From Tetradesmus obliquus (Eukaryota > Chlorophyta > Chlorophyceae > Sphaeropleales > Scenedesmaceae), in contig CP126200.1 of NCBI GenBank assembly GCA_030272155.1, positions 4,030,001-4,094,000 of the forward strand: DNA of 64,000 nucleotides, in the 5' to 3' direction. This document shows, piece after piece, positions 1-64,000 of this stretch. Position 1 is the stretch's first letter; the number at the start of each line of letters is the position of its first letter. The position numbers and the translations under genes were made by a program. Below the pieces are notes generated by a model. It did not search any database. It was not told where the DNA came from and was given only the letters and a program-made list of their open reading frames with translations.

Positions 1-393
1 CGCTCAGCCTGCAATTGAGCAAACATGCACACAGAAACAGAGGATGAGGGTTCATTTGAAGTTTGACCTAGAGGCAGGCTAGCCAGCTGCGAGCTGGTCT
101 GCACCCAAGCAGGCGGCACACACTACACCAGTTGAGTGCGCTGTCGCTACTGCCAGTGTCGAGTACTGCTTGTTGCAGGTTGCAGCTTGCTGCCAGCTGT
201 CCATCCCGCTGCTGCACGTGTGTCCTACGCTGCCGCAGCAAGCAGCGCAAGACCCGCACTTGCTGCCAGCGCGACACACACTGCAAGCTGTTGCAGCTGC
301 AGTATGCGTCATGTGCTGCGGCTGCCACTGCTAGCAATGCTGCCGCCGCTGGCTCTGCAACCACACATACATTAAATACATATACACGCGCAC
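1..393. other. Intron or unassigned end of the UBP6 gene
   Basis: This stretch lies downstream of the last UBP6 exon I can place (minus strand). No continuation of the USP14-family catalytic domain is readable here in any minus-strand frame. The splice donor after base 394 implies that an intron of at least 390 bases runs out of the window. The short Cys/Ala-rich reading frames present are typical of CTG-rich noncoding DNA in this genome. Confidence 0.5.
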
Positions 394-2222
394 CTGTGTG
401 CTATTCTTCTCCCTGTCTTCCACCAGGGCCAGTGACACGCCCTGGTGCAGGTAGTTGACATCAACGCTGATGTTGCACTTGAGCGTGTACACAGTGCTGT
501 CCTCCTGCAAACACACACACACACACACACATGACGTCATTGAGGTGGCACGCTCGCCCGACGGCGATGCTATCGGCCCGTAACTTACAAACTTCATTGC
601 ATGCAGGTTACACCGGGCACACCCTCCCATATAGCGTAAGCTATGGCTTGATTGGTACCATGACGATGATGATTGACGTGGCACGCAGCTGCATGCGACA
701 CTCAGCCAACCAGGCTGCAGCTTCTAGGGCAATTTAACAAGCAGGACACCTCAGCCTGGCAGCTGCAGGCACCCAATATGAAGAGTTGCAGGTAACACAC
801 TTTGCAACAGCACCACGCAACATTTCGCTCCGGCTCACCTCAAATTCCTCGCCTGTTTCTGCGCACTTGAGCCTGGTGTGCAGCTTGAGCCCAAACAGCC
901 GGTCCACTGCTGACTTGCCATCAGCATCCTGCACAGCAGCAGCAGAAGCACACCACATTGAGGACTTGATGTCGACCCCTGCAGCAGATGTGCCTCTACT
1001 GACACAGCACTGCCACGCAGCCTGCAACACTGCTGTTGAACACTGCTTGCACAAATGGTTGCTGCATGTGCATCAGCACACACATGGACCGCTGCTGTCC
1101 TCTGCACAATATCTCGTTCAAAACCCCTGCTCTGCAGAACCCGTCCTGCAGGCTGTCTTGCATATTTTCGCACACACCATCAGCTGCTCCTCTGCACAGA
1201 GCTTCCTGCAAACCCCTTTCCCTGCAAGTATCCTGCAACAATCCTGCAAGCTGCGGTGCAATCCTGCGCCCACCTTCAGCTGCTCCTTCAGCGCATACAT
1301 GACCTGCGTCCAGCACTCCTCCGCGTCCTGCTGCATGTACAGCCCCTCGTTTGTCTGCTGCGCAAACTGCGGGAAGCGCTGCCGCAGCGTCAGCAGGAAC
1401 TTGAAGGGCGGGAAGGGCTCACCGCCGCGCTGCAGGTCATCAAACAGCTCCCTAGCTGCCTGTGCGAGCTTTGCGTTGGGCTCGGAGAGTGAGGCGGGCT
1501 GGTAGGCCTGCAGCGCCTGCTTGAGGCCCTCCGCGGTGTACAGGCACTGCAGTGTGCTGTTCATGTAGCAGGTGTTGCCGAGGTTTTTGAGGCCTGAGCC
1601 ATATGCCTTGGTCTCCAGCGTGTTCTGCTCCTCCTCTGCATGGGGTTAGGGATCACAGAGTAACAGAAAAAGAAAAATTACAAAATACATGTGTTGAGCT
1701 GAAGCACTCTTTTCATGAATTGATGATGGGGAGGACAGCATACGCATATATATGTGTTGGCACTGCTGTGATCATGCTGCTGTGCCAGCCTTGCAGGCAT
1801 CACTGCATGCATGCACAAACTACTGGTGGTTCCACGTTGCTGCCAGCTACTGCCAGGCACATGATGCTCCTTTCACCAGCATCACATGCACGGATCATTG
1901 GCAGTTGGAACAGCAACAGAAGCAGAAGCAGAAGCAGCAGCGGCACACCTGGCAGGTCCTCCACAAACTTAGGCGCGTTTGTGGGTGCCTCAACCTTGAT
2001 CTCGTCTGCCGAGCCCATCATCATAATGGTCATGCCCTCCTTTGGCTGCTGCTTGCCCCATTCTTCGTCTTTGAGCTGACCGCCCTTGATCAGGACCTTC
2101 TGCCTCTCAGGGGGCACTCCGCTAAGCGTGAACAGCTGGCTCTTAAATATTATCGGTGGCTGGGTTGTATCGACCTCGATGTCGTTGAACAGCTCCTTGC
2201 CCCATTTGACGTTCACCTTCAT
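394..2222 (-). CDS. UBP6: Ubiquitin carboxyl-terminal hydrolase 6/14 (proteasome-associated deubiquitinase), 3' part outside window
   Basis: UBP6/USP14 removes ubiquitin from substrates docked on the 26S proteasome. Four exons join in phase: 2222-1949, 1635-1274, 928-839 and 504-394. Residues 1-75 form the N-terminal ubiquitin-like domain (MKVNVKWGKELF...) that binds proteasome subunit Rpn1. The Cys box GLKNLGNTCYMNSTLQCLY follows, and by my count its catalytic Cys is residue 114, the same number as in human USP14. Then come QQDAEECW and, in exon 3, LHTRLKCAETGEEFE, joined to EDSTVYTLKCNISVDVNYL in exon 4. These match the family order. The catalytic His box and C-terminus lie beyond base 1. 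The start is the first Met of the ubiquitin-like fold. The gene is divergent from the tRNA nucleotidyltransferase fragment. Nothing looks broken. Confidence 0.92.
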
Positions 2223-2550
2223 GGTTGCTGCGTGCGTCCAAACCGACAAACCGAACGTCGTTAAACGTAGAGTGCGTAGCCAGATGCTATGGCAATACAA
2301 CGTAGTGTTCAAGCAGTCAGCAGAGCACCACGTAGAGGAGGCAGTTTGCTGGATGAGGTAATGCAAACAGTGCACTGCTGCTGTGGTGGCCGTGCAAGCT
2401 TGCCGACAGGACGACGTTTAACATCAACAAGCTCCTGTCACTGGACCGGTGACCTCTGTAGCTGCCCCGCACCTGCTGTGGCTGCGCACGTCAGTGTCAC
2501 TGTTACTGTGAACGTTACGTTACCCTAACCGCCTGCTGTTGCTTGTCACG
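2223..2550. promoter_or_regulatory. Short divergent intergenic region
   Basis: About 330 bases separate the UBP6 start codon from the first tRNA nucleotidyltransferase exon on the opposite strand, so the region probably holds both promoters. I see no convincing TATA box. It is too short to hold the missing nucleotidyltransferase head of the right-hand gene, and neither strand shows that domain's motifs. Confidence 0.4.
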
Positions 2551-4250
2551 ATGCAGGTGAGGCAGGCGCTGGGCTCAAAGGTCAGCAGGGAGCGCATTGG
2601 CACCGAGCTAGAAGGCATGTTCAATGGTGAGCTTGGTTTGCAGCAGCTGCAGCCATGCCATGAAGCAGTGGCGCCAGTCACAGCAGTAAGTGCTGTGGCA
2701 GTGTACTGGCAAACAGGCACGGCTTGGCGCCCCAGAAGACATGCACCTGCAGCCACTGCAACCTTGTGCAAATTCAATGAGCAGATCAGCTGTGCCTTGC
2801 GGCATGGCATGGACGCTGGAAGCTGCTTAATTTGCTGGATATGCACACGGCGGGACAGGGGCCTCCTCTGCATGCAGTGACGTACAGCAAGTGATGATGA
2901 CTCACGGCCGCCACTAGCAGTCAAAACACCGAGTGTGACGACTTGCACCGCGCATTGCTGCTGCCCATGCCCTGTGCCTGCAGGCGCGTCACCAGCCGCC
3001 GCAGTGCGGCTGCTGCAGCAGCTCTGCCTGTTCCCCCAGGTGTTCACGCCCCCGCAGCAGCTGCAGCAGCTGCTGGGCAATGCCTTTGGAGGCCCTTGCA
3101 CTGAGCTCATAGAGGCAGCGCAGGCGCTGCTGCAGGAAGTAGGGCTGCAGGTAAGCTCGCAGAACAATGCCACGCGTCTGCAGATTCAAGACATAATCGG
3201 CGCACCGCATGCGAAACATGCAAGCAGCAGCAGTAGGCACATCCTGGGCATATGCTGCAGTAGCTGCTGCCATGCCATTGTGGCTGCTGCACAAAAATCA
3301 AACCTGTGATGTTGACAGCTAGGAGCAAACCCAATGCAACCCATCCTACTCCTCTGAAGACGCAATGTATGCGTATCATGCGTGTCTGCAGCTGTCTGAA
3401 GAGGACCGGCGGCTGTTCCTGCTGGCAGCGCTGCTGCTGCCGCTGCGGCGGCTGAGCTACAGCCTCAGAAACAGGCAGCAGGCGGCCAGCAGCCACATCA
3501 TCCGCGAGTCCCTCAAATGGCGGGTGAAGGAGGTGGAGGGCGTGGCAGCGCTGCACGCGCATGCGGATGACCTGGCGCAAGTGCTGCATGATGTGAACGG
3601 AGCAGGTGGGACACTGACAGGCTGCTGCGCAAGGCCTGGTGTGCCTGGCCGCATGTGCCTCGAAGCATTTTGATAGACATTCAGCCTTCGGCAGCAATGT
3701 CCGCAGTAATGCCCGACATTGAGCCTTCGGCAGCGATGTTTGCTGTATTGCTAGATATTGAGCCAGGTGCGTGTATCCCACGTGTGTGACCTGTGCTTTC
3801 CACAGTGTGCCCAGCAAGCTGTTCGGCTACCAGAACAAGGTAGCATGCTGTTGGTGCGTTGTATCATTGCTGTGTTCAGGAGCTTGAGGTTTCAAACTGC
3901 AGCGGTGTCAGCGCGTACCTCAGTGCTGATCCAGGCGATCCTCACCATGCATGCTGACACAAGGCGCTTGGTTCTGTGCTGCATCGTATGAGATCGCATT
4001 TAGGCCTCCACCGATGCACTAGGACAGCGCTGGATGCATGAACGCGCATTTCAAGCAAAGCTGTGCTGCATTGTGCTGTGCTGGAGCCGTAGGTGCTGTG
4101 GAGTCATCGCCTGAGCAGACACGCGTGCAGTTTGGCCGCAGCATACGGCAGCTGAAGCACCACTGGAAGCTTGGGGTGCTGCTGGTGCCGCTGCTGCAGC
4201 TGCCAGCTGCAGCACCCCTGGGAGTAGAGCCAGCAGCAGCAGCTGAGGAG

Positions 4251-4284
<34 letters not shown>

Positions 4285-4971
4285 GTGGTGGTAGTGAGCC
4301 TGGGCAGCGTGTGGAAGGGCAGCTGCAGCAGCAGGTCGATGCTGTCCAGAGTTTGCTGGCTGCTGCTGCTGGCTTTGGTCTGGAGGACTGCTGGCAGTGG
4401 AAGCCTCTGCTAGATGGGAAGCAGGTGAGTGCCTGATTATCTCAGCAGTGGCAGCGCCAGCAGCTGCTGCTGCTGGGGCAGGGCTGCATATGAAGCACGT
4501 TGAACCTGTTGCGGTATGTGTAGGGGCTCAGAGGTGCCGCACCAGCAATCACAACATGGCGCAGCATCAGCGCAATTGACGGCCGCGAATGCTTTTGCAT
4601 TGCGGCGTGTCAGCTGACAATGCAAATCCTGCGGTGTCGAGCTGCTCTGCTCTTGCGCACTCAGCCAGTGGCTTCGTTTGCCACCTTGCTTGCTTGCAAT
4701 GCATGCACTCGGCTACTGGCTGGCCACACTCATGCACAAGACACACTAGTGCCTGCCTGCCTGCTGCTGTGCATGTGTGTGTTGCCTGCAGCTGATCGAG
4801 CTGCTGTCAGTCCCGAAGGGTCCAATGCTTGGGGCGCTGACAGCAGCGGTGGTAGATTGGCAGCTGGCGCACCCTAAAGGCTCCGAGCAGGAGTGCATTG
4901 AGCACATCCGGCAGCTGTACAGCAGCGGGCAGCTGCAGCCAGCAGCTGGCAGCAGAGGCAAAAACCGGTGA
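2551..4971 (+). CDS. tRNA nucleotidyltransferase (CCA-adding enzyme), neck/body/tail only
   Basis: CCA-adding enzymes complete the 3' CCA end of tRNAs. Exons 2551(or 2557)-2626, 2984-3150, 3392-3605, 4093-4424 and 4792-4971 join without a phase break and give about 322 residues. The opening motif KVSRERIGTELEGMFNG is the hallmark of the domain that follows the catalytic head. GASPAAAVRLLQQLCLF, the helical body (SLKWRVKEVEG) and the C-terminal LLDGKQ-LIELL-GPMLG segment, which resembles the eukaryotic LDGxxI...GPxxG tail, follow in family order. The upstream nucleotidyltransferase head with its GxxxD and DxD metal-binding residues is not encoded between this exon and UBP6. An Ala run interrupts the tail domain. 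ATGCAG at 2551 may be a start codon or a 3' splice site of a lost upstream exon. A full enzyme is normally 400-600 residues. Confidence 0.75.
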
Positions 4972-5418
4972 ACGTAGGATGGCATGCATGCAAGCGAGTT
5001 GATTTAGGATAGCCTATCCTGAAGACCAAGGGCAGGATGAGCAGCAACAAGGGCAAAGGGCACTTGAGCTGGGAGTGCTTTTGAGGAATCCTGGTGAAGC
5101 ATGTTGCACATGTCAACCATGTTGAACCGATGCCCATGCGCCAACACCAGGCCGCCCGAGGCAGCAGTTTGACAGAGGCAGGTGAAGCGACACAGCCACC
5201 CCTGAAGTTGAGGCAGCTGTGTTGACTAGGCAGCAGCTGCTGCACGAATCTGCAGGATGCCAGTTGCTGCCGATGTGTACGCTACGCTGCTGCTGGCCAT
5301 TGCCTTACTGGGGCACCAATGAAACAAAATAGCATCACAGCCTTGCCTGGGGACAAGTGAGGGTTTGTGTTCTGCCTCTATACCGAGTCTCTGGTGATGG
5401 TTTGAAGCCAGATTTGCT

Positions 5419-5423
5419 TGTAA
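5419..5423 (+). terminator. TGTAA poly(A)-type signal
   Basis: TGTAA is the usual polyadenylation signal of volvocalean and other chlorophycean algae. This copy lies about 450 bases after the stop of the tRNA nucleotidyltransferase fragment, in AT-richer sequence. The region 4972-5603 otherwise shows no gene and is probably the 3' UTR plus intergenic DNA. Confidence 0.4.
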
Positions 5424-5603
5424 TTCTATGTTATACTCATATCAAGTCTATTTAAGTCTGGCAGCAGCAGCACAAGAGCGACTTGCTTTCCTGCAACCTG
5501 CAGCTGGCTCTTAGGCCTGGCTAGCTTTTACATGGCTCCTCTTCACAGGCACAAAAGCACACACTTAAGGCGACAAGGGCACTTATTAAATCTTGACAAT
5601 CCA

Positions 5604-6142
5604 TCAGCTCGTCGTCACAATCCAATCGTGGCCATTCAGATCCACATTGCTACAGCCCCTGTCTGCACAATCAACTTTTAGTACGGAGCGAACAACCTGC
5701 AGTACCAGCTGGAGGAGCTGTGGGATGGCCTGCAGCCCTGCCATGACGTCATATTGGGCTGGCTGAGGGGGCACAGGCCGCTCGATCCATGTGATGTTGT
5801 GCTGCACATAGAAAATCTCACCCCCCGTGTTTCAGCCGCACCGTCCCACCTGCACCATGCATTCAGAGCCCTGCTGTTGATGTGCAGAAGGCTGTGTGAG
5901 TGGTACGGGGTGCGTTTCGAGGTCACACATGCAGACGAGGCTGGCTGGGTCCTGCGTGAGACCAGGCGGGACCGTTGGAGTCCCGCCATGACTCCGGAGA
6001 CGCTCACACGCCGCCCCGCTGTGTTCTGAGAGCATGCTGCTGCCTCTGCTGCTGCTGCTGTGTTTGTGCAGGTGAGCTCCGCTGCCTGTTCATCTGGACT
6101 CTGAGGCTCAGGCAGCACTGCGCTGCTTGCATGAAAGGGCAA
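5604..6142 (-). CDS. Possible C-terminal exons of an unidentified gene
   Basis: Two minus-strand segments join in phase 0. One runs from about 6142 to 6008 (PFHASSAVLPEPQSPDE..., ending before a GTGAGC donor). The other is 5801-5604, which starts after a TATGTGCAG acceptor and reads HNITWIERPVPPQPAQYDV... to a stop. The second exon has balanced amino-acid content and an amphipathic Leu/Val-rich helix (LLQLVLQVVRSVLK). I do not recognise the family. Whether it belongs to the same gene as the exon at 7140-6526 is unresolved, because the phases do not close cleanly. A 91-codon frame on the plus strand (5754-6029) overlaps it and is an alternative reading. Confidence 0.3.
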
Positions 6143-6525
6143 CGTGCACTGGAACGGACCTGTTTACACTGCTGATGGCAGGGTGAGTGCTGAGTGGGAG
6201 GCAATGGTCATCGAGCACGAGCATGTTTCTTCAGCCTCTGACGGTGTGTTGTGAGGCTGCGAGGCTGGGAACAAAGCTCGGACCATTATGGGCGGACAAG
6301 TGCTGGTGGGGATGTGGGACAGGAGATCTCCAACCCCCATTCCCACCCAACTAACATTGCAGTGAACCCATAGCGAGGCTTTGAAGTGTCGAGTGTCGTC
6401 TTGATCGGTTACATAGGGATCAGTGTGCCACCTGTCTTTCATAGCACGCCGCACCAATGCCTTGCAATATCCTAGGTAACCCAGTGCAACACTCAGAGCC
6501 CCCACTATATGCTCCATTGCGCACG

Positions 6526-7140
6526 TCACTCCCTCGCCGCTGCTGCACTATCATATGCCAAGTCCAGCCTGCCAAACGTGACCTGAAAAAAGTGATGCAG
6601 CCTCAGCTGTGGACCTGACTGCTGCTGCTGCCTTCGCAGGCCCCTGAAACCAGCTGACAACTGCTCTGCCCGTGCTGCCATGTGCTCATAAGCAGCAGCC
6701 AGCCCAGCATGCACCAGCCTGCTGCTGTCTGGAGCCCCTATGCCCTGCAGCGACACACTTGGCAGCCTGCTGAGGAACCCTGTTATGCTGCTGCTGCTGC
6801 CGCTTCGCAGGTGAATGCTACCCAAGCCTGCAAAATCCCTCAGCAGCAGCACAGGCAGCTGCTCGTCCGTGGTGCTCGCTGCCCCCAAGCTTGGCCCATA
6901 CAGCTGTTCATTCAGGGCAGCTGTATCAGCAGTGAAGCTGCCTATGAAGGTGTCCATGGCTGCAGTGCACTTGCGCATGCTGCGTGTGCGCATCACCGCT
7001 GCGAGCTTGGGATCTGTGGCCGCTGCAACTGTGCTCGGGCCGTAGCTCAGCAGCTCCAGGTCCAGGGGCACGCCAGCAATGCTGGAGCCTGCTGGAAGTT
7101 CAACGGGCACCGGCGTGCCCTCCCTCCACTCTGGGCTGGC
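6526..7140 (-). CDS. Coding exon of an unidentified protein
   Basis: A minus-strand exon of 615 bases begins after a CTCACCTGCAG acceptor and runs open to a TGA at 6526. It encodes about 204 residues with normal composition (ASPEWREGTPVPVELPAG..., later GLRRQQQQSGPQLRLHHFF). Upstream, the frame continues only as His-Thr repeats from the (GT)n tract, so the exon must start by splicing. No domain is recognised. A donor at HHFFQ|GTCACG would allow it to join the exons near 6.1 kb. Confidence 0.4.
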   Translation of the reverse strand, partial: ASPEWREGTPVPVELPAGSSIAGVPLDLELLSYGPSTVAAATDPKLAAVMRTRSMRKCTAAMDTFIGSFTADTAALNEQLYGPSLGAASTTDEQLPVLLLRDFAGLGSIHLRSGSSSSITGFLSRLPSVSLQGIGAPDSSRLVHAGLAAAYEHMAARAEQLSAGFRGLRRQQQQSGPQLRLHHFFQVTFGRLDLAYDSAAAARE

Positions 7141-7154
7141 CTGCAGGTGAGCAG

Positions 7155-7342
<188 letters not shown>

Positions 7343-7344
<2 letters not shown>

Positions 7345-7398
7345 CACAGTTGCCCCCTTTTTACACATGCTGTTCTATATATAGGGGGTAACTGTGAC
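7343..7398 (+). mobile_element. MITE-like palindromic element, solitary copy outside the inverted duplication
   Basis: The ends GTCACAGTTGCCCCC and GGGGGTAACTGTGAC are inverted repeats matching at 14 of 15 positions, around a core with CTATATATAG. The next 50 bases (CAACCACCAGCTGCACTGC...) are also shared with the copies at 18.5-18.8, 21.3-22.8 and 25.1-25.5 kb. The mobile unit or satellite monomer is therefore longer than the palindrome itself. Confidence 0.7.
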
Positions 7399-8600
7399 AA
7401 CCACCAGCTGCACTGCAACCACTAGGCAACGCTGGGGATGCCCATCTTAGGAAAGCCCAAGACCTAAACTCAGCAACAGTGACACACCTACACTACAAAC
7501 TCGCCTGCACGCACCACTCAGGCTGAGCAAAGTAAGCCTTGAGCCAGCAGAGAGCGGCCAGCATCATGCACACAGGGCCCTGAGGGCAGGCCCTGAGGCC
7601 TCAGTGCCACACAGTGTGGTGCTGCTACCACTGCCACAGGTCCGGAGGCAGCGCCTGTTGCTGTTGATCTGTGGCTCGGCCTTGCTGCTGGCTGTGACCG
7701 GAGGAGTCACATGCCCTGAGGGTGCAGCACACACAGACGCATCATGATGCTCATGCAAAGCAGCACCCCTGGGGGGTTGGGCAAAAGGGATCCCTCACCC
7801 CCATACCCCACCACATGTTGCTGCAGTGAGCTGTGCATTGGCCTCCTGTGCAAAAGCAACGCCCGAGCACGGCCTACAGAACTCTCACAGTCTGCAACAA
7901 CCCTGCAACAAACGCAGTGGGAAACATGAGGTTGGGCCCCTTGATCCATTACGATACGCTTCGAGTTGATCAGAAAACATTTGGTGCACGATAGGCTCTG
8001 AAATGCCAAGCTTTCCTGCAGTAACAACTTCGCGCCCGCAGGCCCGCTGCACACCACCCTATAAAGTTCTGGTTACTTTAACAAATTAGCTGTTAAATAA
8101 TACATACAGTTGTTTAGCGCAATTAAGGAGTCGCCACTGCGATGAGCGGCATAATGCGTTCTCCCCCTTGTGCGCCTCGAGGCCCCGCAAAGGTGCTCAT
8201 AAGTGATACATTCAACGCACAATGACACACAAGTAATTACAGGTCGCGCTGTACCTCACGTCAAACTGCCCCCTCTTCCCAGCAAGGTGAAGCACCTAGG
8301 CTGCCACCCTCTCCATGGGGGTGCTGGGCATAAAGGACCCCTCATCCCCATTCCCCTCACACGATTGCTGCAACGGGACTTTCTCGCCATTGCCCTCCCA
8401 ACGCGGGAGGCACCCTCCTGCCGCAGTGCCACTTGAGGGCATCCTCCCGCATGCCACTTGAGGGCCAGGCGGTGCACACAATGGCAGTGACCACTGCCTG
8501 CTGCCCAGAACACCCTGCACCCCAAGTCGGTCACCGTCACAGTTTCGCTACTCCACTGCTGCATGCCACTTGAGGGCAGTCCAACAACCGACCATCCACC
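7399..8600. other. Intergenic region upstream of the 433-codon gene
   Basis: I see no defensible gene here. Three loosely similar C-rich motifs near 6330, 7790 and 8340 (CCCCATTCCC/CCCCATACCC followed by a TTGCTGCA- or ATTGCAGTG-like stretch) suggest an old dispersed repeat. An AT-rich stretch at 8060-8130 is the best promoter candidate for the downstream gene. Confidence 0.4.
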
Positions 8601-9902
8601 ATGGAGCCCGGTACTCTAAGCACCTTGGCCAGGCGCCTTGTGGCAAGCAATGGTGGCATTGCACTCTCCAACTCTCAGCACGGTCAGCTCCACACACTTT
8701 TGAGCCAGCACCAGCAGCAACAAGCAGCGGAGGCCAGGTATCAGGCCAACCTGGCACTGGATGCCCAGAGCATGAGCGATGACACGATCCACGCCCAACA
8801 CGCCCTGATGGCATCACCAGGCCTGTCAGACACCCTCGCTTTCATGCTGCTGGAGGAGTGTGTGCAGCGGCCTCTGAGGCAGAACCAACAGCAAGACCTG
8901 CTGGACACCATCATCAATTCCATATGCTGCGTTGCCAAGACCCTGGCTGCCCTGGCCGAGCACCCAACATTCCCCACCCACACCTCAGCAGCCTGGCTGG
9001 CAGCAGTCTTGAAGCTCCCGTACGACCCAGATGTCTGCATGTTCACGTGCCCCGCAGAGACCATCTGCCAGTACGCCCACCTTGTGCCAGGCTGCCTGGC
9101 AGACATGACCCTTCGCGGCCAGCTGCCCCAGCCCAACACCTGCCACGCAACCTTTGAGGGCCACTTCAGCTACGCCCTGGTCGCAGCCTACGTCCGCACA
9201 GCCCCCACCGCCTACCAGCTGCTGGCGGCGCAGCAGCTGCCCGACTGCCTCTTGAGAGACCTTGCCCTGGGCCTGGTGGAGGGAGCTCCGGAGGGGTGGG
9301 AGGAGGAGGCGTTCGATCTCAGCAAGGGGCGCAGCTACTACAACCATCAGATCAGCTGCGTGTATGTCAAGGCGTATGCCTACTGCATGCCCCTGCACCT
9401 GTGCAAGCAGCTGGTGATAGGCTTCGGGCCTGGTGGGGCCCCGGCAGCAGCTGCTGCCAGCGGCAGGCTAGCCAGCATCGCGCTGAAGCTGCGGCCAAAG
9501 CTGGTGAGGCTGCTGGTGCAGCCGATCTGGTGGTCATTTTGGCCGGAGGCCATCAGCCTGGAGCATGCATGCGCCCCAGCGATTGTTGAGTGCATACGCA
9601 GCAGCAGCTGCCGAAGCAGCATCTGCAAGATGGACATTATGCTGAGCTGGCGCATGCTGTTGAAAGATGCAGGTGGTGCTGCCGCTGGCATCCTTGGCAC
9701 ATTGGACGGCATCATCTGCAACATGCTGCTAAGCGAGGGGTTTTGTGTGCTAGGCTTTGCATGGGGCAGCGAGTTTTGGGAGAGGCTGCACTACATGCGC
9801 TGCTGGTATGCTGGGCAGCCGGGAGTCATCAGCGTGCTGGCAGGCCTGCCCAGGACGTACACGACGGGGGGCAAGTACAGGAAGGGCAGGGCTGGCCCGT
9901 AG
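8601..9902 (+). CDS. Hypothetical protein, 433 residues, single exon
   Basis: The frame is open for 433 codons from an ATG in good context (CACCATGG) to a TAG. Codon use is GC-rich and the residue mix is normal for a globular protein (QLHTLLSQHQQQQAAEARY..., LALGLVEGAPEGWEEEAF, later WWSFWPEAISLEHACAP and a basic end GGKYRKGRAGP). I recognise no domain. There are several Cys pairs and Trp-rich stretches but no obvious transmembrane helix or signal peptide. The stop lies only 9 bases before the outer border of the 24.6-kb inverted duplication, so the present C-terminus may have been created by that insertion or rearrangement. It could equally be a gene of the element itself. Confidence 0.6.
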   Translation: MEPGTLSTLARRLVASNGGIALSNSQHGQLHTLLSQHQQQQAAEARYQANLALDAQSMSDDTIHAQHALMASPGLSDTLAFMLLEECVQRPLRQNQQQDLLDTIINSICCVAKTLAALAEHPTFPTHTSAAWLAAVLKLPYDPDVCMFTCPAETICQYAHLVPGCLADMTLRGQLPQPNTCHATFEGHFSYALVAAYVRTAPTAYQLLAAQQLPDCLLRDLALGLVEGAPEGWEEEAFDLSKGRSYYNHQISCVYVKAYAYCMPLHLCKQLVIGFGPGGAPAAAAASGRLASIALKLRPKLVRLLVQPIWWSFWPEAISLEHACAPAIVECIRSSSCRSSICKMDIMLSWRMLLKDAGGAAAGILGTLDGIICNMLLSEGFCVLGFAWGSEFWERLHYMRCWYAGQPGVISVLAGLPRTYTTGGKYRKGRAGP

Positions 9903-10329
9903 TGCGGCGGTGAAAATGGGGGCGCAGGTGGTTCGCCGTGTAGCCTTCACAGTGTGTAACAGCCTCGGGGTTTTATGGGGGCGCTCTGCCTGCCATGCTG
10001 CCTGCCAGGCACCAGGTGCCGGGCTGGTGCTTTCCCGTGAGCAGCACATACTATGTTTTGAGTCAAACCGCGGGGCAATATACTTCAGCAGCAGTTGTGG
10101 TTCTACAATTGTGGAGCAGACATTACTGCATGACATGCTGCAGATAGGGGGCATGCTGCTGCATACTGTGAAAGATAAAGGGCACACCGTGATGTGTGCC
10201 AGTGAGCTGCCGAACTGATATAGGTTGTAGTCGTATTTCAAAAGCATATGAACTCCAAAAAACGTGTTAAGATCACCATGGCCCTTTGCCAACGTATCCA
10301 CTGATCGTCCAACGTAACATGGGAAGGTT

Positions 10330-10622
10330 ACGGACAGCAGCACAACAACCCCAGCTACTACAGCCACAGGGCCACCCTGGCTGGTGAGGTGACGCTGCTG
10401 CAGCGCCAGATTCATACGAGCATCATGCCAGCAGACCTATGGGACTGGTACATGGTGCGTGCAGGCCGCAGCTAGGCCAGCAGCAGCTGGAAGACGTACG
10501 TGGAAAACTACAGCAAAGCCTTTGGCACCCGCCTGCCCTACCTCCGCGGGGCTGGTTGCTCGCTGCTTGTTGTGGTTTTCAAGCCATCCCTGCTGAACTG
10601 GTGGGTGTGAAATAACCTGATA
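10330..10622 (+). pseudogene. Remnant coding segment, left arm only in part
   Basis: A plus-strand frame reads SYYSHRATLAGEVTLLQRQ, then DLWDWYMVRAGRS, a TAG, and on the same frame WKTYVENYSKAFGTRLPYL before the next stop. The composition is protein-like. About 165 bases of it (from the Ile-Met before DLWDW onward) are missing from the right arm, where the flanks are joined directly. I do not recognise the family. The in-frame stop marks it as decayed. Confidence 0.4.
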
Positions 10623-11049
10623 TTCTTTCATGAGCATGCTGGGGGCGCACGGGGTCCTGTTCTGTGCGTGGTGGATCCACCGGATCCACCGGATCCACCG
10701 GATCCATCCGGATGTATTACCTGCAGCCCTGCAGGCAGGTTGGTTGCGTTTTGCAACCAGTGTCCCCTAGTATTTCCTGCAGACAGCTTGTTTGCGTTTG
10801 TAACCAGTGCTGCTGGCAGGAGCTTGTTATTGGTTGCTGCAGCAGCCAACATGATCGATCATGTCTGCCTTCATGAAGGCAGTGGTGTGCCGGTTGCAGC
10901 TGAGTTTGGTGTGAACAGAGCCTGGCTCTAGGCCAGCTGTCAGGGGGCAGCTTGGTCCATCTGTGTTTGTACATTTTCTGTGCTTGTGCTCCCACACCTG
11001 ACCGTGCTGCTTGTGTACCCTCTTTTTGCCGTCCACCGCCGCTCGCAGG

Positions 11050-12385
11050 CTGCCGACCAAGGTCAACCAGGCCCTTGTCGGCAGCCTAGCGACTTCGTTG
11101 ATGCAAATTTGAGCTCGATCAGTAAGATTGAACGTCTCAATAACACTTTGAACCACTCCCTTGCGAAAATGCCAACCAGAATCCGGACGCTGTCGCTTGT
11201 GAAACATCTCCTTGTGACACAGACGATTCGCGGGTTTGCGCTTGACTGACAGCCGGACGCTTGCCTAGGACGCTTCGACCAGGTTGCATGACACATATGC
11301 AATTTTATCGTTGCCCCTTGCCCCGTGTTGCTGATCGCGTGTGCTGATGAAAACTAGGGGTTGCTTGCGCTCATGTTACGCAAGCCTGTACTGCGTCTGT
11401 CCATGTGTCTTCACTTGATCAGATGCCTTCAAGCAAATTGTGGAGTCGGTGACTCCTTATCCCGGACGATAGTCTCCTTGCTTGTGTGCGAGGCGCATGG
11501 CTTGACATGGCTACAGTCGCCCGGGGTGGCAGATGAAGCCCTCCGGCCACCACTGGCACCAGCAGAAGTAGAGGCAGCAGCAGCAGTAGCAACAGAAGCG
11601 AGTGCAGTGGCAGCAGCAGACTGTGGTGATGAAGTCCCAGCAGCAGCAGACTGCAATGACGAACTGCCTGCTGCCCTGATGCTGGTGACAGCAGTGTGCC
11701 TGTCGATTCCATTGTGAGCCAGCAGACAGTTGCTGTGTTGCCTGCAGGCTCGGCAGCTCTCAACAGCAACACCAGCGCAGCAACAGCGCCACTAACACAG
11801 CCCAGCACCAGCCCTGGTTCCTAGCAACTAGAGGAAGCAGCAGGGCTCGCAGGGGCCTTTGCAGCTGCCAGCCAGTCCTGCAGTGACCGCAACACTCTGA
11901 GGCGCGGCTCAGGCCTGCTGGTGCTGCTGCGCAATGGCTGGCGTGGCAAAGCAAGGCCGCTCAATGGCAGCGTGCTGGTCAGGGGTGTGGCGTACAACTG
12001 CTACAGCATTGTGCAGGTGCAGCTGATGAGCCATGAGGGTGTGCTGCTGCACAGGGGCCAGCAGCAGATTGTGAGCGTGCGTGTAGCTGCAGAGTTCCTG
12101 GGACCTGGCAGCAGCGATGCAGTGGGCGCTTGGAGCGAGCAGACCTTCATCGTGGCTGTGGCCAGAGGACACCCTGCAGGGTGCTGCTGCACTGCCAGGC
12201 ACCCCAGCCTGTTGGCAAGAAGTTCAGGCTACAGCTCAGCCTGCACGCACGCCCATGAGGCCCTGTCTGGCTGGACGCAAGCTGTCCTGTTGTACCTGTT
12301 GAGGCCTTGCAGGAAGGCAGTATGGTGTGTGCCTGCTGCGTCGGTATGCAAGCGCTCAGGGTTGTTGCACAGGCCCCTGATGTGA
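11050..12385 (+). pseudogene. Left copy of an unidentified gene, interrupted by a foreign segment and a nonsense codon
   Basis: The frame enters as LPTKVNQALVGSL after a CGCTCGCAG acceptor, as in the right arm. At base 11090 it runs into a 465-base segment that is absent from the right arm. Homology resumes at 11554 (LAPAEVEAAAAVATEA). The shared part later reads LLVLLRNGWRGKARPLNG and GVAYNCYSIVQVQLMSHEG. In this copy a CAG codon has become TAG at 11822-11824. The frame after GPGSSD (AVGAWSEQTFIVAVARG) is intact here, whereas the right copy has lost a base there. The function is unknown. Confidence 0.55.
11090..11553. repeat. 465-base segment duplicated in inverted orientation at 37788-38250
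   Basis: The sequence from GACTTCGTTGATGCAAATTTG to GCCCTCCGGCCACCA is repeated, with about 5-6% mismatches, as the reverse complement of 37788-38250. It occupies the place where the right arm holds 1.2 kb of different sequence (32345-33565). No terminal inverted repeats or target duplications are visible at its ends. It may be one end of a larger element or a gene-conversion patch. Confidence 0.85.
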
Positions 12386-13094
12386 TCCTGACTCGTTCAG
12401 GTGTTGCTGGTGATAGGGCATTGGCCACTGCATGCTGCTGTTGCTGCTAACGCATTCAAGAGTGTTGTTATCCAGTGCCTGCTGTGTGCTGCTTCCCTAT
12501 GACGCACCTGTACATAGCCCGTTCTGCAATCACTGTAAAATATTGCTGAATTGTGTTGCATTCTTTTGAGAGAACGCGCAGCTTCTCTGCGACGTCTTCC
12601 CACAGTGCTGGGTCATTGGTGGTCATTGGCGGTCCTCGCTGGAGCCTGAGAGTTGAGGTCAGCGCCATTTGAATATATCGCTATCTAAGGGAGACGCATG
12701 AGCGCACGCCACCTCTGGCAGCGCAGCCTGAGCTGCAAAGCCTCTAAACAACACTTCTGTGTCTGTGGCCCTGTGCAAGCTAGTGTGCAGCAAAACGGCC
12801 TAGACTTTTGTGTATCGATATAATACTCATAACTTGCAAGGCACGCATTACACGTCGTCATACAATGCTGTGCAACAGTTTTGGCAGGCCGCAGGCAGCC
12901 CGCTGTTGTCAACATACCAGCTACTCACTGCATGGGCGCAACAGCATTCAGCTTCAGCGCAGACCGTGTACAGTGCTCCAGCACTGCAGATCTCCTGAGC
13001 TTACCAAGGTAGTGTCTCCTCTCGTTCGCTGGTTCCTGCTCCTCGTGCTCTTCGTGCATCTAGATTGAGTCCCTATTGAACGAATAGCGCTGCC

Positions 13095-13162
13095 ATGCAG
13101 GTGTTGTCAGCAAAAGATGCAAGCAGTGACGGGGCCAGCAGCAGCAACAGCAGCAGCAGGGC

Positions 13163-13205
<43 letters not shown>

Positions 13206-16200
13206 TATCCCTTTTTCAACCGCAAGTTGGAATTGAAGCACCTGGCAGACCACTGCAGCGCTCCTCCAGATGCTATCAGCGTCATTGTAGGACCTCGCAG
13301 CACTGGCAAAACAGCGTTGTTGACTGAATTCATGAGCCAAAGGGGCTTGCTGGACAGCAGATGCTTCATCAATGCCAGGATTACGCCCATCAACACCCCC
13401 AGCCAACTGGCTACCGAACTGCTGGCGTCAGCTATACCCAAACTAGCACAGCAGTTGTTTCCAGATGTAAAAGGGCTCAAAGAGATAGTTAAGGCTTTGG
13501 CAGGTGCGATCAGTGAGTTGCAGGATAAGCAGAAGTTGGCAGATGGCAGTGAGTTCACCTTGAGTGGCAAGGTGTTCGCACCCATCTTGCAGGGCCTTGC
13601 GGGCGACACTCGGGAGACGCCCCCATTGGCAGCGGTGTGTGAAGCATACATAGCTCTGCTAGACGCCTGGTACAGGGCAAGGGCAGCTGGGAAGCTGCAA
13701 GATGACAGGCCCCCGGTGTTGGTGGTGGATGAGGCCAACGCACTGATGGCCTGGGGGGACCAGTACACGGTGGAGAGGCAAACTCTGCTGAAGTTTTTTG
13801 TTGCCATCAGTAAGGAGCAGCGGCGCAGCCATGTCATCCTAGCCACCTCTGAATACTCCTTTCAGACCTGGCTGAACAAAGGTGAGGCAACAGCGCGCCA
13901 TGGCCAAGACACTGATGGCAGCACTGTAGCAAGACTCGCCTTGCAGTAACTTTTCAATCGATCGCCAGAGCTACAGCCTGTTGGTTGGTCTAGGCGTGTT
14001 GGAAGTACTTCTAGTGGTTGTGATCAAGTGTTTTGGTTGGTCACATGCTGCCTATCAGCAAGCTAGCGTTAGTGTGAGTTAAGCTTGTGGCGACTCTCTT
14101 ATGCTGAGCAATGCATTCTGCTGGTTGCCATGTCATGCAAGCGAACTTGCAGTGCAGATCTCAGTGGCTGCCAATATGCGCTTGTTGCTCTTGCCATGCA
14201 GAGATTGGACCAGGCTTCTTTCAGAGCTTCGTGGTTGGCGACTTCCCTGCACAGGAGGCCAGGGGGTTTCTTGATGAGTGTCTGCAGCAGGTTGGCAAGC
14301 CAGGAGTGGCTGATGCCGATTGGGAGGCTGTGCAGAAGGTGGGTCACTGATGCGTGTTACTTGTGTATTGTCACACACAATGACACTTCAGCGGAAGCAT
14401 TGCTCAGTCAGCATTCTACAACCACATGACATCCCTCTCATATCATCATCTTGCGGCGTCATGTACACGCCGATGACACAATTACAGATGATGTTGTCAG
14501 TCAACCCACAGCTGGCAGCGGATATAGCTAGCCAGTTGCACATGCAGTTTGCTTGTTGTGCCAAGGTGGTGAGGCTAAAACGGTGTTGGCAGCTCTGACT
14601 GAGCACTACTGCACCGGCAAGTCTGGTAGTGTCGGTACGTGCACAGGGCAAGGATGGCATGCACAACAACAACTAAGTATGCGGCAGCGTAGCTGCGCCA
14701 GCAGTGAAGCGGGCATTGTCAACTGTATTGTGCACTGTCGACCCCATCCTGCAGGTTTGCGGTGGCAATGCTGGAGCTTTGGTAAGGGCCGCTGGCTCGT
14801 ACAATAGCCTTGGTGGCTGGAAAGCAGGCAAGTGTGGAGTGGTGGAGTGGTACATGGTGTTACCTCCAGTGCCTTTAAATGTACACTAGTGTTCTGCATG
14901 TGTGGGTTGACTGGGTTCATTGAATAAGACAATGTTGAGGACTGATTGAATGTGCTTAGTAGCACTGCCCAAGTTCCACGACATCTATCAGCGGCATGTG
15001 TGCAAGCAACACTGCATTTGTGCAAGCAAAGTTGGCGGACATAGTAGGCATGTTCATAACTCGCACAACCTTGTTGTTGGCCACCTTGCCTGATGATCAC
15101 TTGGTTTGCAACTGCGAGTGTTGCTCAATTGAGCATGTCATACAGACAGCATCGTACTCAATGATGATCATGTTGGCTGGGATCTGAGGGAAAAGAGTGG
15201 GTGGCAAGGACCTAGCATATGGTATGTGGAAATTTGCCATGGTGTGCTGATAATGGTAAGGATGGTAGCTGCTCTACTACTATGTGCTGAGGGTGATGTT
15301 TGTTGTGCATTGCAACTTGCAGCCCTATCCCAGGTGGCGAAGGATGTGTGGAGAACCATGGATCCTCGATACTGGCCAGCAGCTGACGCTGCCTACACTG
15401 CAACAGACTACGCCACAGCAGTCGATGCCATCTTGAAGAGCCAGTACAAGGCGGTTAATGGTGTGGATCTGATAGCAGTGCTAGGCCAGCAATCGCTAGA
15501 AGCAATGGTGCAGGCCAATCTGCTTGCTTTGCGGCCCTACTCCCATTGGGCTGCAGACATTGATGCTGCAGCCTTTGGCCCTAAGCAGCGCTTCACTGTG
15601 GTGACCGCACCAACTCCCCTCCACCTGTACCTCATGGAGGACGAGCGCAGCACGCTGCTAGCACCCCTGGGCCTCGAGACGCAGCAGGTGGGTGTGACAT
15701 TGTGGCTGGTGAATGGCTAGAATCGAATTGATGCAAGTATGGCCACAAACTGGAATTTGCTGAATTTTGTCACGGCTCGGCAGCAGCATCTGCTGCCAAG
15801 TTGACAAAGTCTCTAGTCAAGCTTTGAAAAGAAGCTGAATCCAACCTTTCCGCAAGACATGCATGAACAGCCGGTTCATAGCTACATAAACATGTAAGTT
15901 ATTTCTTCCTGCAACATATGTTGGTGCAAGGTCTGGGGTTCTGTTGTGTGCAGGTGGCAATGCGTTTTCAATCCTTATGTGCACAGCCACTATTGTTGTA
16001 TAGAACGGTAGTGCTATTGGTTGGGAGTTGATGTCTTGTGTATTCATGATTGAAGCGATTGTATGTCCACTGCTATGCAGGTGCCACTCACGAGCAACAC
16101 TGACCACTGCGCAGACCCCAGCAGGCCACCTAGCCCCACATCAGTTGCAGTGAGGGCAGTTGCTGATGAGATGGCAGCGGTGCAGCGCAAGATTGAAGAT

Positions 16201-16392
16201 GTTGAAGGGCAGATCAAGCAGCTCAGTGATGAGATCACTGGTGTCAGGAGGGTAAAGGGCGAGGGTTGGCATGATGAATTGGCATTCTTGCAGCAGGAGA
16301 AGCAGCAGCTCGTGGAGGAGAAGCGGCAACTGCGTGAAAAAGAAAGGTTGCTGCAGGAAGAGAAGTTGCTGCTGATGAAGCGGGAGGAATAG
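13095..16392 (+). CDS. AAA+/STAND-like P-loop ATPase with C-terminal coiled coil (left copy)
   Basis: Five exons join in phase (13095-13881, 14202-14338, 14755-14827, 15323-15687, 16081-16392) to give about 557 residues. After a Ser-rich leader (residues 10-35) comes a P-loop ATPase of the archaeal-ATPase/STAND type. Walker A is GPRSTGKTALL, Walker B is PPVLVVDEANAL, and a sensor-1-like ILATSEYSF follows. A GGNAGAL sensor-2-like motif is in exon 3. Exon 4 is a mixed helical region (VWRTMDPRYWPAADAAY...). Exon 5 ends in a charged heptad coiled coil (MAAVQRKIEDVEGQIKQL...). Intron 3 uses a GC donor (CAG|GCAAGT). The start could instead be a splice acceptor, because ATGCAG precedes VLSAKD. The class often acts in nucleic-acid remodelling or mobile-element biology. 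The specific role here is unknown. Confidence 0.82.
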
Positions 16393-17401
16393 CCGACTGG
16401 GCTTTTGTTTGCCTTGAACTGCTGGGAGGGAAGGCACATCTTGCATCTTTATTGCATCAGCAGCAACACCTGCAGCAGCCGCAGCAAGGTGGCTGCAAGA
16501 CCTTCTGCTGAGCAGCACATCAGCTGTGACGGTGCTCATGAGCATGTTGTGGGATATGTAACACACGGGTTGTCCTAGCAGGCGCTGATGCTATGGATTG
16601 AATGGGTAACATGGTGATGATGACTGGTGATCCCAGCAGCAGTTTGAGTACCGCGAAGCCTCCTGTCACATCTGTGTTGTGTGCTGCAGCAACTGCACCT
16701 GCTGATGCATGTTACAGTTGTGTCCTTTAGACACATGTTTTGCATACATACTTGCTTGTTTTCTGCTAGGTTGCAGTGCTGATGCATGTTACATACCACA
16801 CTGTGTTGAACTGCTACACGCAGGCCCCCTCGACTCTCTGCACCCAGCTACAACAAGTGCAACTGCTGGTGCATGTAACACTTCATCATTATCATCATCA
16901 TCACTATCATCATCATCATCATCATCATCATTATGTTGTTTATAAACCTGTGAACACCAGTGAGGGCCCAATGCTGCTACCACATTGAACAGCAGCAGCA
17001 ACAGTAGCAGCAGCAGCAAGCGCACACTTGCGATCTTGCCAGGCTGCAACGCATACCTTATCTAGAGGAGTTGTAGAAGGGCCCCTAACGGCCCAGCAAT
17101 GCACGGCATGGTTGCCCGCAACGCGTCAGCACTAGTGGAGGTCTGGCAGAGCTCGTGTGGCCATCAAGTCAGGAGCACATCGCAGCAATAGTTAAATGGC
17201 ATTGAGATCAAGCAGCTTGCCTGGAACTCAGGGTGCGCCGCTGCTGCTTCTACGTCGGAACAACCCTAAGGCAGGCAGCTGATAGTATGCCTGCACGCAA
17301 GCAGAAATTGCAAGCCACATACATTCTAATGTGCCTCAAAAGACCAACTAAGCACTCTAAGAAGCCGCTGCTCTCTCTGTTGAACCCCTGCTGCTGCTGC
17401 A

Positions 17402-18395
17402 GTGTGGCAACAGCTCACCACAGACGCAGATGACAGCCAGGATGTAGCACATGCCGCGCAGAAAGCCACAGCATGCTTCTTTGCAGTTGCAGCAGCCCTT
17501 GATGTCTTCGTGAGCCCCTGCCCAACCAGCAGCTGCTGCCAGTGTGCCTGGAGTGCGACAGCCAGGCCCAGACGGCCTTGCGCAGGCTCAAGGATCGCGC
17601 AAAGGCCACAGGAGCAGACCTGTTTGAACTGCTTGTGTCAGGCAGCGTGGCAAGCTGGGAGGCCTTCATCATCAGCAGCTTTCAGGCAGGCTACAACGCA
17701 GACATCCAAGAGGCAACCGTGCAGCACCAGGTGGGCATCATGGGTGACTGCATGGCATGTGACAGCAAACATCAGCAAAGTTCATACTGCTGTTGACAAA
17801 ATGCGGCACTGGCAGTTGTCTTGGTGGGTGATGCAAGCAGCTCCTTGCATGGTGCGGGCTAATCCTGCTAACAACCAACGTGCCTCTGCTGCTTCTGTCA
17901 CTGCAGTTGGTTCACGAGTTCAGGCTACTGCTGCTGCTGGGCCGCACGCTCTGCGACAGGCAGCCAGGTGTCAGCATGACCTACAGCACCGTGCAGCCGA
18001 CGGCAGCATCAGCGAGCGCCAGGTGGACCTCATATTCCCTGCATCAGAGCGGACATGTTGCGGCTCATGCAGGCATGGTGGGACCGCAAGGTGGGTGCCA
18101 GCGGGGCTGCTGCTGCTTCCTAGGGGCCTTGCAGGAGACTGAGTGGTACATAGTGTGCCGCATGGGGCCTTGCAAGCCAGCCAACCTAGTCACCCTGGTT
18201 CCCTGCAAGAAGCTGTGCCACTTCACCTTCTCTGTTGCTGTGACTGCACTCGCAGGGGGGCAAGCCCAGCAAGCGGCAGGCTGCAGCTGCCAGGGGGGCA
18301 GCAGAGCACAAGGCGATGCCCACGCGCTTCTACACCAACCTCCTGCTGCTGCTGTTCTGGCAGGCACAGCTCATGGTGGCCGTCACACAGCTCAA
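17402..18395 (+). pseudogene. Left copy of a decayed multi-exon gene, family unidentified
   Basis: Recognisable exon pieces follow a CTGCTGCAG acceptor: VWQQLTTDADDSQDVAHAA..., then in a shifted frame CLECDSQAQTALRRLKDRAK...SWEAFIISSFQAGYNADIQE, then LVHEFRLLLLLGRTLCDRQP, CIRADMLRLMQAWWDRK and KPSKRQAAAARGAAEHKAM...FWQAQLMVAVTQL before a GTGAGT donor. Frameshifts after ALDVF and before CIRADML are shared with the right arm, so they predate the duplication or mark unrecognised splicing. The Trp codon in VASWEAF (17656-17658) is intact here but is a stop in the right arm. A third, more diverged copy of the last exon lies at 23232-23093. Confidence 0.5.
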
Positions 18396-18542
18396 GTGAG
18401 TGCCCATGACTTGCTAAGGTAGCACAGTGTGCTGTGTCACGTGTTTCGGTGGCCATACCTGAGCTGTCAGGGCAGCTGCACAGCCCAGCAAGCACCCATG
18501 CAGGACTTGACCTTGCAGCATTTAGTGGTTGCAGTGCTGCTG

Positions 18543-18763
18543 CTGTGTCACAGTTACCCTCTATATATAGAGCAACATGTGTAAAAAGGGGGCAATTGTG
18601 ACACACAGCACTTGCTGCAGTTGCTGGCAGCGGCACAGGGCACAACATATGCACTTAGGCATCCCAGCATTTATCAAGTGGGTTGCACTGCAGCTGGTGG
18701 TTGTCACAGTTACCCACTATATATAGAGCAGCATGTGTAAAAGGGGGGCAATTGTGACACATA
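18543..18763 (-). repeat. Two MITE-like units in tandem (left arm)
   Basis: Palindromic elements at 18546-18603 and 18704-18763 have ends GTCACAGTTACCC and GGGGGCAATTGTGAC around CTATATATAG and an ACATGTGTAAAA segment. They are separated by about 100 bases of shared monomer sequence (GCAGTTGCTGGCAGCGGCAC...GGTTGCACTGCAGCTGGTGG). The orientation is opposite to the central array. The corresponding place in the right arm has three units. Confidence 0.85.
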
Positions 18764-18904
18764 GCACCTGCTGCAGTTGCTGGCAGTTGTACAGGGCAGC
18801 TGGTCGCTGGCAAGTTCTGCAGCTGGATGCAGACAACCAGTGTGTATGGTACACCCAAACAGCGCATGGGCTGCTGACCACATGCAGCGCTGCCTGCTTT
18901 TGTG

Positions 18905-19284
18905 AACATGTCTTGCAGCACCCATATGCTTGCCAGCAAGGCAGCTGGAGCCCCCAACTGGTTTCACCCAGGCTCCTTGACATCTGGTGCCCAGTACAGC
19001 AACACCAGCCCTGCGATGCTGGCCACACAGGCTGCGTACGGCACCCTGGCTGCTGCACGGCACCTATACACTGGCGGCAGGCCTGCGGAGTGCTGCCGGC
19101 TGCGCTGGGGCGACACTGGAGTGCTTGCAATATTGCTATGGCATGACGGGTAACATGTTATTACTGGAGTGCTTGGTGCTGGAAACGTCCCCGTGTAGGC
19201 CCTGGGGCTGGCGGGGATGGTACGGGACTTTCAGGAGGCGCCTGGCACGGGCTCTTACATGATCAACTACCACTGCAAGGTGAG
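18905..19284 (+). pseudogene. Left copy of a decayed gene, nonsense codon at 19196
   Basis: The frame from about 18905 reads SCSTHMLASKAAGAPNWFH...QAAYGTLAAARHLYTGG...WGDTGVLAILLWHDG. A second piece reads GAGNVPV, then TAG, then [20 protein letters not shown], ending at a GTGAGC donor. The TAG at 19196-19198 replaces the TGG (Trp) found in the right arm at 24645-24643. The family is not recognised. It lies directly inside the MITE pair and may be part of the same transcription unit as the 17.4-18.4 kb gene. Confidence 0.45.
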
Positions 19285-19425
19285 CTGCGTGTTGTACATT
19301 GTGTGGATTCACCGCGTGGGTTTTGGTGGGGTTTTCTGGCCACAGCTCCAGGCTGCTGTTGATTGCGTCCTGCATGTGCCGTTCAGCACGAGCCCCAAAT
19401 TGGAGCTCGTGCTGGTGGTGCTTGT

Positions 19426-19614
19426 AACAGTTGTGTCATGTAGACACATGTTCTTCTTCTATATATAGTACAGAACTGTTACGCTCAGGGGCCCCTGGGC
19501 TTCTTTAAGCTCTCAGAACCCCAAGCCCACACACAGCTACATCAGCTGGTGCTTGTAGCAGTTTTGTCCTATAGACTCATGTTGTTCTATATACAGCGCA
19601 CAGCTGTTACACGA
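19426..19614 (+). mobile_element. Two palindromic elements of a second MITE-like type
   Basis: Elements at about 19427-19485 and 19552-19612 have ends related to GTAACAGTTxTGT and ACAGxACTGTTAC/ACAGCTGTTAC around a TCTATATA core. They resemble the 21-kb family in layout (short inverted ends, a central CTATATA, an ACATG segment) but have AACAGTT instead of CACAGTT ends. Mirror copies lie at 24236-24420 in the right arm. A degenerate copy occurs near 22910-22945 and another near 16710-16760. Confidence 0.6.
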
Positions 19615-20254
19615 GGCCGTCGTTACAATCTGCACCTAGCCACACAACACGCTGGCATGCATGGCTGTCAAGCACTGCTGGGTTGCAAAACAGTTGCGTC
19701 CGCAGCAGCAATGGCTTCAACAACCAGCTGCAAAAACACCAGTGACACCAGCACACACCCAGCCTACAGTGCTGGTTGCATAGCCTCGCCAGCTCCACCA
19801 CAGCCATGACCTCCTTGTGCACTTCCTCAGCACTGCTTGCCGACAGCATCAGGTGCAGCAGTGCGCGCCCCCTGCAAGGTGCGCGGCGCAGCACCAGCTT
19901 GCCCTTGAAGAAGCCAGTTCCCACCTCTGTCCCGTCGTGGCTGGGTTTGAATACCTCCCGCGGGTTCCTGATACTATTGAGCAAAGGGGTGTCTTGCAGC
20001 TTAGGGGCACAACCCACCAGAAAGTCTAGGCTGCTCTCAGGCACCACCATGCTGCTGAAGGCTGTCACCCGATATGGGCCCAGTCTGGCATGCACCATGC
20101 CACACCCATCAAAGCCAAAGTACAGCTCTGCAAATCGGCAGTTCCTGTTGGAGAGCTCTAGCTTGAAGCTGCGGCGCTGCAGTGTAGTGGCGAGGTCCCT
20201 TGCATGGTCTGCCTCTGCCAAGTCAACAATTGCGCGGGCCACGTGGTGTGCCAT
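19607..20254 (-). CDS. Hypothetical protein, left copy (C-terminal frame altered)
   Basis: The frame opens with MAHHVARAIVDLAEADHA and stays protein-like to about residue 155 (ELYFGFDGCGMVHARLGPY, SMVVPESSLDFLVGCAPKL, EVHKEVMAVVELA). Near base 19787 this copy lacks one A that the right arm has. From there the frame runs into a Cys/Trp-rich tail of about 60 residues that looks like translated noncoding DNA. In the right arm's local sequence a stop follows ten codons later, so the original protein was probably about 165 residues long. The family is unknown. It is transcribed against the other arm genes, towards the outer border. Confidence 0.5.
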   Translation of the reverse strand: MAHHVARAIVDLAEADHARDLATTLQRRSFKLELSNRNCRFAELYFGFDGCGMVHARLGPYRVTAFSSMVVPESSLDFLVGCAPKLQDTPLLNSIRNPREVFKPSHDGTEVGTGFFKGKLVLRRAPCRGRALLHLMLSASSAEEVHKEVMAVVELARLCNQHCRLGVCWCHWCFCSWLLKPLLLRTQLFCNPAVLDSHACQRVVWLGADCNDGLV

Positions 20255-20524
20255 GTTTGTTGATGACCTAGCTGTCAGTGAGGCCTCAAGTGGCTTGCAG
20301 GCGCCGAGCAGCAGCGGCCAGTGGTGTTCCTGTGCATGGCTGATACGTCACTGCACTGGTATCACACTGGTTTGCAAGTCAGGTAGCCAGCAGCAGCGGC
20401 CAGTGGTGTGCCTGTTTTGTGTATGAAACAGCATCAGCAGCAGGGCAGCCTTGGCACATGGGTTTTTATCAGGCCTGTAATTGTATCCAGCCTGCACACC
20501 ACACATTCAGGGCGTGTCCATGCT

Positions 20525-21296
20525 GCGTACCTACTGTAAGGCCCGCTCAGCTGCAACTGCTCCAGGTAGTCTGCAACCTCGCCGCAGGCCCACATGCTGC
20601 GGTGCAGCCGCCCGTACTTGAGCTTGAGCAGCTGTGCCATACCTGACGTGCTGGCCTTCTCAAAGCCCAGCGTGTACATTCTGTGGCGCGCTGCGCTACC
20701 TTCCTGCCTTGCCTGCTTGCTGCTGGTCACCAGCGTGATGCCTGCGCCCGCCTTGAACAGGGCCGCCAGTCGCTTGGTGATGCTGCCCGCTGTCTTGAAC
20801 TCGCCGCTGGCGCCGCTGTCGATGCCAAACACGCGCGCTGTGCTTCGGCTGCCCTCTGCTGTGTTGAAGGCCTGGCAGGTCCTGAGGGCGTCCAGCTTTT
20901 CAGCTGTGAGGGTGATGATGGGCGGTGTGTTTGTGTCTAGCACGTTGGTGACCCCCAGGGCCTGCAGCAGCTCTGCGATCACCTTGGCACGTGCTTGCCT
21001 TGATGATGCTGCAGAATGTCCTGAAGGTGGTTGCCTGGCGCTCCCTGTGGGTCTTGGCGGTTGTGTGGTGCAGGATGCTCTCAACCTCATCCAGCACCAC
21101 CAGATCGTATTGAGGGATGATCCTGCCCCTGCGGCACACCATGGCGATGCTGTCCAGCTGCACAATGGCCATGTCTGCTGCTGACAGGTCAGCCTTGTGC
21201 TCCTTTGCATCCAGGTAGTTCTCAAAGCCCAGCGCCTGCAGGTCGCTGAGCATGTTCAAGCTCAGCGACTGCCTGTAGGTTATGATCAGCACCCGC
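20525..21296 (-). pseudogene. Origin-binding-protein-type (herpes OriBP-like) superfamily 2 helicase fragment
   Basis: On the minus strand the fragment opens RVLIITYRQSLSLNMLSDLQ, continues GFENYLD, and then reads IPQYDLVVLDEVESILHH. This is the motif Ia / DExx signature of the origin-of-replication-binding protein family, first known from herpesviruses and found in many algal and large-DNA-virus-derived elements. The frame shifts by one base near 21000 (IIKAS to AKVIAELLQALGVTNV) and then continues with a helicase C-terminal half (FKAGAGITLVTSSKQARQE, MYTLGFEKASTSGMAQLL). The Walker A exon that should precede it is missing, because the fragment begins within a few bases of the satellite array. 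It is single-copy, in the spacer between the two arms. Confidence 0.7.
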
Positions 21297-22824
21297 TTCT
21301 ATATATAGGGGGTAACTGTGACAACCATCAGCTGCACTGCAACCAAGAGGCAACGCCGGGGATACCAAGTTGTGTTTTGGTCCTGTACAGCTCCCAGCAA
21401 CTGCAGCAGCTGCTAGTGTCACAGTTGCCCCCTTTTTACACATGCTGTTCTATATATAGGGGGTGACTGTGACAACCATCAGCTGCACTGCAACCAAGAG
21501 GCAACGCTGGGGATACCAAGTTGTGTTTTGGTCCTGTACAGCTCCCAGCAACTGCAGCAGCTGCTAGTGTCACAGTTGCCCCCTTTTTACACATGCTGTT
21601 CTATATATAGGGGGTGACTGTGACAACCATCAGCTGCACTGCAACCAAGAGGCAACGCTGGGGATACCAAGTTGTGTTTTGGTCCTGTACAGCTCCCAGC
21701 AACTGCAGCAGCTGCTAGTGTCACAGTTGCCCCCTTTTTACACATGCTGTTCTATATATAGGGGGTGACTGTGACAACCATCAGCTGCACTGCAACCAAG
21801 AGGCAACGCCGGGGATACCAAGTTGTGTTTTGGTCCTGTACAGCTCCCAGCAACTGCAGCAGCTGCTAGTGTCACAGTTGCCCCCTTTTTACACATGCTG
21901 TTCTATATATAGGGGGTGACTGTGACAACCATCAGCTGCACTGCAACCAAGAGGCAACGCTGGGGATACCAAGTTGTGTTTTGGTCCTGTACAGCTCCCA
22001 GCAACTGCAGCAGCTGCTAGTGTCACAGTTGCCCCCTTTTTACACATGCTGTTCTATATATAGGGGGTGACTGTGACAACCATCAGCTGCACTGCAACCA
22101 AGAGGCAACGCCGGGGATACCAAGTTGTGTTTTGGTCCTGTACAGCTCCCAGCAACTGCAGCAGCTGCTAGTGTCACAGTTGCCCCCTTTTTACACATGC
22201 TGTTCTATATATAGGGGGTGACTGTGACAACCATCAGCTGCACTGCAACCAAGAGGCAACGCTGGGGATACCAAGTTGTGTTTTGGTCCTGTACAGCTCC
22301 CAGCAACTGCAGCAGCTGCTAGTGTCACAGTTGCCCCCTTTTTACACATGCTGTTCTATATATAGGGGGTAACTGTGACAACCATCAGCTGCACTGCAAC
22401 CAAGAGGCAACGCTGGGGATACCAAGTTGTGTTTTGGTCCTGTACAGCTCCCAGCAACTGCAGCAGCTGCTAGTGTCACAGTTGCCCCCTTTTTACACAT
22501 GCTGTTCTATATATAGGGGGTGACTGTGACAACCATCAGCTGCACTGCAACCAAGAGGCAACGCTGGGGATACCAAGTTGTGTTTTGGTCCTGTACAGCT
22601 CCCAGCAACTGCAGCAGCTGCTAGTGTCACAGTCGCCCCCTTTTTACACATGCTGTTCTATATATAGGGGGTGACTGTGACAACCATCAGCTGCACTGCA
22701 ACCAAGAGGCAACGCTGGGGATACCAAGTTGTGTTTTGGTCCTGTACAGCTCCCAGCAACTGCAGCAGCTGCTAGTGTCACAGTTGCCCCCTTTTTACAC
22801 ATGCTGTTCTATATATAGGGGGTA
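21297..22824 (+). repeat. 151-bp satellite array of about 10 units, each containing a MITE-like palindrome
   Basis: Units begin (GTGTCACAG) at 21416, 21567, 21718, 21869, 22020, 22171, 22322, 22473, 22624 and 22775, an exact 151-base period. Each holds a palindrome of about 56 bases (GTCACAGTTGCCCCC ... CTATATATAG ... GGGGGTGACTGTGAC) and about 95 bases of linker. Units are almost identical. Variable positions are GTGACTG versus GTAACTG and ACGCTGGGG versus ACGCCGGGG, and one unit has CAGTCGCC. The array begins and ends inside a palindrome, at TTCTATATATAGGGGG and at ATATATAGGGGGTAGC. Near-identity implies recent amplification or homogenisation. Confidence 0.95.
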
Positions 22825-23092
22825 GCTAACCACTTGCCGGGGCATTGCAACATCTGCAACCAGCCGCAGCTGCTGCTGGGTGGCCATTTGGTCCCCCAAA
22901 ACCCAATTTCTATATACCTGTAGTACAAAACTGTTACACTCAGACCCCTGTGTACATGGCGGGCCACCCCCCTGCCACTCCAGCTACAGCTGGTTGCGCC
23001 GGCCATGCATGGGACGCATGGGTGTTCCTGCTGTGCCTTGCCGGGTCACACACTGCCAGCGCAAACACTGGAGAAACCCCCTGGGGACTCAC
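22825..23092. other. Unique spacer between satellite array and third exon copy
   Basis: There is no gene I can support. A degenerate half of the AACAGTT-type palindrome lies near 22910-22945 (TCTATATACC, ACAAAACTGTTAC). This stretch has no counterpart in the left half of the spacer. Confidence 0.4.
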
Positions 23093-23232
23093 TTGAGGTG
23101 TGTGAGAGCCGCCATGAGCTGCGCCTGCCAGAACAGCATCAGCAGGGCGTTGGTGTAGAAGCGTGATGGCATCGTCTTGTGCTCTGGTGCCTCCCTGGCA
23201 GCCGCAGCCGCTTGCTGGGCTTGCCCCTCTGC
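23093..23232 (-). pseudogene. Third, diverged copy of the FWQAQLM exon
   Basis: The minus-strand frame after an ACACTTGCAG acceptor reads QAQQAAAAAREAPEHKTM then SRFYTNALLMLFWQAQLM and ALTHL, ending at CTCAA|GTGAGT. It parallels the last exon of the gene at 17402-18395 and its right-arm mirror. It differs at many codons, with a small deletion near the start that shifts the GKPSKR part. It lies in the spacer, just outside the right arm, so it is a paralogous exon rather than a product of the arm duplication. Confidence 0.55.
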
Positions 23233-23588
23233 AAGTGTAGAAACAGCAGCAGAGAGGGTGAGGTTGCAAGGCAAGGGGCAGAGACAGCCACGGGCAGGGG
23301 CAGCAGGGTGACCAAGGGGGCATGGACACGCCCTGAATGTGTGGTGTGCAGGCTGGATACAATTACAGGCCTGATAGAAACCCATGTGCCAAGGCTGCCC
23401 TGCTGCTGATGCTGTTTCATACACAAAACAGGCACACCACTGGCCGCTGCTGCTGGCTACCTGACTTGCAAACCAGTGTGATACCAGTGCAGTGACGTAT
23501 CAGCCATGCACAGGAACACCACTGGCCGCTGCTGCTCGGCGCCTGCAAGCCACTTGAGGCGTCACTGACAGCTAGGTCATCAACAAAC

Positions 23589-24078
23589 ATGGCACACCAC
23601 GTGGCCCGCGCAATTGTTGACTTGGCAGAGGCGGACCATGCAAGGGACCTCGCCACTACACTGCAGCGCCGCAGCTTCAAGCTAGAGCTCTCCAACAGGA
23701 ACTGCCGATTTGCAGAGCTGTACTTTGGCTTTGATGGGTGTGGCATGGTGCATGCCAGACTGGGCCCATATGGGGTGACAGCCTTCAGCAGCATGGTGGT
23801 GCCTGAGAGCAGCCTAGACTTTCTGGTGGGTTGTGCCCCTAAGCTGCAAGACACCCCTTTGCTCAATAGTATCAGGACCCGCGGGAGGTATTCAAACCCA
23901 GCCACGACGGGACAGAGGTGGGAACTGGCTTCTTCAAGGGCAAGCTGGTGCTGCGCCGCGCACCTTGCAGGGAGCGCGCACTGCTGCACCTGATGCTGTC
24001 GGCAAGCAGTGCTGAGGAAGTGCACAAGGAGGTCATGGCTGTGGTGGAGCTGGCGAAGGCTATGCAACCAGCACTGTA
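23589..24078 (+). pseudogene. Right copy of the MAHHVARAIV protein, frameshifted
   Basis: This is the mirror of the 20254-19607 gene. The first ~97 codons match the left copy. A one-base deletion near 23876 (CAGGACCC against CAGGAACCC) then shifts the frame, and translation ends early at 23993. Past the lesion the original frame can still be followed in the DNA to MAVVELA and a TAG at 24076-24078. That TAG is the likely authentic stop and has been lost from the left copy. Each copy therefore carries a different single-base defect. Confidence 0.6.
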
Positions 24079-24397
24079 GGCTGGGTGTGTGCTGGTGTCA
24101 CTGGTGTTTTTGCGGCTGGTTGTTGAAGCCATTGCTGCTGCGGACGCAACTGTTTTGCGACCCAGCAGTGCTTGACAGCCATGCATGACAGCGTGTTGTG
24201 TGGCTAGGTGCAGATTGTAACGACGGCCTCGTGTAACAGCTGTGCGCTGTATATAGAACAACATGAGTCTATAGGACAAAACTGCTACAAGCACCAGCTG
24301 ATGTAGCTGTGTGTGGGCTTGGGGTTCTGAGAGCTTAGAGAAGCCCAGGGGCCCCTGAGCGTAACAGTTCTGTACTATATATAGAAGAGGAACATGT

Positions 24398-24945
24398 GTT
24401 TACATGACAACTGTTACAAGCACCACCAGCACGAGCTCCAATATGGGGCTCGTGCTGAACGGCACATGCAGGACGCAATCAACAGCAGCCTGGAGCTGTG
24501 GCCAGAAAACCCCACCAAAACCCACGCTGTGAATCCACACAATGTACAACACGCAGCTCACCTTGCAGTGGTATTTGATCATGTAAGAGCCCGTGCCAGG
24601 CGCCTCCTGAAAGTCCCGTACCATCCCCGCCAGCTTCAGGGCCCACACGGGGACGTTTCCAGCACCAAGCACTCCAGTAATAATATGTTACCCGTCATGC
24701 CATACCAATATTGCAAGCACTCCAGTGTCGCCCCAGCGCAGCCGGCAGCACTCTGCAGGCCTGCCGCCAGTGTATAGGTGCCGTGCAGCAGCCAGGGTGC
24801 CGCACGCAGCCTGTGTGGCCAGCATCGCAGGGCTGGTGTTGCTGTACTGGGCACCAGATGTCAAGGAGCCTGGGTGAAACCAGTTGGGGGCTCCAGCTGC
24901 CTTGCTGGCAAGCATATGGGTGCTGCAAGACATGTTCACAAAAGC
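24398..24945 (-). pseudogene. Right copy of the WFHPGSL / GTGSYMIKYHCK gene
   Basis: This is the mirror of 18905-19284. The second piece is open here: [19 protein letters not shown]... to YHCK before a GTGAGC donor, with TGG (24645-24643) where the left arm has TAG. The first piece (SKAAGAPNWFHPGSLTSG...) is also open. Exon joining between the two is unclear because phases do not close with consensus sites. The family is not recognised. Confidence 0.4.
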
Positions 24946-25080
24946 AGGCAGCGCTGCATGTGGTCAGCAGCCCATGCGCTGTTTGGGTGTACCATACACA
25001 CTGGTTGTCTGCATCCAGCTGCAGAACTTGCCAGCGACCAGCTGCCCTGTACAACTGCCAGCAACTGCAGCAGGTGCTAT

Positions 25081-25453
25081 GTGTCACAATTGCCCCCCTT
25101 TTACACATGCTGCTCTATATATAGTGGGTAACTGTGACAACCACCAGCTGCAGTGCAACCCACTTGATAAATGCTGGGATGCCTAAGTGCATATGTTGTG
25201 CCCTGTGCCGCTGCCAGCAACTGCAGCAAGTGCTGTGTGTCACAATTGCCCCCTTTTTACACATGTTGCTCTATATATAGAGGGTAACTGTGACAACCAC
25301 CAGCTGCAGTGCAACCCACTTGATAAATGCTGGGATGCCTAAGTGCATATGTTGTGCCCTGTGCCGCTGCCAGCAACTGCAGCAGGTGCTGTATGTCACA
25401 ATTGCCCCCTTTTTACACATGTTGCTCTATATATAGAGGGTAACTGTGACACA
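25081..25453 (+). repeat. Three MITE-like units in tandem (right arm)
   Basis: Palindromes at 25081-25138, 25238-25295 and 25395-25453 have a period of about 157 bases. The left arm has only two at the matching place. The extra unit is nearly identical to its neighbours, so it arose by tandem duplication after the arms separated. Confidence 0.85.
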
Positions 25454-25599
25454 GCAGCAGCACTGCAACCACTGAATGCTGCAAGGTCAAGTCCTGCATG
25501 GGTGCTTGCTGGGCTGTGCAGCTGCCCTGACAGCTCAGGTATGGCCACCGAAACACGTGACACAGCACACTGTGCTACCTTAGCAAGTCATGGGCACTC

Positions 25600-26595
25600 A
25601 CTTGAGCTGTGTGACGGCCACCATGAGCTGTGCCTGCCAGAACAGCAGCAGCAGGAGGTTGGTGTAGAAGCGCGTGGGCATCGCCTTGTGCTCTGCTGCC
25701 CCCCTGGCAGCTGCAGCCTGCCGCTTGCTGGGCTTGCCCCCCTGCGAGTGCAGTCACAGCAACAGAGAAGGTGAAGTGGCACAGCTTCTTGCAGGGAACC
25801 AGGGTGACTAGGTTGGCTGGCTTGCAAGGCCCCATGCGGCACACTATGTACCACTCAGTCTCCTGCAAGGCCCCTAGGAAGCAGCAGCAGCCCCGCTGGC
25901 ACCCACCTTGCGGTCCCACCATGCCTGCATGAGCCGCAACATGTCCGCTCTGATGCAGGGAATATGAGGTCCACCTGGCGCTCGCTGATGCTGCCGTCGG
26001 CTGCACGGTGCTGTAGGTCATGCTGACACCTGGCTGCCTGTCGCAGAGCGTGCGGCCCAGCAGCAGCAGTAGCCTGAACTCGTGAACCAACTGCAGTGAC
26101 AGAAGCAGCAGAGGCACGTTGGTTGTTAGCAGGATTAGCCCGCACCATGCAAGGAGCTGCTTGCATCACCCACCAAGACAACTGCCAGTGCCGCATTTTG
26201 TCAACAGCAGTATGAACTTTGCTGATGTTTGCTGTCACATGCCATGCAGTCACCCATGATGCCCACCTGGTGCTGCACGGTTGCCTCTTGGATGTCTGCG
26301 TTGTAGCCTGCCTGAAAGCTGCTGATGATGAAGGCCTCTCAGCTTGCCACGCTGCCTGACACAAGCAGTTCAAACAGGTCTGCTCCTGTGGCCTTTGCGC
26401 GATCCTTGAGCCTGCGCAAGGCCGTCTGGGCCTGGCTGTCGCACTCCAGGCACACTGGCAGCAGCTGCTGGTTGGGCAGGGGCTCACGAAGACATCCAGG
26501 GCTGCTGCAACTGCAAAGAAGCATGCTGTGGCTTTCTGCGCGGCATGTGCTACATCCTGGCTGTCATCTGCGTCTGTGGTGAGCTGTTGCCACAC
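25600..26595 (-). pseudogene. Right copy of the decayed multi-exon gene, with a private stop codon
   Basis: This is the mirror of 17402-18395 with the same exon pieces (VWQQLTTDADD..., CLECDSQAQTALRRLK..., LVHEFRLLLLLGRTLC, QAWWDRK, FWQAQLMVAVTQL). The Trp of VASWEAF is TGA here (26341-26339), an inactivating change not present in the left arm. The two older frameshifts are shared with the left copy. Confidence 0.5.
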
Positions 26596-27613
26596 TGCAG
26601 CAGCAGCAGGGGTTCAACAGAGAGAGCAGCGGCTTCTTAGAGTGCTTAGTTGGTCTTTTGAGGCACATTAGAATGTATGTGGCTTGCAATTTCTGCTTGC
26701 GTGCAGGCATACTATCAGCTGCCTGCCTTAGGGTTGTTCCGACGTAGAAGCAGCAGCGGCGCACCCTGAGTTCCAGGCAAGCTGCTTGATCTCAATGCCA
26801 TTTAACTATTGCTGCGATGTGCTCCTGACTTGATGGCCACACGAGCTCTGCCAGACCTCCACTAGTGCTGACGCGTTGCGGGCAACCATGCCGTGCATTG
26901 CTGGGCCGTTAGGGGCCCTTCTACAACTCCTCTAGATAAGGTATGCGTTGCAGCCTGGCAAGATCGCAAGTGTGCGCTTGCTGCTGCTGCTACTGTTGCT
27001 GCTGCTGCTCAATGTGGTAGCAGCATTGGGCCCTCACTGGTGTTCACAGGTTTATAAACAACATAATGATGATGATGATGATGATAGTGATGATGATGAT
27101 AATAGTGATGATGCTAATGATGAAGTGTTACATGCACCAGCAGTTGCACTTGTTGTAGCTGGGTGCAGAGAGTCGAGGGGGCCTGCGTGTAGCAGTTCAA
27201 CACAGTGTGGTATGTAACATGCATCAGCACTGCAACCTAGCAGAAAACAAGCAAGTATGTATACAAAACATGTGTCTAAAGGACACAACTGTAACATGCA
27301 TCAGCAGGTGCAGTTGCTGCAGCACACAACACAGATGTGACAGGAGGCTTCGCGGTACTCAAACTGCTGCTGGGATCACCAGTCATCATCACCATGTTAC
27401 CCATTCAAGCCATAGCATCAGCGCCTGCTAGGACAACCCGTGTGTTACATATCCCACAACATGCTCATGAGCACCGTCACAGCTGATGTGCTGCTCAGCA
27501 GAAGGTCTTGCAGCCACCTTGCTGCGGCTGCTGCAGGTGTTGCTGCTGATGCAATAAAGATGCAAGATGTGCCTTCCCTCCCAGCAGTTCAAGGCAAACA
27601 AAAGCCCAGTCGG

Positions 27614-30600
27614 CTATTCCTCCCGCTTCATCAGCAGCAACTCCTTTTCCTGCAGCCGCCCTTTTTTATCACGCAGTTGCCACTCCTTTTCCACGAGCTG
27701 CTGCTTCTCCTGCTGCAAGAATGCCAATTCATCATGCCAACCCTCGCCCTTTACCCTCCTGACACCAGTGATCTCATCACTGAGCTGCTTGATCTGCCCT
27801 TCAACATCTTCAATCTTGCGCTGCACCGCTGCCATCTCATCAGCAACTGCCCTCACTGCAACTGATGTGGGGCTAGGTGGCCTGCTGGGGTCTGCGCAGT
27901 GGTCAGTGTTGCTCGTGAGTGGCACCTGCATAGCAGTGGACATACAATCGCTTCAATCATGAATACACAAGACATCAACTCCCAACCAATAGCACTACCG
28001 TTCTATACAACAATAGTGGCTGTGCACATAAGGATTGAAAACGCATTGCCACCTGCACACAACAGAACCCCAGACCTTGCACCAACATATGTTGCAGGAA
28101 GAAATAACTTACATGTTTATGTAGCTATGAACCGGCTGTTCATGCATGTCTTGCGGAAAGGTTGGATTCAGCTTCTTTTCAAAGCTTGACTAGAGACTTT
28201 GTCAACTTGGCAGCAGATGCTGCTGCCGAGCCGTGACAAAATTCAGCAAATTCCAGTTTGTGGCCATACTTGCATCAATTCGATTCTAGCCATTCACCAG
28301 CCACAATGTCACACCCACCTGCTGCGTCTCGAGGCCCAGGGGTGCTAGCAGCGTGCTGCGCTCGTCCTCCATGAGGTACAGGTGGAGGGGAGTTGGTGCG
28401 GTCACCACAGTGAAGCGCTGCTTAGGGCCAAAGGCTGCAGCATCAATGTCTGCAGCCCAATGGGAGTAGGGCCGCAAAGCAAGCAGATTGGCCTGCACCA
28501 TTGCTTCTAGCGATTGCTGGCCTAGCACTGCTATCAGATCCACACCATTAACCGCCTTGTACTGGCTCTTCAAGATGGCATGGACTGCTGTGGCGTAGTC
28601 TGTTGCAGTGTAGGCAGCGTCAGCTGCTGGCCAGTATCGAGGATCCATGGTTCTCCACACATCCTTCGCCACCTGGGATAGGGCTGCAAGTTGCAATGCA
28701 CAACAAACATCACCCTCAGCACATAGTAGTAGAGCAGCTACCATCCTTACCATTATCAGCACACCATGGCAAATCTCCACATACCGTACGCCAGGTCCTT
28801 GCCACTCACTCTTTCCCCTCAGATCCCAGCCAACATGATCATCATTGAGTGCGATGCTGTCTGTATGACACGCTCAATTGAGCAACACTCGCAGTTGCAA
28901 ACCAGGTGATCATCAGGCAAGGTGGTCAACAACAAGGCCGTGCCAGTTATGAATATGCCTACTATGTCTGCCAACTTTGCTTGCACAAATGCAGTGTTGC
29001 TTGCACACATGCAGCTGATAGATGTCGTGGAATTTGGGCAGTGCTACTAAGCACATTCAATCAGTCCTCAACATTGTCTTTTTCAATGAACCCAGTCAAC
29101 CCACACATGCTGAACACTAGTGTACATTTAAGGCATTGGAGGTAACACCATGTACCACTCCACCACTCCACACTTGCCTGCTTTCCAGCCACCAAGGCTA
29201 TTGTACGAGCCAGCGGCCCTTACCAAAGCTCCAGCATTGCCACCGCAAACCTGCAGGATGGGGTCGACAGTGCACAATACAGTTGACAATGCCCGCTTCA
29301 CTGCTGGCGCAGCTACGCTGCCGCATACTTAGTTGTTGTTGTACATGCCATCCTTGCCCTGTGCACGTACCGACACTACCAGACTTGCCGGTGCAGTAGT
29401 GCTCAGTCAGAGCTGCCAACACCGTTTTAGCCTCACCACCTTGGCACAACAAGCAAACTGCATGTGCAACTGGCTAGCTATATCCGCTGCCAGCTGTGGG
29501 TTGACTGACAACATCATCTGTGATTGTGTCATCGGCGTGTACATGACGCCGCAAGATGATGATATGAGAGGGATGTCATGTGGTCGTAGAATGCTGACTG
29601 AGCAATGCTTCCGCTGAAGTGTCATTGTGTGTGACAATACACAAGTAACACGCATCAGTGACCCACCTTCTGCACAGCCTCCCAATCGGCATCAACCACT
29701 CCTGGCTTGCCAACCTGCTGCAGACACTCATCAAGAAATCCCCTGGCCTCCTGTGCAGGGAAGTCGCCAACCACGAAGCTCTGAAAGAAGCCTGGTCCAA
29801 TCTCTGCATGGCAAGAGCAACAAGCGCATATTGGCAGCCACTGAGATCTGCACTGCAAGTTCGCTTGCATGACATGGCAACCAGCAGAATGCATTGCTCA
29901 GCATAAGAGAGTCGCCACAAGCTCAACTCACACAAGTTACTACAAGGCGAGTCTTGCTACAGTGCTGCCATCGGTGCCTAAGAGGTTGCGTGTTGCTGCC
30001 TTACCTTTGCTCAGCCAGGTCAGAAAGGAGTATTCAGAGGTGGCTAGGATGACATGGCTGCGCCGCTGCTCCTTACTGATGGCAACAAAAAACTTCAGCA
30101 TAGTTTGCCTCTCCACCGTGTACTGGTCCCCCCAGGCCATCAGTGCGTTGGCCTCATCCACCACCAACACCGGGGGCCTGTCATCTTGCAGCTTCCCAGC
30201 TGCCCTTGCCTTGTACCAGGCGTCTAGCAGAGCTATGTATGCTTCACACACCGCTGCCAATGGGGGCGTCTCCCGAGTGTCGCCCGCAAGGCCCCGCAAG
30301 ATGGGTGCGAACACCTTGCCACTCAAGGTGAACTCACTGCCATCTGCCAACTTCTGCTTATCCTGCAACTCACTGATCGCACCTGCCAAAGCCTTAACTA
30401 TCTCTTTGAGCCCTTTTACATCTGGAAACAACTGCTGTGCTAGTTTGGGTATAGCTGACGCCAGCAGTTCGGTAGCCAGTTGGCTGGGGGTGTTGATGGG
30501 CGTAATCCTGGCATTGATGAAGCATCTGCTGTCCAGCAAGCCCCTTTGGCTCATGAAATATGTCAACAACGCTGTTTTGCCAGTGCTGCGAGGTCCTACA

Positions 30601-30680
30601 ATGACGCTGATAGCATCTGGAGGAGCGCTGCAGTGGTCTGCCAGGTGCTTCAATTCCACCTTGCGGTTGAAAAAGGGATA

Positions 30681-30729
<49 letters not shown>

Positions 30730-30797
30730 GCCCTGCTGCTGCTGTTGCTGCTGCTGGCCCCGTCACTGCTTGCATCTTTTGCTGACAACACCTGCAT
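27614..30797 (-). CDS. AAA+/STAND-like P-loop ATPase with C-terminal coiled coil (right copy)
   Basis: This is the mirror of 13095-16392. Exons 30797-30005, 29803-29667, 29250-29178, 28683-28319 and 27925-27614 join in phase to give about 559 residues. Walker A (GPRSTGKTALL), Walker B (VLVVDEANAL), GGNAGAL and the coiled coil are all kept, as is the GC-AG third intron. Differences from the left copy are two extra Ser codons, a few substitutions (for example EFMSQ to YFMSQ, AVDAI to AVHAI) and a cluster in the coiled-coil end. No stop or frameshift is present. It is the only arm gene that is open in both copies. Confidence 0.82.
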
Positions 30798-31632
30798 GGC
30801 AGCGCTATTCGTTCAATAGGGACTCAATCTAGATGCACGAAGAGCACGAGGAGCAGGAACCAGCGAACGAGAGGAGACACTACCTTGGTAAGCTCAGGAT
30901 ATCTGCAGCGCTGGAGCACTGTACACGGTCTGCGCTGAAGCTGAATGCTGTTGCGCCCATGCAGTGAGTAGCTGGTATGTTGACAACAGCGGGCTGCCTG
31001 CTGCCTGCCAAAACTGTTGCACAGCATTGTATGACGACGTGTAATGCGTGCCTTGCAAGTTATGACTATTATATCGTTACACAAAAGTCTAGGCCGTTTT
31101 GCTGCACACTAGCTTGCACAGGGCCACAGACACAGAAGTGTTGTTTAGAGGCTTTGCAGCTCAGGCTGCGCTGCCTGAGGTGGCGTGCGCTCATGCGTCT
31201 CCCTTAGATAGCGACTTTAGATATATTTAAATGGCGTTGACCTCAACTCTCAGGCTCCAGCGAGGACCACCAATGACCCAGCACTGTGGGAAGACGTCGC
31301 AGAGAAGCTGCGCGTTCTCTCAAAATAATGCAACACAATTCAGCAGTATATTTTACAGTGATTGCAGAACGGGCTATGTACAGGTGCGTCATAGGGAAGC
31401 AGCACTCAGCAGGCACTGGATAACAACACTCTTGAATGCGTTAGCAGCAACAGCAGCATGCAGTGGCCAATGCCCTATCACCAGCAACACCTGAACGAGT
31501 TAGGACAACATCAGGGGCCTGTGCAACAACGCTGAGCGCTTGCATACCGACGCAGCAGGCACACACCACACTGCCTTCCTGCAAGGCCTCAACAGGTACA
31601 ACAGGACAGCTTGTGTCCAGCCAGACAGGGCC

Positions 31633-32369
31633 TCATGGGCGTGCGTGCAGGCTCAGCTGTAGCTCCTGAACTTCTTGCCAACAGGCTGGGGTGCCTGGCA
31701 GTGCAGCAGCACCCTGCAGGGTGTCCTCTGGCCACAGCCGCGATGAAGGTCTGCTCGCTCCAAGCGCCCACTGATCGCTGCTGCCAGGCCCCAGGAACTC
31801 TGCAGCTACACGCCCGCTCACAATCTGCTGCTGGCCCCTGTGCAGCAGCACACCCTCATGGCTCATCAGCTGCACCTGCACAATGCTGTAGCAGTTGTAC
31901 GCCACACCCCTGACCAGCACGCTGCCATTGAGCGGCCTTGCTTTGCCACGCCAGCCATTGCGCAGCAGCACCAGCAGGCATGCGCCGCGCCTCAGAGTGT
32001 TGCTGTCACTGCAGGACTGGCTGGCAGCTGCAAAGGCCCCTGCGAGCCCTGCTGCTTCCTCTAGTTGCTGGGAACCAGGGCTGGTGCTGGGCTGTGTTAG
32101 TGGCGCTGTTGCTGCGCTGGTGTTGCTGTTGAGAGCTGCCGAGCCTGCAGGCAACACAGCAACTGTCTGCTGGCTCACAATGGAATCAACAGGCACACTG
32201 CTGTCACCAGCATCAGGGCAGCAGGCAGTTCGTCATTGCAGTCTGCTGCTGCTGGGACTTCATCACCACAGTCTGCTGCTGCCACTGCACTCGCTTCTGT
32301 TGCTACTGCTGCTGCTGCCTCTACCTCTGCTGGTGCCAGTGATGGCTGAGGTGCACTAGAAACAAACAA
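31633..32369 (-). pseudogene. Right copy of the NGWRGKARPLNG gene, 3' exons, frameshifted
   Basis: After a TTGTTTCTAG acceptor the sequence reads SAPQPSLAPAEVEAAAAVAT... and, in the next frame, VDSIVSQQTVAVLPAGSAAL...SPGSQQLEEAAGLAGAF...LLVLLRNGWRGKARPLNG...VQLMSHEG. CAG at 32070-32068 is intact where the left arm has TAG. A one-base deletion near 31773 (GATCAG against GATGCAG) then shifts the frame after GPGSSD. The family is unknown. The two copies carry complementary lesions. Confidence 0.5.
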
Positions 32370-32929
32370 ACAACCTCATACAACTCCTTCTGCACCATAG
32401 CACTTGCGCGCCATAGCCTATGGCGAGACGGTCTCGCCCCTGTAAGGGCGGCAAGTACATCAGTGACATCAGTGACATCAGTGGGGACGATGAAGGTGAG
32501 GCCATCTCTATTCCGTGTAAGGTAGACCACCCAAAACCTTACACGACCGTGCTAGGCAGCATGCTCATGTTGGTAGACTACTGCCTAGAAGGGTTGAAAG
32601 AGTATACTGTGTTGATAACGTAGCACGTTGAGGCGCTTTGCAGGCGCAGGGAGGCGGTGCCTGCGAAAGCTATTATTTTTAGTGTTGCGCCGTTTAACCT
32701 AACATAGTCTACTATTGAAAGTGCCCTCAGGCGGCGGAGACGGACCGCCAGGGCGCGAGCAGAATCCTTCCTCCGGCTTTCGCCGGCCGTATCTCAGAGT
32801 CCTGAGAAATTCTGCCCCGGTTCGGTTTCGAACTTGGTATGACCAGGTACCTTGCGATTCCAATTTACCACCAATGCCCGCAAGGGTATGGTGTCGAATG
32901 GGTTATATGAAATCTTTCTTTCTTTCTTT
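32345..32929 (+). other. Right-arm-only sequence ending in a (CTTT)n tail
   Basis: About 585 bases lie between the coding exon at 33609-32930 and the downstream exons of the same gene. The sequence holds GACATCAGT triplets near 32462, self-complementary stretches (GGCGGAGACGGACCGCC, CTCCGGCTTTCGCCGG), a GGTTCGGTTTCGAAC stretch, and ends ATATGAAATCTTTCTTTCTTTCTT. A 3' simple-sequence tail is typical of SINE/LINE insertions, but I found no flanking target duplication. It could equally be an intron of the minus-strand gene. Confidence 0.35.
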
Positions 32930-33609
32930 CTACCACTGCACCACGTATTCTTCGCCTCGCCAGGCACTAGAAGCGCCCATGGCCTGCGCAGCGCTCACTG
33001 CAGCTGCTGCTGCACCTGCTACGGCTGCAGCTGCTGCATGGTCTTCACCCCTGCCAGTTGCTGCTGCAACTGCTGCCGCTACTGCGGCCACGGCTGTTGC
33101 TGCGGCTAGAACTTCTTCGGAAGGGCATTGCCTTGCTGCAGGGTTGGAGCAGCCACTAGTGGCTGCAAGTGCTTGCTGCTTGATTAGTAATCGCTGCATC
33201 TGCTCCCAGCCGGCACACAGCAGGTCAGGAGCACACTGCAACAACACATGCCTACTGAGTGCCTCTGGCAGCCTGCCCCACAGCTGCTGGCTGCCCGCAT
33301 GCACTTGATGCACCAGCTGGGCCACGAGTTGTGGCGTATTGGATCCTATCAGGCCAACTTGCTGTAGGTCACATCTGTCTGCAGGAGCTGCCAGCCGACA
33401 GCCACTATGCACCAGTGGGCCAGCCTTGAGCTGCAGCATGCCTGCCAGGCTGCCCTGCTGTTGCACGGCGTCCACCAGGTGCTGCCAGACATATGGCGTG
33501 CACTTGTTGTACTGGTACACAGCTGCCAGCTTCTGAGCTGCTTTCGGGGCGGCTGCTTTGCTGCTGCTAGGCGCTAGGCTGCCGACAAGGGCCTGGTTGA
33601 CCTTGGTCG
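32930..33609 (-). CDS. Right-arm exon of an unidentified Ala-rich protein
   Basis: The minus-strand frame after a CGCTCGCAG acceptor reads LPTKVNQALVGSLAPSSSKA, then AAVYQYNKCTPYVWQHLVDA, LVHQVHAGSQQLWGRLPEAL and LLCAGWEQMQRLLIKQQALA, followed by a long Ala-rich segment and a TAG. The composition up to the Ala run is protein-like and contains helical Leu/Gln patterns. The left arm keeps only the first 13 or so codons before its foreign segment begins, so this is the only surviving copy. No family is recognised. Confidence 0.5.
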
Positions 33610-34520
33610 GCAGCCTGCGAGCGGCGGTGGACGGCAAAAAGAGGGTACACAAGCAGCACGGTCAGGTGTGGGAGCACAAGCACAGAAAATGTACAAACAC
33701 AAATGGACCAAGCTGCCCCCTGACAGCTGGCCTAGAGCCAGGCTCTGTTCACACCAAACTCAGCTGCAACCAGCACACCACTGCCTTCATGTTGGCTGCT
33801 GCAGCAACCAATAACAAGCTCCTGCCAGCAGCACTGGTTACAAACGCAAACAAGCTGTCTGCAGGAAATACTAGGGGACACTGGTTGCAAAACGCAACCA
33901 ACCTGCCTGCAGGGCTGCAGGTAATACATCCACCACGCACAGAACAGGACCCCGTGCGCCCCCAGCATGCTCATGACAGAATATCAGGTCATTTCATTTC
34001 TTCGCTCGTATGAATCTGGCGCTGCAGCAGCGTCACCTCACCAGCCAGGGTGCCCCTGTGGTTGTAGTAGCTGGGGTTGTTGTGCTGCTGCCCGTAACCT
34101 TCCCATGTTACGTTGGACGATCAGTGGATACGTTGGCAAAGGGCCATGGTGATCTTAACACGTTTTTTGGAGTTCATATGCTTTTGAAATACGACTACAA
34201 CCTATATCAGTTCGGCAGCTCACTGGCACACATCGCGGTATGCCCTTTATCTTTCACAGTATGCAGCAGCATGCCCCCTATCTGCAGCATGTCATGCAGT
34301 AAATGTCTGCTCCACAATTGTAGAACCACAACTGCTGCTGAAGTATATTGCCCCCTGGTTTGACTCAAAATATAGTATGTGCTGCCCACGGGAAAGCACC
34401 AGCCCGGCACCTGGTGCCTGGCAGGCAGCATGGCAGGCAGAGCGCCCCCACAAAACCCCGAGGCTGTTACACACTGTGAAGGCTACACGGCGAACCACCT
34501 CCGCCCCCATTTCAACCCAG

Positions 34521-35247
34521 CGTTTGGCAACTTATACGATGCGCGCCACCAGAAGGACGGCTCCAGCAGCAAGCTGCCTGCTCCACTCGTGCGGCTGCAC
34601 CAGCTCTACTACAACCGGGACAGCTCTGCAGGCCAGGGCACAGTGTCAGGCAGTGGCGGCTCAGTCGGCTCTACACAGGTAGATCTGCAGGAGCGGAGTA
34701 TCTCTCGCTGTAGAATAGATCGGAGGGAGTCGCCTGCCGGTGCTTGTTCATTGCTAAAGAGCAAAAGCACAGTATGTGCGTTTGGTTTCTGCCATGCTTG
34801 ATGGCAACGTTGCGCAACGTTATAACTAGCCTTGACAGCAGCAGCATATCCCTGATTACACAATGTTACGCTACCTACCTCACTGGCTTGGTCAAGTGTT
34901 GCGTTCAAGAGCGCTTGCTATCATGTAGCAGACTGCTCAGTGTTTACAGCCATATATCACAACTGTTGAACATTTTGCAACATACTGCTTCTATCATTGT
35001 CACTGCTGTGCAGGGCCGCCGCTTCTCACAGCCACCTTTCCCTGTAATCGGGGGTGTGGAGCGCGCAGCAGGAGCAGCAGCAGAGGCGCCAGGGCCGGAC
35101 AGCGGGCAAGAAGATGCTGGTATGCTGCTGGATGTGTCCGCGTTTGCAGCGACGCAGAATGACACCGGCACGCAGGCAGGCGCAGCAGCAGGTGCAGAAG
35201 CAGGGGGTGATGCTTCGACTCCTAGCAGGCGTTCTGCCAGGCTTGCA

Positions 35248-35282
<35 letters not shown>

Positions 35283-36710
35283 CTATGGGGATGGTGCGCC
35301 GGCAGCAGCAGTATTAGGAGGAAGAGGTGCAGACGCAGCAGGTGATGATGGCTTGACTCCTAGTAGGCGTTCTGCCAGGCTTGCAAGCCAGCTGCAGCAG
35401 CCGCAGCAGCAGATGCAGCATGAGCGTGGTGCGCAGGCAGCAGCAGCATCATCATCATCATCATCAGCAGCAGCAGAGAGGGGTGCAGATGCGGGAAGGG
35501 ATCACGCAACCCCTAGCAGGCCTGGCAGGCATGCAAGCCAGCTGCAGCAGCAACAGCTTGGGGACGGTGTACAGGCGGCTGCAGCAGCAGCAGCAGCAGC
35601 GACAGAAGCTGAAGCTGATGGCGCGTCTAAGCGCTCCAGCAGACTAGCATCGCAGCAGCAGCTGGCAGCAGCAGCAGCAGCAGCAGCAACGCCTGCACCG
35701 CCTAACACTGCTGCTGCCCGTGAGCAGGGTGCTGCTGAGTTTGCAGATGCTTTGCAGTACAAGGAGGTGCTGCAGAATTCTGGGTTCTCTCCTAGCTCTG
35801 TCAAGACACTGCTGGTAGAGAACATGGGGGTGAGCTTGCCTTGTTAACGTATGATCAAAGAAATTGCAGCTGGATGTTGCGTTGTGGACATTATTGCACA
35901 GTAATGAGTTGGTTGCATTGGGAGCAATTTTGGCGCTTTGCTGCGGATGCGGATGCAAGGTATTTGTAGGCCGTGGCATTCGTCTGCATCTGATTCCAGT
36001 GCATGTTATGTCCCTGTTGTCCTGCAGGTGCGCACCTGCACTGCAGTTCCTATGCTTGGGCACATGCTACCTGCTTGTGAACAACATAAACCAGCCATGC
36101 ATGCATTTTTACGTGGTATCTTCACCATGTCATCATCAACCCTGTTTCACTGTTGTGCTGGCTGTTGCGACTGCTGCTGCAGGCTGCCTTAGCTGCTGCT
36201 GTTGAGGCTGGTGTGCCGCCAAGCGACAAGCAGACTGCCCGCCCGCCAGGTGCCGAGAAGCCAGTCGGCCGTCTGCCGCGTGACACAGGGGGTGGTGCAG
36301 GCAAGCCTGAGGGCAGGCGCAAGAAGGCCGGCGGCAAGGGCGGCAAGGGCGGCAGTGCAGGTGGCAGCAAGGGCCGGAAGCGCAAGCTGTCGGATGAGGA
36401 CAGTGCTGAGTTGGGTGGGGGCAGCAGCAGTGATGATGAATGGGGATCCGGTGGTGCAGCAGACGGCAGCGAGGAGGAGGAGGAGGATGCAGCAGACAGT
36501 GGGGATGGGGAGAGCGAGCTGCAGGCGGAAGCATCAGATGGTGCAGCAGCGGAGGCAGCAGCAGCTGAGTGCGAGCTGCAGGAGGCAGCAGTATGTGGTG
36601 CTGCAGCAGCAGCAGCAGAAGCAGCAGCAGCAGCTGCAGCAACAGGAGAAGTGGAAGACGGATCCAGGGCGAAGCGAGCACGTATGAAGCCAGCGAGGCT
36701 TAGGGACTAA
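34521..36710 (+). CDS. Nuclear-type protein with RRSARL repeats, 5' end missing
   Basis: Exons 34521-34678, 35014-35829 and 36183-36710 join in phase. The first, after a TTCAACCCAG acceptor, reads AFGNLYDARHQKDG...LVRLHQLYYNRDSSA. The second holds four spaced repeats built on TPSRRSARLA(R/S)Q, separated by Gln and Ala runs, and ends LQNSGFSPSSVKTLLVENM. The third is Lys/Gly-rich with nuclear-localisation-like GRKRKLSDEDSAE, then acidic (EEEEEDAADSGDGE), and ends KRARMKPARLRD. This basic/acidic layout suits a chromatin or condensin-like protein, but I cannot name the family. No initiation codon is available: the first exon begins 3 bases past the border of the inverted duplication, so upstream exons have been displaced or lost. 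Confidence 0.6.
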
Positions 36711-37075
36711 GCGGAGGAGTCTGTGCGGCACATACATTCAAACATGCTATTGTACAGCTAGTGTGTGTATTGTGGATCAGCGCAAGCACATGCAGGGTGT
36801 GCCTGGAGGGATGTCTGGCAGACGTACCTTGTGATATGAACAGTTGACATGGTTACATGTTGTGGACACTGCATTGCTTTGCACTTCACCCCAAGCATGC
36901 TGTCCTCTGTCTTGATGTGGCAGCAGGAGGGATGACATGCATGCTGGCTGCTGCTGCCACTGCTGCTTGTTGTCCTTTGGTATCAACATCAGCATGGACT
37001 ACCAGCACATGCTGATATCCTTTATTATCATCCTGCAGCTGCAGCATCAGCGGCGATGGCATGCTAGCAGCTGCA

Positions 37076-37076
<1 letters not shown>

Positions 37077-37121
<45 letters not shown>
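37077..37121. repeat. (CTG)n tract
   Basis: About 15 CTG triplets lie in the intergenic region after the RRSARL gene. Similar long runs occur at 44460-44545 (coding) and 56841-56884 (intergenic), showing the general CAG/CTG expansion tendency of this genome. Confidence 0.9.
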
Positions 37122-37221
37122 GCTGTGCTCGCGTACGGGCACAAGCTCGACGTAACATTATTAACAACTCATATATTGTATATGTAAACGTGTTTGAGCA
37201 GTGATTCGAGGCTCATTTGCA

Positions 37222-37360
37222 CAATCCACAACATGATCCACACGCGATCGAGGCTTATCCACAACGGTTGTGGACCGTTCCGGTTGTGGACGGCCTTGTG
37301 GACGGCCCCAGCCCGTTGTGGATGGCTTGTGGATGGTCTGCTGTGGATGACTTGTGGATT
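37222..37360. repeat. Cluster of TGTGGA / TCCACA hexamers
   Basis: Three TCCACA copies (37223-37263) are followed by seven TGTGGA copies up to 37359, several in the contexts TTGTGGAC or TTGTGGAT at 13-18 base spacing. The arrangement, inverted then direct, resembles clustered protein-binding or subterminal transposon motifs. Host function is unknown. Confidence 0.6.
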
Positions 37361-37787
37361 TGCTTTGACCACAGTGTTTTTTGTTACAGCTGACGTGTCA
37401 TCGACAGTTGCGCTCGCATGTCTAAGCCTGAGACAAATTTCGTATGCGCAAATCCATGAAGACCAAAAACGGTTATTATAGCGGAATTGTTGTTGCGCGA
37501 GGCGCTGGCATTTCAGAGCGTCGAAGGGCAGTAACAGTCGCTGGATACGTCGAAGCAGGCCAGCAAATCTGCCTTGAATTTCTCACATTGTTGTTCCAAA
37601 ACAAGTGCGATAAACACGACCCCTGGCTCTGCTTTGTCGACACGTTCAATGGCCTCTGGTGTTTGTGTGCTTGGGTTTTGACTTTGCCAGAGGTTGCGCG
37701 CTGGTTTTTCAATCCAGGAAGTCAGAAACAGCATCTTTAGATGTGAGCAAAAGAAATAGTGCGCTTCGAAGATGGTGGGAGGAGTGG
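37361..37787. other. Unassigned region with overlapping open frames on both strands
   Basis: A 98-codon plus-strand frame (37444-37740, starting MRKSMKTKNGYYSG) and a 114-codon minus-strand frame (37857-37513, containing LTSWIEKPARNLWQSQNPS) overlap. Both have fairly balanced composition and neither matches a family I know. The minus-strand frame continues from the duplicated 37788-38250 segment (SPGVADEALRPP), so this may be the body of the element whose end was copied into the left arm. Confidence 0.25.
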
Positions 37788-38250
37788 GTGGTGGCCGGAG
37801 GGCTTCATCTGCCACCCCGGGCGACTGTAGCCATATCAAGCCATGCGCCTCGCACACAAGCAGGAGACTATCGTCCGGGATACGGAGTCACCGACTCCAC
37901 AATTTGCTTGAAGGCATCTGATCAAGTGAAGACACATGGACAGACGCAGTACAGGCTTGCGTAACATGAGCGCAAGCAACCCCTAGTTTTCATCAGCACA
38001 CCCGATCAGCAACACGGGGCACGGGGCAACGATAAATTGCATATGTGTCATGCAACCTGGTCGAAGCATCCTAGGCAAGCGTCCGGCTGTCAGTCAAGCG
38101 CAAACCCGCGAATCGTCTGTGTCACAAGGAGATATTTCACAAGCGACAGCGTCCAGACTCTGGTTGGCTCTTTCACAAGGGAGTGGTTCAAAGTGTTATT
38201 GAGACGTTCAATATTACTGATCGAGCTCAAATTTGCATCAACGAAGTCGG
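37788..38250. repeat. Second copy of the 465-base segment found in the left arm
   Basis: This is the reverse complement of 11090-11553 with scattered mismatches (for example TTATTGAGACGTTCAATATTACTGATC here). It lies outside the right arm, 3.3 kb beyond its outer border, so it is not part of the arm symmetry. The flanks differ on both sides apart from a short shared CGGCAGCCT near the 38270 end. Confidence 0.85.
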
Positions 38251-38338
38251 GGCTCTTGGCGACAGTTTTCGGCAGCCTGATCATGGCTCAAGTTCATTTA
38301 TCAAAGTAAACAGAGCTGTTGTGGGTTTTTGAAGCCGT

Positions 38339-38485
38339 ATGGGAGCGGCAGTGTCGCGCGGCCAGCTGGTGGAGCCCACCACTGCGAAGCGGACTCGGGA
38401 GTCAAAAGTCCAGCAGAGGCACGTTGTGAATCTTAGTAATGAGGATTCATGGATTTTACTCGCAGCGATAGCCAGCGAGCAATGA
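38339..38485 (+). CDS. Candidate first exon of the giant kinase (N-myristoylation-like start)
   Basis: A short frame begins MGAAVSRGQLVEPTTAKRTR and is open for 48 codons. Met-Gly with Ser at position 6 fits the N-myristoylation consensus, which would suit a membrane-tethered kinase. It lies directly upstream of the first securely placed kinase exon. I could not identify a convincing donor linking the two, so the assignment is tentative. Confidence 0.25.
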   Translation: MGAAVSRGQLVEPTTAKRTRESKVQQRHVVNLSNEDSWILLAAIASEQ

Positions 38486-38604
38486 GTCACGGAAGAGCCA
38501 GAATTCGTGGCTCGCCCATACACGCTTAGGATGCTGTGCTGCAGCAAAAATTACAACTGGGGGCAGCGATGTTGTATATTTCACGCCTATCATCTGCCTG
38601 CTAG

Positions 38605-39393
38605 TCCGCTGCAGTCAGCCCTACTCAGGTATCCGCTGCTGCTGAATGCAGGGTGCAGCTGCTGGAAGAGCTCGTGCAGGGCCCAACGCAGAGCAGGCGT
38701 CAGCAGTTGTTGAAGCAGCTCACGCCAGACAGCTGTCATGGCGGCACACAGGGCTATTTCCTGCCAAGCGCGCCAGAAGAGTTCAAGCTTGGTGAGTCAC
38801 AGCTCGAGCACGCCTGCTCACTTGAGGGTATGCATTAAGGGGCCCCAGCCACACTGCCTGTGCGGTCCCAAAGCTGTGCAGTAGGTCCTGCTCCTGCGCC
38901 GAGGCGCTGCCTGGGTTACAGTCGTGTAGTGTACCTGCTTGCTGCTGCTGAGCTGCGTTGGCTGCTGTTTGATGCTCGTCCTGCAGGATGTCTCATTGCA
39001 GCTGGGAGCTATGGTCGGGTGTATGCAGGTTAGATGAGCCAGTACAACAGCACTGGGGCAGCTCAGCAGTTGCGGCTCTGCAGGAAGCAGCAGCTCAGGC
39101 TAGCTTGGCACAGGCCCAACACAAGGATCAGCAGCCGCGCATTGCAGTGGTGCAGCAGCACTGTGCAACAGCAGCCCAGGGCCCTGCCTGTGTCAGCCTT
39201 CGCTGCTGCTTTGATCAGCCTCTGCTGCATGGCCCTGCGCACTGCAGCAGCCACTGCCGCTTCGCAGCAGAGCATTTGAAGTTAATGTAATGATGCGTCA
39301 ACCTCCTTGCAGTGGCCAGCAGCCCATGCCCAAATCATAGGCACTCACCTGCAACGCGTGCACGCCCGTGCTGCCTCTTCCTCATCGTCGTCG

Positions 39394-39425
<32 letters not shown>

Positions 39426-39755
39426 GTCGTCGTCGTCGTCGTCGTTGTCGTACGCCGGTGTTGCTTGCAGGATCGTACTGCGGCAGCCCAGCAGCACTCA
39501 AGCTGCTCATTCTTGAGGAGGAGTCAGCAGCAGCCATATTGAATGAGGTGCGCCTGTGCCTCAAGCTCAACCACAAGAATTTGGTGCGGCTGCTGGACTG
39601 CGCAGTGGTCAGCACCTCATCATGGCAGCCCGCCACACCCCGGGTGAGCATTGAGAAGCTGCGCCTGCTGCTGCAGCTGCAGCAGCGGTCATTCAACTTC
39701 AGTGCAGCAGTTGTGCCACGCATGCTGTCTTGATAATTCACGTTTTCAGGATGGC

Positions 39756-39787
<32 letters not shown>

Positions 39788-42175
39788 GCAGGTTCCTGGC
39801 ATGCGTCAACAGACACCCAAGACTTACGGCAGCAATCAGTTGGCTTGCTCCCATTCATTGTGTGCATCCATCGGGCAGATCAGACGCTCACACGCGCTGC
39901 ACCATTCTGGTTAATGTGTCGGTCCCCACGCCCTCGCGTGCCGTTGCTTGTCTGCACATCTGCTGACGCCAGTTTAGATCCTCTGCGTGCATGTATTCCA
40001 CGTATGATGAAACCTTATGTAATCGCTATGTGTACATCTGTCGTGGCCTGCAGGCTTCTGGCGGCAATTGGCTCAGCAGCAGCCCCGCAGCTGCCAGCCT
40101 GCAGCCGCCAAGCCCCTGCCAGTACAGTTACCTGCCGCTGCTCACCACCCCAGCTGCAGCACAGGACGACCAGCAGCAGCAGCAGCAGCTGCCAGGCTCT
40201 CCGACAGCGGCAGCAGCAGCAGCAGCAGCTGGCCACAGCGTCATCGCGCGTGCCTCGGAGCCGCATCGCTTCACCGGCTTGATCACCGGCTTGATCACAG
40301 GCAATGATTTGCTGAGTCAGCATGACTCGCAGCAGCGGCAGCTGGGGCTGGTGTCGCCTGCAGGGCATGCGTGTTTTGAGGTGTGGATTGCTATGGAGCT
40401 CTGTGATGGCGGCACGCTTGCCGAGCAGGTGCAGCGAGGCTTCCAATACTACCCAGAAAGCAAGCAGGTCAACATGGTGAGCACAGGCTTGCTATAAACA
40501 GGGAGTTTGCCGAGTTCTTAGCTTGTAAAGCAGATGCCGAAGCGCTCATAGAAAACACGTCTATTCTAGAGGATTGTCAGCTTGGTGCTGTCTCACTTCT
40601 TACACCTGAAACCTTAAGTAGAGGCTGAGCTGCAGTCGATAAACTCAGCGTTCTAGGGCTCAGCATGCATGCGCTGCACCCTTGCTGCCTGGTAAGCTAT
40701 GTGCTGCTGTACTGAGCATGTAATGGAAGGGGTTTCTGTGACACACGGCCGTCGTGTGCATGTGCATGCATGACTCACAGGCATGCTGTCAGCAGGCCAG
40801 CACAGCCAGCAGTGCATGCCCCAATAGATGCGCTAAAAAAAGCATACACTTCGTAGGTCTCGACTGCTGCTCAACAGATACCTGTGCTGCGCTCTGCTGC
40901 CACGCTGCTACTGCCCTGCCTGGCCTGCAGGAGCTGCTGCTGCTGTTGGCAATCGACATCGCGCGCGCGCTGTCGTACATGCATTCGGAGCACGTGTGCC
41001 ACGGCGACCTGAAGAGCGAGAACGTGCTGCTCAAGTCCGAGCTGCCATCCTCCTTTAGCGGCAGCGTCGGCTGCGGAGGCGCCAGCAGCTGCTTCGGCAG
41101 CAGCGATGAGTGCAGCTGGCTGGGTATGCTCTGCAGCACTGCCAGCAGCAGTACCTGCACCAGCCGCTGCAGGCGCCACAGCGACGAGTCCTGCTTCTCC
41201 TGCTGCAGTGGCAACGGCAATGGCAGCAGCGCAGCGGGGCAGGGCGGTGCGGCGAGCAGCGGCTGGTGCATCAGCCGGCAGGGGCCTGGCAGCGTAAGCA
41301 GCTCTACAAGCAGCAGCCCTGTATCCGGCTCGCGGCACGGCCACAGCAGCAGGGGCGCTGCCTTTTCGCGCAGCGGCAACCTGCTGTCTTTCTCCGGGCT
41401 GTGCTGCCTGGCGCCGGGGGCAGCGTGCTTGGGTGAGGAAATGGATGATGAGGCGTGCCGGCTGCAGATGGATCAGCAGCAGCAGGAGCAGCAGCAGCAG
41501 CATGCTGCGCCGGCCAGCGGCACCCACCCGAGCTGCCTGTGGAGCGGCTGCAGCGTATCAGAGATCAGCCGGCACAGCCTGGACGTTGCTGGCGACTGCG
41601 CTGCTGCTGCTGACACTTGCTTGGAAGCTGAGGAGCAGCAGTTTGGCACAGTGGGAGATGACTATGCAGGCATGGGGCCTATCAGTGGTCAGATCTGTAG
41701 CTTCACGCCTGTTGCCAGCAGCAACGTGTCATTCTGCCAGGAGGACGTAGAAGTGTTTGATGAAGCAGCGGCAGCGGCGGCGACGCCTGCCGTGCAGCAG
41801 CAGCAGCATCTGGACTTGGTGAGTGCGCTGCAGGCAGCTCAGCAGCAGCAGCAGCAGCAGCTCTCGTATGAATGCGAGGGCATTCTGCAGCGTGCACCGT
41901 ATGATGGGGGTGAGGAGGAGCACATTGCGCCTCTCAGCCTGTACAACACTGTCAGGGAGCACAGGCGCAGCCGCAGGTTGAGTCAGTCAGCCATGCTGCC
42001 CAACCTACAGGCAGCCATCGCAGCAGCGGCGGCGCGCATGCAGCAGCAGCAGGTGCAGGGCTGGGTGTGCCCGACCTTTAACAACACCACCAGCAGCAGC
42101 GCTACTGGAGAGCCCAGCGATAGCAGCCGCGACGATACAGACGAAATCAGCAGCGAACGCAACGCTTCCAGCCAT

Positions 42176-42210
<35 letters not shown>

Positions 42211-45200
42211 CGGCAGTCAAGATGGGCTGCTGCTGGCAAGTGAGGATCACGCAGCTGCAGCAAGCGAGTCCAGCAGCAGATGCACCAGGCCAGCCAGTAG
42301 CTTCTTTAGCAACCCTGGTAGTGTCTACTGCTATTCGGAAGCTTCCAGCCCTGGTGAAGCATGCACGGCCCGACTGGCAGCAGCAGCAGCAGCCAGCAGC
42401 AGCTGCACCATGCCCACCGTCGCAGAGGGCCAGCCGGCGCTGCTGCAGCAGCAGCAGGAGGCAGAGCTTCAGCAGCAGCAGCAGCAGCTACTGGGGCGCA
42501 CAGCGACTGGGCATGACGTGTATGCGCGCCGCCTACCGCCGCGCGCACGCCGCCACAGCTACTGCTATGGTACCAGCTTGCCGTGGGACCCTCGCACACT
42601 GCTGGGTGGATTCAGCAGCACGAGCGCGCCCGGCATCTCAGCAACAGAGGCAGCCACTGCGATTGCAGCAGCAGCGGCTGCGCTCAAGCAGGACAACGCA
42701 GTGCGCAACAGCGGGTCTGCAGCAGCGGCGGCAGAAGCCGGCGGTGCGCCGCGCGCGCGGCGCAGCAGGCGCATGTCGTGTGACGATCGGCTGCTGCTGC
42801 AGCGCCACAGCAGCCTTGCCGGCTCGCTGGCAACCTCTCAGCTGCAGCTGCCGCTGCTGCATGCGGCGTCGAGCGAGAGCAGCGGCAATCCTCTGTTTGG
42901 GCGCGTCACAGGGCTCGGCCGGCCGCCCGCTGCGCTGCGGCGCACCGGCAGCGGCGGATCCTCATACATCGACTACAAAACGGAGCCGCTGCCTGCGGCG
43001 CCTGCAGGCGTTGCCAGCGGCTTAGGGTTTGCTGTGTCTGGCCTGTCGTCATCAGCAGCAGCAGCAGCGGAGGAGCGGCCGCGGCGCACGCGGCGTCACT
43101 CCTGGACCGCGTTTGACGGCGGCGCTGCTGCCGCGGCAGCGGAGGCGTCAGGCCTCTGGGGGCTGCGTGCACTGACCAGCCTGCTGCTGCCGCAGGAGCA
43201 GCAGCAGCAGCAGCAGCAGGATGAGGAGGTGGATGAGAGTGAGGCTGCAAAGCTGCTGCTGGGCCCTAGCAGCCGCAACAGCACGGACGATGCCAGCAGG
43301 GAAGGCCGCAGGGCTTCCAGCAGCCAATTTGGCAGCGTAGCAGGTAGCCCGCAGATGCCGTCACATGGCGCGCTAGTCTGCTGCCCTGGCCTGTCGTTAC
43401 CTGGCAGCGGCAGCAGCAGCGCTAGCCGCCGCAGCGGCCGCACGCGCCGCCACTCCTGGGCGGGCTTCGGCGGCGTGCTGCCGGACACGCTGTTCAAAGT
43501 CGAGCAGCCGGCCGCGCTGAATTCGAATTCAAACGGCCGGTCCCGCCGCGTCAGCTTGAGCTTGCAGAGCCCGCAGCGGCGCGGCTCGTTGCTATCGCAC
43601 CTGCCTGCATGCTGCGGGGACAGTGGGTACCTCCCGCTCGATGACCTGTCTACTGCTGCAGGCTGCGCAGTAGCGCCTTGCGGGGAGGCTGCAGAGGATC
43701 GGCAGCCGCTGCTGCCCTCGAGCCAGCTCGGCGGTGCTGCTGCTGTATCCGACGGCAGCAGCTGCAGCTTCACGTGCGGCGCAGGGAGTCCGCTGGATGA
43801 AGGGTTTGCCGCAGTCAGCGTGAGCTGCCTAGGACGCATGCTGAGCAGCAGCGGCGGCGGCGGCAGGCAGGGTCGCCGCAGCAGCTGGTGCTGCAGCGGC
43901 AGCGCAGGCAGCAGCCAGCACTACGGCAGCTTAGCTGGCGACTGGAGTGTGGGGAGTGGCAGCAGCGGCATGGCAGCCTTGCTGGCGGCTGGGTCATTCG
44001 AGCCGTCCAGTAGCGTGCTGTTAATGCCGTGGGGGCAGCGCTGTAGTGGCAGGGATGCTGGCAGGCAGGGCAGCGCAGGCAGGCGCTGCAGCTGGGATGG
44101 GCCGCGCGACGCTGCGGCGGCGCTTGTGTTTGACAGCGCCGCCGCTGCTGCTGCTGCTGCTGCGATCAAGCTGCAGCAGCAAGACCAGCCGGAGACTGCG
44201 CGGCAGCAGCAGCAGCAGCTGTATGCTGGTGCAGAGCAACCCAGGCCTTGCAGCCTGGGGCAGCCTGTGGCTCATGAGCAGCAGCAGCAGCAGCAGTTTG
44301 ATTGTAAGCTGGGTGCAGCAGGGTCAAATGCCTTGTGGGAGATGCTTCCACTGCAGCCGGCTGAAGCAGCTGCCAAATCAGCAGCCGTGTTCAGCACTGG
44401 CGACGGCAGCAGCTTGCAAATACCTCACACTGAGCTGGCAGCTGAGAAGCCGGCGGCGGCAGCAGCAGGTGCTGCTGCTGGTGCTGCTGCTGCTGCTGGT
44501 GCTGCTGCTGCTGCTGGTGCTGCTGCTGCTGCTGCTGCTGCTGCTATGGATAGCACGTCAGCAGGGCGGATGGCAATGGATGTCACTCCTAGCAACAGCA
44601 GCGCGCAGCTTCCGCCATTGCTCACTCCCCCTGCTGCTCCCAAGCCTGCAGCAACGCTGGCAGGGCCTACAGCAGCAGTTGTAGCAGCAGCAGGAGCAGC
44701 TCCCAGTTCGCTCATGCGCGTCGGCAGCAGCAGCCCATGTATGGACAGCCCAGCAGGCTTGCAGTCTGTTGGGTACAATATGCTGTTTGCGCGGTCCCCG
44801 GGCGGCACTGCACCTGAGCTGTCACCAGAGCCAGGATCGGCAATCGCCTGCGCTGGCGACAACACACCGCCAGCAACAGCAGCAGCAGCTGTCAGCACTG
44901 ACAGCAGCAGCTGCGCAAGCGTGGACCTGGTGCAACTGCTGGGAGGCTATGGAAAGGGTCATGACATCCCAGTGGTAGCTGCTGCCACGCCGCAAGCGAA
45001 CCCCAGCCCACTGTTCCGCCTGCCCTGCATTGCCGGCAGCAGCACAGCAACCGAGCAGCAGCAGCAGCAGCAGCAGCCTCTGGAGCCTGATCCGCTGGTT
45101 GGCAGCTTTGGGACCTTTGGCGGCAGCAGCAGCAGCAGCAGGCGCGGCAGCCTCTGCGGCTTGCCCGCAGCTCCGCAGCAGCAGCTGCCCTGGCAGCAGC

Positions 45201-48200
45201 AGCAGTTGCTTGGCAGCAGCGGCGCGGCAGGGCCAGCCGCGTGTGAGATCCAGCCCGCCGGCAGCAGCATCAGCGGCAGGCCGTCGCCGCAGGGCACGCT
45301 TCGCAGCTCGGCAGCCGAGGGCTCGTTTGGAATCATGAGCTACGGCACGCGCGCGAGCGGCAGCAGCAGCGCGGCGCGCGGGCGGCGGTGGAGCACCGGC
45401 GTGGCTGCGCACGACTTGATCGCGCGCAAGCAGGCGCTGATGATGCCGTCACCTGGCAGCAAGCTCAGCAGAGACCTGGAAGGGGTTGGCAGCAGCGGCC
45501 CTGGCTCGGGCGTGTCATCTGTGCGCTGCAGGGTGTCAATCAGCAGCAAAGGCCCTGACGGAAGTCTGGCCTCCAGCCTCGAGGAGCTACAGCAGCTAAT
45601 CGACGCGCATGTCGCACCTACTGCTGCTGCTGGGGCAGTGGCAGCGGGCAGCGCGCCGTGGGCTGCTGTTGGTGCAGCGGCACGCGCGGCGCCGGCAGGG
45701 CCGAGCAGCTACGGCGGCGGTGCCGCAACCGCAACCACAAACTCAGCGGGCTTGAGCCGGCTGGGCAGTGCGAGCTCGCTGGGGGGCTGCAGTACAATGT
45801 CCAGTGGGTCTCATCAAGTTGTGAACATCCTGGGCATGCCGCCGAAGCCTGCTGCAGTGCTAAACCAGCGGCGCATGAGCTATGACACAGCCACAGCCTC
45901 CTACACGCTTGTGTCGAAGCTGGAGCAGGAGCAGCAGGTGCTCGCGCAGCAGCAGCTGCTGCTGCCGCAGCAGCAGGTGCAAGCAGTGCAGGCTGGCGGG
46001 GCGGCTCCGATGCAGCAGCAGGACGTGCAGCAGCAGCTGCAGGGTGATGTGCAGCAACAGCAGCAGCCGCTGCATAAGGAGCAGCAGGTCGGGGATTTGA
46101 CACCTCAAGCCCAAAGCTGCGCTGACAGCGGCAGCAGTCCTGCAGCACAGCAGTTTCAGGCGCATGTGCAGCGCCTGGTCGCAGCACTGGCTAAGAAGGG
46201 CTACTCCACATCTCTACTCGATGGCAGCAGCTCCGGCCCTAACGGTTGCAGCAGCGGTGAGCAGCAGCAGCAGCAGGGCTCCGGAGGAGAGTCCCTCGGC
46301 GCAGCGAGTGCTGCAGCCGTGCAGCAGCAGCAGCCGCAGGCGCAGGCGCGTGCTCGCCGCAGCAACGCAGCAAGCGTAGATTCGCAGATGCCGCGGCAGC
46401 GCTACACTGCAAAAGTGTGTGACTTTGGTTTCAGCCAGTGCTTAAGGGCTGGACAGAGTCACTGCAGCACAGCAGCAGCTGGCACGATCACACACCAGGC
46501 GCCCGAGGTGCTGTGTAGCGGGCACCTGTCGCCTGCTGCTGACATCTATGCGTTTGGCATCATGTGTGAGTGCTTGCTGCTGCCCGGTTTACAGCTTTGC
46601 AGGAGCTTGCAGGACTGTGTGCTTTGCAGCTTTGCAGGAGCTTGCAGGACTGTGTGCTTTGCAGCCTCGCAGGAGCTTGCAGAACTTGGTGCTTAGCAGC
46701 CTCGCAGGAGCTTGCAGGACTTGGTGCTGCTCTGATGCAGGTCAACACGTGCCATGCCAGCTGTCAGCCAGCGCACTTGTGATGTGCTGCACTACAATTG
46801 CCTCCTCTCTGCATCTTTGCATCTCTGCATCACATGAGCATTTAATTACTGCGTTGTCGCCCAGAGAGCCCCACTGCACTGCTTCCGACGCGAGTGAGGG
46901 GACGCTAATGCGGCTGCTGCTGTCGTGTGCTGCCTGTTGAACTGCTGCAGTGTGGGAGCTGCTCACTGGAGAGCATCCGTTTGGGGGCATGCTGGAGGGA
47001 GACCTTGTGGTGGGCGTATGTGACCGCAAGCTTCGGCCTGTGTTCCCTCCGGGGGCGCCTGCCGCATACGTCGCGCTGGCGCAGCAATGCTGGGCGGACG
47101 ACGCATCGGAACGGCCGACAGCTGCGCAGGTGAGACAGGGGCCGGGGTGTGCTGCGGAGCAGCGAGGTGCAGGGGTAGGTGTGGAGCAGGGGCGCTTCTG
47201 GTTGTCGTCGTCATGATGCATGTGTGCATGTGATCATACGATGCAGGAGATTGGAACATGGGTGGTTCTGGATCTCGTTATCGTGATGCATGTGTGCATA
47301 TGATCATATGATGCAGGATTGTGCAACATGGGTGTTTTTGAATTTCTTCATCGTGATGCATCATGTGAGCGGGTGGCAGTGTGGAGGTTTGCTGCTGTGA
47401 TCTTCAGGTCGTGCATGGCAGCACCCTTGCTGCAACTGTTATCTGCTGGTTGATGCAATGCGCTTCGTAGTTTGGGATGCACTGTCTCACTGTGGCGCAG
47501 ACTTGCCCCGCTGTTGGCGTACAGATTGCACGCTGCTTGTTCGCTGGCGAGCAGAGCGTTGTGCTTTTCATCGGTGAAACATCACGCTGTGTTTGTTTGC
47601 GTGCCCTGCAGCTGCTGAAGAGGCTCAACGAGCTGCTCTACGAGGTGCGCCGCGTGCGCGCGCTGGAGCTGCAGCAGCAAAACAGCAGCAGCGCAGCAGG
47701 CAGCAGCGATTCAGCCAGCCAGTGCCGCCGCCGCAGGCACTCTATGCCTGTGGTCGGCAGCGGCCGTCAGCGGAGGATGTCACGGCGGCTGTCTCTGTTC
47801 CTGCCGTTCTCCCGGCAGCCCGCAGCTGTTCCGGAGCATGAGCCGCTTGAGCCTAGCAGTGGCGACGGCAACGGCAGCAGCAGTGCGCAGGCGCGTGTCG
47901 GCAGTGGCGCATCTCCCGTTGCTGCGGCGGCGGCCGCAGCGCCGCCGGCAGCGAGCCCTGCTGCGGCGGCTGCAGCAGCAGCGCGTGCGCGGCGCGCATC
48001 TGGCACCACCAGCAGCAGCAGCGGCATGCACGCATCTGGTTCGCTTGCTGCGGGCACCGGCAGCAGCACCAGCGGTCATGCAGTGAGGCTGCAGGCGCTC
48101 GCGTGTGGCAACAGCGGTGCTGCTGTTGGCACGGCACGCACCTGCAGCGCGACTGGAGTGGGAGGCACCGCCGGCAGCTGTGCTGCTGATGCTGATCCGT

Positions 48201-48232
48201 CCACGCAGTGGTTCCAGAGTTTCGATGACTGA
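38605..48232 (+). CDS. TKL-like protein kinase with ~1,785-residue insertion in the catalytic domain
   Basis: Exons 38605(or 38653)-38791, 38987-39028, 39471-39643, 39750-39791, 40054-40476, 40931-46565, 46951-47129 and 47612-48232 close in phase to more than 2,400 residues. Kinase landmarks appear in order: FKLG-CLIAAGSYGRVYAG (glycine loop), AALKLL (ATP-binding Lys), ILNEVRLCLKLNHKNLVRLL (helix C Glu), WIAMELCDGGTLAEQV (hinge), CHGDLKSENVLL (catalytic loop, non-RD), VCDFGFSQ, HQAPEVL, DIYAFGIM-LWELLTGEHPFGG and SERPTAAQ. Between HGDLKSEN and DFG lies a single open stretch rich in Gln, Ala and Ser, studded with RRxS motifs. The tail also has RRRRHSMP and RRMSRRLS. All catalytic residues are present, so activity is plausible. 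The N-terminal exon is uncertain. TKL kinases with HGDLK loops are common in chlorophytes. The role here is unknown. Confidence 0.85.
39384..39452. repeat. (CGT)n/(CAT)n microsatellite in a kinase intron
   Basis: The tract (GTC)n-(ATC)n-(GTC)n lies just upstream of the acceptor at 39470. Related ATC/ATG tracts occur in both palindrome arms (16883-16932 and 27063-27125), with different lengths in the two arms. Confidence 0.9.
46590..46740 (+). repeat. Tandem ~36-38-base repeat in a kinase intron
   Basis: Four imperfect copies of GC(TTT/CTC)GCAGGAGCTTGCAG(G/A)ACT(G/T)TGTGCT lie in the intron 46566-46950. Each contains GCAG and could act as a decoy acceptor. Reading through gives SLQDCVLCS-type spurious frames. 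Confidence 0.85.
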
Positions 48233-51200
48233 CAAGTTAGTGTTGGTGTCTGAGTGCTGCTTTTTTGAGTGTTGCTGGTGCGCAGGGTTTGCAGCGTGGC
48301 TGCCCAGCCGATGGATGCTTCACTGTGTCTTGTGGGTTGAGCTTGGACGGTGGGCGCGTGGGTTTCAAGACAGCATTAAGCATGTGTTTATTTGTACGAG
48401 CTCGTGCGCTTGGGTCTGCAATGCGCCTTTGGCCAAGAATTAGGCAACCCCTAATGCATCCCGGGGTGTGCATGCGGGCTGGCATATGCTTTCTTGCAGA
48501 ACCAATTGCAGCTTGTTTGTTGATAAAAGTGCACGATGGCGGCGTCAGGATGCAATTGTGTAATGTATGCTGGCGATGTGCATGATGGAAAGTAAACGTG
48601 GTTACATGCTGCGGCTGCCTGGCGCCTACTTTGGGCACTGCAGCGAGCATGGTGTGCTGCGTTGGGACAAGATGCCGTTCCATGTAACTCCAGTTGTAGC
48701 ACTGAACGGCGTTTGGCTGCTGTTCCTGTGCTGACAGTGATCTCAACTCGACGACTTCTGCTTGCGGCATGGTGTGTTGGGATTGCATAGCTTCTGCAGG
48801 GTGTGCTGCAAGAAAGGGCACTCTGGTGGGCGCTGTGATACTTATGCGTGTTACATCAGCGCTTGCATGGTGCTGGCGCGGTCATCGACTTTGAATGAAG
48901 GTTGGCAGTGGTTTGAACAGACCTAAAAGAAACTTGGGACGGCATGGGGCGTGGCAGCAGCTGTGGGGGAAGGTGGGGCGGTGTGTGTGTGTTGGTGTGT
49001 CTGCTGCAGTGCGTGAACCTTCAGTGTTGACCGTGCTGTTCTCGCACCGTCGTGTTGTCAGCCAGCCTATGTGTTTCAGCCTGGCAGTTGTGCGAGTCTG
49101 TCTGAGTAGCTGCAGCAGCGTTTGGAGAGTTTCCGTGCTCGGGGGTCTTGGGCTTGTGCTCCCGGGCCGGCAGCCTATTCCAGGTTGCATGTGCCGAGCA
49201 GTCGCGCAGATGATGGATGTGGGAAGAAGCGCTGATTTGATGAGTTTTGGCTGCTTTGATTTCAAAATGCACTACCTGAGCTCCTGTGGTGTTGGCGTGC
49301 TATGGCTGTGTGGGTGCACTTCCTAGGCCGGCCGTGCTATGTTGCGTGTGGTGGGTGTCATGCGCCCAGAGCGGTCGACAAAGGTGCATTGCTTTGCGTG
49401 GATTCTGACTGCCAGAGGGGTGCGCCGCTGCTGTGCTGCATCTGAAGACTGCTGGCGCATTCCTTCTGCGTGCACATCTTGCCTGCCGTGAGTATGGTGG
49501 TGCGCTGTGGCTGCCTGCAGTTGCAGCGGTCAGATGTGTGACGGCTGGGTGCTGTTGCAGCCATAGACCTTTCGGTGCTGCTGTCATGCACACGGCAGAA
49601 GCACCCTGCTGTGGGCACAGCTCAACCCCGGGGGGGTTGCGTTTGATGAGTGAACACAGCTGCTCGGGCTGCTGCGTGCCACGCTGTTGTGGTTGACAGT
49701 CTTTGCAGCGTGCCGGGTTGCTGAGGCGCGTGAGTTTATTTGCTGCAGTAGCAGCCACCAGTATGAGTTGGTGGTATGGCTATGGAAGCGGGCAGTTTGC
49801 GTGGCTGTTGGTGCTGAATGGTACTGGTCGACTGTGCCGGCTTGCATGACTGCTGAGTGGCGGGCTGTTGCCTGTTACAAGCGCATGTGCAGGACCTGTT
49901 GTGCTCTTTGAAGTGTGTCTGGATGGACGTTTGACTGAAGGTTTGACCAGCTCCGTGTGTTGTGGTTTGGCAACAATCATGATGCGTCTACCCAGCAACA
50001 TGTGCAGCATTGTCAGGCAACGTGCATTATGCGTGCTTTGAAGCAAGAGTGACCTAGGGAAAGAACTTGACGAATGATTTGAGAGGCAGCGTCAGCGTGG
50101 AAGAGGAGGTAGTGTCTGGGTTGTGCCAGCAGCGTGCATATGCACCCGATGTAGCAGCACCTACTGCACGACTTGCTGCTCTGCGGTGCTGTGGGGTTCT
50201 TGCATGTACCTAGGTGTGCTGCGTTGCGCGTCTCTGGGATTGCCTGCTGCTGCACGTGCGCAACCTTGTTTGGAGTGGTTGGCATTTCCGCAGTGGCTGG
50301 GCGTGCTTCTGCGGGGCTGGTATGGATTCTGGGTAGGGCCTATCCGCGCCTGTGGCAAGTTCACACGCACGCAGTTGGCTGCAAACTGTCGCCAGGTCGG
50401 AGTTAGGTGTAGCAACAGCAATGATAAGTGTTTTCGGTGTTATACAACATGTGCAGCGCAGCTGCTGATTGGCTTTGGTTTGCAGTGGTGTTGGCACGGC
50501 TGTTGCCTGCTGTGTATCTGATGCCTTCGAGCTGTTTTGCTGATTCTTCCTGCTCGACAGGCGACTGTTGTGGGTATGTCTGTGGGAAGATGCTTCTCTG
50601 GCGGCTGTTTTGTGGGGTAGCAGCGGCACTTGTTACTGCCTCGCGTAGCTAAATGCTTTTCCTGCAAGGCGCTGACAGCTGTGCCTCCTTGCTGGCTTCA
50701 AAGCAAGCCAGGGCCAGCGCAATACTTACACAACCCCTTTGTGTGGCTTGAGCTGTCAAAGCATGCACAGCTCCCCACGTCAACAGTGCTTTGCAGGTCA
50801 ACCAGGTGCAAGAAAGGCAGCATGCTATGTGTTTGAATATGCAGTGAATGCATGTGGCTGTTGCTGGCCTTACTACAGCTGGCTCATGACACTACCATAT
50901 GAATCTGCAGCGCCTTTGTTGGGGTATTGTTTCGCTTGCCGCTTTTCCGCCTTGAGTCGGGTCTCCTTCGAATACCTTTTGTTCTTAACCCTGCTAGGCA
51001 TGTCATGCTGCTGCCTGCGCTGCTTTGGTGCGGCATGCGATTGTTTTGTGCAAGGCAGCGTTCCGCTACTGCACGAGCCCACAGCGCCAACCACAGCGCT
51101 GTGGTGCAGCGCAGCCTTGTGCGTTTCTGTGCTTGTGCTGGCTGCCTGGTGTGCGTCAGCGCGAGCCAAATCGGCTGCAGCTGGTGTGACAAGGGGTTCA

Positions 51201-52392
51201 AGGGCACCCCCTGTGTGGCATTGATTCAGTCGCTTGCAAGGCTACCTCTCATTCATGTCCCTGGTGTCTGTTTGCGCTCAGCAATGGCTAGCGAGATTAT
51301 GTACGGCGCATGCAGCAATGCGAGCGTGCTTGCCGCCTGCAAGTGCAGCACTCTCATGGCATGTGTACCGGCCGACCCTGCTGATGTGGCATGGTGCATT
51401 GCATACATGGCAGCGTTGCGCGGCTGGCGAGCGCGTGTGTAGGGCATGGTGCTTGTAAGGGTTTTGTGCTGCAACAGGGTCGGCGGTTTAGGTTGCCAGC
51501 TTGGCAGTGTGCAGTGCTTTGCGCCTATTGTGCGCGTTGTGTCCTGGATGTCCCAGGAATCCTCTGTTACGTGTCGGAAGCCCTTGGGTCACGTGCTGCC
51601 AGTCTCTAGGCTGGCAGCGGTGTTTGCAGCACAAGAGATGTACTGGCGTTTGCGCTGGAGTCTGAGCAGCTCCGACTGCACCCCACAAATTGCATGCGGT
51701 TTCTGGGCAGTTGGTGTGCGGGTTGTTGCGGTAGGCGTCACATGCCTCATTTGAGAGCCGCTTGGGCACTTGTAGCTGTGTGTCGTGCCCCTGGATGTGC
51801 TGTGCCAAAGCGTACATCCTCCGCCTTTTGTCTGCTGGCAGGTGTCGGATTTGCCCTCATGCGCAAGCCACAAACGCAACATGTAGAACTTGTGTAAGGG
51901 TGCTGCCGCACTCTGTGCCAAGAGTGCCACGGACAATCAAATGAATTTGGTTTTGACTTCTGGGCTGCGCAACTGCAGGTCGCGCCTGTGCATTGGTCCC
52001 CAAGGGCCGCATGCCGGGCGTCTTGCTGTTGGTGTTGTGCATCGCAACATGTGTGTGCAGCCCACCAGCCTTCTTCCTGCTTTTCATGGCCAGCACATGC
52101 ACACTTGCCGCAATGTGGCATTCGCGCGTATGTCTGGATTGGAGCAGTGCTGACAATGCACAATAAATGCAGTTCTCTGCCACGATTGCTGTGATGTAGC
52201 GGTGCTTGGCAGACACTGCAACGGCTGAGAACATTGCACTTTGGCATTTGGTGCGTAATTGTGAGGCCCGGTTTGACCCGTGCCGTACTTGCTGTCCACA
52301 TCAAGGCGGTAGGGGTGAATTCTGTGGTGGCTATGTTGCAAACTGTCTCCCTGCCTTGTCTGCTCTGCATTCGGCTTCTTGGGATTATCAGC
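48233..52392. other. Long G/T-rich region downstream of the kinase; no gene supported
   Basis: The plus strand is strongly enriched in G and T throughout. All open frames are Cys/Trp/Val-rich on plus or His/Thr/Gln-rich on minus, which marks skewed noncoding DNA rather than selection for protein. It may include a long 3' UTR; a TGTAA signal lies about 330 bases after the kinase stop. No splice-linked exons or domains were found. Confidence 0.5.
48559..48563 (+). terminator. TGTAA poly(A)-type signal after the kinase gene
   Basis: TGTAA occurs 327 bases after the kinase stop codon, in TTGTGTAATGTATGC. This matches the algal polyadenylation consensus and gives a 3' UTR of reasonable length. 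Confidence 0.45.
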
Positions 52393-52406
52393 ATGTGAAC
52401 GTTGCA

Positions 52407-52593
52407 GGTTGCTGACAGGAAGTTTGATGGGCCTTGCCACTATGATGGTCAAGGTCTCACTTCAGTCAACTCTTCACACTCCAATCTCTTGGATCTTGCT
52501 GCGTTGCACCATCCCTCACCCTCCCCCGCCAAAAGGGTCGACATCGCATGCATGGGTGCATCGTTTGACATTGTTGATGTTGTCCATGCTTAG
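52407..52593 (+). CDS. Possible terminal exon, unidentified
   Basis: After an ACGTTGCAG acceptor a frame reads VADRKFDGPCHYDGQGLTSV...DIACMGASFDIVDVVHA and stops. Its composition is more protein-like than the surrounding G/T-rich DNA. No upstream exon can be linked, and no family is recognised. Confidence 0.2.
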
Positions 52594-52712
52594 TCAGGAT
52601 GATGCGCTGTAGCATGGCATACTGCGAAGACGGTAGTGGCCACAACAGGCATCCGATGAGTCATCAGCACGTACCCAGTGACGGTGTCAGATAAGATCAA
52701 GGCTGGCACCTG

Positions 52713-52919
52713 TCAAGCATGAATTGGATGTGCCCGACACCTGACCCACAATACTCTGCAGAATGTCGTCTGTACTTGTGCACCCTGCAATTCATTGCTG
52801 CCCAGCAGCCGCTGCAAGGCTTGCAGGCAGTCCATCCAGCCAGTCACTGAGAAGGTCTTGTCTGGGAGGGAGACAGGGGCGTGAAAGTCACTGACAGAGG
52901 CCAAATCCACAGGTTGCAT
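52713..52919 (-). CDS. Possible first exon or small gene, unidentified
   Basis: A minus-strand frame opens MQPVDLASVSDFHAPVSLPD and runs WMDCLQALQRLLGSNELQGA with balanced composition, ending at 52713. A CTATATAG box lies directly upstream of the ATG. Several GT donors follow SNELQ, but no downstream exon could be joined. I cannot tell a short gene from a first exon. Confidence 0.25.
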   Translation of the reverse strand: MQPVDLASVSDFHAPVSLPDKTFSVTGWMDCLQALQRLLGSNELQGAQVQTTFCRVLWVRCRAHPIHA

Positions 52920-52929
52920 CTAACTATAT

Positions 52930-53725
52930 AGGTGGTAGCAAGGACAGCACATCAAGCCCAGCTCATGACAAGCAGCTGCAATGAGCACTGCCCTGCACCT
53001 AGAAATCAATCTGCGCCAGCAGCGTCTCCGCACCAGAAGAACGAAAATATCCGAATGCCCAGAAGTGAAGGCAGCATACACACTTTCGATGTTGATGAAG
53101 ATCTCCCTGCTTGTGGGTCTAGCTGCGAGAGAGAGAGGTCTGTTACAGGGGTGGGCAAGCTATCGCCCTAGAGCGAGTCACTTGCCCCTCTTTCAGCTCA
53201 CATATCATGAGAACCCGATAGCAAGCCACAAGATGCAACCAAAGTAAATCTCCAGAGGCATCTTGCAGCCCCTACCTCCCCATAAACCAACAAGTACATG
53301 CAGTGCAGCATGTAGCTGCGGTCGAGCTCTGGCAAAGTTGACAATGGGGCCGGAGGCGATTTTGTGTGCGGCACAACTTAAAGAATCACAAAATATGTGA
53401 ACAAAAAAGATGCGACCGGCGGGTTTCAGCAACCTGCTCAGCTGGTGTGCTCAAGCTGTCACTGTGTGTTGTGTCATCCAACTAGACCCCAGCAAATCCG
53501 GGCACGGGACGCATGCCATGGATGGAATACGGCTTACAGCAATCATTTCACCTGCTAGTGCAGTCATTTGTGTCTACCAAGGCTATATAGTTTCACGGGC
53601 AGCTTCGCAGAGAACAACCTGAGGTCCTTACTTTGCTCCTTGGCCGGAAAGTAGCCTGATGCTGTGCTTTACCCTGTCATACATCCACTGTCGAGCATAA
53701 GAGAGTAGCAGGTCCTCGCATCAAA
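52930..53725. other. Upstream region of the 53.7-kb gene
   Basis: The skew of the preceding region ends here and A/C content rises. Two overlapping plus-strand frames (52932-53171 and 52981-53247) are open, but neither is supported by splice context or family likeness. The promoter of the following gene probably lies here. Confidence 0.3.
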
Positions 53726-55932
53726 ATGTCCTCCAGCCCCACCGCTGACAAAGGTACGCAAGACAGCACCGGATATGCTGAATGATTTTCTGAACATGAT
53801 TTGACGGTAACTGGCGGTGAAAGGCTGAGTATGTAGCGCTGAGCAAGCATGTCAACAGGGCTGCAACCCTTACCAGGGAGCTGATGCTGGCTCATACCGG
53901 TTAAGACGATATTTGAATTGCGCTTTCTTCGATTTCAAGCTTGACGGCGAGCACAGCCCGTGTATTAGGTTGCTATGTGCAAGCTGCAGCCAGTGAGCTC
54001 TTTCCTGTTGCCTATGCGCTTGATCACTTCGGCCAAACATGATAGTCCAACTTTATTTGTCACTTTCTGTTGCAGATGTCGGATCCAAGGGGACAGACTC
54101 GCCGCAGAGCAGTAAGGCCAGCGGCAAGCCTGCAGGCACAGGCTTCTTTCTCCCGCTGGCCATGAGATCCAGCGAATCCACGCCGAAAAACGAGCGTGTG
54201 AACAGCCGCGCCAAGCCCAGCAGACAGCGCAACGTATCCACCCCAAACATTGGCCTGGGCAGCAGTGCTGTTGACAGGACCGTGGCCAGCCTGCGCAGCA
54301 ACAGCAGCAGCAACTTGCGCAACGGGCGCAGGCACACACCAGATGGCCACCCTCGACGCTTCAGCCTCAGCATTGAGGAGGACTGCGCAGCGCACTACGG
54401 CCGCATGCCAGACATGCAGGCAGGCCCAGGCAACGCCAGCCAGCTGGCTGCATTCCCTGCCTCCGCCTACAGCAGCCACGCAGCAGCAGTAGCAGCAGCG
54501 CTGGCAGCAACCTCCGCAGGCCAAGCCTGCAGGGCCACCTCAATGCCACAGCAGCAGCAGCAGCAGCTGAACCTGGCAGCGTTCAGCCAGCTGCCACCGG
54601 GCCTCGAGCAGCCCCTGCAGCAGCACCGGGCCAGCCCCCGCGCACATGACATGCAGCGGCAGCACACGCCACCTGTGCAGCTGCCTGCCCTCAACAGCAG
54701 CAGCAGCGCAAGCCCCCGCGTGAGCAGCAGCAGCGGCGGCGGCCTGCTGGAAGCTGGCAGCAGCAGCATGGCAGCACTGCCGGCGCGCCTCGCAGCGCAG
54801 GCAGAGCCTGTGCCAGGCAGCAGCCGCATCAGCGCCGATGCGCTGCAGACCTTTTACGGCACGAATGTGAATGTGAGTGCATTGCAGCAGCCACTTCCTG
54901 GGCCTGTTGACGTGCTTCCGTCTGTGGACAGCAGCAGCGACCTCGGGCCGCTGTTAGTCATGCACAGCAGCAGCAGCCCGGCCCTCAGTGAGCTGGCAGG
55001 GCCAGCAGCGCCGTCCCCGTCACCTGCAACACCAGGCGGCGGCGGCAGCGGCGGCCTGGGACATGCAACAGCAGCATCTCCTGCAGCAGCAGCAGCAGCA
55101 GCAGCAGCAGGGGCAGATGGCACCAGGCCCATCTTCTCTCAGCTGTCCCTGAACACCTGGGCTGTGCCACCTGTCCCACAGGCAGATGCTACGCCTGCCA
55201 GGGAGCCCGATGCAGGCAGCTCAAACATGGATGACAGCGAGGAGATGATCCAGAAGCGTATCGATGAGCTGCTGCTGCAGAAGCAGCTGCTGCAGCTCAG
55301 GCAGCAGCACAAGCAGCAGCAGGCACTGCTGCAGCAACAGCAGCAGCAGCAGGAGCAAGCTCTGCAGCAGCAGCTGCAGATGCTGCAGCGGAGCGAGCAC
55401 AAGCTACCTCAGAAGCAGAGCAGTGAGCGTATGCTGCTGCAGCAGCAGCAGCAGCAGGTGCTGCAGGTGCAGCCTAGCAACGGCTCATTCACTGGTATGC
55501 AGTCGTTGCAGCATCTGCAAGTGCAACCCAGCAGCGGCTCATTTACTAGCATGCAAGTGCAGCCGAGCAATGGCTCGTTCCCTAGCATGCAGTCGTTGCA
55601 GCACTTGCAAGTGCAGCCTAGCAGTGGCTCGTTCACTAGCATGCAGCCTATGCAGCAGCAGCAGCAGCAGCAGGGCACGCTGCAGGTGCAGCACAGCGAT
55701 AGCTCCTTCACTCACAAGTCCCCAGAGCAGCTGCAGCGTGAGATCCTGCAGCTGCAGCTGCAGTCACTGCAACTGCAGCAGCAGCAGCAGCCAGGTGTGT
55801 CTGTGGGCTTGATGCAAAGCGCAATGAGCGCCCCTCAGCCGCTGCTGCCTTCAAATGGCTTGATGCTCAGCGTAGCAGGACCAGCAGCCGCATGCAGCCA
55901 GCTGCAGCCAACCCACAACGGCAAGCTGCCGG

Positions 55933-55964
<32 letters not shown>

Positions 55965-56291
55965 GCGCTGAGTGCCTTTGCAGGCGCTGCAGCTGGCGGG
56001 GGCCACGGCAGCCTAAGTATGCTGCAGGAGGAGATAGTGCCTGGTATGGGAGTCTGCAACGGAGGCGGTTTTGTGGATCTAGGGTTTGACCAGAGGCTGG
56101 CTGCAGGGCCTGGGGCCAGTGCAGGGCTGGCGTGCTGGGGTTCTGGGCAGCAGCTAAACCTTGCCCCGGCGGGCTCAGGCTTCGGGGGGCTGTTTGCGTG
56201 TCAGTCGGGGCTGGCGGGTGTTAGTAACAACGTCATTTCGGGCGGGGAGGGCGCGTGGTCGTTTGATGCTGGCCTGTCCTTTAACCAGTGA
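53726..56291 (+). CDS. Gln/Ser-rich protein of 747 residues, function unknown
   Basis: A 28-base first exon (53726-53753, MSSSPTADK) ends at AAAG|GTACGC and joins the main exon 54076-56291 in phase, giving DVGSKGTDSPQSSK.... The protein is disordered-looking and Ser/Gln/Ala-rich. Notable parts are QRNVSTPNIGLGSS, a basophilic phosphosite-like GHPRRFSLSIEEDC (about residue 115), a predicted coiled coil (SEEMIQKRIDELLLQKQLLQLRQQ..., about residues 405-465), four to five repeats of QVQPS(N/S)GSF(T/P)xMQ, and a Gly-rich C-terminus ending GAWSFDAGLSFNQ. No catalytic domain is seen. It may be a regulatory or RNA-granule-type protein. RRxS motifs link it in style, not proven function, to the neighbouring kinase. 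Confidence 0.75.
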
Positions 56292-56842
56292 GCCTCGATA
56301 TGACTCGATGCATTTAAAGTGGTTGCTTGCTGTTGTGTTACTGCCACAATGATCTCTTATGGTGCCATCTGCTGAGTGTTGCTGGCAATGGCAGCTGGTG
56401 CTGCCAACAACAATAAAGCGCTGGCAGCCGGTTGGCTGTGGCTGTAGCATGTGGCTGGGTGGTTGCGCACCCTGCTGTGCCATATTGGGTTGAGAGGCAG
56501 CTGGGTGAAGACGGGAAGTTGCGGGTGCGTGCCAGGGTTCACGGCTGTGAACTGATCATCAGCTGGTGTGTGTGGCGCGTGTCAGGCAAGGGTAGTGTTC
56601 AGGTAGCTTGGCAACGCAGGTGGATGGTGCTGATCTTGCGTTGCTTCTGCTTGTCCTTGGTGTGGAGCTCAAGCACGAAGCACACCGCGCAGACGGGCGA
56701 CGTGACTCGTGCTCAGCGTGCGGTTGCTTCCGTTGCCGCCGCTGCATGAACACACATTACATTTCTGCGCATGCATCTTCATGCATGAAGTAGTACTGCT
56801 TCAGTTGTTTTGCCTGTGCTTGACAGACCTGCAGTGGCTGTT

Positions 56843-56885
<43 letters not shown>

Positions 56886-56947
56886 GGCTGCTGTGCCTGT
56901 CTTGCCTCTTTAGGGGCTTGCTCCTGTAGGGTCCAGGCTTGCATTGT

Positions 56948-57071
56948 GCTGAGTCAGCGTTGCGCTGAGTCAGCGTTGTGCTGAGTCAGCGTTGTGCTGA
57001 GTCAGCATTGTGCTGAGTCAGCGTTGTGATGAGTCAGCATTGTGCTGAGTCAGTATTGTGCTGAGTCAGCC
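56948..57071. repeat. Eight tandem 16-bp units with a TGCTGAGTCAGC core
   Basis: Eight units follow the pattern TTGTGCTGAGTCAGCG/A, 16 bases apart. The core GCTGAGTCAGC is a perfect palindrome and equals the AP-1/Maf-type bZIP recognition element (TGCTGAGTCAGCA) in animals. It could be a regulatory array or only a minisatellite. Confidence 0.85.
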
Positions 57072-57689
57072 GGTGGGGAACAGCAGGGGCTCGGCATAGA
57101 GATTGACATGGCTTTTTCAATTATGATTTCATGAGAACAGGCTGTTGCTGCGCTGGCTGTATATGTCATGGCAGCCGGGCAGTGAGCTAAATAACCGGCT
57201 TGTAAGTAGCCATACACTCCAGCTTCCAGATGAGCAGCAGCATGATATGCTTGCACCCAGCCATGCCTGCTGCTTTTGTCGCCTGCCGCTGCTGCTGGTC
57301 TGTGTACGCGGCGTGCCTCTGACCAGGCACGAAGCACCGTAATGGCAGCAGCTGCTGCAGCGGTGTGGCGCAGTTGCGCTGCTTGACATGATCGATCCCT
57401 GCAGCGCGTTGCGGCTCTCTTTTGAGAGGTCGGGTTCATGCATCTGCTGCGTGTGTGCACACGTCAGCGGCAGCAGGTCTGTCCTGCTGAGATGCGTTTC
57501 TATTTGAAAGCAGAGTTCATGCAAGTTGCTGGCACATTCTTTAGGGCATGTGGTGTGCTCAGCATCGTTGCACGGCCTGAATGCCTGCCTCATTACTGTG
57601 TCTTTCCTACGGCATCCCATACTTCATACCCTGCGTTGCAGTCGGCGCGGCATGCGTCATGTGTCTGGAGTGTGTGCATGAGCTTGAGT

Positions 57690-58072
57690 GGTGCCGGCGA
57701 GTGTGGCACCTTGCTGCAGCAGCAAGTGTGGCACCCTTGCTGCAGCAGCGAGTGTGGCACCTTGCTGCAGCAGCAAGTGTGACAGCCTTGCTTCGAGTGT
57801 GGCACCTTGCTGCAGCAGCGAGTGTGACAGCCTTGCTGCGAGTGTGGCACCTTGCTGCAGCAGCAAGTGTGGCACCCTTGCTGCGAGTGTGGCACCTTGC
57901 TGCAGCAGCAAGTGTGGCACCCTTGCTGCGAGTGTGGCACCTTGCTGCAGCAGCAAGTGTGGCACCCTTGCTGCGAGTGTGGCACCTTGCTGCAGCAGCA
58001 AGTGTGGCACCCTTGCTGCGAGTGTGGCACCTTGCTGCAGCAGCAAGTGTGGCACCCTTGCTGCAGCAGCAG
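57690..58072. repeat. 45-bp minisatellite
   Basis: About eight copies of the 45-base unit GAGTGTGGCACCTTGCTGCAG + CAGCAAGTGTGGCACCCTTGCTGC are present, some shortened. The period is a multiple of three, so every frame on both strands stays open and yields repetitive pseudo-proteins (for example CCSKVPHSQQGCHT). Confidence 0.93.
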
Positions 58073-58318
58073 CAACAGCCTTTCAAAGCTTGGCGGTGTG
58101 CTGTGCGCTGCATGCTGGCCCGACAGCCATGCTCAGCTGCACCAATGCTGCAAGCATTTTCAATGTCAGCTGCTGTTAGCATTTCTGTTGTTGGCTGCTG
58201 CTAGCGTCTTTGGTTGTCGGCTGCTGCACGCACATTTGTTGTCAGCTTGCAAGCTGTTGTCTGAGTGTCTGCAAGCGCGCATGTTTGCAGAGCTCAGGCA
58301 GCCAATGCACTAATACAT

Positions 58319-58352
58319 GCACTTTTGGCCAATGGCCAAAGGCCAAAAGTGC
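58319..58352. repeat. Perfect 12-bp hairpin
   Basis: GCACTTTTGGCC and GGCCAAAAGTGC face each other across the 10-base loop AATGGCCAAA. It lies in intergenic DNA, and no flanking repeat or terminator context is evident. Confidence 0.7.
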
Positions 58353-59497
58353 TTCGTCCTTATTAGGAGGCGGGGCATTGCAACCCTGCTGCTCCAGACC
58401 AGATTGATTCTTTCCCTACACTGCATCTATTAGCTTGATAAGCATGATGGCGTGGATTTGCCCGACTTGCCTGGCTGGCCGGACCTGACCGGGCTTGATT
58501 GCAGGCGCGGTAGAATGCTCTGGAGTTCCGATAGCCAGCTCTATCTGCACAGTGCATGTGCAGAGGCTAGTGCGCAGCCCGTAACAAGGCAGGCTGCAGC
58601 AGCATATCCCGGTCATCTTAGCAAATGGACATAACAGGCTTCAGCTGACGCACCACACGCGTTCTGTTGTCGTTTTCCATGCCTGTGCGTGTTGCTGCAG
58701 CTGCTGCCCCCGATAGTGACACCAGAATGCACAGCCGCCAGCATCACACATGGATGCTGCTGCTTGTGGTGTGACGTTACAATGCAATGCTTGCGTGACC
58801 CGCCGTGTTGCAGAGGGCGGGGTGTTGCAGCCTGCCATAGAGTCGTGCGGGCATGGGCACAATGACGCTTGATTTCTGCCGATGGATGCCTGGTCGCCTC
58901 ATCCTGTCTTCTGCATTTCTTCTGTGACGCGAGAAGTGCAGCCTACGTGGTGTATGGGGTGGTTGGCATGCCAGGGGCAGCACTGCATACGCGATGTGTT
59001 GCATTTGCATGCTGCTTGCTGCCTTGCTAGCGTGGCGTGTGCGGCTGCCGCTGCTGGCTCCTGCAAATAACGGCGCAGAGGTGTGATGCTGCGCGCAGCT
59101 GCGCTTGCTGGGTGCTGCAGCTGCGTACAGCAGTGCTGTTGGACTGAGAGGTGTTGGACTACATGTTTGGGTGATGGCCGGCTCGCACGCACACGCCAGC
59201 TCGTGTGCAGCTGATCAGACGCCGGCTGGCCTTCGGGTGCTCAGCAGGCTGGCGGCCTCAGTTGCTGAAAGCATAACCTTCTCGAATGCATTGTTTCCGG
59301 GTGTTTCTGGCAGCGCAGGCCGTGCGTGCTGCATGCATGTCTGCTCTGTCACGGTACGCTGCCCTGCTAGTATGTGTGGCAGCTGAGGACGGCAGAGTCT
59401 GTGCAGCTTGTTGTTTGCATGCATGCCTTGTGTGTTGTGGAGGAGAGTGCGGGCTGTGAGTGCTCGTGGTTGTTTGCACTGAGGCCTCTGGTCGCTT

Positions 59498-59645
59498 TGG
59501 GTTTAGGGTTTCTGAACTCTGAACCCTAAACCCAGCAGCTGCATGCTGAGCCGCACAGCACACCCTGGGAGCTATGTGTATGCATAACAGTTGCCATACA
59601 CCAAGTTTGGGGTTCAGGGTTAGGGAAGAACCCTAAACCCTGAAC
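59498..59645. repeat. Two inverted telomere-like motifs (TTTAGGG/CCCTAAA)
   Basis: At 59498-59533 GGGTTTAGGGTTT is followed by GAACCCTAAACCC. At 59608-59645 GGGGTTCAGGGTTAGGG is followed by AACCCTAAACCCTGAAC. Both are hairpins whose arms contain the plant/algal telomere heptamer. They flank about 75 bases and may be ends of a small element or interstitial telomere scars. Confidence 0.7.
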
Positions 59646-61975
59646 AGTCAGTGCTGTCATGCTAGGCGCGGCGCGTCCCCGTACGGCTTGCTTTACATAT
59701 AACCAGCCACGCCGCACAACAGCAAAGAAAGCATGGTGGATTGTGAGGTGTGTGATCAGCTCCTATGAATACATGACCCAGCATTCTCAACACAATGGTG
59801 CTGATCCTGTGAGTGTGGTCAACGCTTGGTCAACACTCTGCAGCACGCAACGCCTTTGCATATTACCCCGCATTGCTCTGCATTGCTGAACAACGTGGCT
59901 TGGCAGCTACTGCATGGCCAGCCGACCGCTGCACTGCTCATTTGGCGTTGTACCTAATCAGCGAGCAGCGCGCGAGACTGCTCGATGAGCAGCAATGAAA
60001 GTAGTTGTGTGTTGTGCTGAGCTTCACCATCAGCTGTGCATGGTTTGCTGTGAGGTGGAGCTGCTGCAACAGAGCCGTGTCTAGCTATCCTGCGACTCTT
60101 CATGGTTGTCGTTTGTGTTGGGTGTTGCCGCTTGTGCCAATAGCAGTGTCTCTTGGCTCGCATCATCGGACCTTGCTGTGGCGTGGTGTGCGCTGAATGT
60201 TGTTGCACCAGCTTGCACCCTCTGGCCTGTGCAGCAAGTGGTGCCCTGCTGCAGCTGGGCACACACTGCGTGGGACTCTGCCTTGCACTGTGAGTGTTTT
60301 GCAATGCAGCCAGGACAGCACGCTGCGTTGTGCGGTTGCAGCAGCAACAAAGCCTGCAGCTGCATGCAACCATGGAACCTTTGTGTATGTGTGTGTGTGT
60401 GGGGGGGGGGGGTTCAACATGGTTGAGCTCGTGGAGAGCTGCTTCCGTGCAATCTATTTGCAGCGGTGGTGCAGCCGGGTGGAGTGTATGCCGGTTGGGG
60501 CACACTGTTGGATGCACAGAGAAACAGCCGCACGCCTCCTTTGTGTGATTGGATGTGCTGGCTGTGTTTCGGCTCTGTCGGCGGCGTGAAATCAAATTAG
60601 TCATAACATGCCATGAGAAGTAGCTGTCTAGTCACTAGTGTTACCATGGATGGAGTTTGCCTTGGGGGTGCGCCGCGCAGTCTGGTCCCTGGTAGCATGC
60701 CTAATAACTTACAGCCGAACGTTGCCGCGCAATGTGCGCACGCTGTGTGCCTTTACACCCACAATCAGCCACTCAGGAGGTGTTTGAATTCCTGCGCAGT
60801 AGTGCTGCTGGCGGCACTTTATGTCCATGTTCCTGAGCGGGGGCACGCTGTGTGAGCCTGAAACCAGGAGACACACAGAGTGATAGGCTGTGCTTTCTGG
60901 ATTTGATGGTTGGGTGGAGGCTTGCTGCAGAACACCGTGCAGGGCAAGGAGTGCAGAAAGTTGCTGGCACAGGCCGTTCGCAGTGTTGCATAGCTGTGGC
61001 CGTGCTGCGCAGCTGTGCAACTTTCAGCAGCACTAACCAAAGCATTGTTGATGAGGCTGGGTGCGTTCATACATGCTCAAGAAAGAACAAGGGGTGGGTT
61101 TGCTGGTGTGCTGACGCGGCGCCGCCGCTAAGCTCACCATGCGACTAGTGTGCTGCTGTTTCTAGTCACTCCGTATAGTTCACGTTATCTTTGAAATGTA
61201 GCTGAGCGCCTGCTTGGTGTCAGCAGTTGCTGCTGCGTGGTGTTGTCTCATGCCATGTAGCAGGTGGGGTTGTGCTTGCTTGAGTTGTGCAGGTGCAGCC
61301 CCGACATGTTGCAGTGTTGCTGCTGCAGTCGGTTCGGCTGGCTGCTTTCAGGTGTGGCCTTGCATGCGAGTGGCGGTAGGACTGCGAATCATCAGATGCC
61401 GCAGTGTGACAGCAGGTGGTACAGCTGCGAACATGTGAGCTAGCTCAACACTGATTTGCAAGCTGCTGGGTGTGTATGCGGCTATAATTCGATTGGCCAG
61501 CACCTTCCGCTGTCATCGTGCCGCGCATGGTATTGCACCCTCTGCTGCCAGTGGCTTATGGCTTTTGGCTTGGTGATTGCTGGCATCCGTCCAGGGTTTC
61601 TGTGAGGTACCACGCACACCAAGGTTCTTGCTGCATCAAGCCGCGTATGCGAGGCATACATTGCAATAATTGATGCTTGGCATCAAACAGTACTTGTAAC
61701 TGTATCAGTACAATGACTGTTAGGCCGCCGTTCAAACTTCTAACAGTAGAGGTTCAGCTGTTGTCGCTTGTGCCCAGAACATATGTTGTGGATGGCTGGA
61801 AATGCTCAAGGGAATTAATATTACAGCTAGTACACCCACGTGTTAGCTGAACTGCACTGGATCCTGCGCTTTTCGTCTTGCAACCCCACACAACTCGCCA
61901 GCAGCAGTTCCCCAAGTACTCTTCCAGACTCCACAAAACAGCAGAACGTCTTAACGACAAGTTTTTCTTGCAGTC

Positions 61976-64000
61976 ATGGAACGCGTACTCGACAGGGCAT
62001 TTAACAGAGCTCACGGCACAGTGCATAACGCGATTGGCTCGGCACTGGCTCGCTCGGACCCTAAAGTGGAGCAGAAGAGCAGGGAGGATCAGCTGCGAGC
62101 GCTGACCATGCCAATGACCGCAGAGGATGTCGTACAACGAATAGACCTGGCGTTCAAAGACGGCGACTACTACAGGTGCGCTTCAAGGCACCGGTGCTGC
62201 TGCTGCTGCTGCTCCTGATACAGTAAGGGTTGCCCAGTTTGTGGCTCTCACTGCTGTTGATAAGCAGCTTGATGCTGCACCTTCTGTGTTGGTGCCTACA
62301 TACATGCTCAGCAGGTTCTGCAGCATCTAGTGCCTGCAGCTGCTGCGCTGCTCCCCTAAGCATGTGCACTCCTGCTGCTGCCTGCCCTCTCGCCTTTCGA
62401 ACAAAACTGTAACAAATTTGAACAATTTGTAACAAATTGTAACACACCAGCAGGCTGCTGCAGCTGCCAGGCCCACAGCTCAACAGCCTCAGCAGAGCAG
62501 AGTGGGCAGTGAGCAGCAGCGAGCTCAGCAAGGCGTACCGCAAGCTGTCCATCTTGGTACACCCTGACAAGGCTCCAGGGGAGGCGGCAAGGCAGGCGTT
62601 CGAGCAGCTGAAGCAGGCCTACAACGAGCTCAGAGATCCTGAGAAGCTGGTGAGGGCAAAATTGGGGCTTAGGGGTCTGGATTTTAGGGTTTGGGAGTTA
62701 TTTGTTTCAGGGCGTTTGAGCAGCTGAAGCAGGCCTACAACGAGCTCAGGGAACCTGAGAAGCTGGTGAGGGCAAGATTGGGGCTTAGGGGTCTGGGTTT
62801 GAGGTTTTAGGGTTGTTTGTTTGAGGGCGTTCGAGCAGCTGAAGCAGGCCTACAACGCGCCCAGAGATCCTGAGAAGCTGGTGAGGGCAATCTTGGGGCT
62901 TAGGGGTCTGGGTTTAGGGCTTGGGGGTTATTTGTTTGAGGGCCTTGGAGCAGCTGAAGCAGGCCTACAACGAGCTCAGGGACCCTGAGAAGCTGGTGAG
63001 GGCAAGATTGGGGCTGAGATGTCTGGGTTAGAGGGTTTGGGGGTTCTTTGTTTGAGGGCGTTCGAGCAGCTGAAGCAGGCCTACAACGCGCTCAGAGATC
63101 CAAAGAAGCTGGTGAGACATGTTTGGGGCTGAGGGTTCTGGGTTTAGGGCTGATTAGGTTACAGCTGAAGCAGGGCTGTAACAAACTTAGAGACCCTCAG
63201 AAGCTGGTGAGGGCATGTTTGGGGCTTAGGGTGCTGGGTTTAGGGGGCTGAACAGCCTACAGCTGAAGCAGGGCTACAACGAACTTAGAGACCCTGAGAA
63301 GCTGGTGAGGGCATGTTTGGGGCTTTAGGGTTCTGGGTTGAACGTTGAACGGCCTACAGCTGAAGCAGGGCTGTAGCAAGCAGAGAGACCCTTAGAAGCT
63401 GGTGAGGGCATGGTTGGGGCTTAGGGAGCTGGGTTTAGGGGGTTGACTTGCCTACAGCTGAAGCAGGCCTACAACAAAAAAACTCTACTATAACCTCCCT
63501 AACAAAAACACAAAACGTTATACTACAAAATTTCAAAACTGGCACTTTATTTTTTATATATATAGAAGATAAAGGGCTCAGGGGCCTTGAGAAGCTGGTG
63601 AGGGCATGCCCGGGTTGAGCGATAGGCCTGCAGATGCATCTGCATGAGTGTGTGATTGGCAGCCTTGCACAATGCAGGCTTGCACAGCATGGGATAGCCA
63701 AGGGAAGATGCAATGTGTTGACGCGTGTGTTCAACCGTATGCGGCACACTAGGCCATCTTGTTTGGCTGAGTGTGTAGTTGGCCTTGCGTGTAGTTGTTG
63801 CAGAGGATCCACCATCTACCCCGCAACAAGCAGCAACGTCTACAATGCGTTGTAAAGGGAGAGTTTTCATTTTACAACATGTAAGCAGGGCTGAAGCTGG
63901 CTCTGGCGCCGAAAGGCTGTATCCTACTAGGATCAAACGTTTACGACACGCTTGGGTGAAGCACCCCGCGTTATGCGTTGTGTGTTGCAGGCGGCAAGGC
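61976..64000 (+). CDS. J-domain (DnaJ-type) co-chaperone, 3' part outside window
   Basis: J-domain proteins stimulate the ATPase of Hsp70. Exon 1 (61976-62175, MERVLDRAFNRAHGTVHN...) and exon 2 (62454-62649) join in phase 2 to give DGDYYRLLQLPGPQ (helix I), then SSELSKAYRKLSILVHPDKAPG with the essential HPD, then QAFEQLKQAYNELRDPEKL (helices III-IV), ending at a GTGAGG donor. The J-domain carries a longer loop than usual between helices I and II (NSLSRAEWAVS). The following intron contains eight degenerate copies of the end of exon 2. A good acceptor (GTGTGTTGCAG) at 63990 begins the next exon at the very edge of the window. The N-terminal 55 residues are not a recognised domain. The exact J-protein subclass cannot be assigned. 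Confidence 0.82.
62590..63475 (+). repeat. Tandemly multiplied exon 2 end of the J-domain gene
   Basis: Eight further copies of GAGCAGCTGAAGCAGGCCTACAAC...GAGAAGCTGGTGAGG follow the genuine exon end, at roughly 115 and later 95 base spacing (starting near 62715, 62831, 62946, 63062, 63158, 63254, 63352 and 63453). Each of the first four retains most of the helix IV codons and the splice donor. The intron part carries TTTAGGGTTTGGGGG-like sequence. Only the first copy is preceded by a CAG acceptor, and its phase does not fit. The others read GAG. Confidence 0.85.

Follow-up and report, generated by a model that had tools for sequence, protein, structure and literature searches.

The large palindromes of the human Y chromosome undergo gene conversion. 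Template switching of the MMBIR/FoSTeS type is described as yielding discontinuous inverted duplications which carry 2–5 bp of microhomology at their junctions and arise near pre-existing repeats (Hastings et al. 2009, PMC2621351). UL9-like helicases fused with a primase are described in asfarviruses and mimiviruses (Koonin et al. 2006, PMC1594570). Here we analyse a locus from the green alga Tetradesmus obliquus in a window of 64,000 nucleotides (contig CP126200.1, forward-strand positions 4,030,001–4,094,000; coordinates below are those of the window) that touches on all three. We consider it probable that the locus is a local inverted segmental duplication amid decayed copies of an element that resembles a virus or plasmid, made by template switching (MMBIR/FoSTeS) and subsequently altered by gene conversion.

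The structure comprises two arms, arm A at 9911–20522 on the forward strand and arm B at 23321–34517 on the reverse strand. An earlier sequence-only reading had delimited these arms, with sharp borders, and had recommended comparing the window with itself and the arms with one another. Self-BLAST recovers the arms in inverted orientation at E = 0, matching 14072–18798 to 29933–25199 (98.6%), 11546–13952 to 32346–29934 (96.8%), 18524–20523 to 25320–23320 (98.5%) and 9914–10421 to 34512–34004 (97.6%), and each arm proves to have a sharp border at either end, with the two borders common to A and B. The inverted duplication, known here from assembled sequence alone, is therefore confirmed. The arms have also diverged over time, as had been proposed: 139 of 9,779 aligned bases differ (91 transitions and 48 transversions), and private differences include 17 indels and one replacement (A 11090–11553 versus B 32347–33568). 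A segment of 179 bp (10422–10600, forward strand) that is present in arm A and at the related loci C7 and C5 has been lost from arm B, and a 156-bp minisatellite in arm A (18523–18798) has a counterpart in arm B (25043–25473) with one copy more. The arm stretch 14072–16960 finds only short repeat matches elsewhere in the genome. Rfam gave no match at the gathering score and a tRNA scan gave no result. A function specific to the structure is not evident.

The private replacement is informative about the direction of copying. The patch in arm A is 464 bp long (forward strand) and is a copy of 38249–37788, a source (37788–38249, reverse strand) which lies outside the arms, 3.3–3.7 kb beyond the outer end of arm B, and from which it differs by 12 substitutions in 459 positions (2.6%). 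The dispersed repeat in the patch source begins at or before 37700 and so is longer at the source than in the patch. The arm B stretch that it replaces (reverse strand) contains the first half of a gene that is conserved at C5, at C7 and in metagenomic P0044; arm B is colinear with all three at 33618–32983, and arm A is therefore the derived arm at this place. Taking together the self-BLAST, the borders, the chimeric patch and the derived junctions, we read arm A as the copied arm and arm B as its source. The patch could have been acquired in a later replacement event, separate from the duplication. Its divergence is compatible with that of the arms outside their four longest identical tracts (2.6% versus 1.99%, P = 0.39, in a comparison that omits tracts picked after inspection and thereby raises the value for the arms), such that a single age fits both patch and arms. 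Having no partner in the other arm, the patch might be used to date the same event, as a clock free of conversion.

The 2.8-kb centre between the arms, which the sequence-only reading had called unique, is not unique. It begins with a UL9-like (Herpes_ori_bp) helicase fragment (20522–21299, reverse strand) which is 98–99% identical to a copy on chromosome 2 (C2) and from which, by comparison with that copy, 1,169 bp have been deleted internally. This is followed by 10.1 copies of a 151-bp satellite (21297–22823), a relative of which lies at either end of that C2 copy, and by a diverged relative of the arm region at 18.2–18.5 kb (22962–23268, reverse strand). Within the latter, 23082–23268 is 85% identical to the arm exon 18216–18406, while the whole is 74% identical to C7 and 76% to C5. 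The suggestion that a replication-helicase remnant, part of a large element, sits between the arms was nevertheless correct, and this helicase fragment is joined to arm A only.

Exact microhomology of 2, 3 and 2 bp is present at three arm A junctions, with 3 bp at the helicase–satellite junction and 7 bp at the helicase deletion, compared with a mean of 0.72 bp for random junctions. The excess is significant for four junctions with the deletion excluded (P = 0.008) and for all five (P = 0.0004), in a count that leaves out the outer border of A, for which there is no known partner, and the inner border of B. This is modest evidence. The endpoints of the locus also lie near low-copy repeats, with satellite and element fragments present. 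Arm A shows the order B 34517–33569, 38249–37788, B 32346–23321, and then adjoins the helicase fragment. In the mechanism that we propose, a broken or stalled fork would have copied these stretches one after another, with switches primed by microhomology (MMBIR/FoSTeS) and arm A laid down inverted, after which the arms would have exchanged sequence by gene conversion as their genes decayed. A break-fold-fusion, in which a broken end folds back and replicates to give a palindrome around the centre whose outer end is interrupted later, would also place inverted arms around a short spacer and is in keeping with a centre that holds element debris and satellite. By itself, however, it yields neither the patch from 38.2 kb in arm A nor a helicase fragment joined solely to that arm, and we regard it as unlikely. 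The sequence-only reading, in offering a palindrome that arose where an element had inserted, had come close, but a plain fold-back leaves the 464-bp patch unexplained where template switching explains it.

Both arms carry the same ATPase together with decayed genes, as first described. The ATPase_2 (PF01637) reading frame lies at 13095–13949 (forward strand) in arm A and at 29940–30797 (reverse strand) in arm B, and these are the only two copies, a third not being found. Among 283 codons they differ by 14 nonsynonymous and 2 synonymous changes, and we infer that the arm genes have decayed without constraint. When polarised using C5 and C7, 6 of 20 nucleotide differences fall on A and 13 on B, with 1 unclear, whereas the 14 ATPase residue differences divide into 8 on A, 3 on B and 3 unclear. 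Because the two polarisations disagree, neither arm is in consistent excess and no signal of error-prone copying is seen; the idea that arm A was laid down in that way was considered, but the nucleotide and residue counts point in opposite directions.

The longest identical runs between the arms measure 892, 864, 514 and 510 bp. When differences closer than 20 bp are merged, both the longest run (P = 0.01) and the top four (P = 0.0002) are exceptional; if the merging distance is raised to 50 bp, the longest run ceases to be unusual (P = 0.09), and for the top four P = 0.015. The clustering of differences and the long identical runs suggest later gene conversion between the arms. Purifying selection is unlikely to be behind the runs, given the ATPase codon counts and the mostly non-exon content of the runs, as judged by exon positions. 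Some of the arm sequence is that of a dispersed element family, which would suit an origin in which one element inserted twice, independently and in opposite orientations. Against this, the arms have both end points in common, the related loci read have no end there (with the C7 and C5 equivalents of the borders not aligned base by base), the ATPase frame lacks a third copy, and no target-site duplication was found at the outer borders in the flanks compared (~62 bp each), which have a single 6-mer in common, 37–59 bp from the borders. Two insertions are accordingly a distinctly improbable origin.

A second assembly, OEZ85, viewed through its predicted proteins, joins exons of the arm to the right-hand portion of the centre, in the arrangement seen in arm B: the exon order of gene model OEZ85_003918 runs from arm B into the centre and includes the 22962–23268 region. 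With this support for the link between B and the centre, and given that there are private indels, that arm A holds a chimeric patch and that the centre consists of other sequence, it is very hard to credit that the structure is an assembly artefact or a joining of haplotypes. Least believable of all is a large element with ~11-kb terminal inverted repeats, put forward in the sequence-only reading as an element whose inverted ends are very long and in keeping with an anatomy symmetric around a replication gene, because long inverted arms are present at none of the four related loci in the stretches read (40 kb at C7, 40 kb at C2, where there is a short inverted satellite only, 20 kb at C1 and 10 kb at C5), because arm pieces in a genome-wide DNA search match C5 (5.06–5.10 Mb) and C7 in one orientation apart from a ~190-bp repeat, and because the outer flanks show no target-site duplication.

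The inverted duplication by template switching which we favour is a rearrangement of a type already known, and the parent element family is the more novel part. A further fragment of the element is found at 5681–7442, where 5681–7182 is 98.4% identical to C2:2579598–2581100 and is followed by a GT repeat and, at the end, satellite (7341–7442). The C2 and C7 copies are decayed and extend over about 8 and 23 kb, respectively; that at C7 is flanked by 1,743-bp direct repeats (97.9%), and, compared with the arms, C7 and C5 have a circularly permuted gene order. The parent-family protein P0004 matches PF02399 (4.8e-22), and the helicase matches origin-binding proteins in the PDB (4.8e-7). The N-terminal region ahead of PF02399 contains what we take to be primase-like motifs, with no Pfam primase match; the fold model of P0004 (mean pLDDT 50.1) was too poor for use. 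A RuvC-like resolvase is indicated by a C6 relative that matches phrog_159 (E = 1.4e-4) and to which a C7 frame is 44% identical, with no match in Pfam. No capsid, packaging or polymerase genes were recognised among 30 selected frames scanned. Viral contigs scanned with resolvase and helicase relatives gave 0 of 1 stretch confirmed in each case, and phage records gave five weak helicase matches (21–24% identity). With its primase-like/UL9-helicase protein, RuvC-like resolvase and circularly permuted layout, the parent family looks virus- or plasmid-derived. A more doubtful possibility is that the arms are what is left of an undescribed virus- or plasmid-derived family of the Scenedesmaceae with these two proteins, a PHD protein and a circular or head-to-tail stage, in which case the inverted duplication would be debris from the replication or integration of that family. 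Neither the locus nor the element family is described among the literature matches listed, as judged from titles and the openings of abstracts. The locus leads to a little-known element family carrying viral-type replication genes, and is itself a legible record, in a green alga, of an inverted duplication drawn from several templates, with source, copy and patch all extant.

Like the human Y palindromes, the locus has long arms in inverted orientation that include perfectly identical tracts, but its arms are smaller, are 1.4–2% diverged and contain an unconstrained ATPase frame, and conversion is inferred here from clustering only. In the manner of the viral UL9-like helicase (PMC1594570), P0004 has PF02399 behind an N-terminal region, one that we would call primase-like from its motifs. 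Unlike the asfarviruses and mimiviruses of that account, the copies here are decayed, span only ~8 and 23 kb, and have no capsid or polymerase recognised in the frames scanned. The MMBIR/FoSTeS model (PMC2621351) comes from human copy-number change, whereas this locus is old, lies in a green alga within a decayed element, has probably been reworked later by gene conversion and includes a helicase deletion junction of 7 bp. What the two have in common is a discontinuous duplication drawn from several templates, its inverted orientation, 2–3 bp of microhomology at four junctions and the presence of nearby repeats.

Comparison of the window with itself aligns 9911–20522 (arm A) in reverse with 34517–23321 (arm B), and the inverted duplication proposed in the sequence-only reading is therefore genuine: the locus is a real inverted segmental duplication set in the decayed DNA of a virus- or plasmid-like element. 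The divergence claimed for the arms was borne out by their alignment, which contains 139 substitutions over 9,779 columns, and a further 17 differences within them are indels. The only stretch that does not align is 11090–11553 in arm A (464 bp; the patch) against 32347–33568 in arm B (1.2 kb). Five arm pieces, covering neither 18521–18799 nor 11101–11545, were searched against the genome (17 contigs, 104.66 Mb, with 5,661,717 bases in the host contig C10, of which the window is 4030001–4094000, and 6,124,559 in C7), and near-complete second copies were found in arm B only. Sequence comparison detected no additional arm copy in the 30 kb that flank the window on each side, and a 389-bp stretch past its end (74218–74587 in window coordinates) is 71% similar to C7.

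Both arms carry the ATPase_2 reading frame (PF01637, E = 1.6e-14) that they had been said to share, and these are its only two copies in the genome (2 matches among 23 candidates scored). Of 283 codons compared between the two frames, 14 show nonsynonymous and 2 synonymous differences, which gives no indication of constraint. The supposed replication-helicase remnant in the centre is indeed a UL9-like helicase fragment (PF02399); this family scores above cut-off only at C2 and at this locus (3 matches among 6 candidates), the C7 helicase having been added by protein similarity. Elsewhere in the window, 40754–46696 is a 1,980-codon open frame matching protein kinases, most strongly towards its end (PF00069), and 62595–63478 consists of tandem units of ~98–115 bp with in-frame stops, each holding a short stretch (AFEQLKQAYN-LR-PEKL) which we take to be J-domain-like.

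Relatives of the parent element lie on several contigs of the same genome. On C7 the order is relatives of arm positions 16.9–19.4 kb, the helicase and a primase-like gene, relatives of 10.3–12.3 kb, a RuvC-like resolvase, a PHD protein, and relatives of 16.9–17.8 kb again. The outer arm relatives sit in 1,743-bp direct repeats (97.9% identical) which bound a 23.4-kb copy of the element (C7:2075498–2098889); no target duplication was seen by eye beside them. C5 has the same gene order without the helicase-primase part, plus a further piece (5069838–5070228) and a weak one (5059775–5060153), both on the same strand. An 8-kb copy on C2 (2574019–2582076) comprises the helicase, the primase-like gene and a further segment, with the 151-bp satellite inverted at its two ends, and single pieces occur on C1, at C5:2.32 Mb and at C12:0.51 Mb. 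Gene order in C7 and C5 is circularly permuted relative to the arm, which suggests that the parent element may pass through a circular or head-to-tail form. The resolvase assignment is based on phrog_159 (E = 1.4e-4) and on sequence motifs. Its relatives give 26 genome matches, several being parts of one gene, on C6, C7, C8, C11, C13, C15 and others; some have long open frames, and a related uncharacterised gene adjoins the resolvase at C6 and C7.

An element with very long inverted ends, as had been suggested, is not supported: the stretches read at C7 (40 kb), C2 (40 kb), C1 (20 kb) and C5 (10 kb) contain no long inverted arms. A ~190-bp repeat is inverted at both C5 and C7 but is not long enough to be called an arm, and the outer borders of the arms show no target-site duplication.

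The duplication is best explained by template switching followed by sequence conversion between the arms, with arm B read as the source and arm A as the copy. At the replaced place the first half of a gene survives in arm B and is missing from arm A: the first 175 residues of the metagenomic protein P0044 match 33520–32963 and residues 223–455 match sequence common to both arms, while C5 and C7 match arm B here in the same order. The helicase gene is also truncated at the inner end of arm A, where similarity between C2 and C7 begins at C2:2574680 and the window match 37 bases later, at 2574717. In the opposite direction, 10422–10600 of arm A is kept in C5 and C7 but lost from arm B. Polarising 20 nucleotide differences in 2,404 columns places 6 on arm A and 13 on arm B and leaves 1 unclear; this does not mark out arm A and weighs against reading it as the copy.

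The patch matches 38249–37788 in the same inverse sense, 3.3–3.7 kb past the outer border of arm B. Its last ~340 bp occur at only two genomic sites, arm A and 37.8–38.2 kb (40 of 45 candidates scored). The remainder belongs to a dispersed repeat which, at the right-hand site, starts by position 37700 at the latest but is cut short in arm A, indicating that the right-hand site is the source and arm A the copy.

Exact microhomology, read off printed alignments, is present at three junctions belonging to arm A: arm B to patch (2 bp), patch to arm B (3 bp, or 8 allowing one mismatch) and arm to helicase (2 bp). The helicase has lost 1,169 bp internally compared with C2, with 7 bp of microhomology at the deletion, and the helicase–satellite junction has 3 bp; these two may have arisen in the same event. 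Chance microhomology in the window averages 0.72 bp, against totals of 10 bp for the four junctions without the deletion (P = 0.008) and 17 bp for all five (P = 0.0004). Divergence from C2 amounts to 3/477 and 4/306 bases in the helicase pieces and to 23/1,502 in the left element fragment (5681–7182), placing their age in the same order as that of the arms. A 186-bp GT repeat (7159–7344) separates the left fragment from its satellite.

Differences between the arms are clustered, leaving identical runs of 892, 864, 514 and 510 bp. Under uniform placement of differences the longest run has P = 0.0002; merging differences less than 20 bp apart gives P = 0.0097 for the longest and P = 0.00015 for the top four, and merging within 50 bp gives P = 0.092 and P = 0.015. 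Patch divergence is 2.6% (12/459), compared with 1.42% over the whole of the arms (P = 0.046). It does not differ (P = 0.39) from the 1.99% obtained once the four longest runs are set aside, a value that excludes tracts chosen after looking at the data. These results fit arm-to-arm conversion and a single age for patch and arms.

In the OEZ86 assembly of T. obliquus (Chlorophyceae, Sphaeropleales), to which the window belongs, OEZ86_005632 has three stretches of exon that are 100% identical to arm B; for one of these the match to arm A is equally good. In the second assembly of the species, OEZ85, the gene model OEZ85_003918 links exons of the arm with one that is 98% identical to 23235–23092, an arrangement consistent with arm B together with the right-hand part of the centre. 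OEZ85 has two primase-helicase genes (OEZ85_003903 and OEZ85_003910; proteins P0004 and P0012) where OEZ86 retains just a fragment. Both lie on a 5,622,638-base contig, the same size as that of OEZ85_003918, and fuller element copies may therefore remain at that locus. The parent family merits separate study; the mechanism of the duplication itself is of a known kind.
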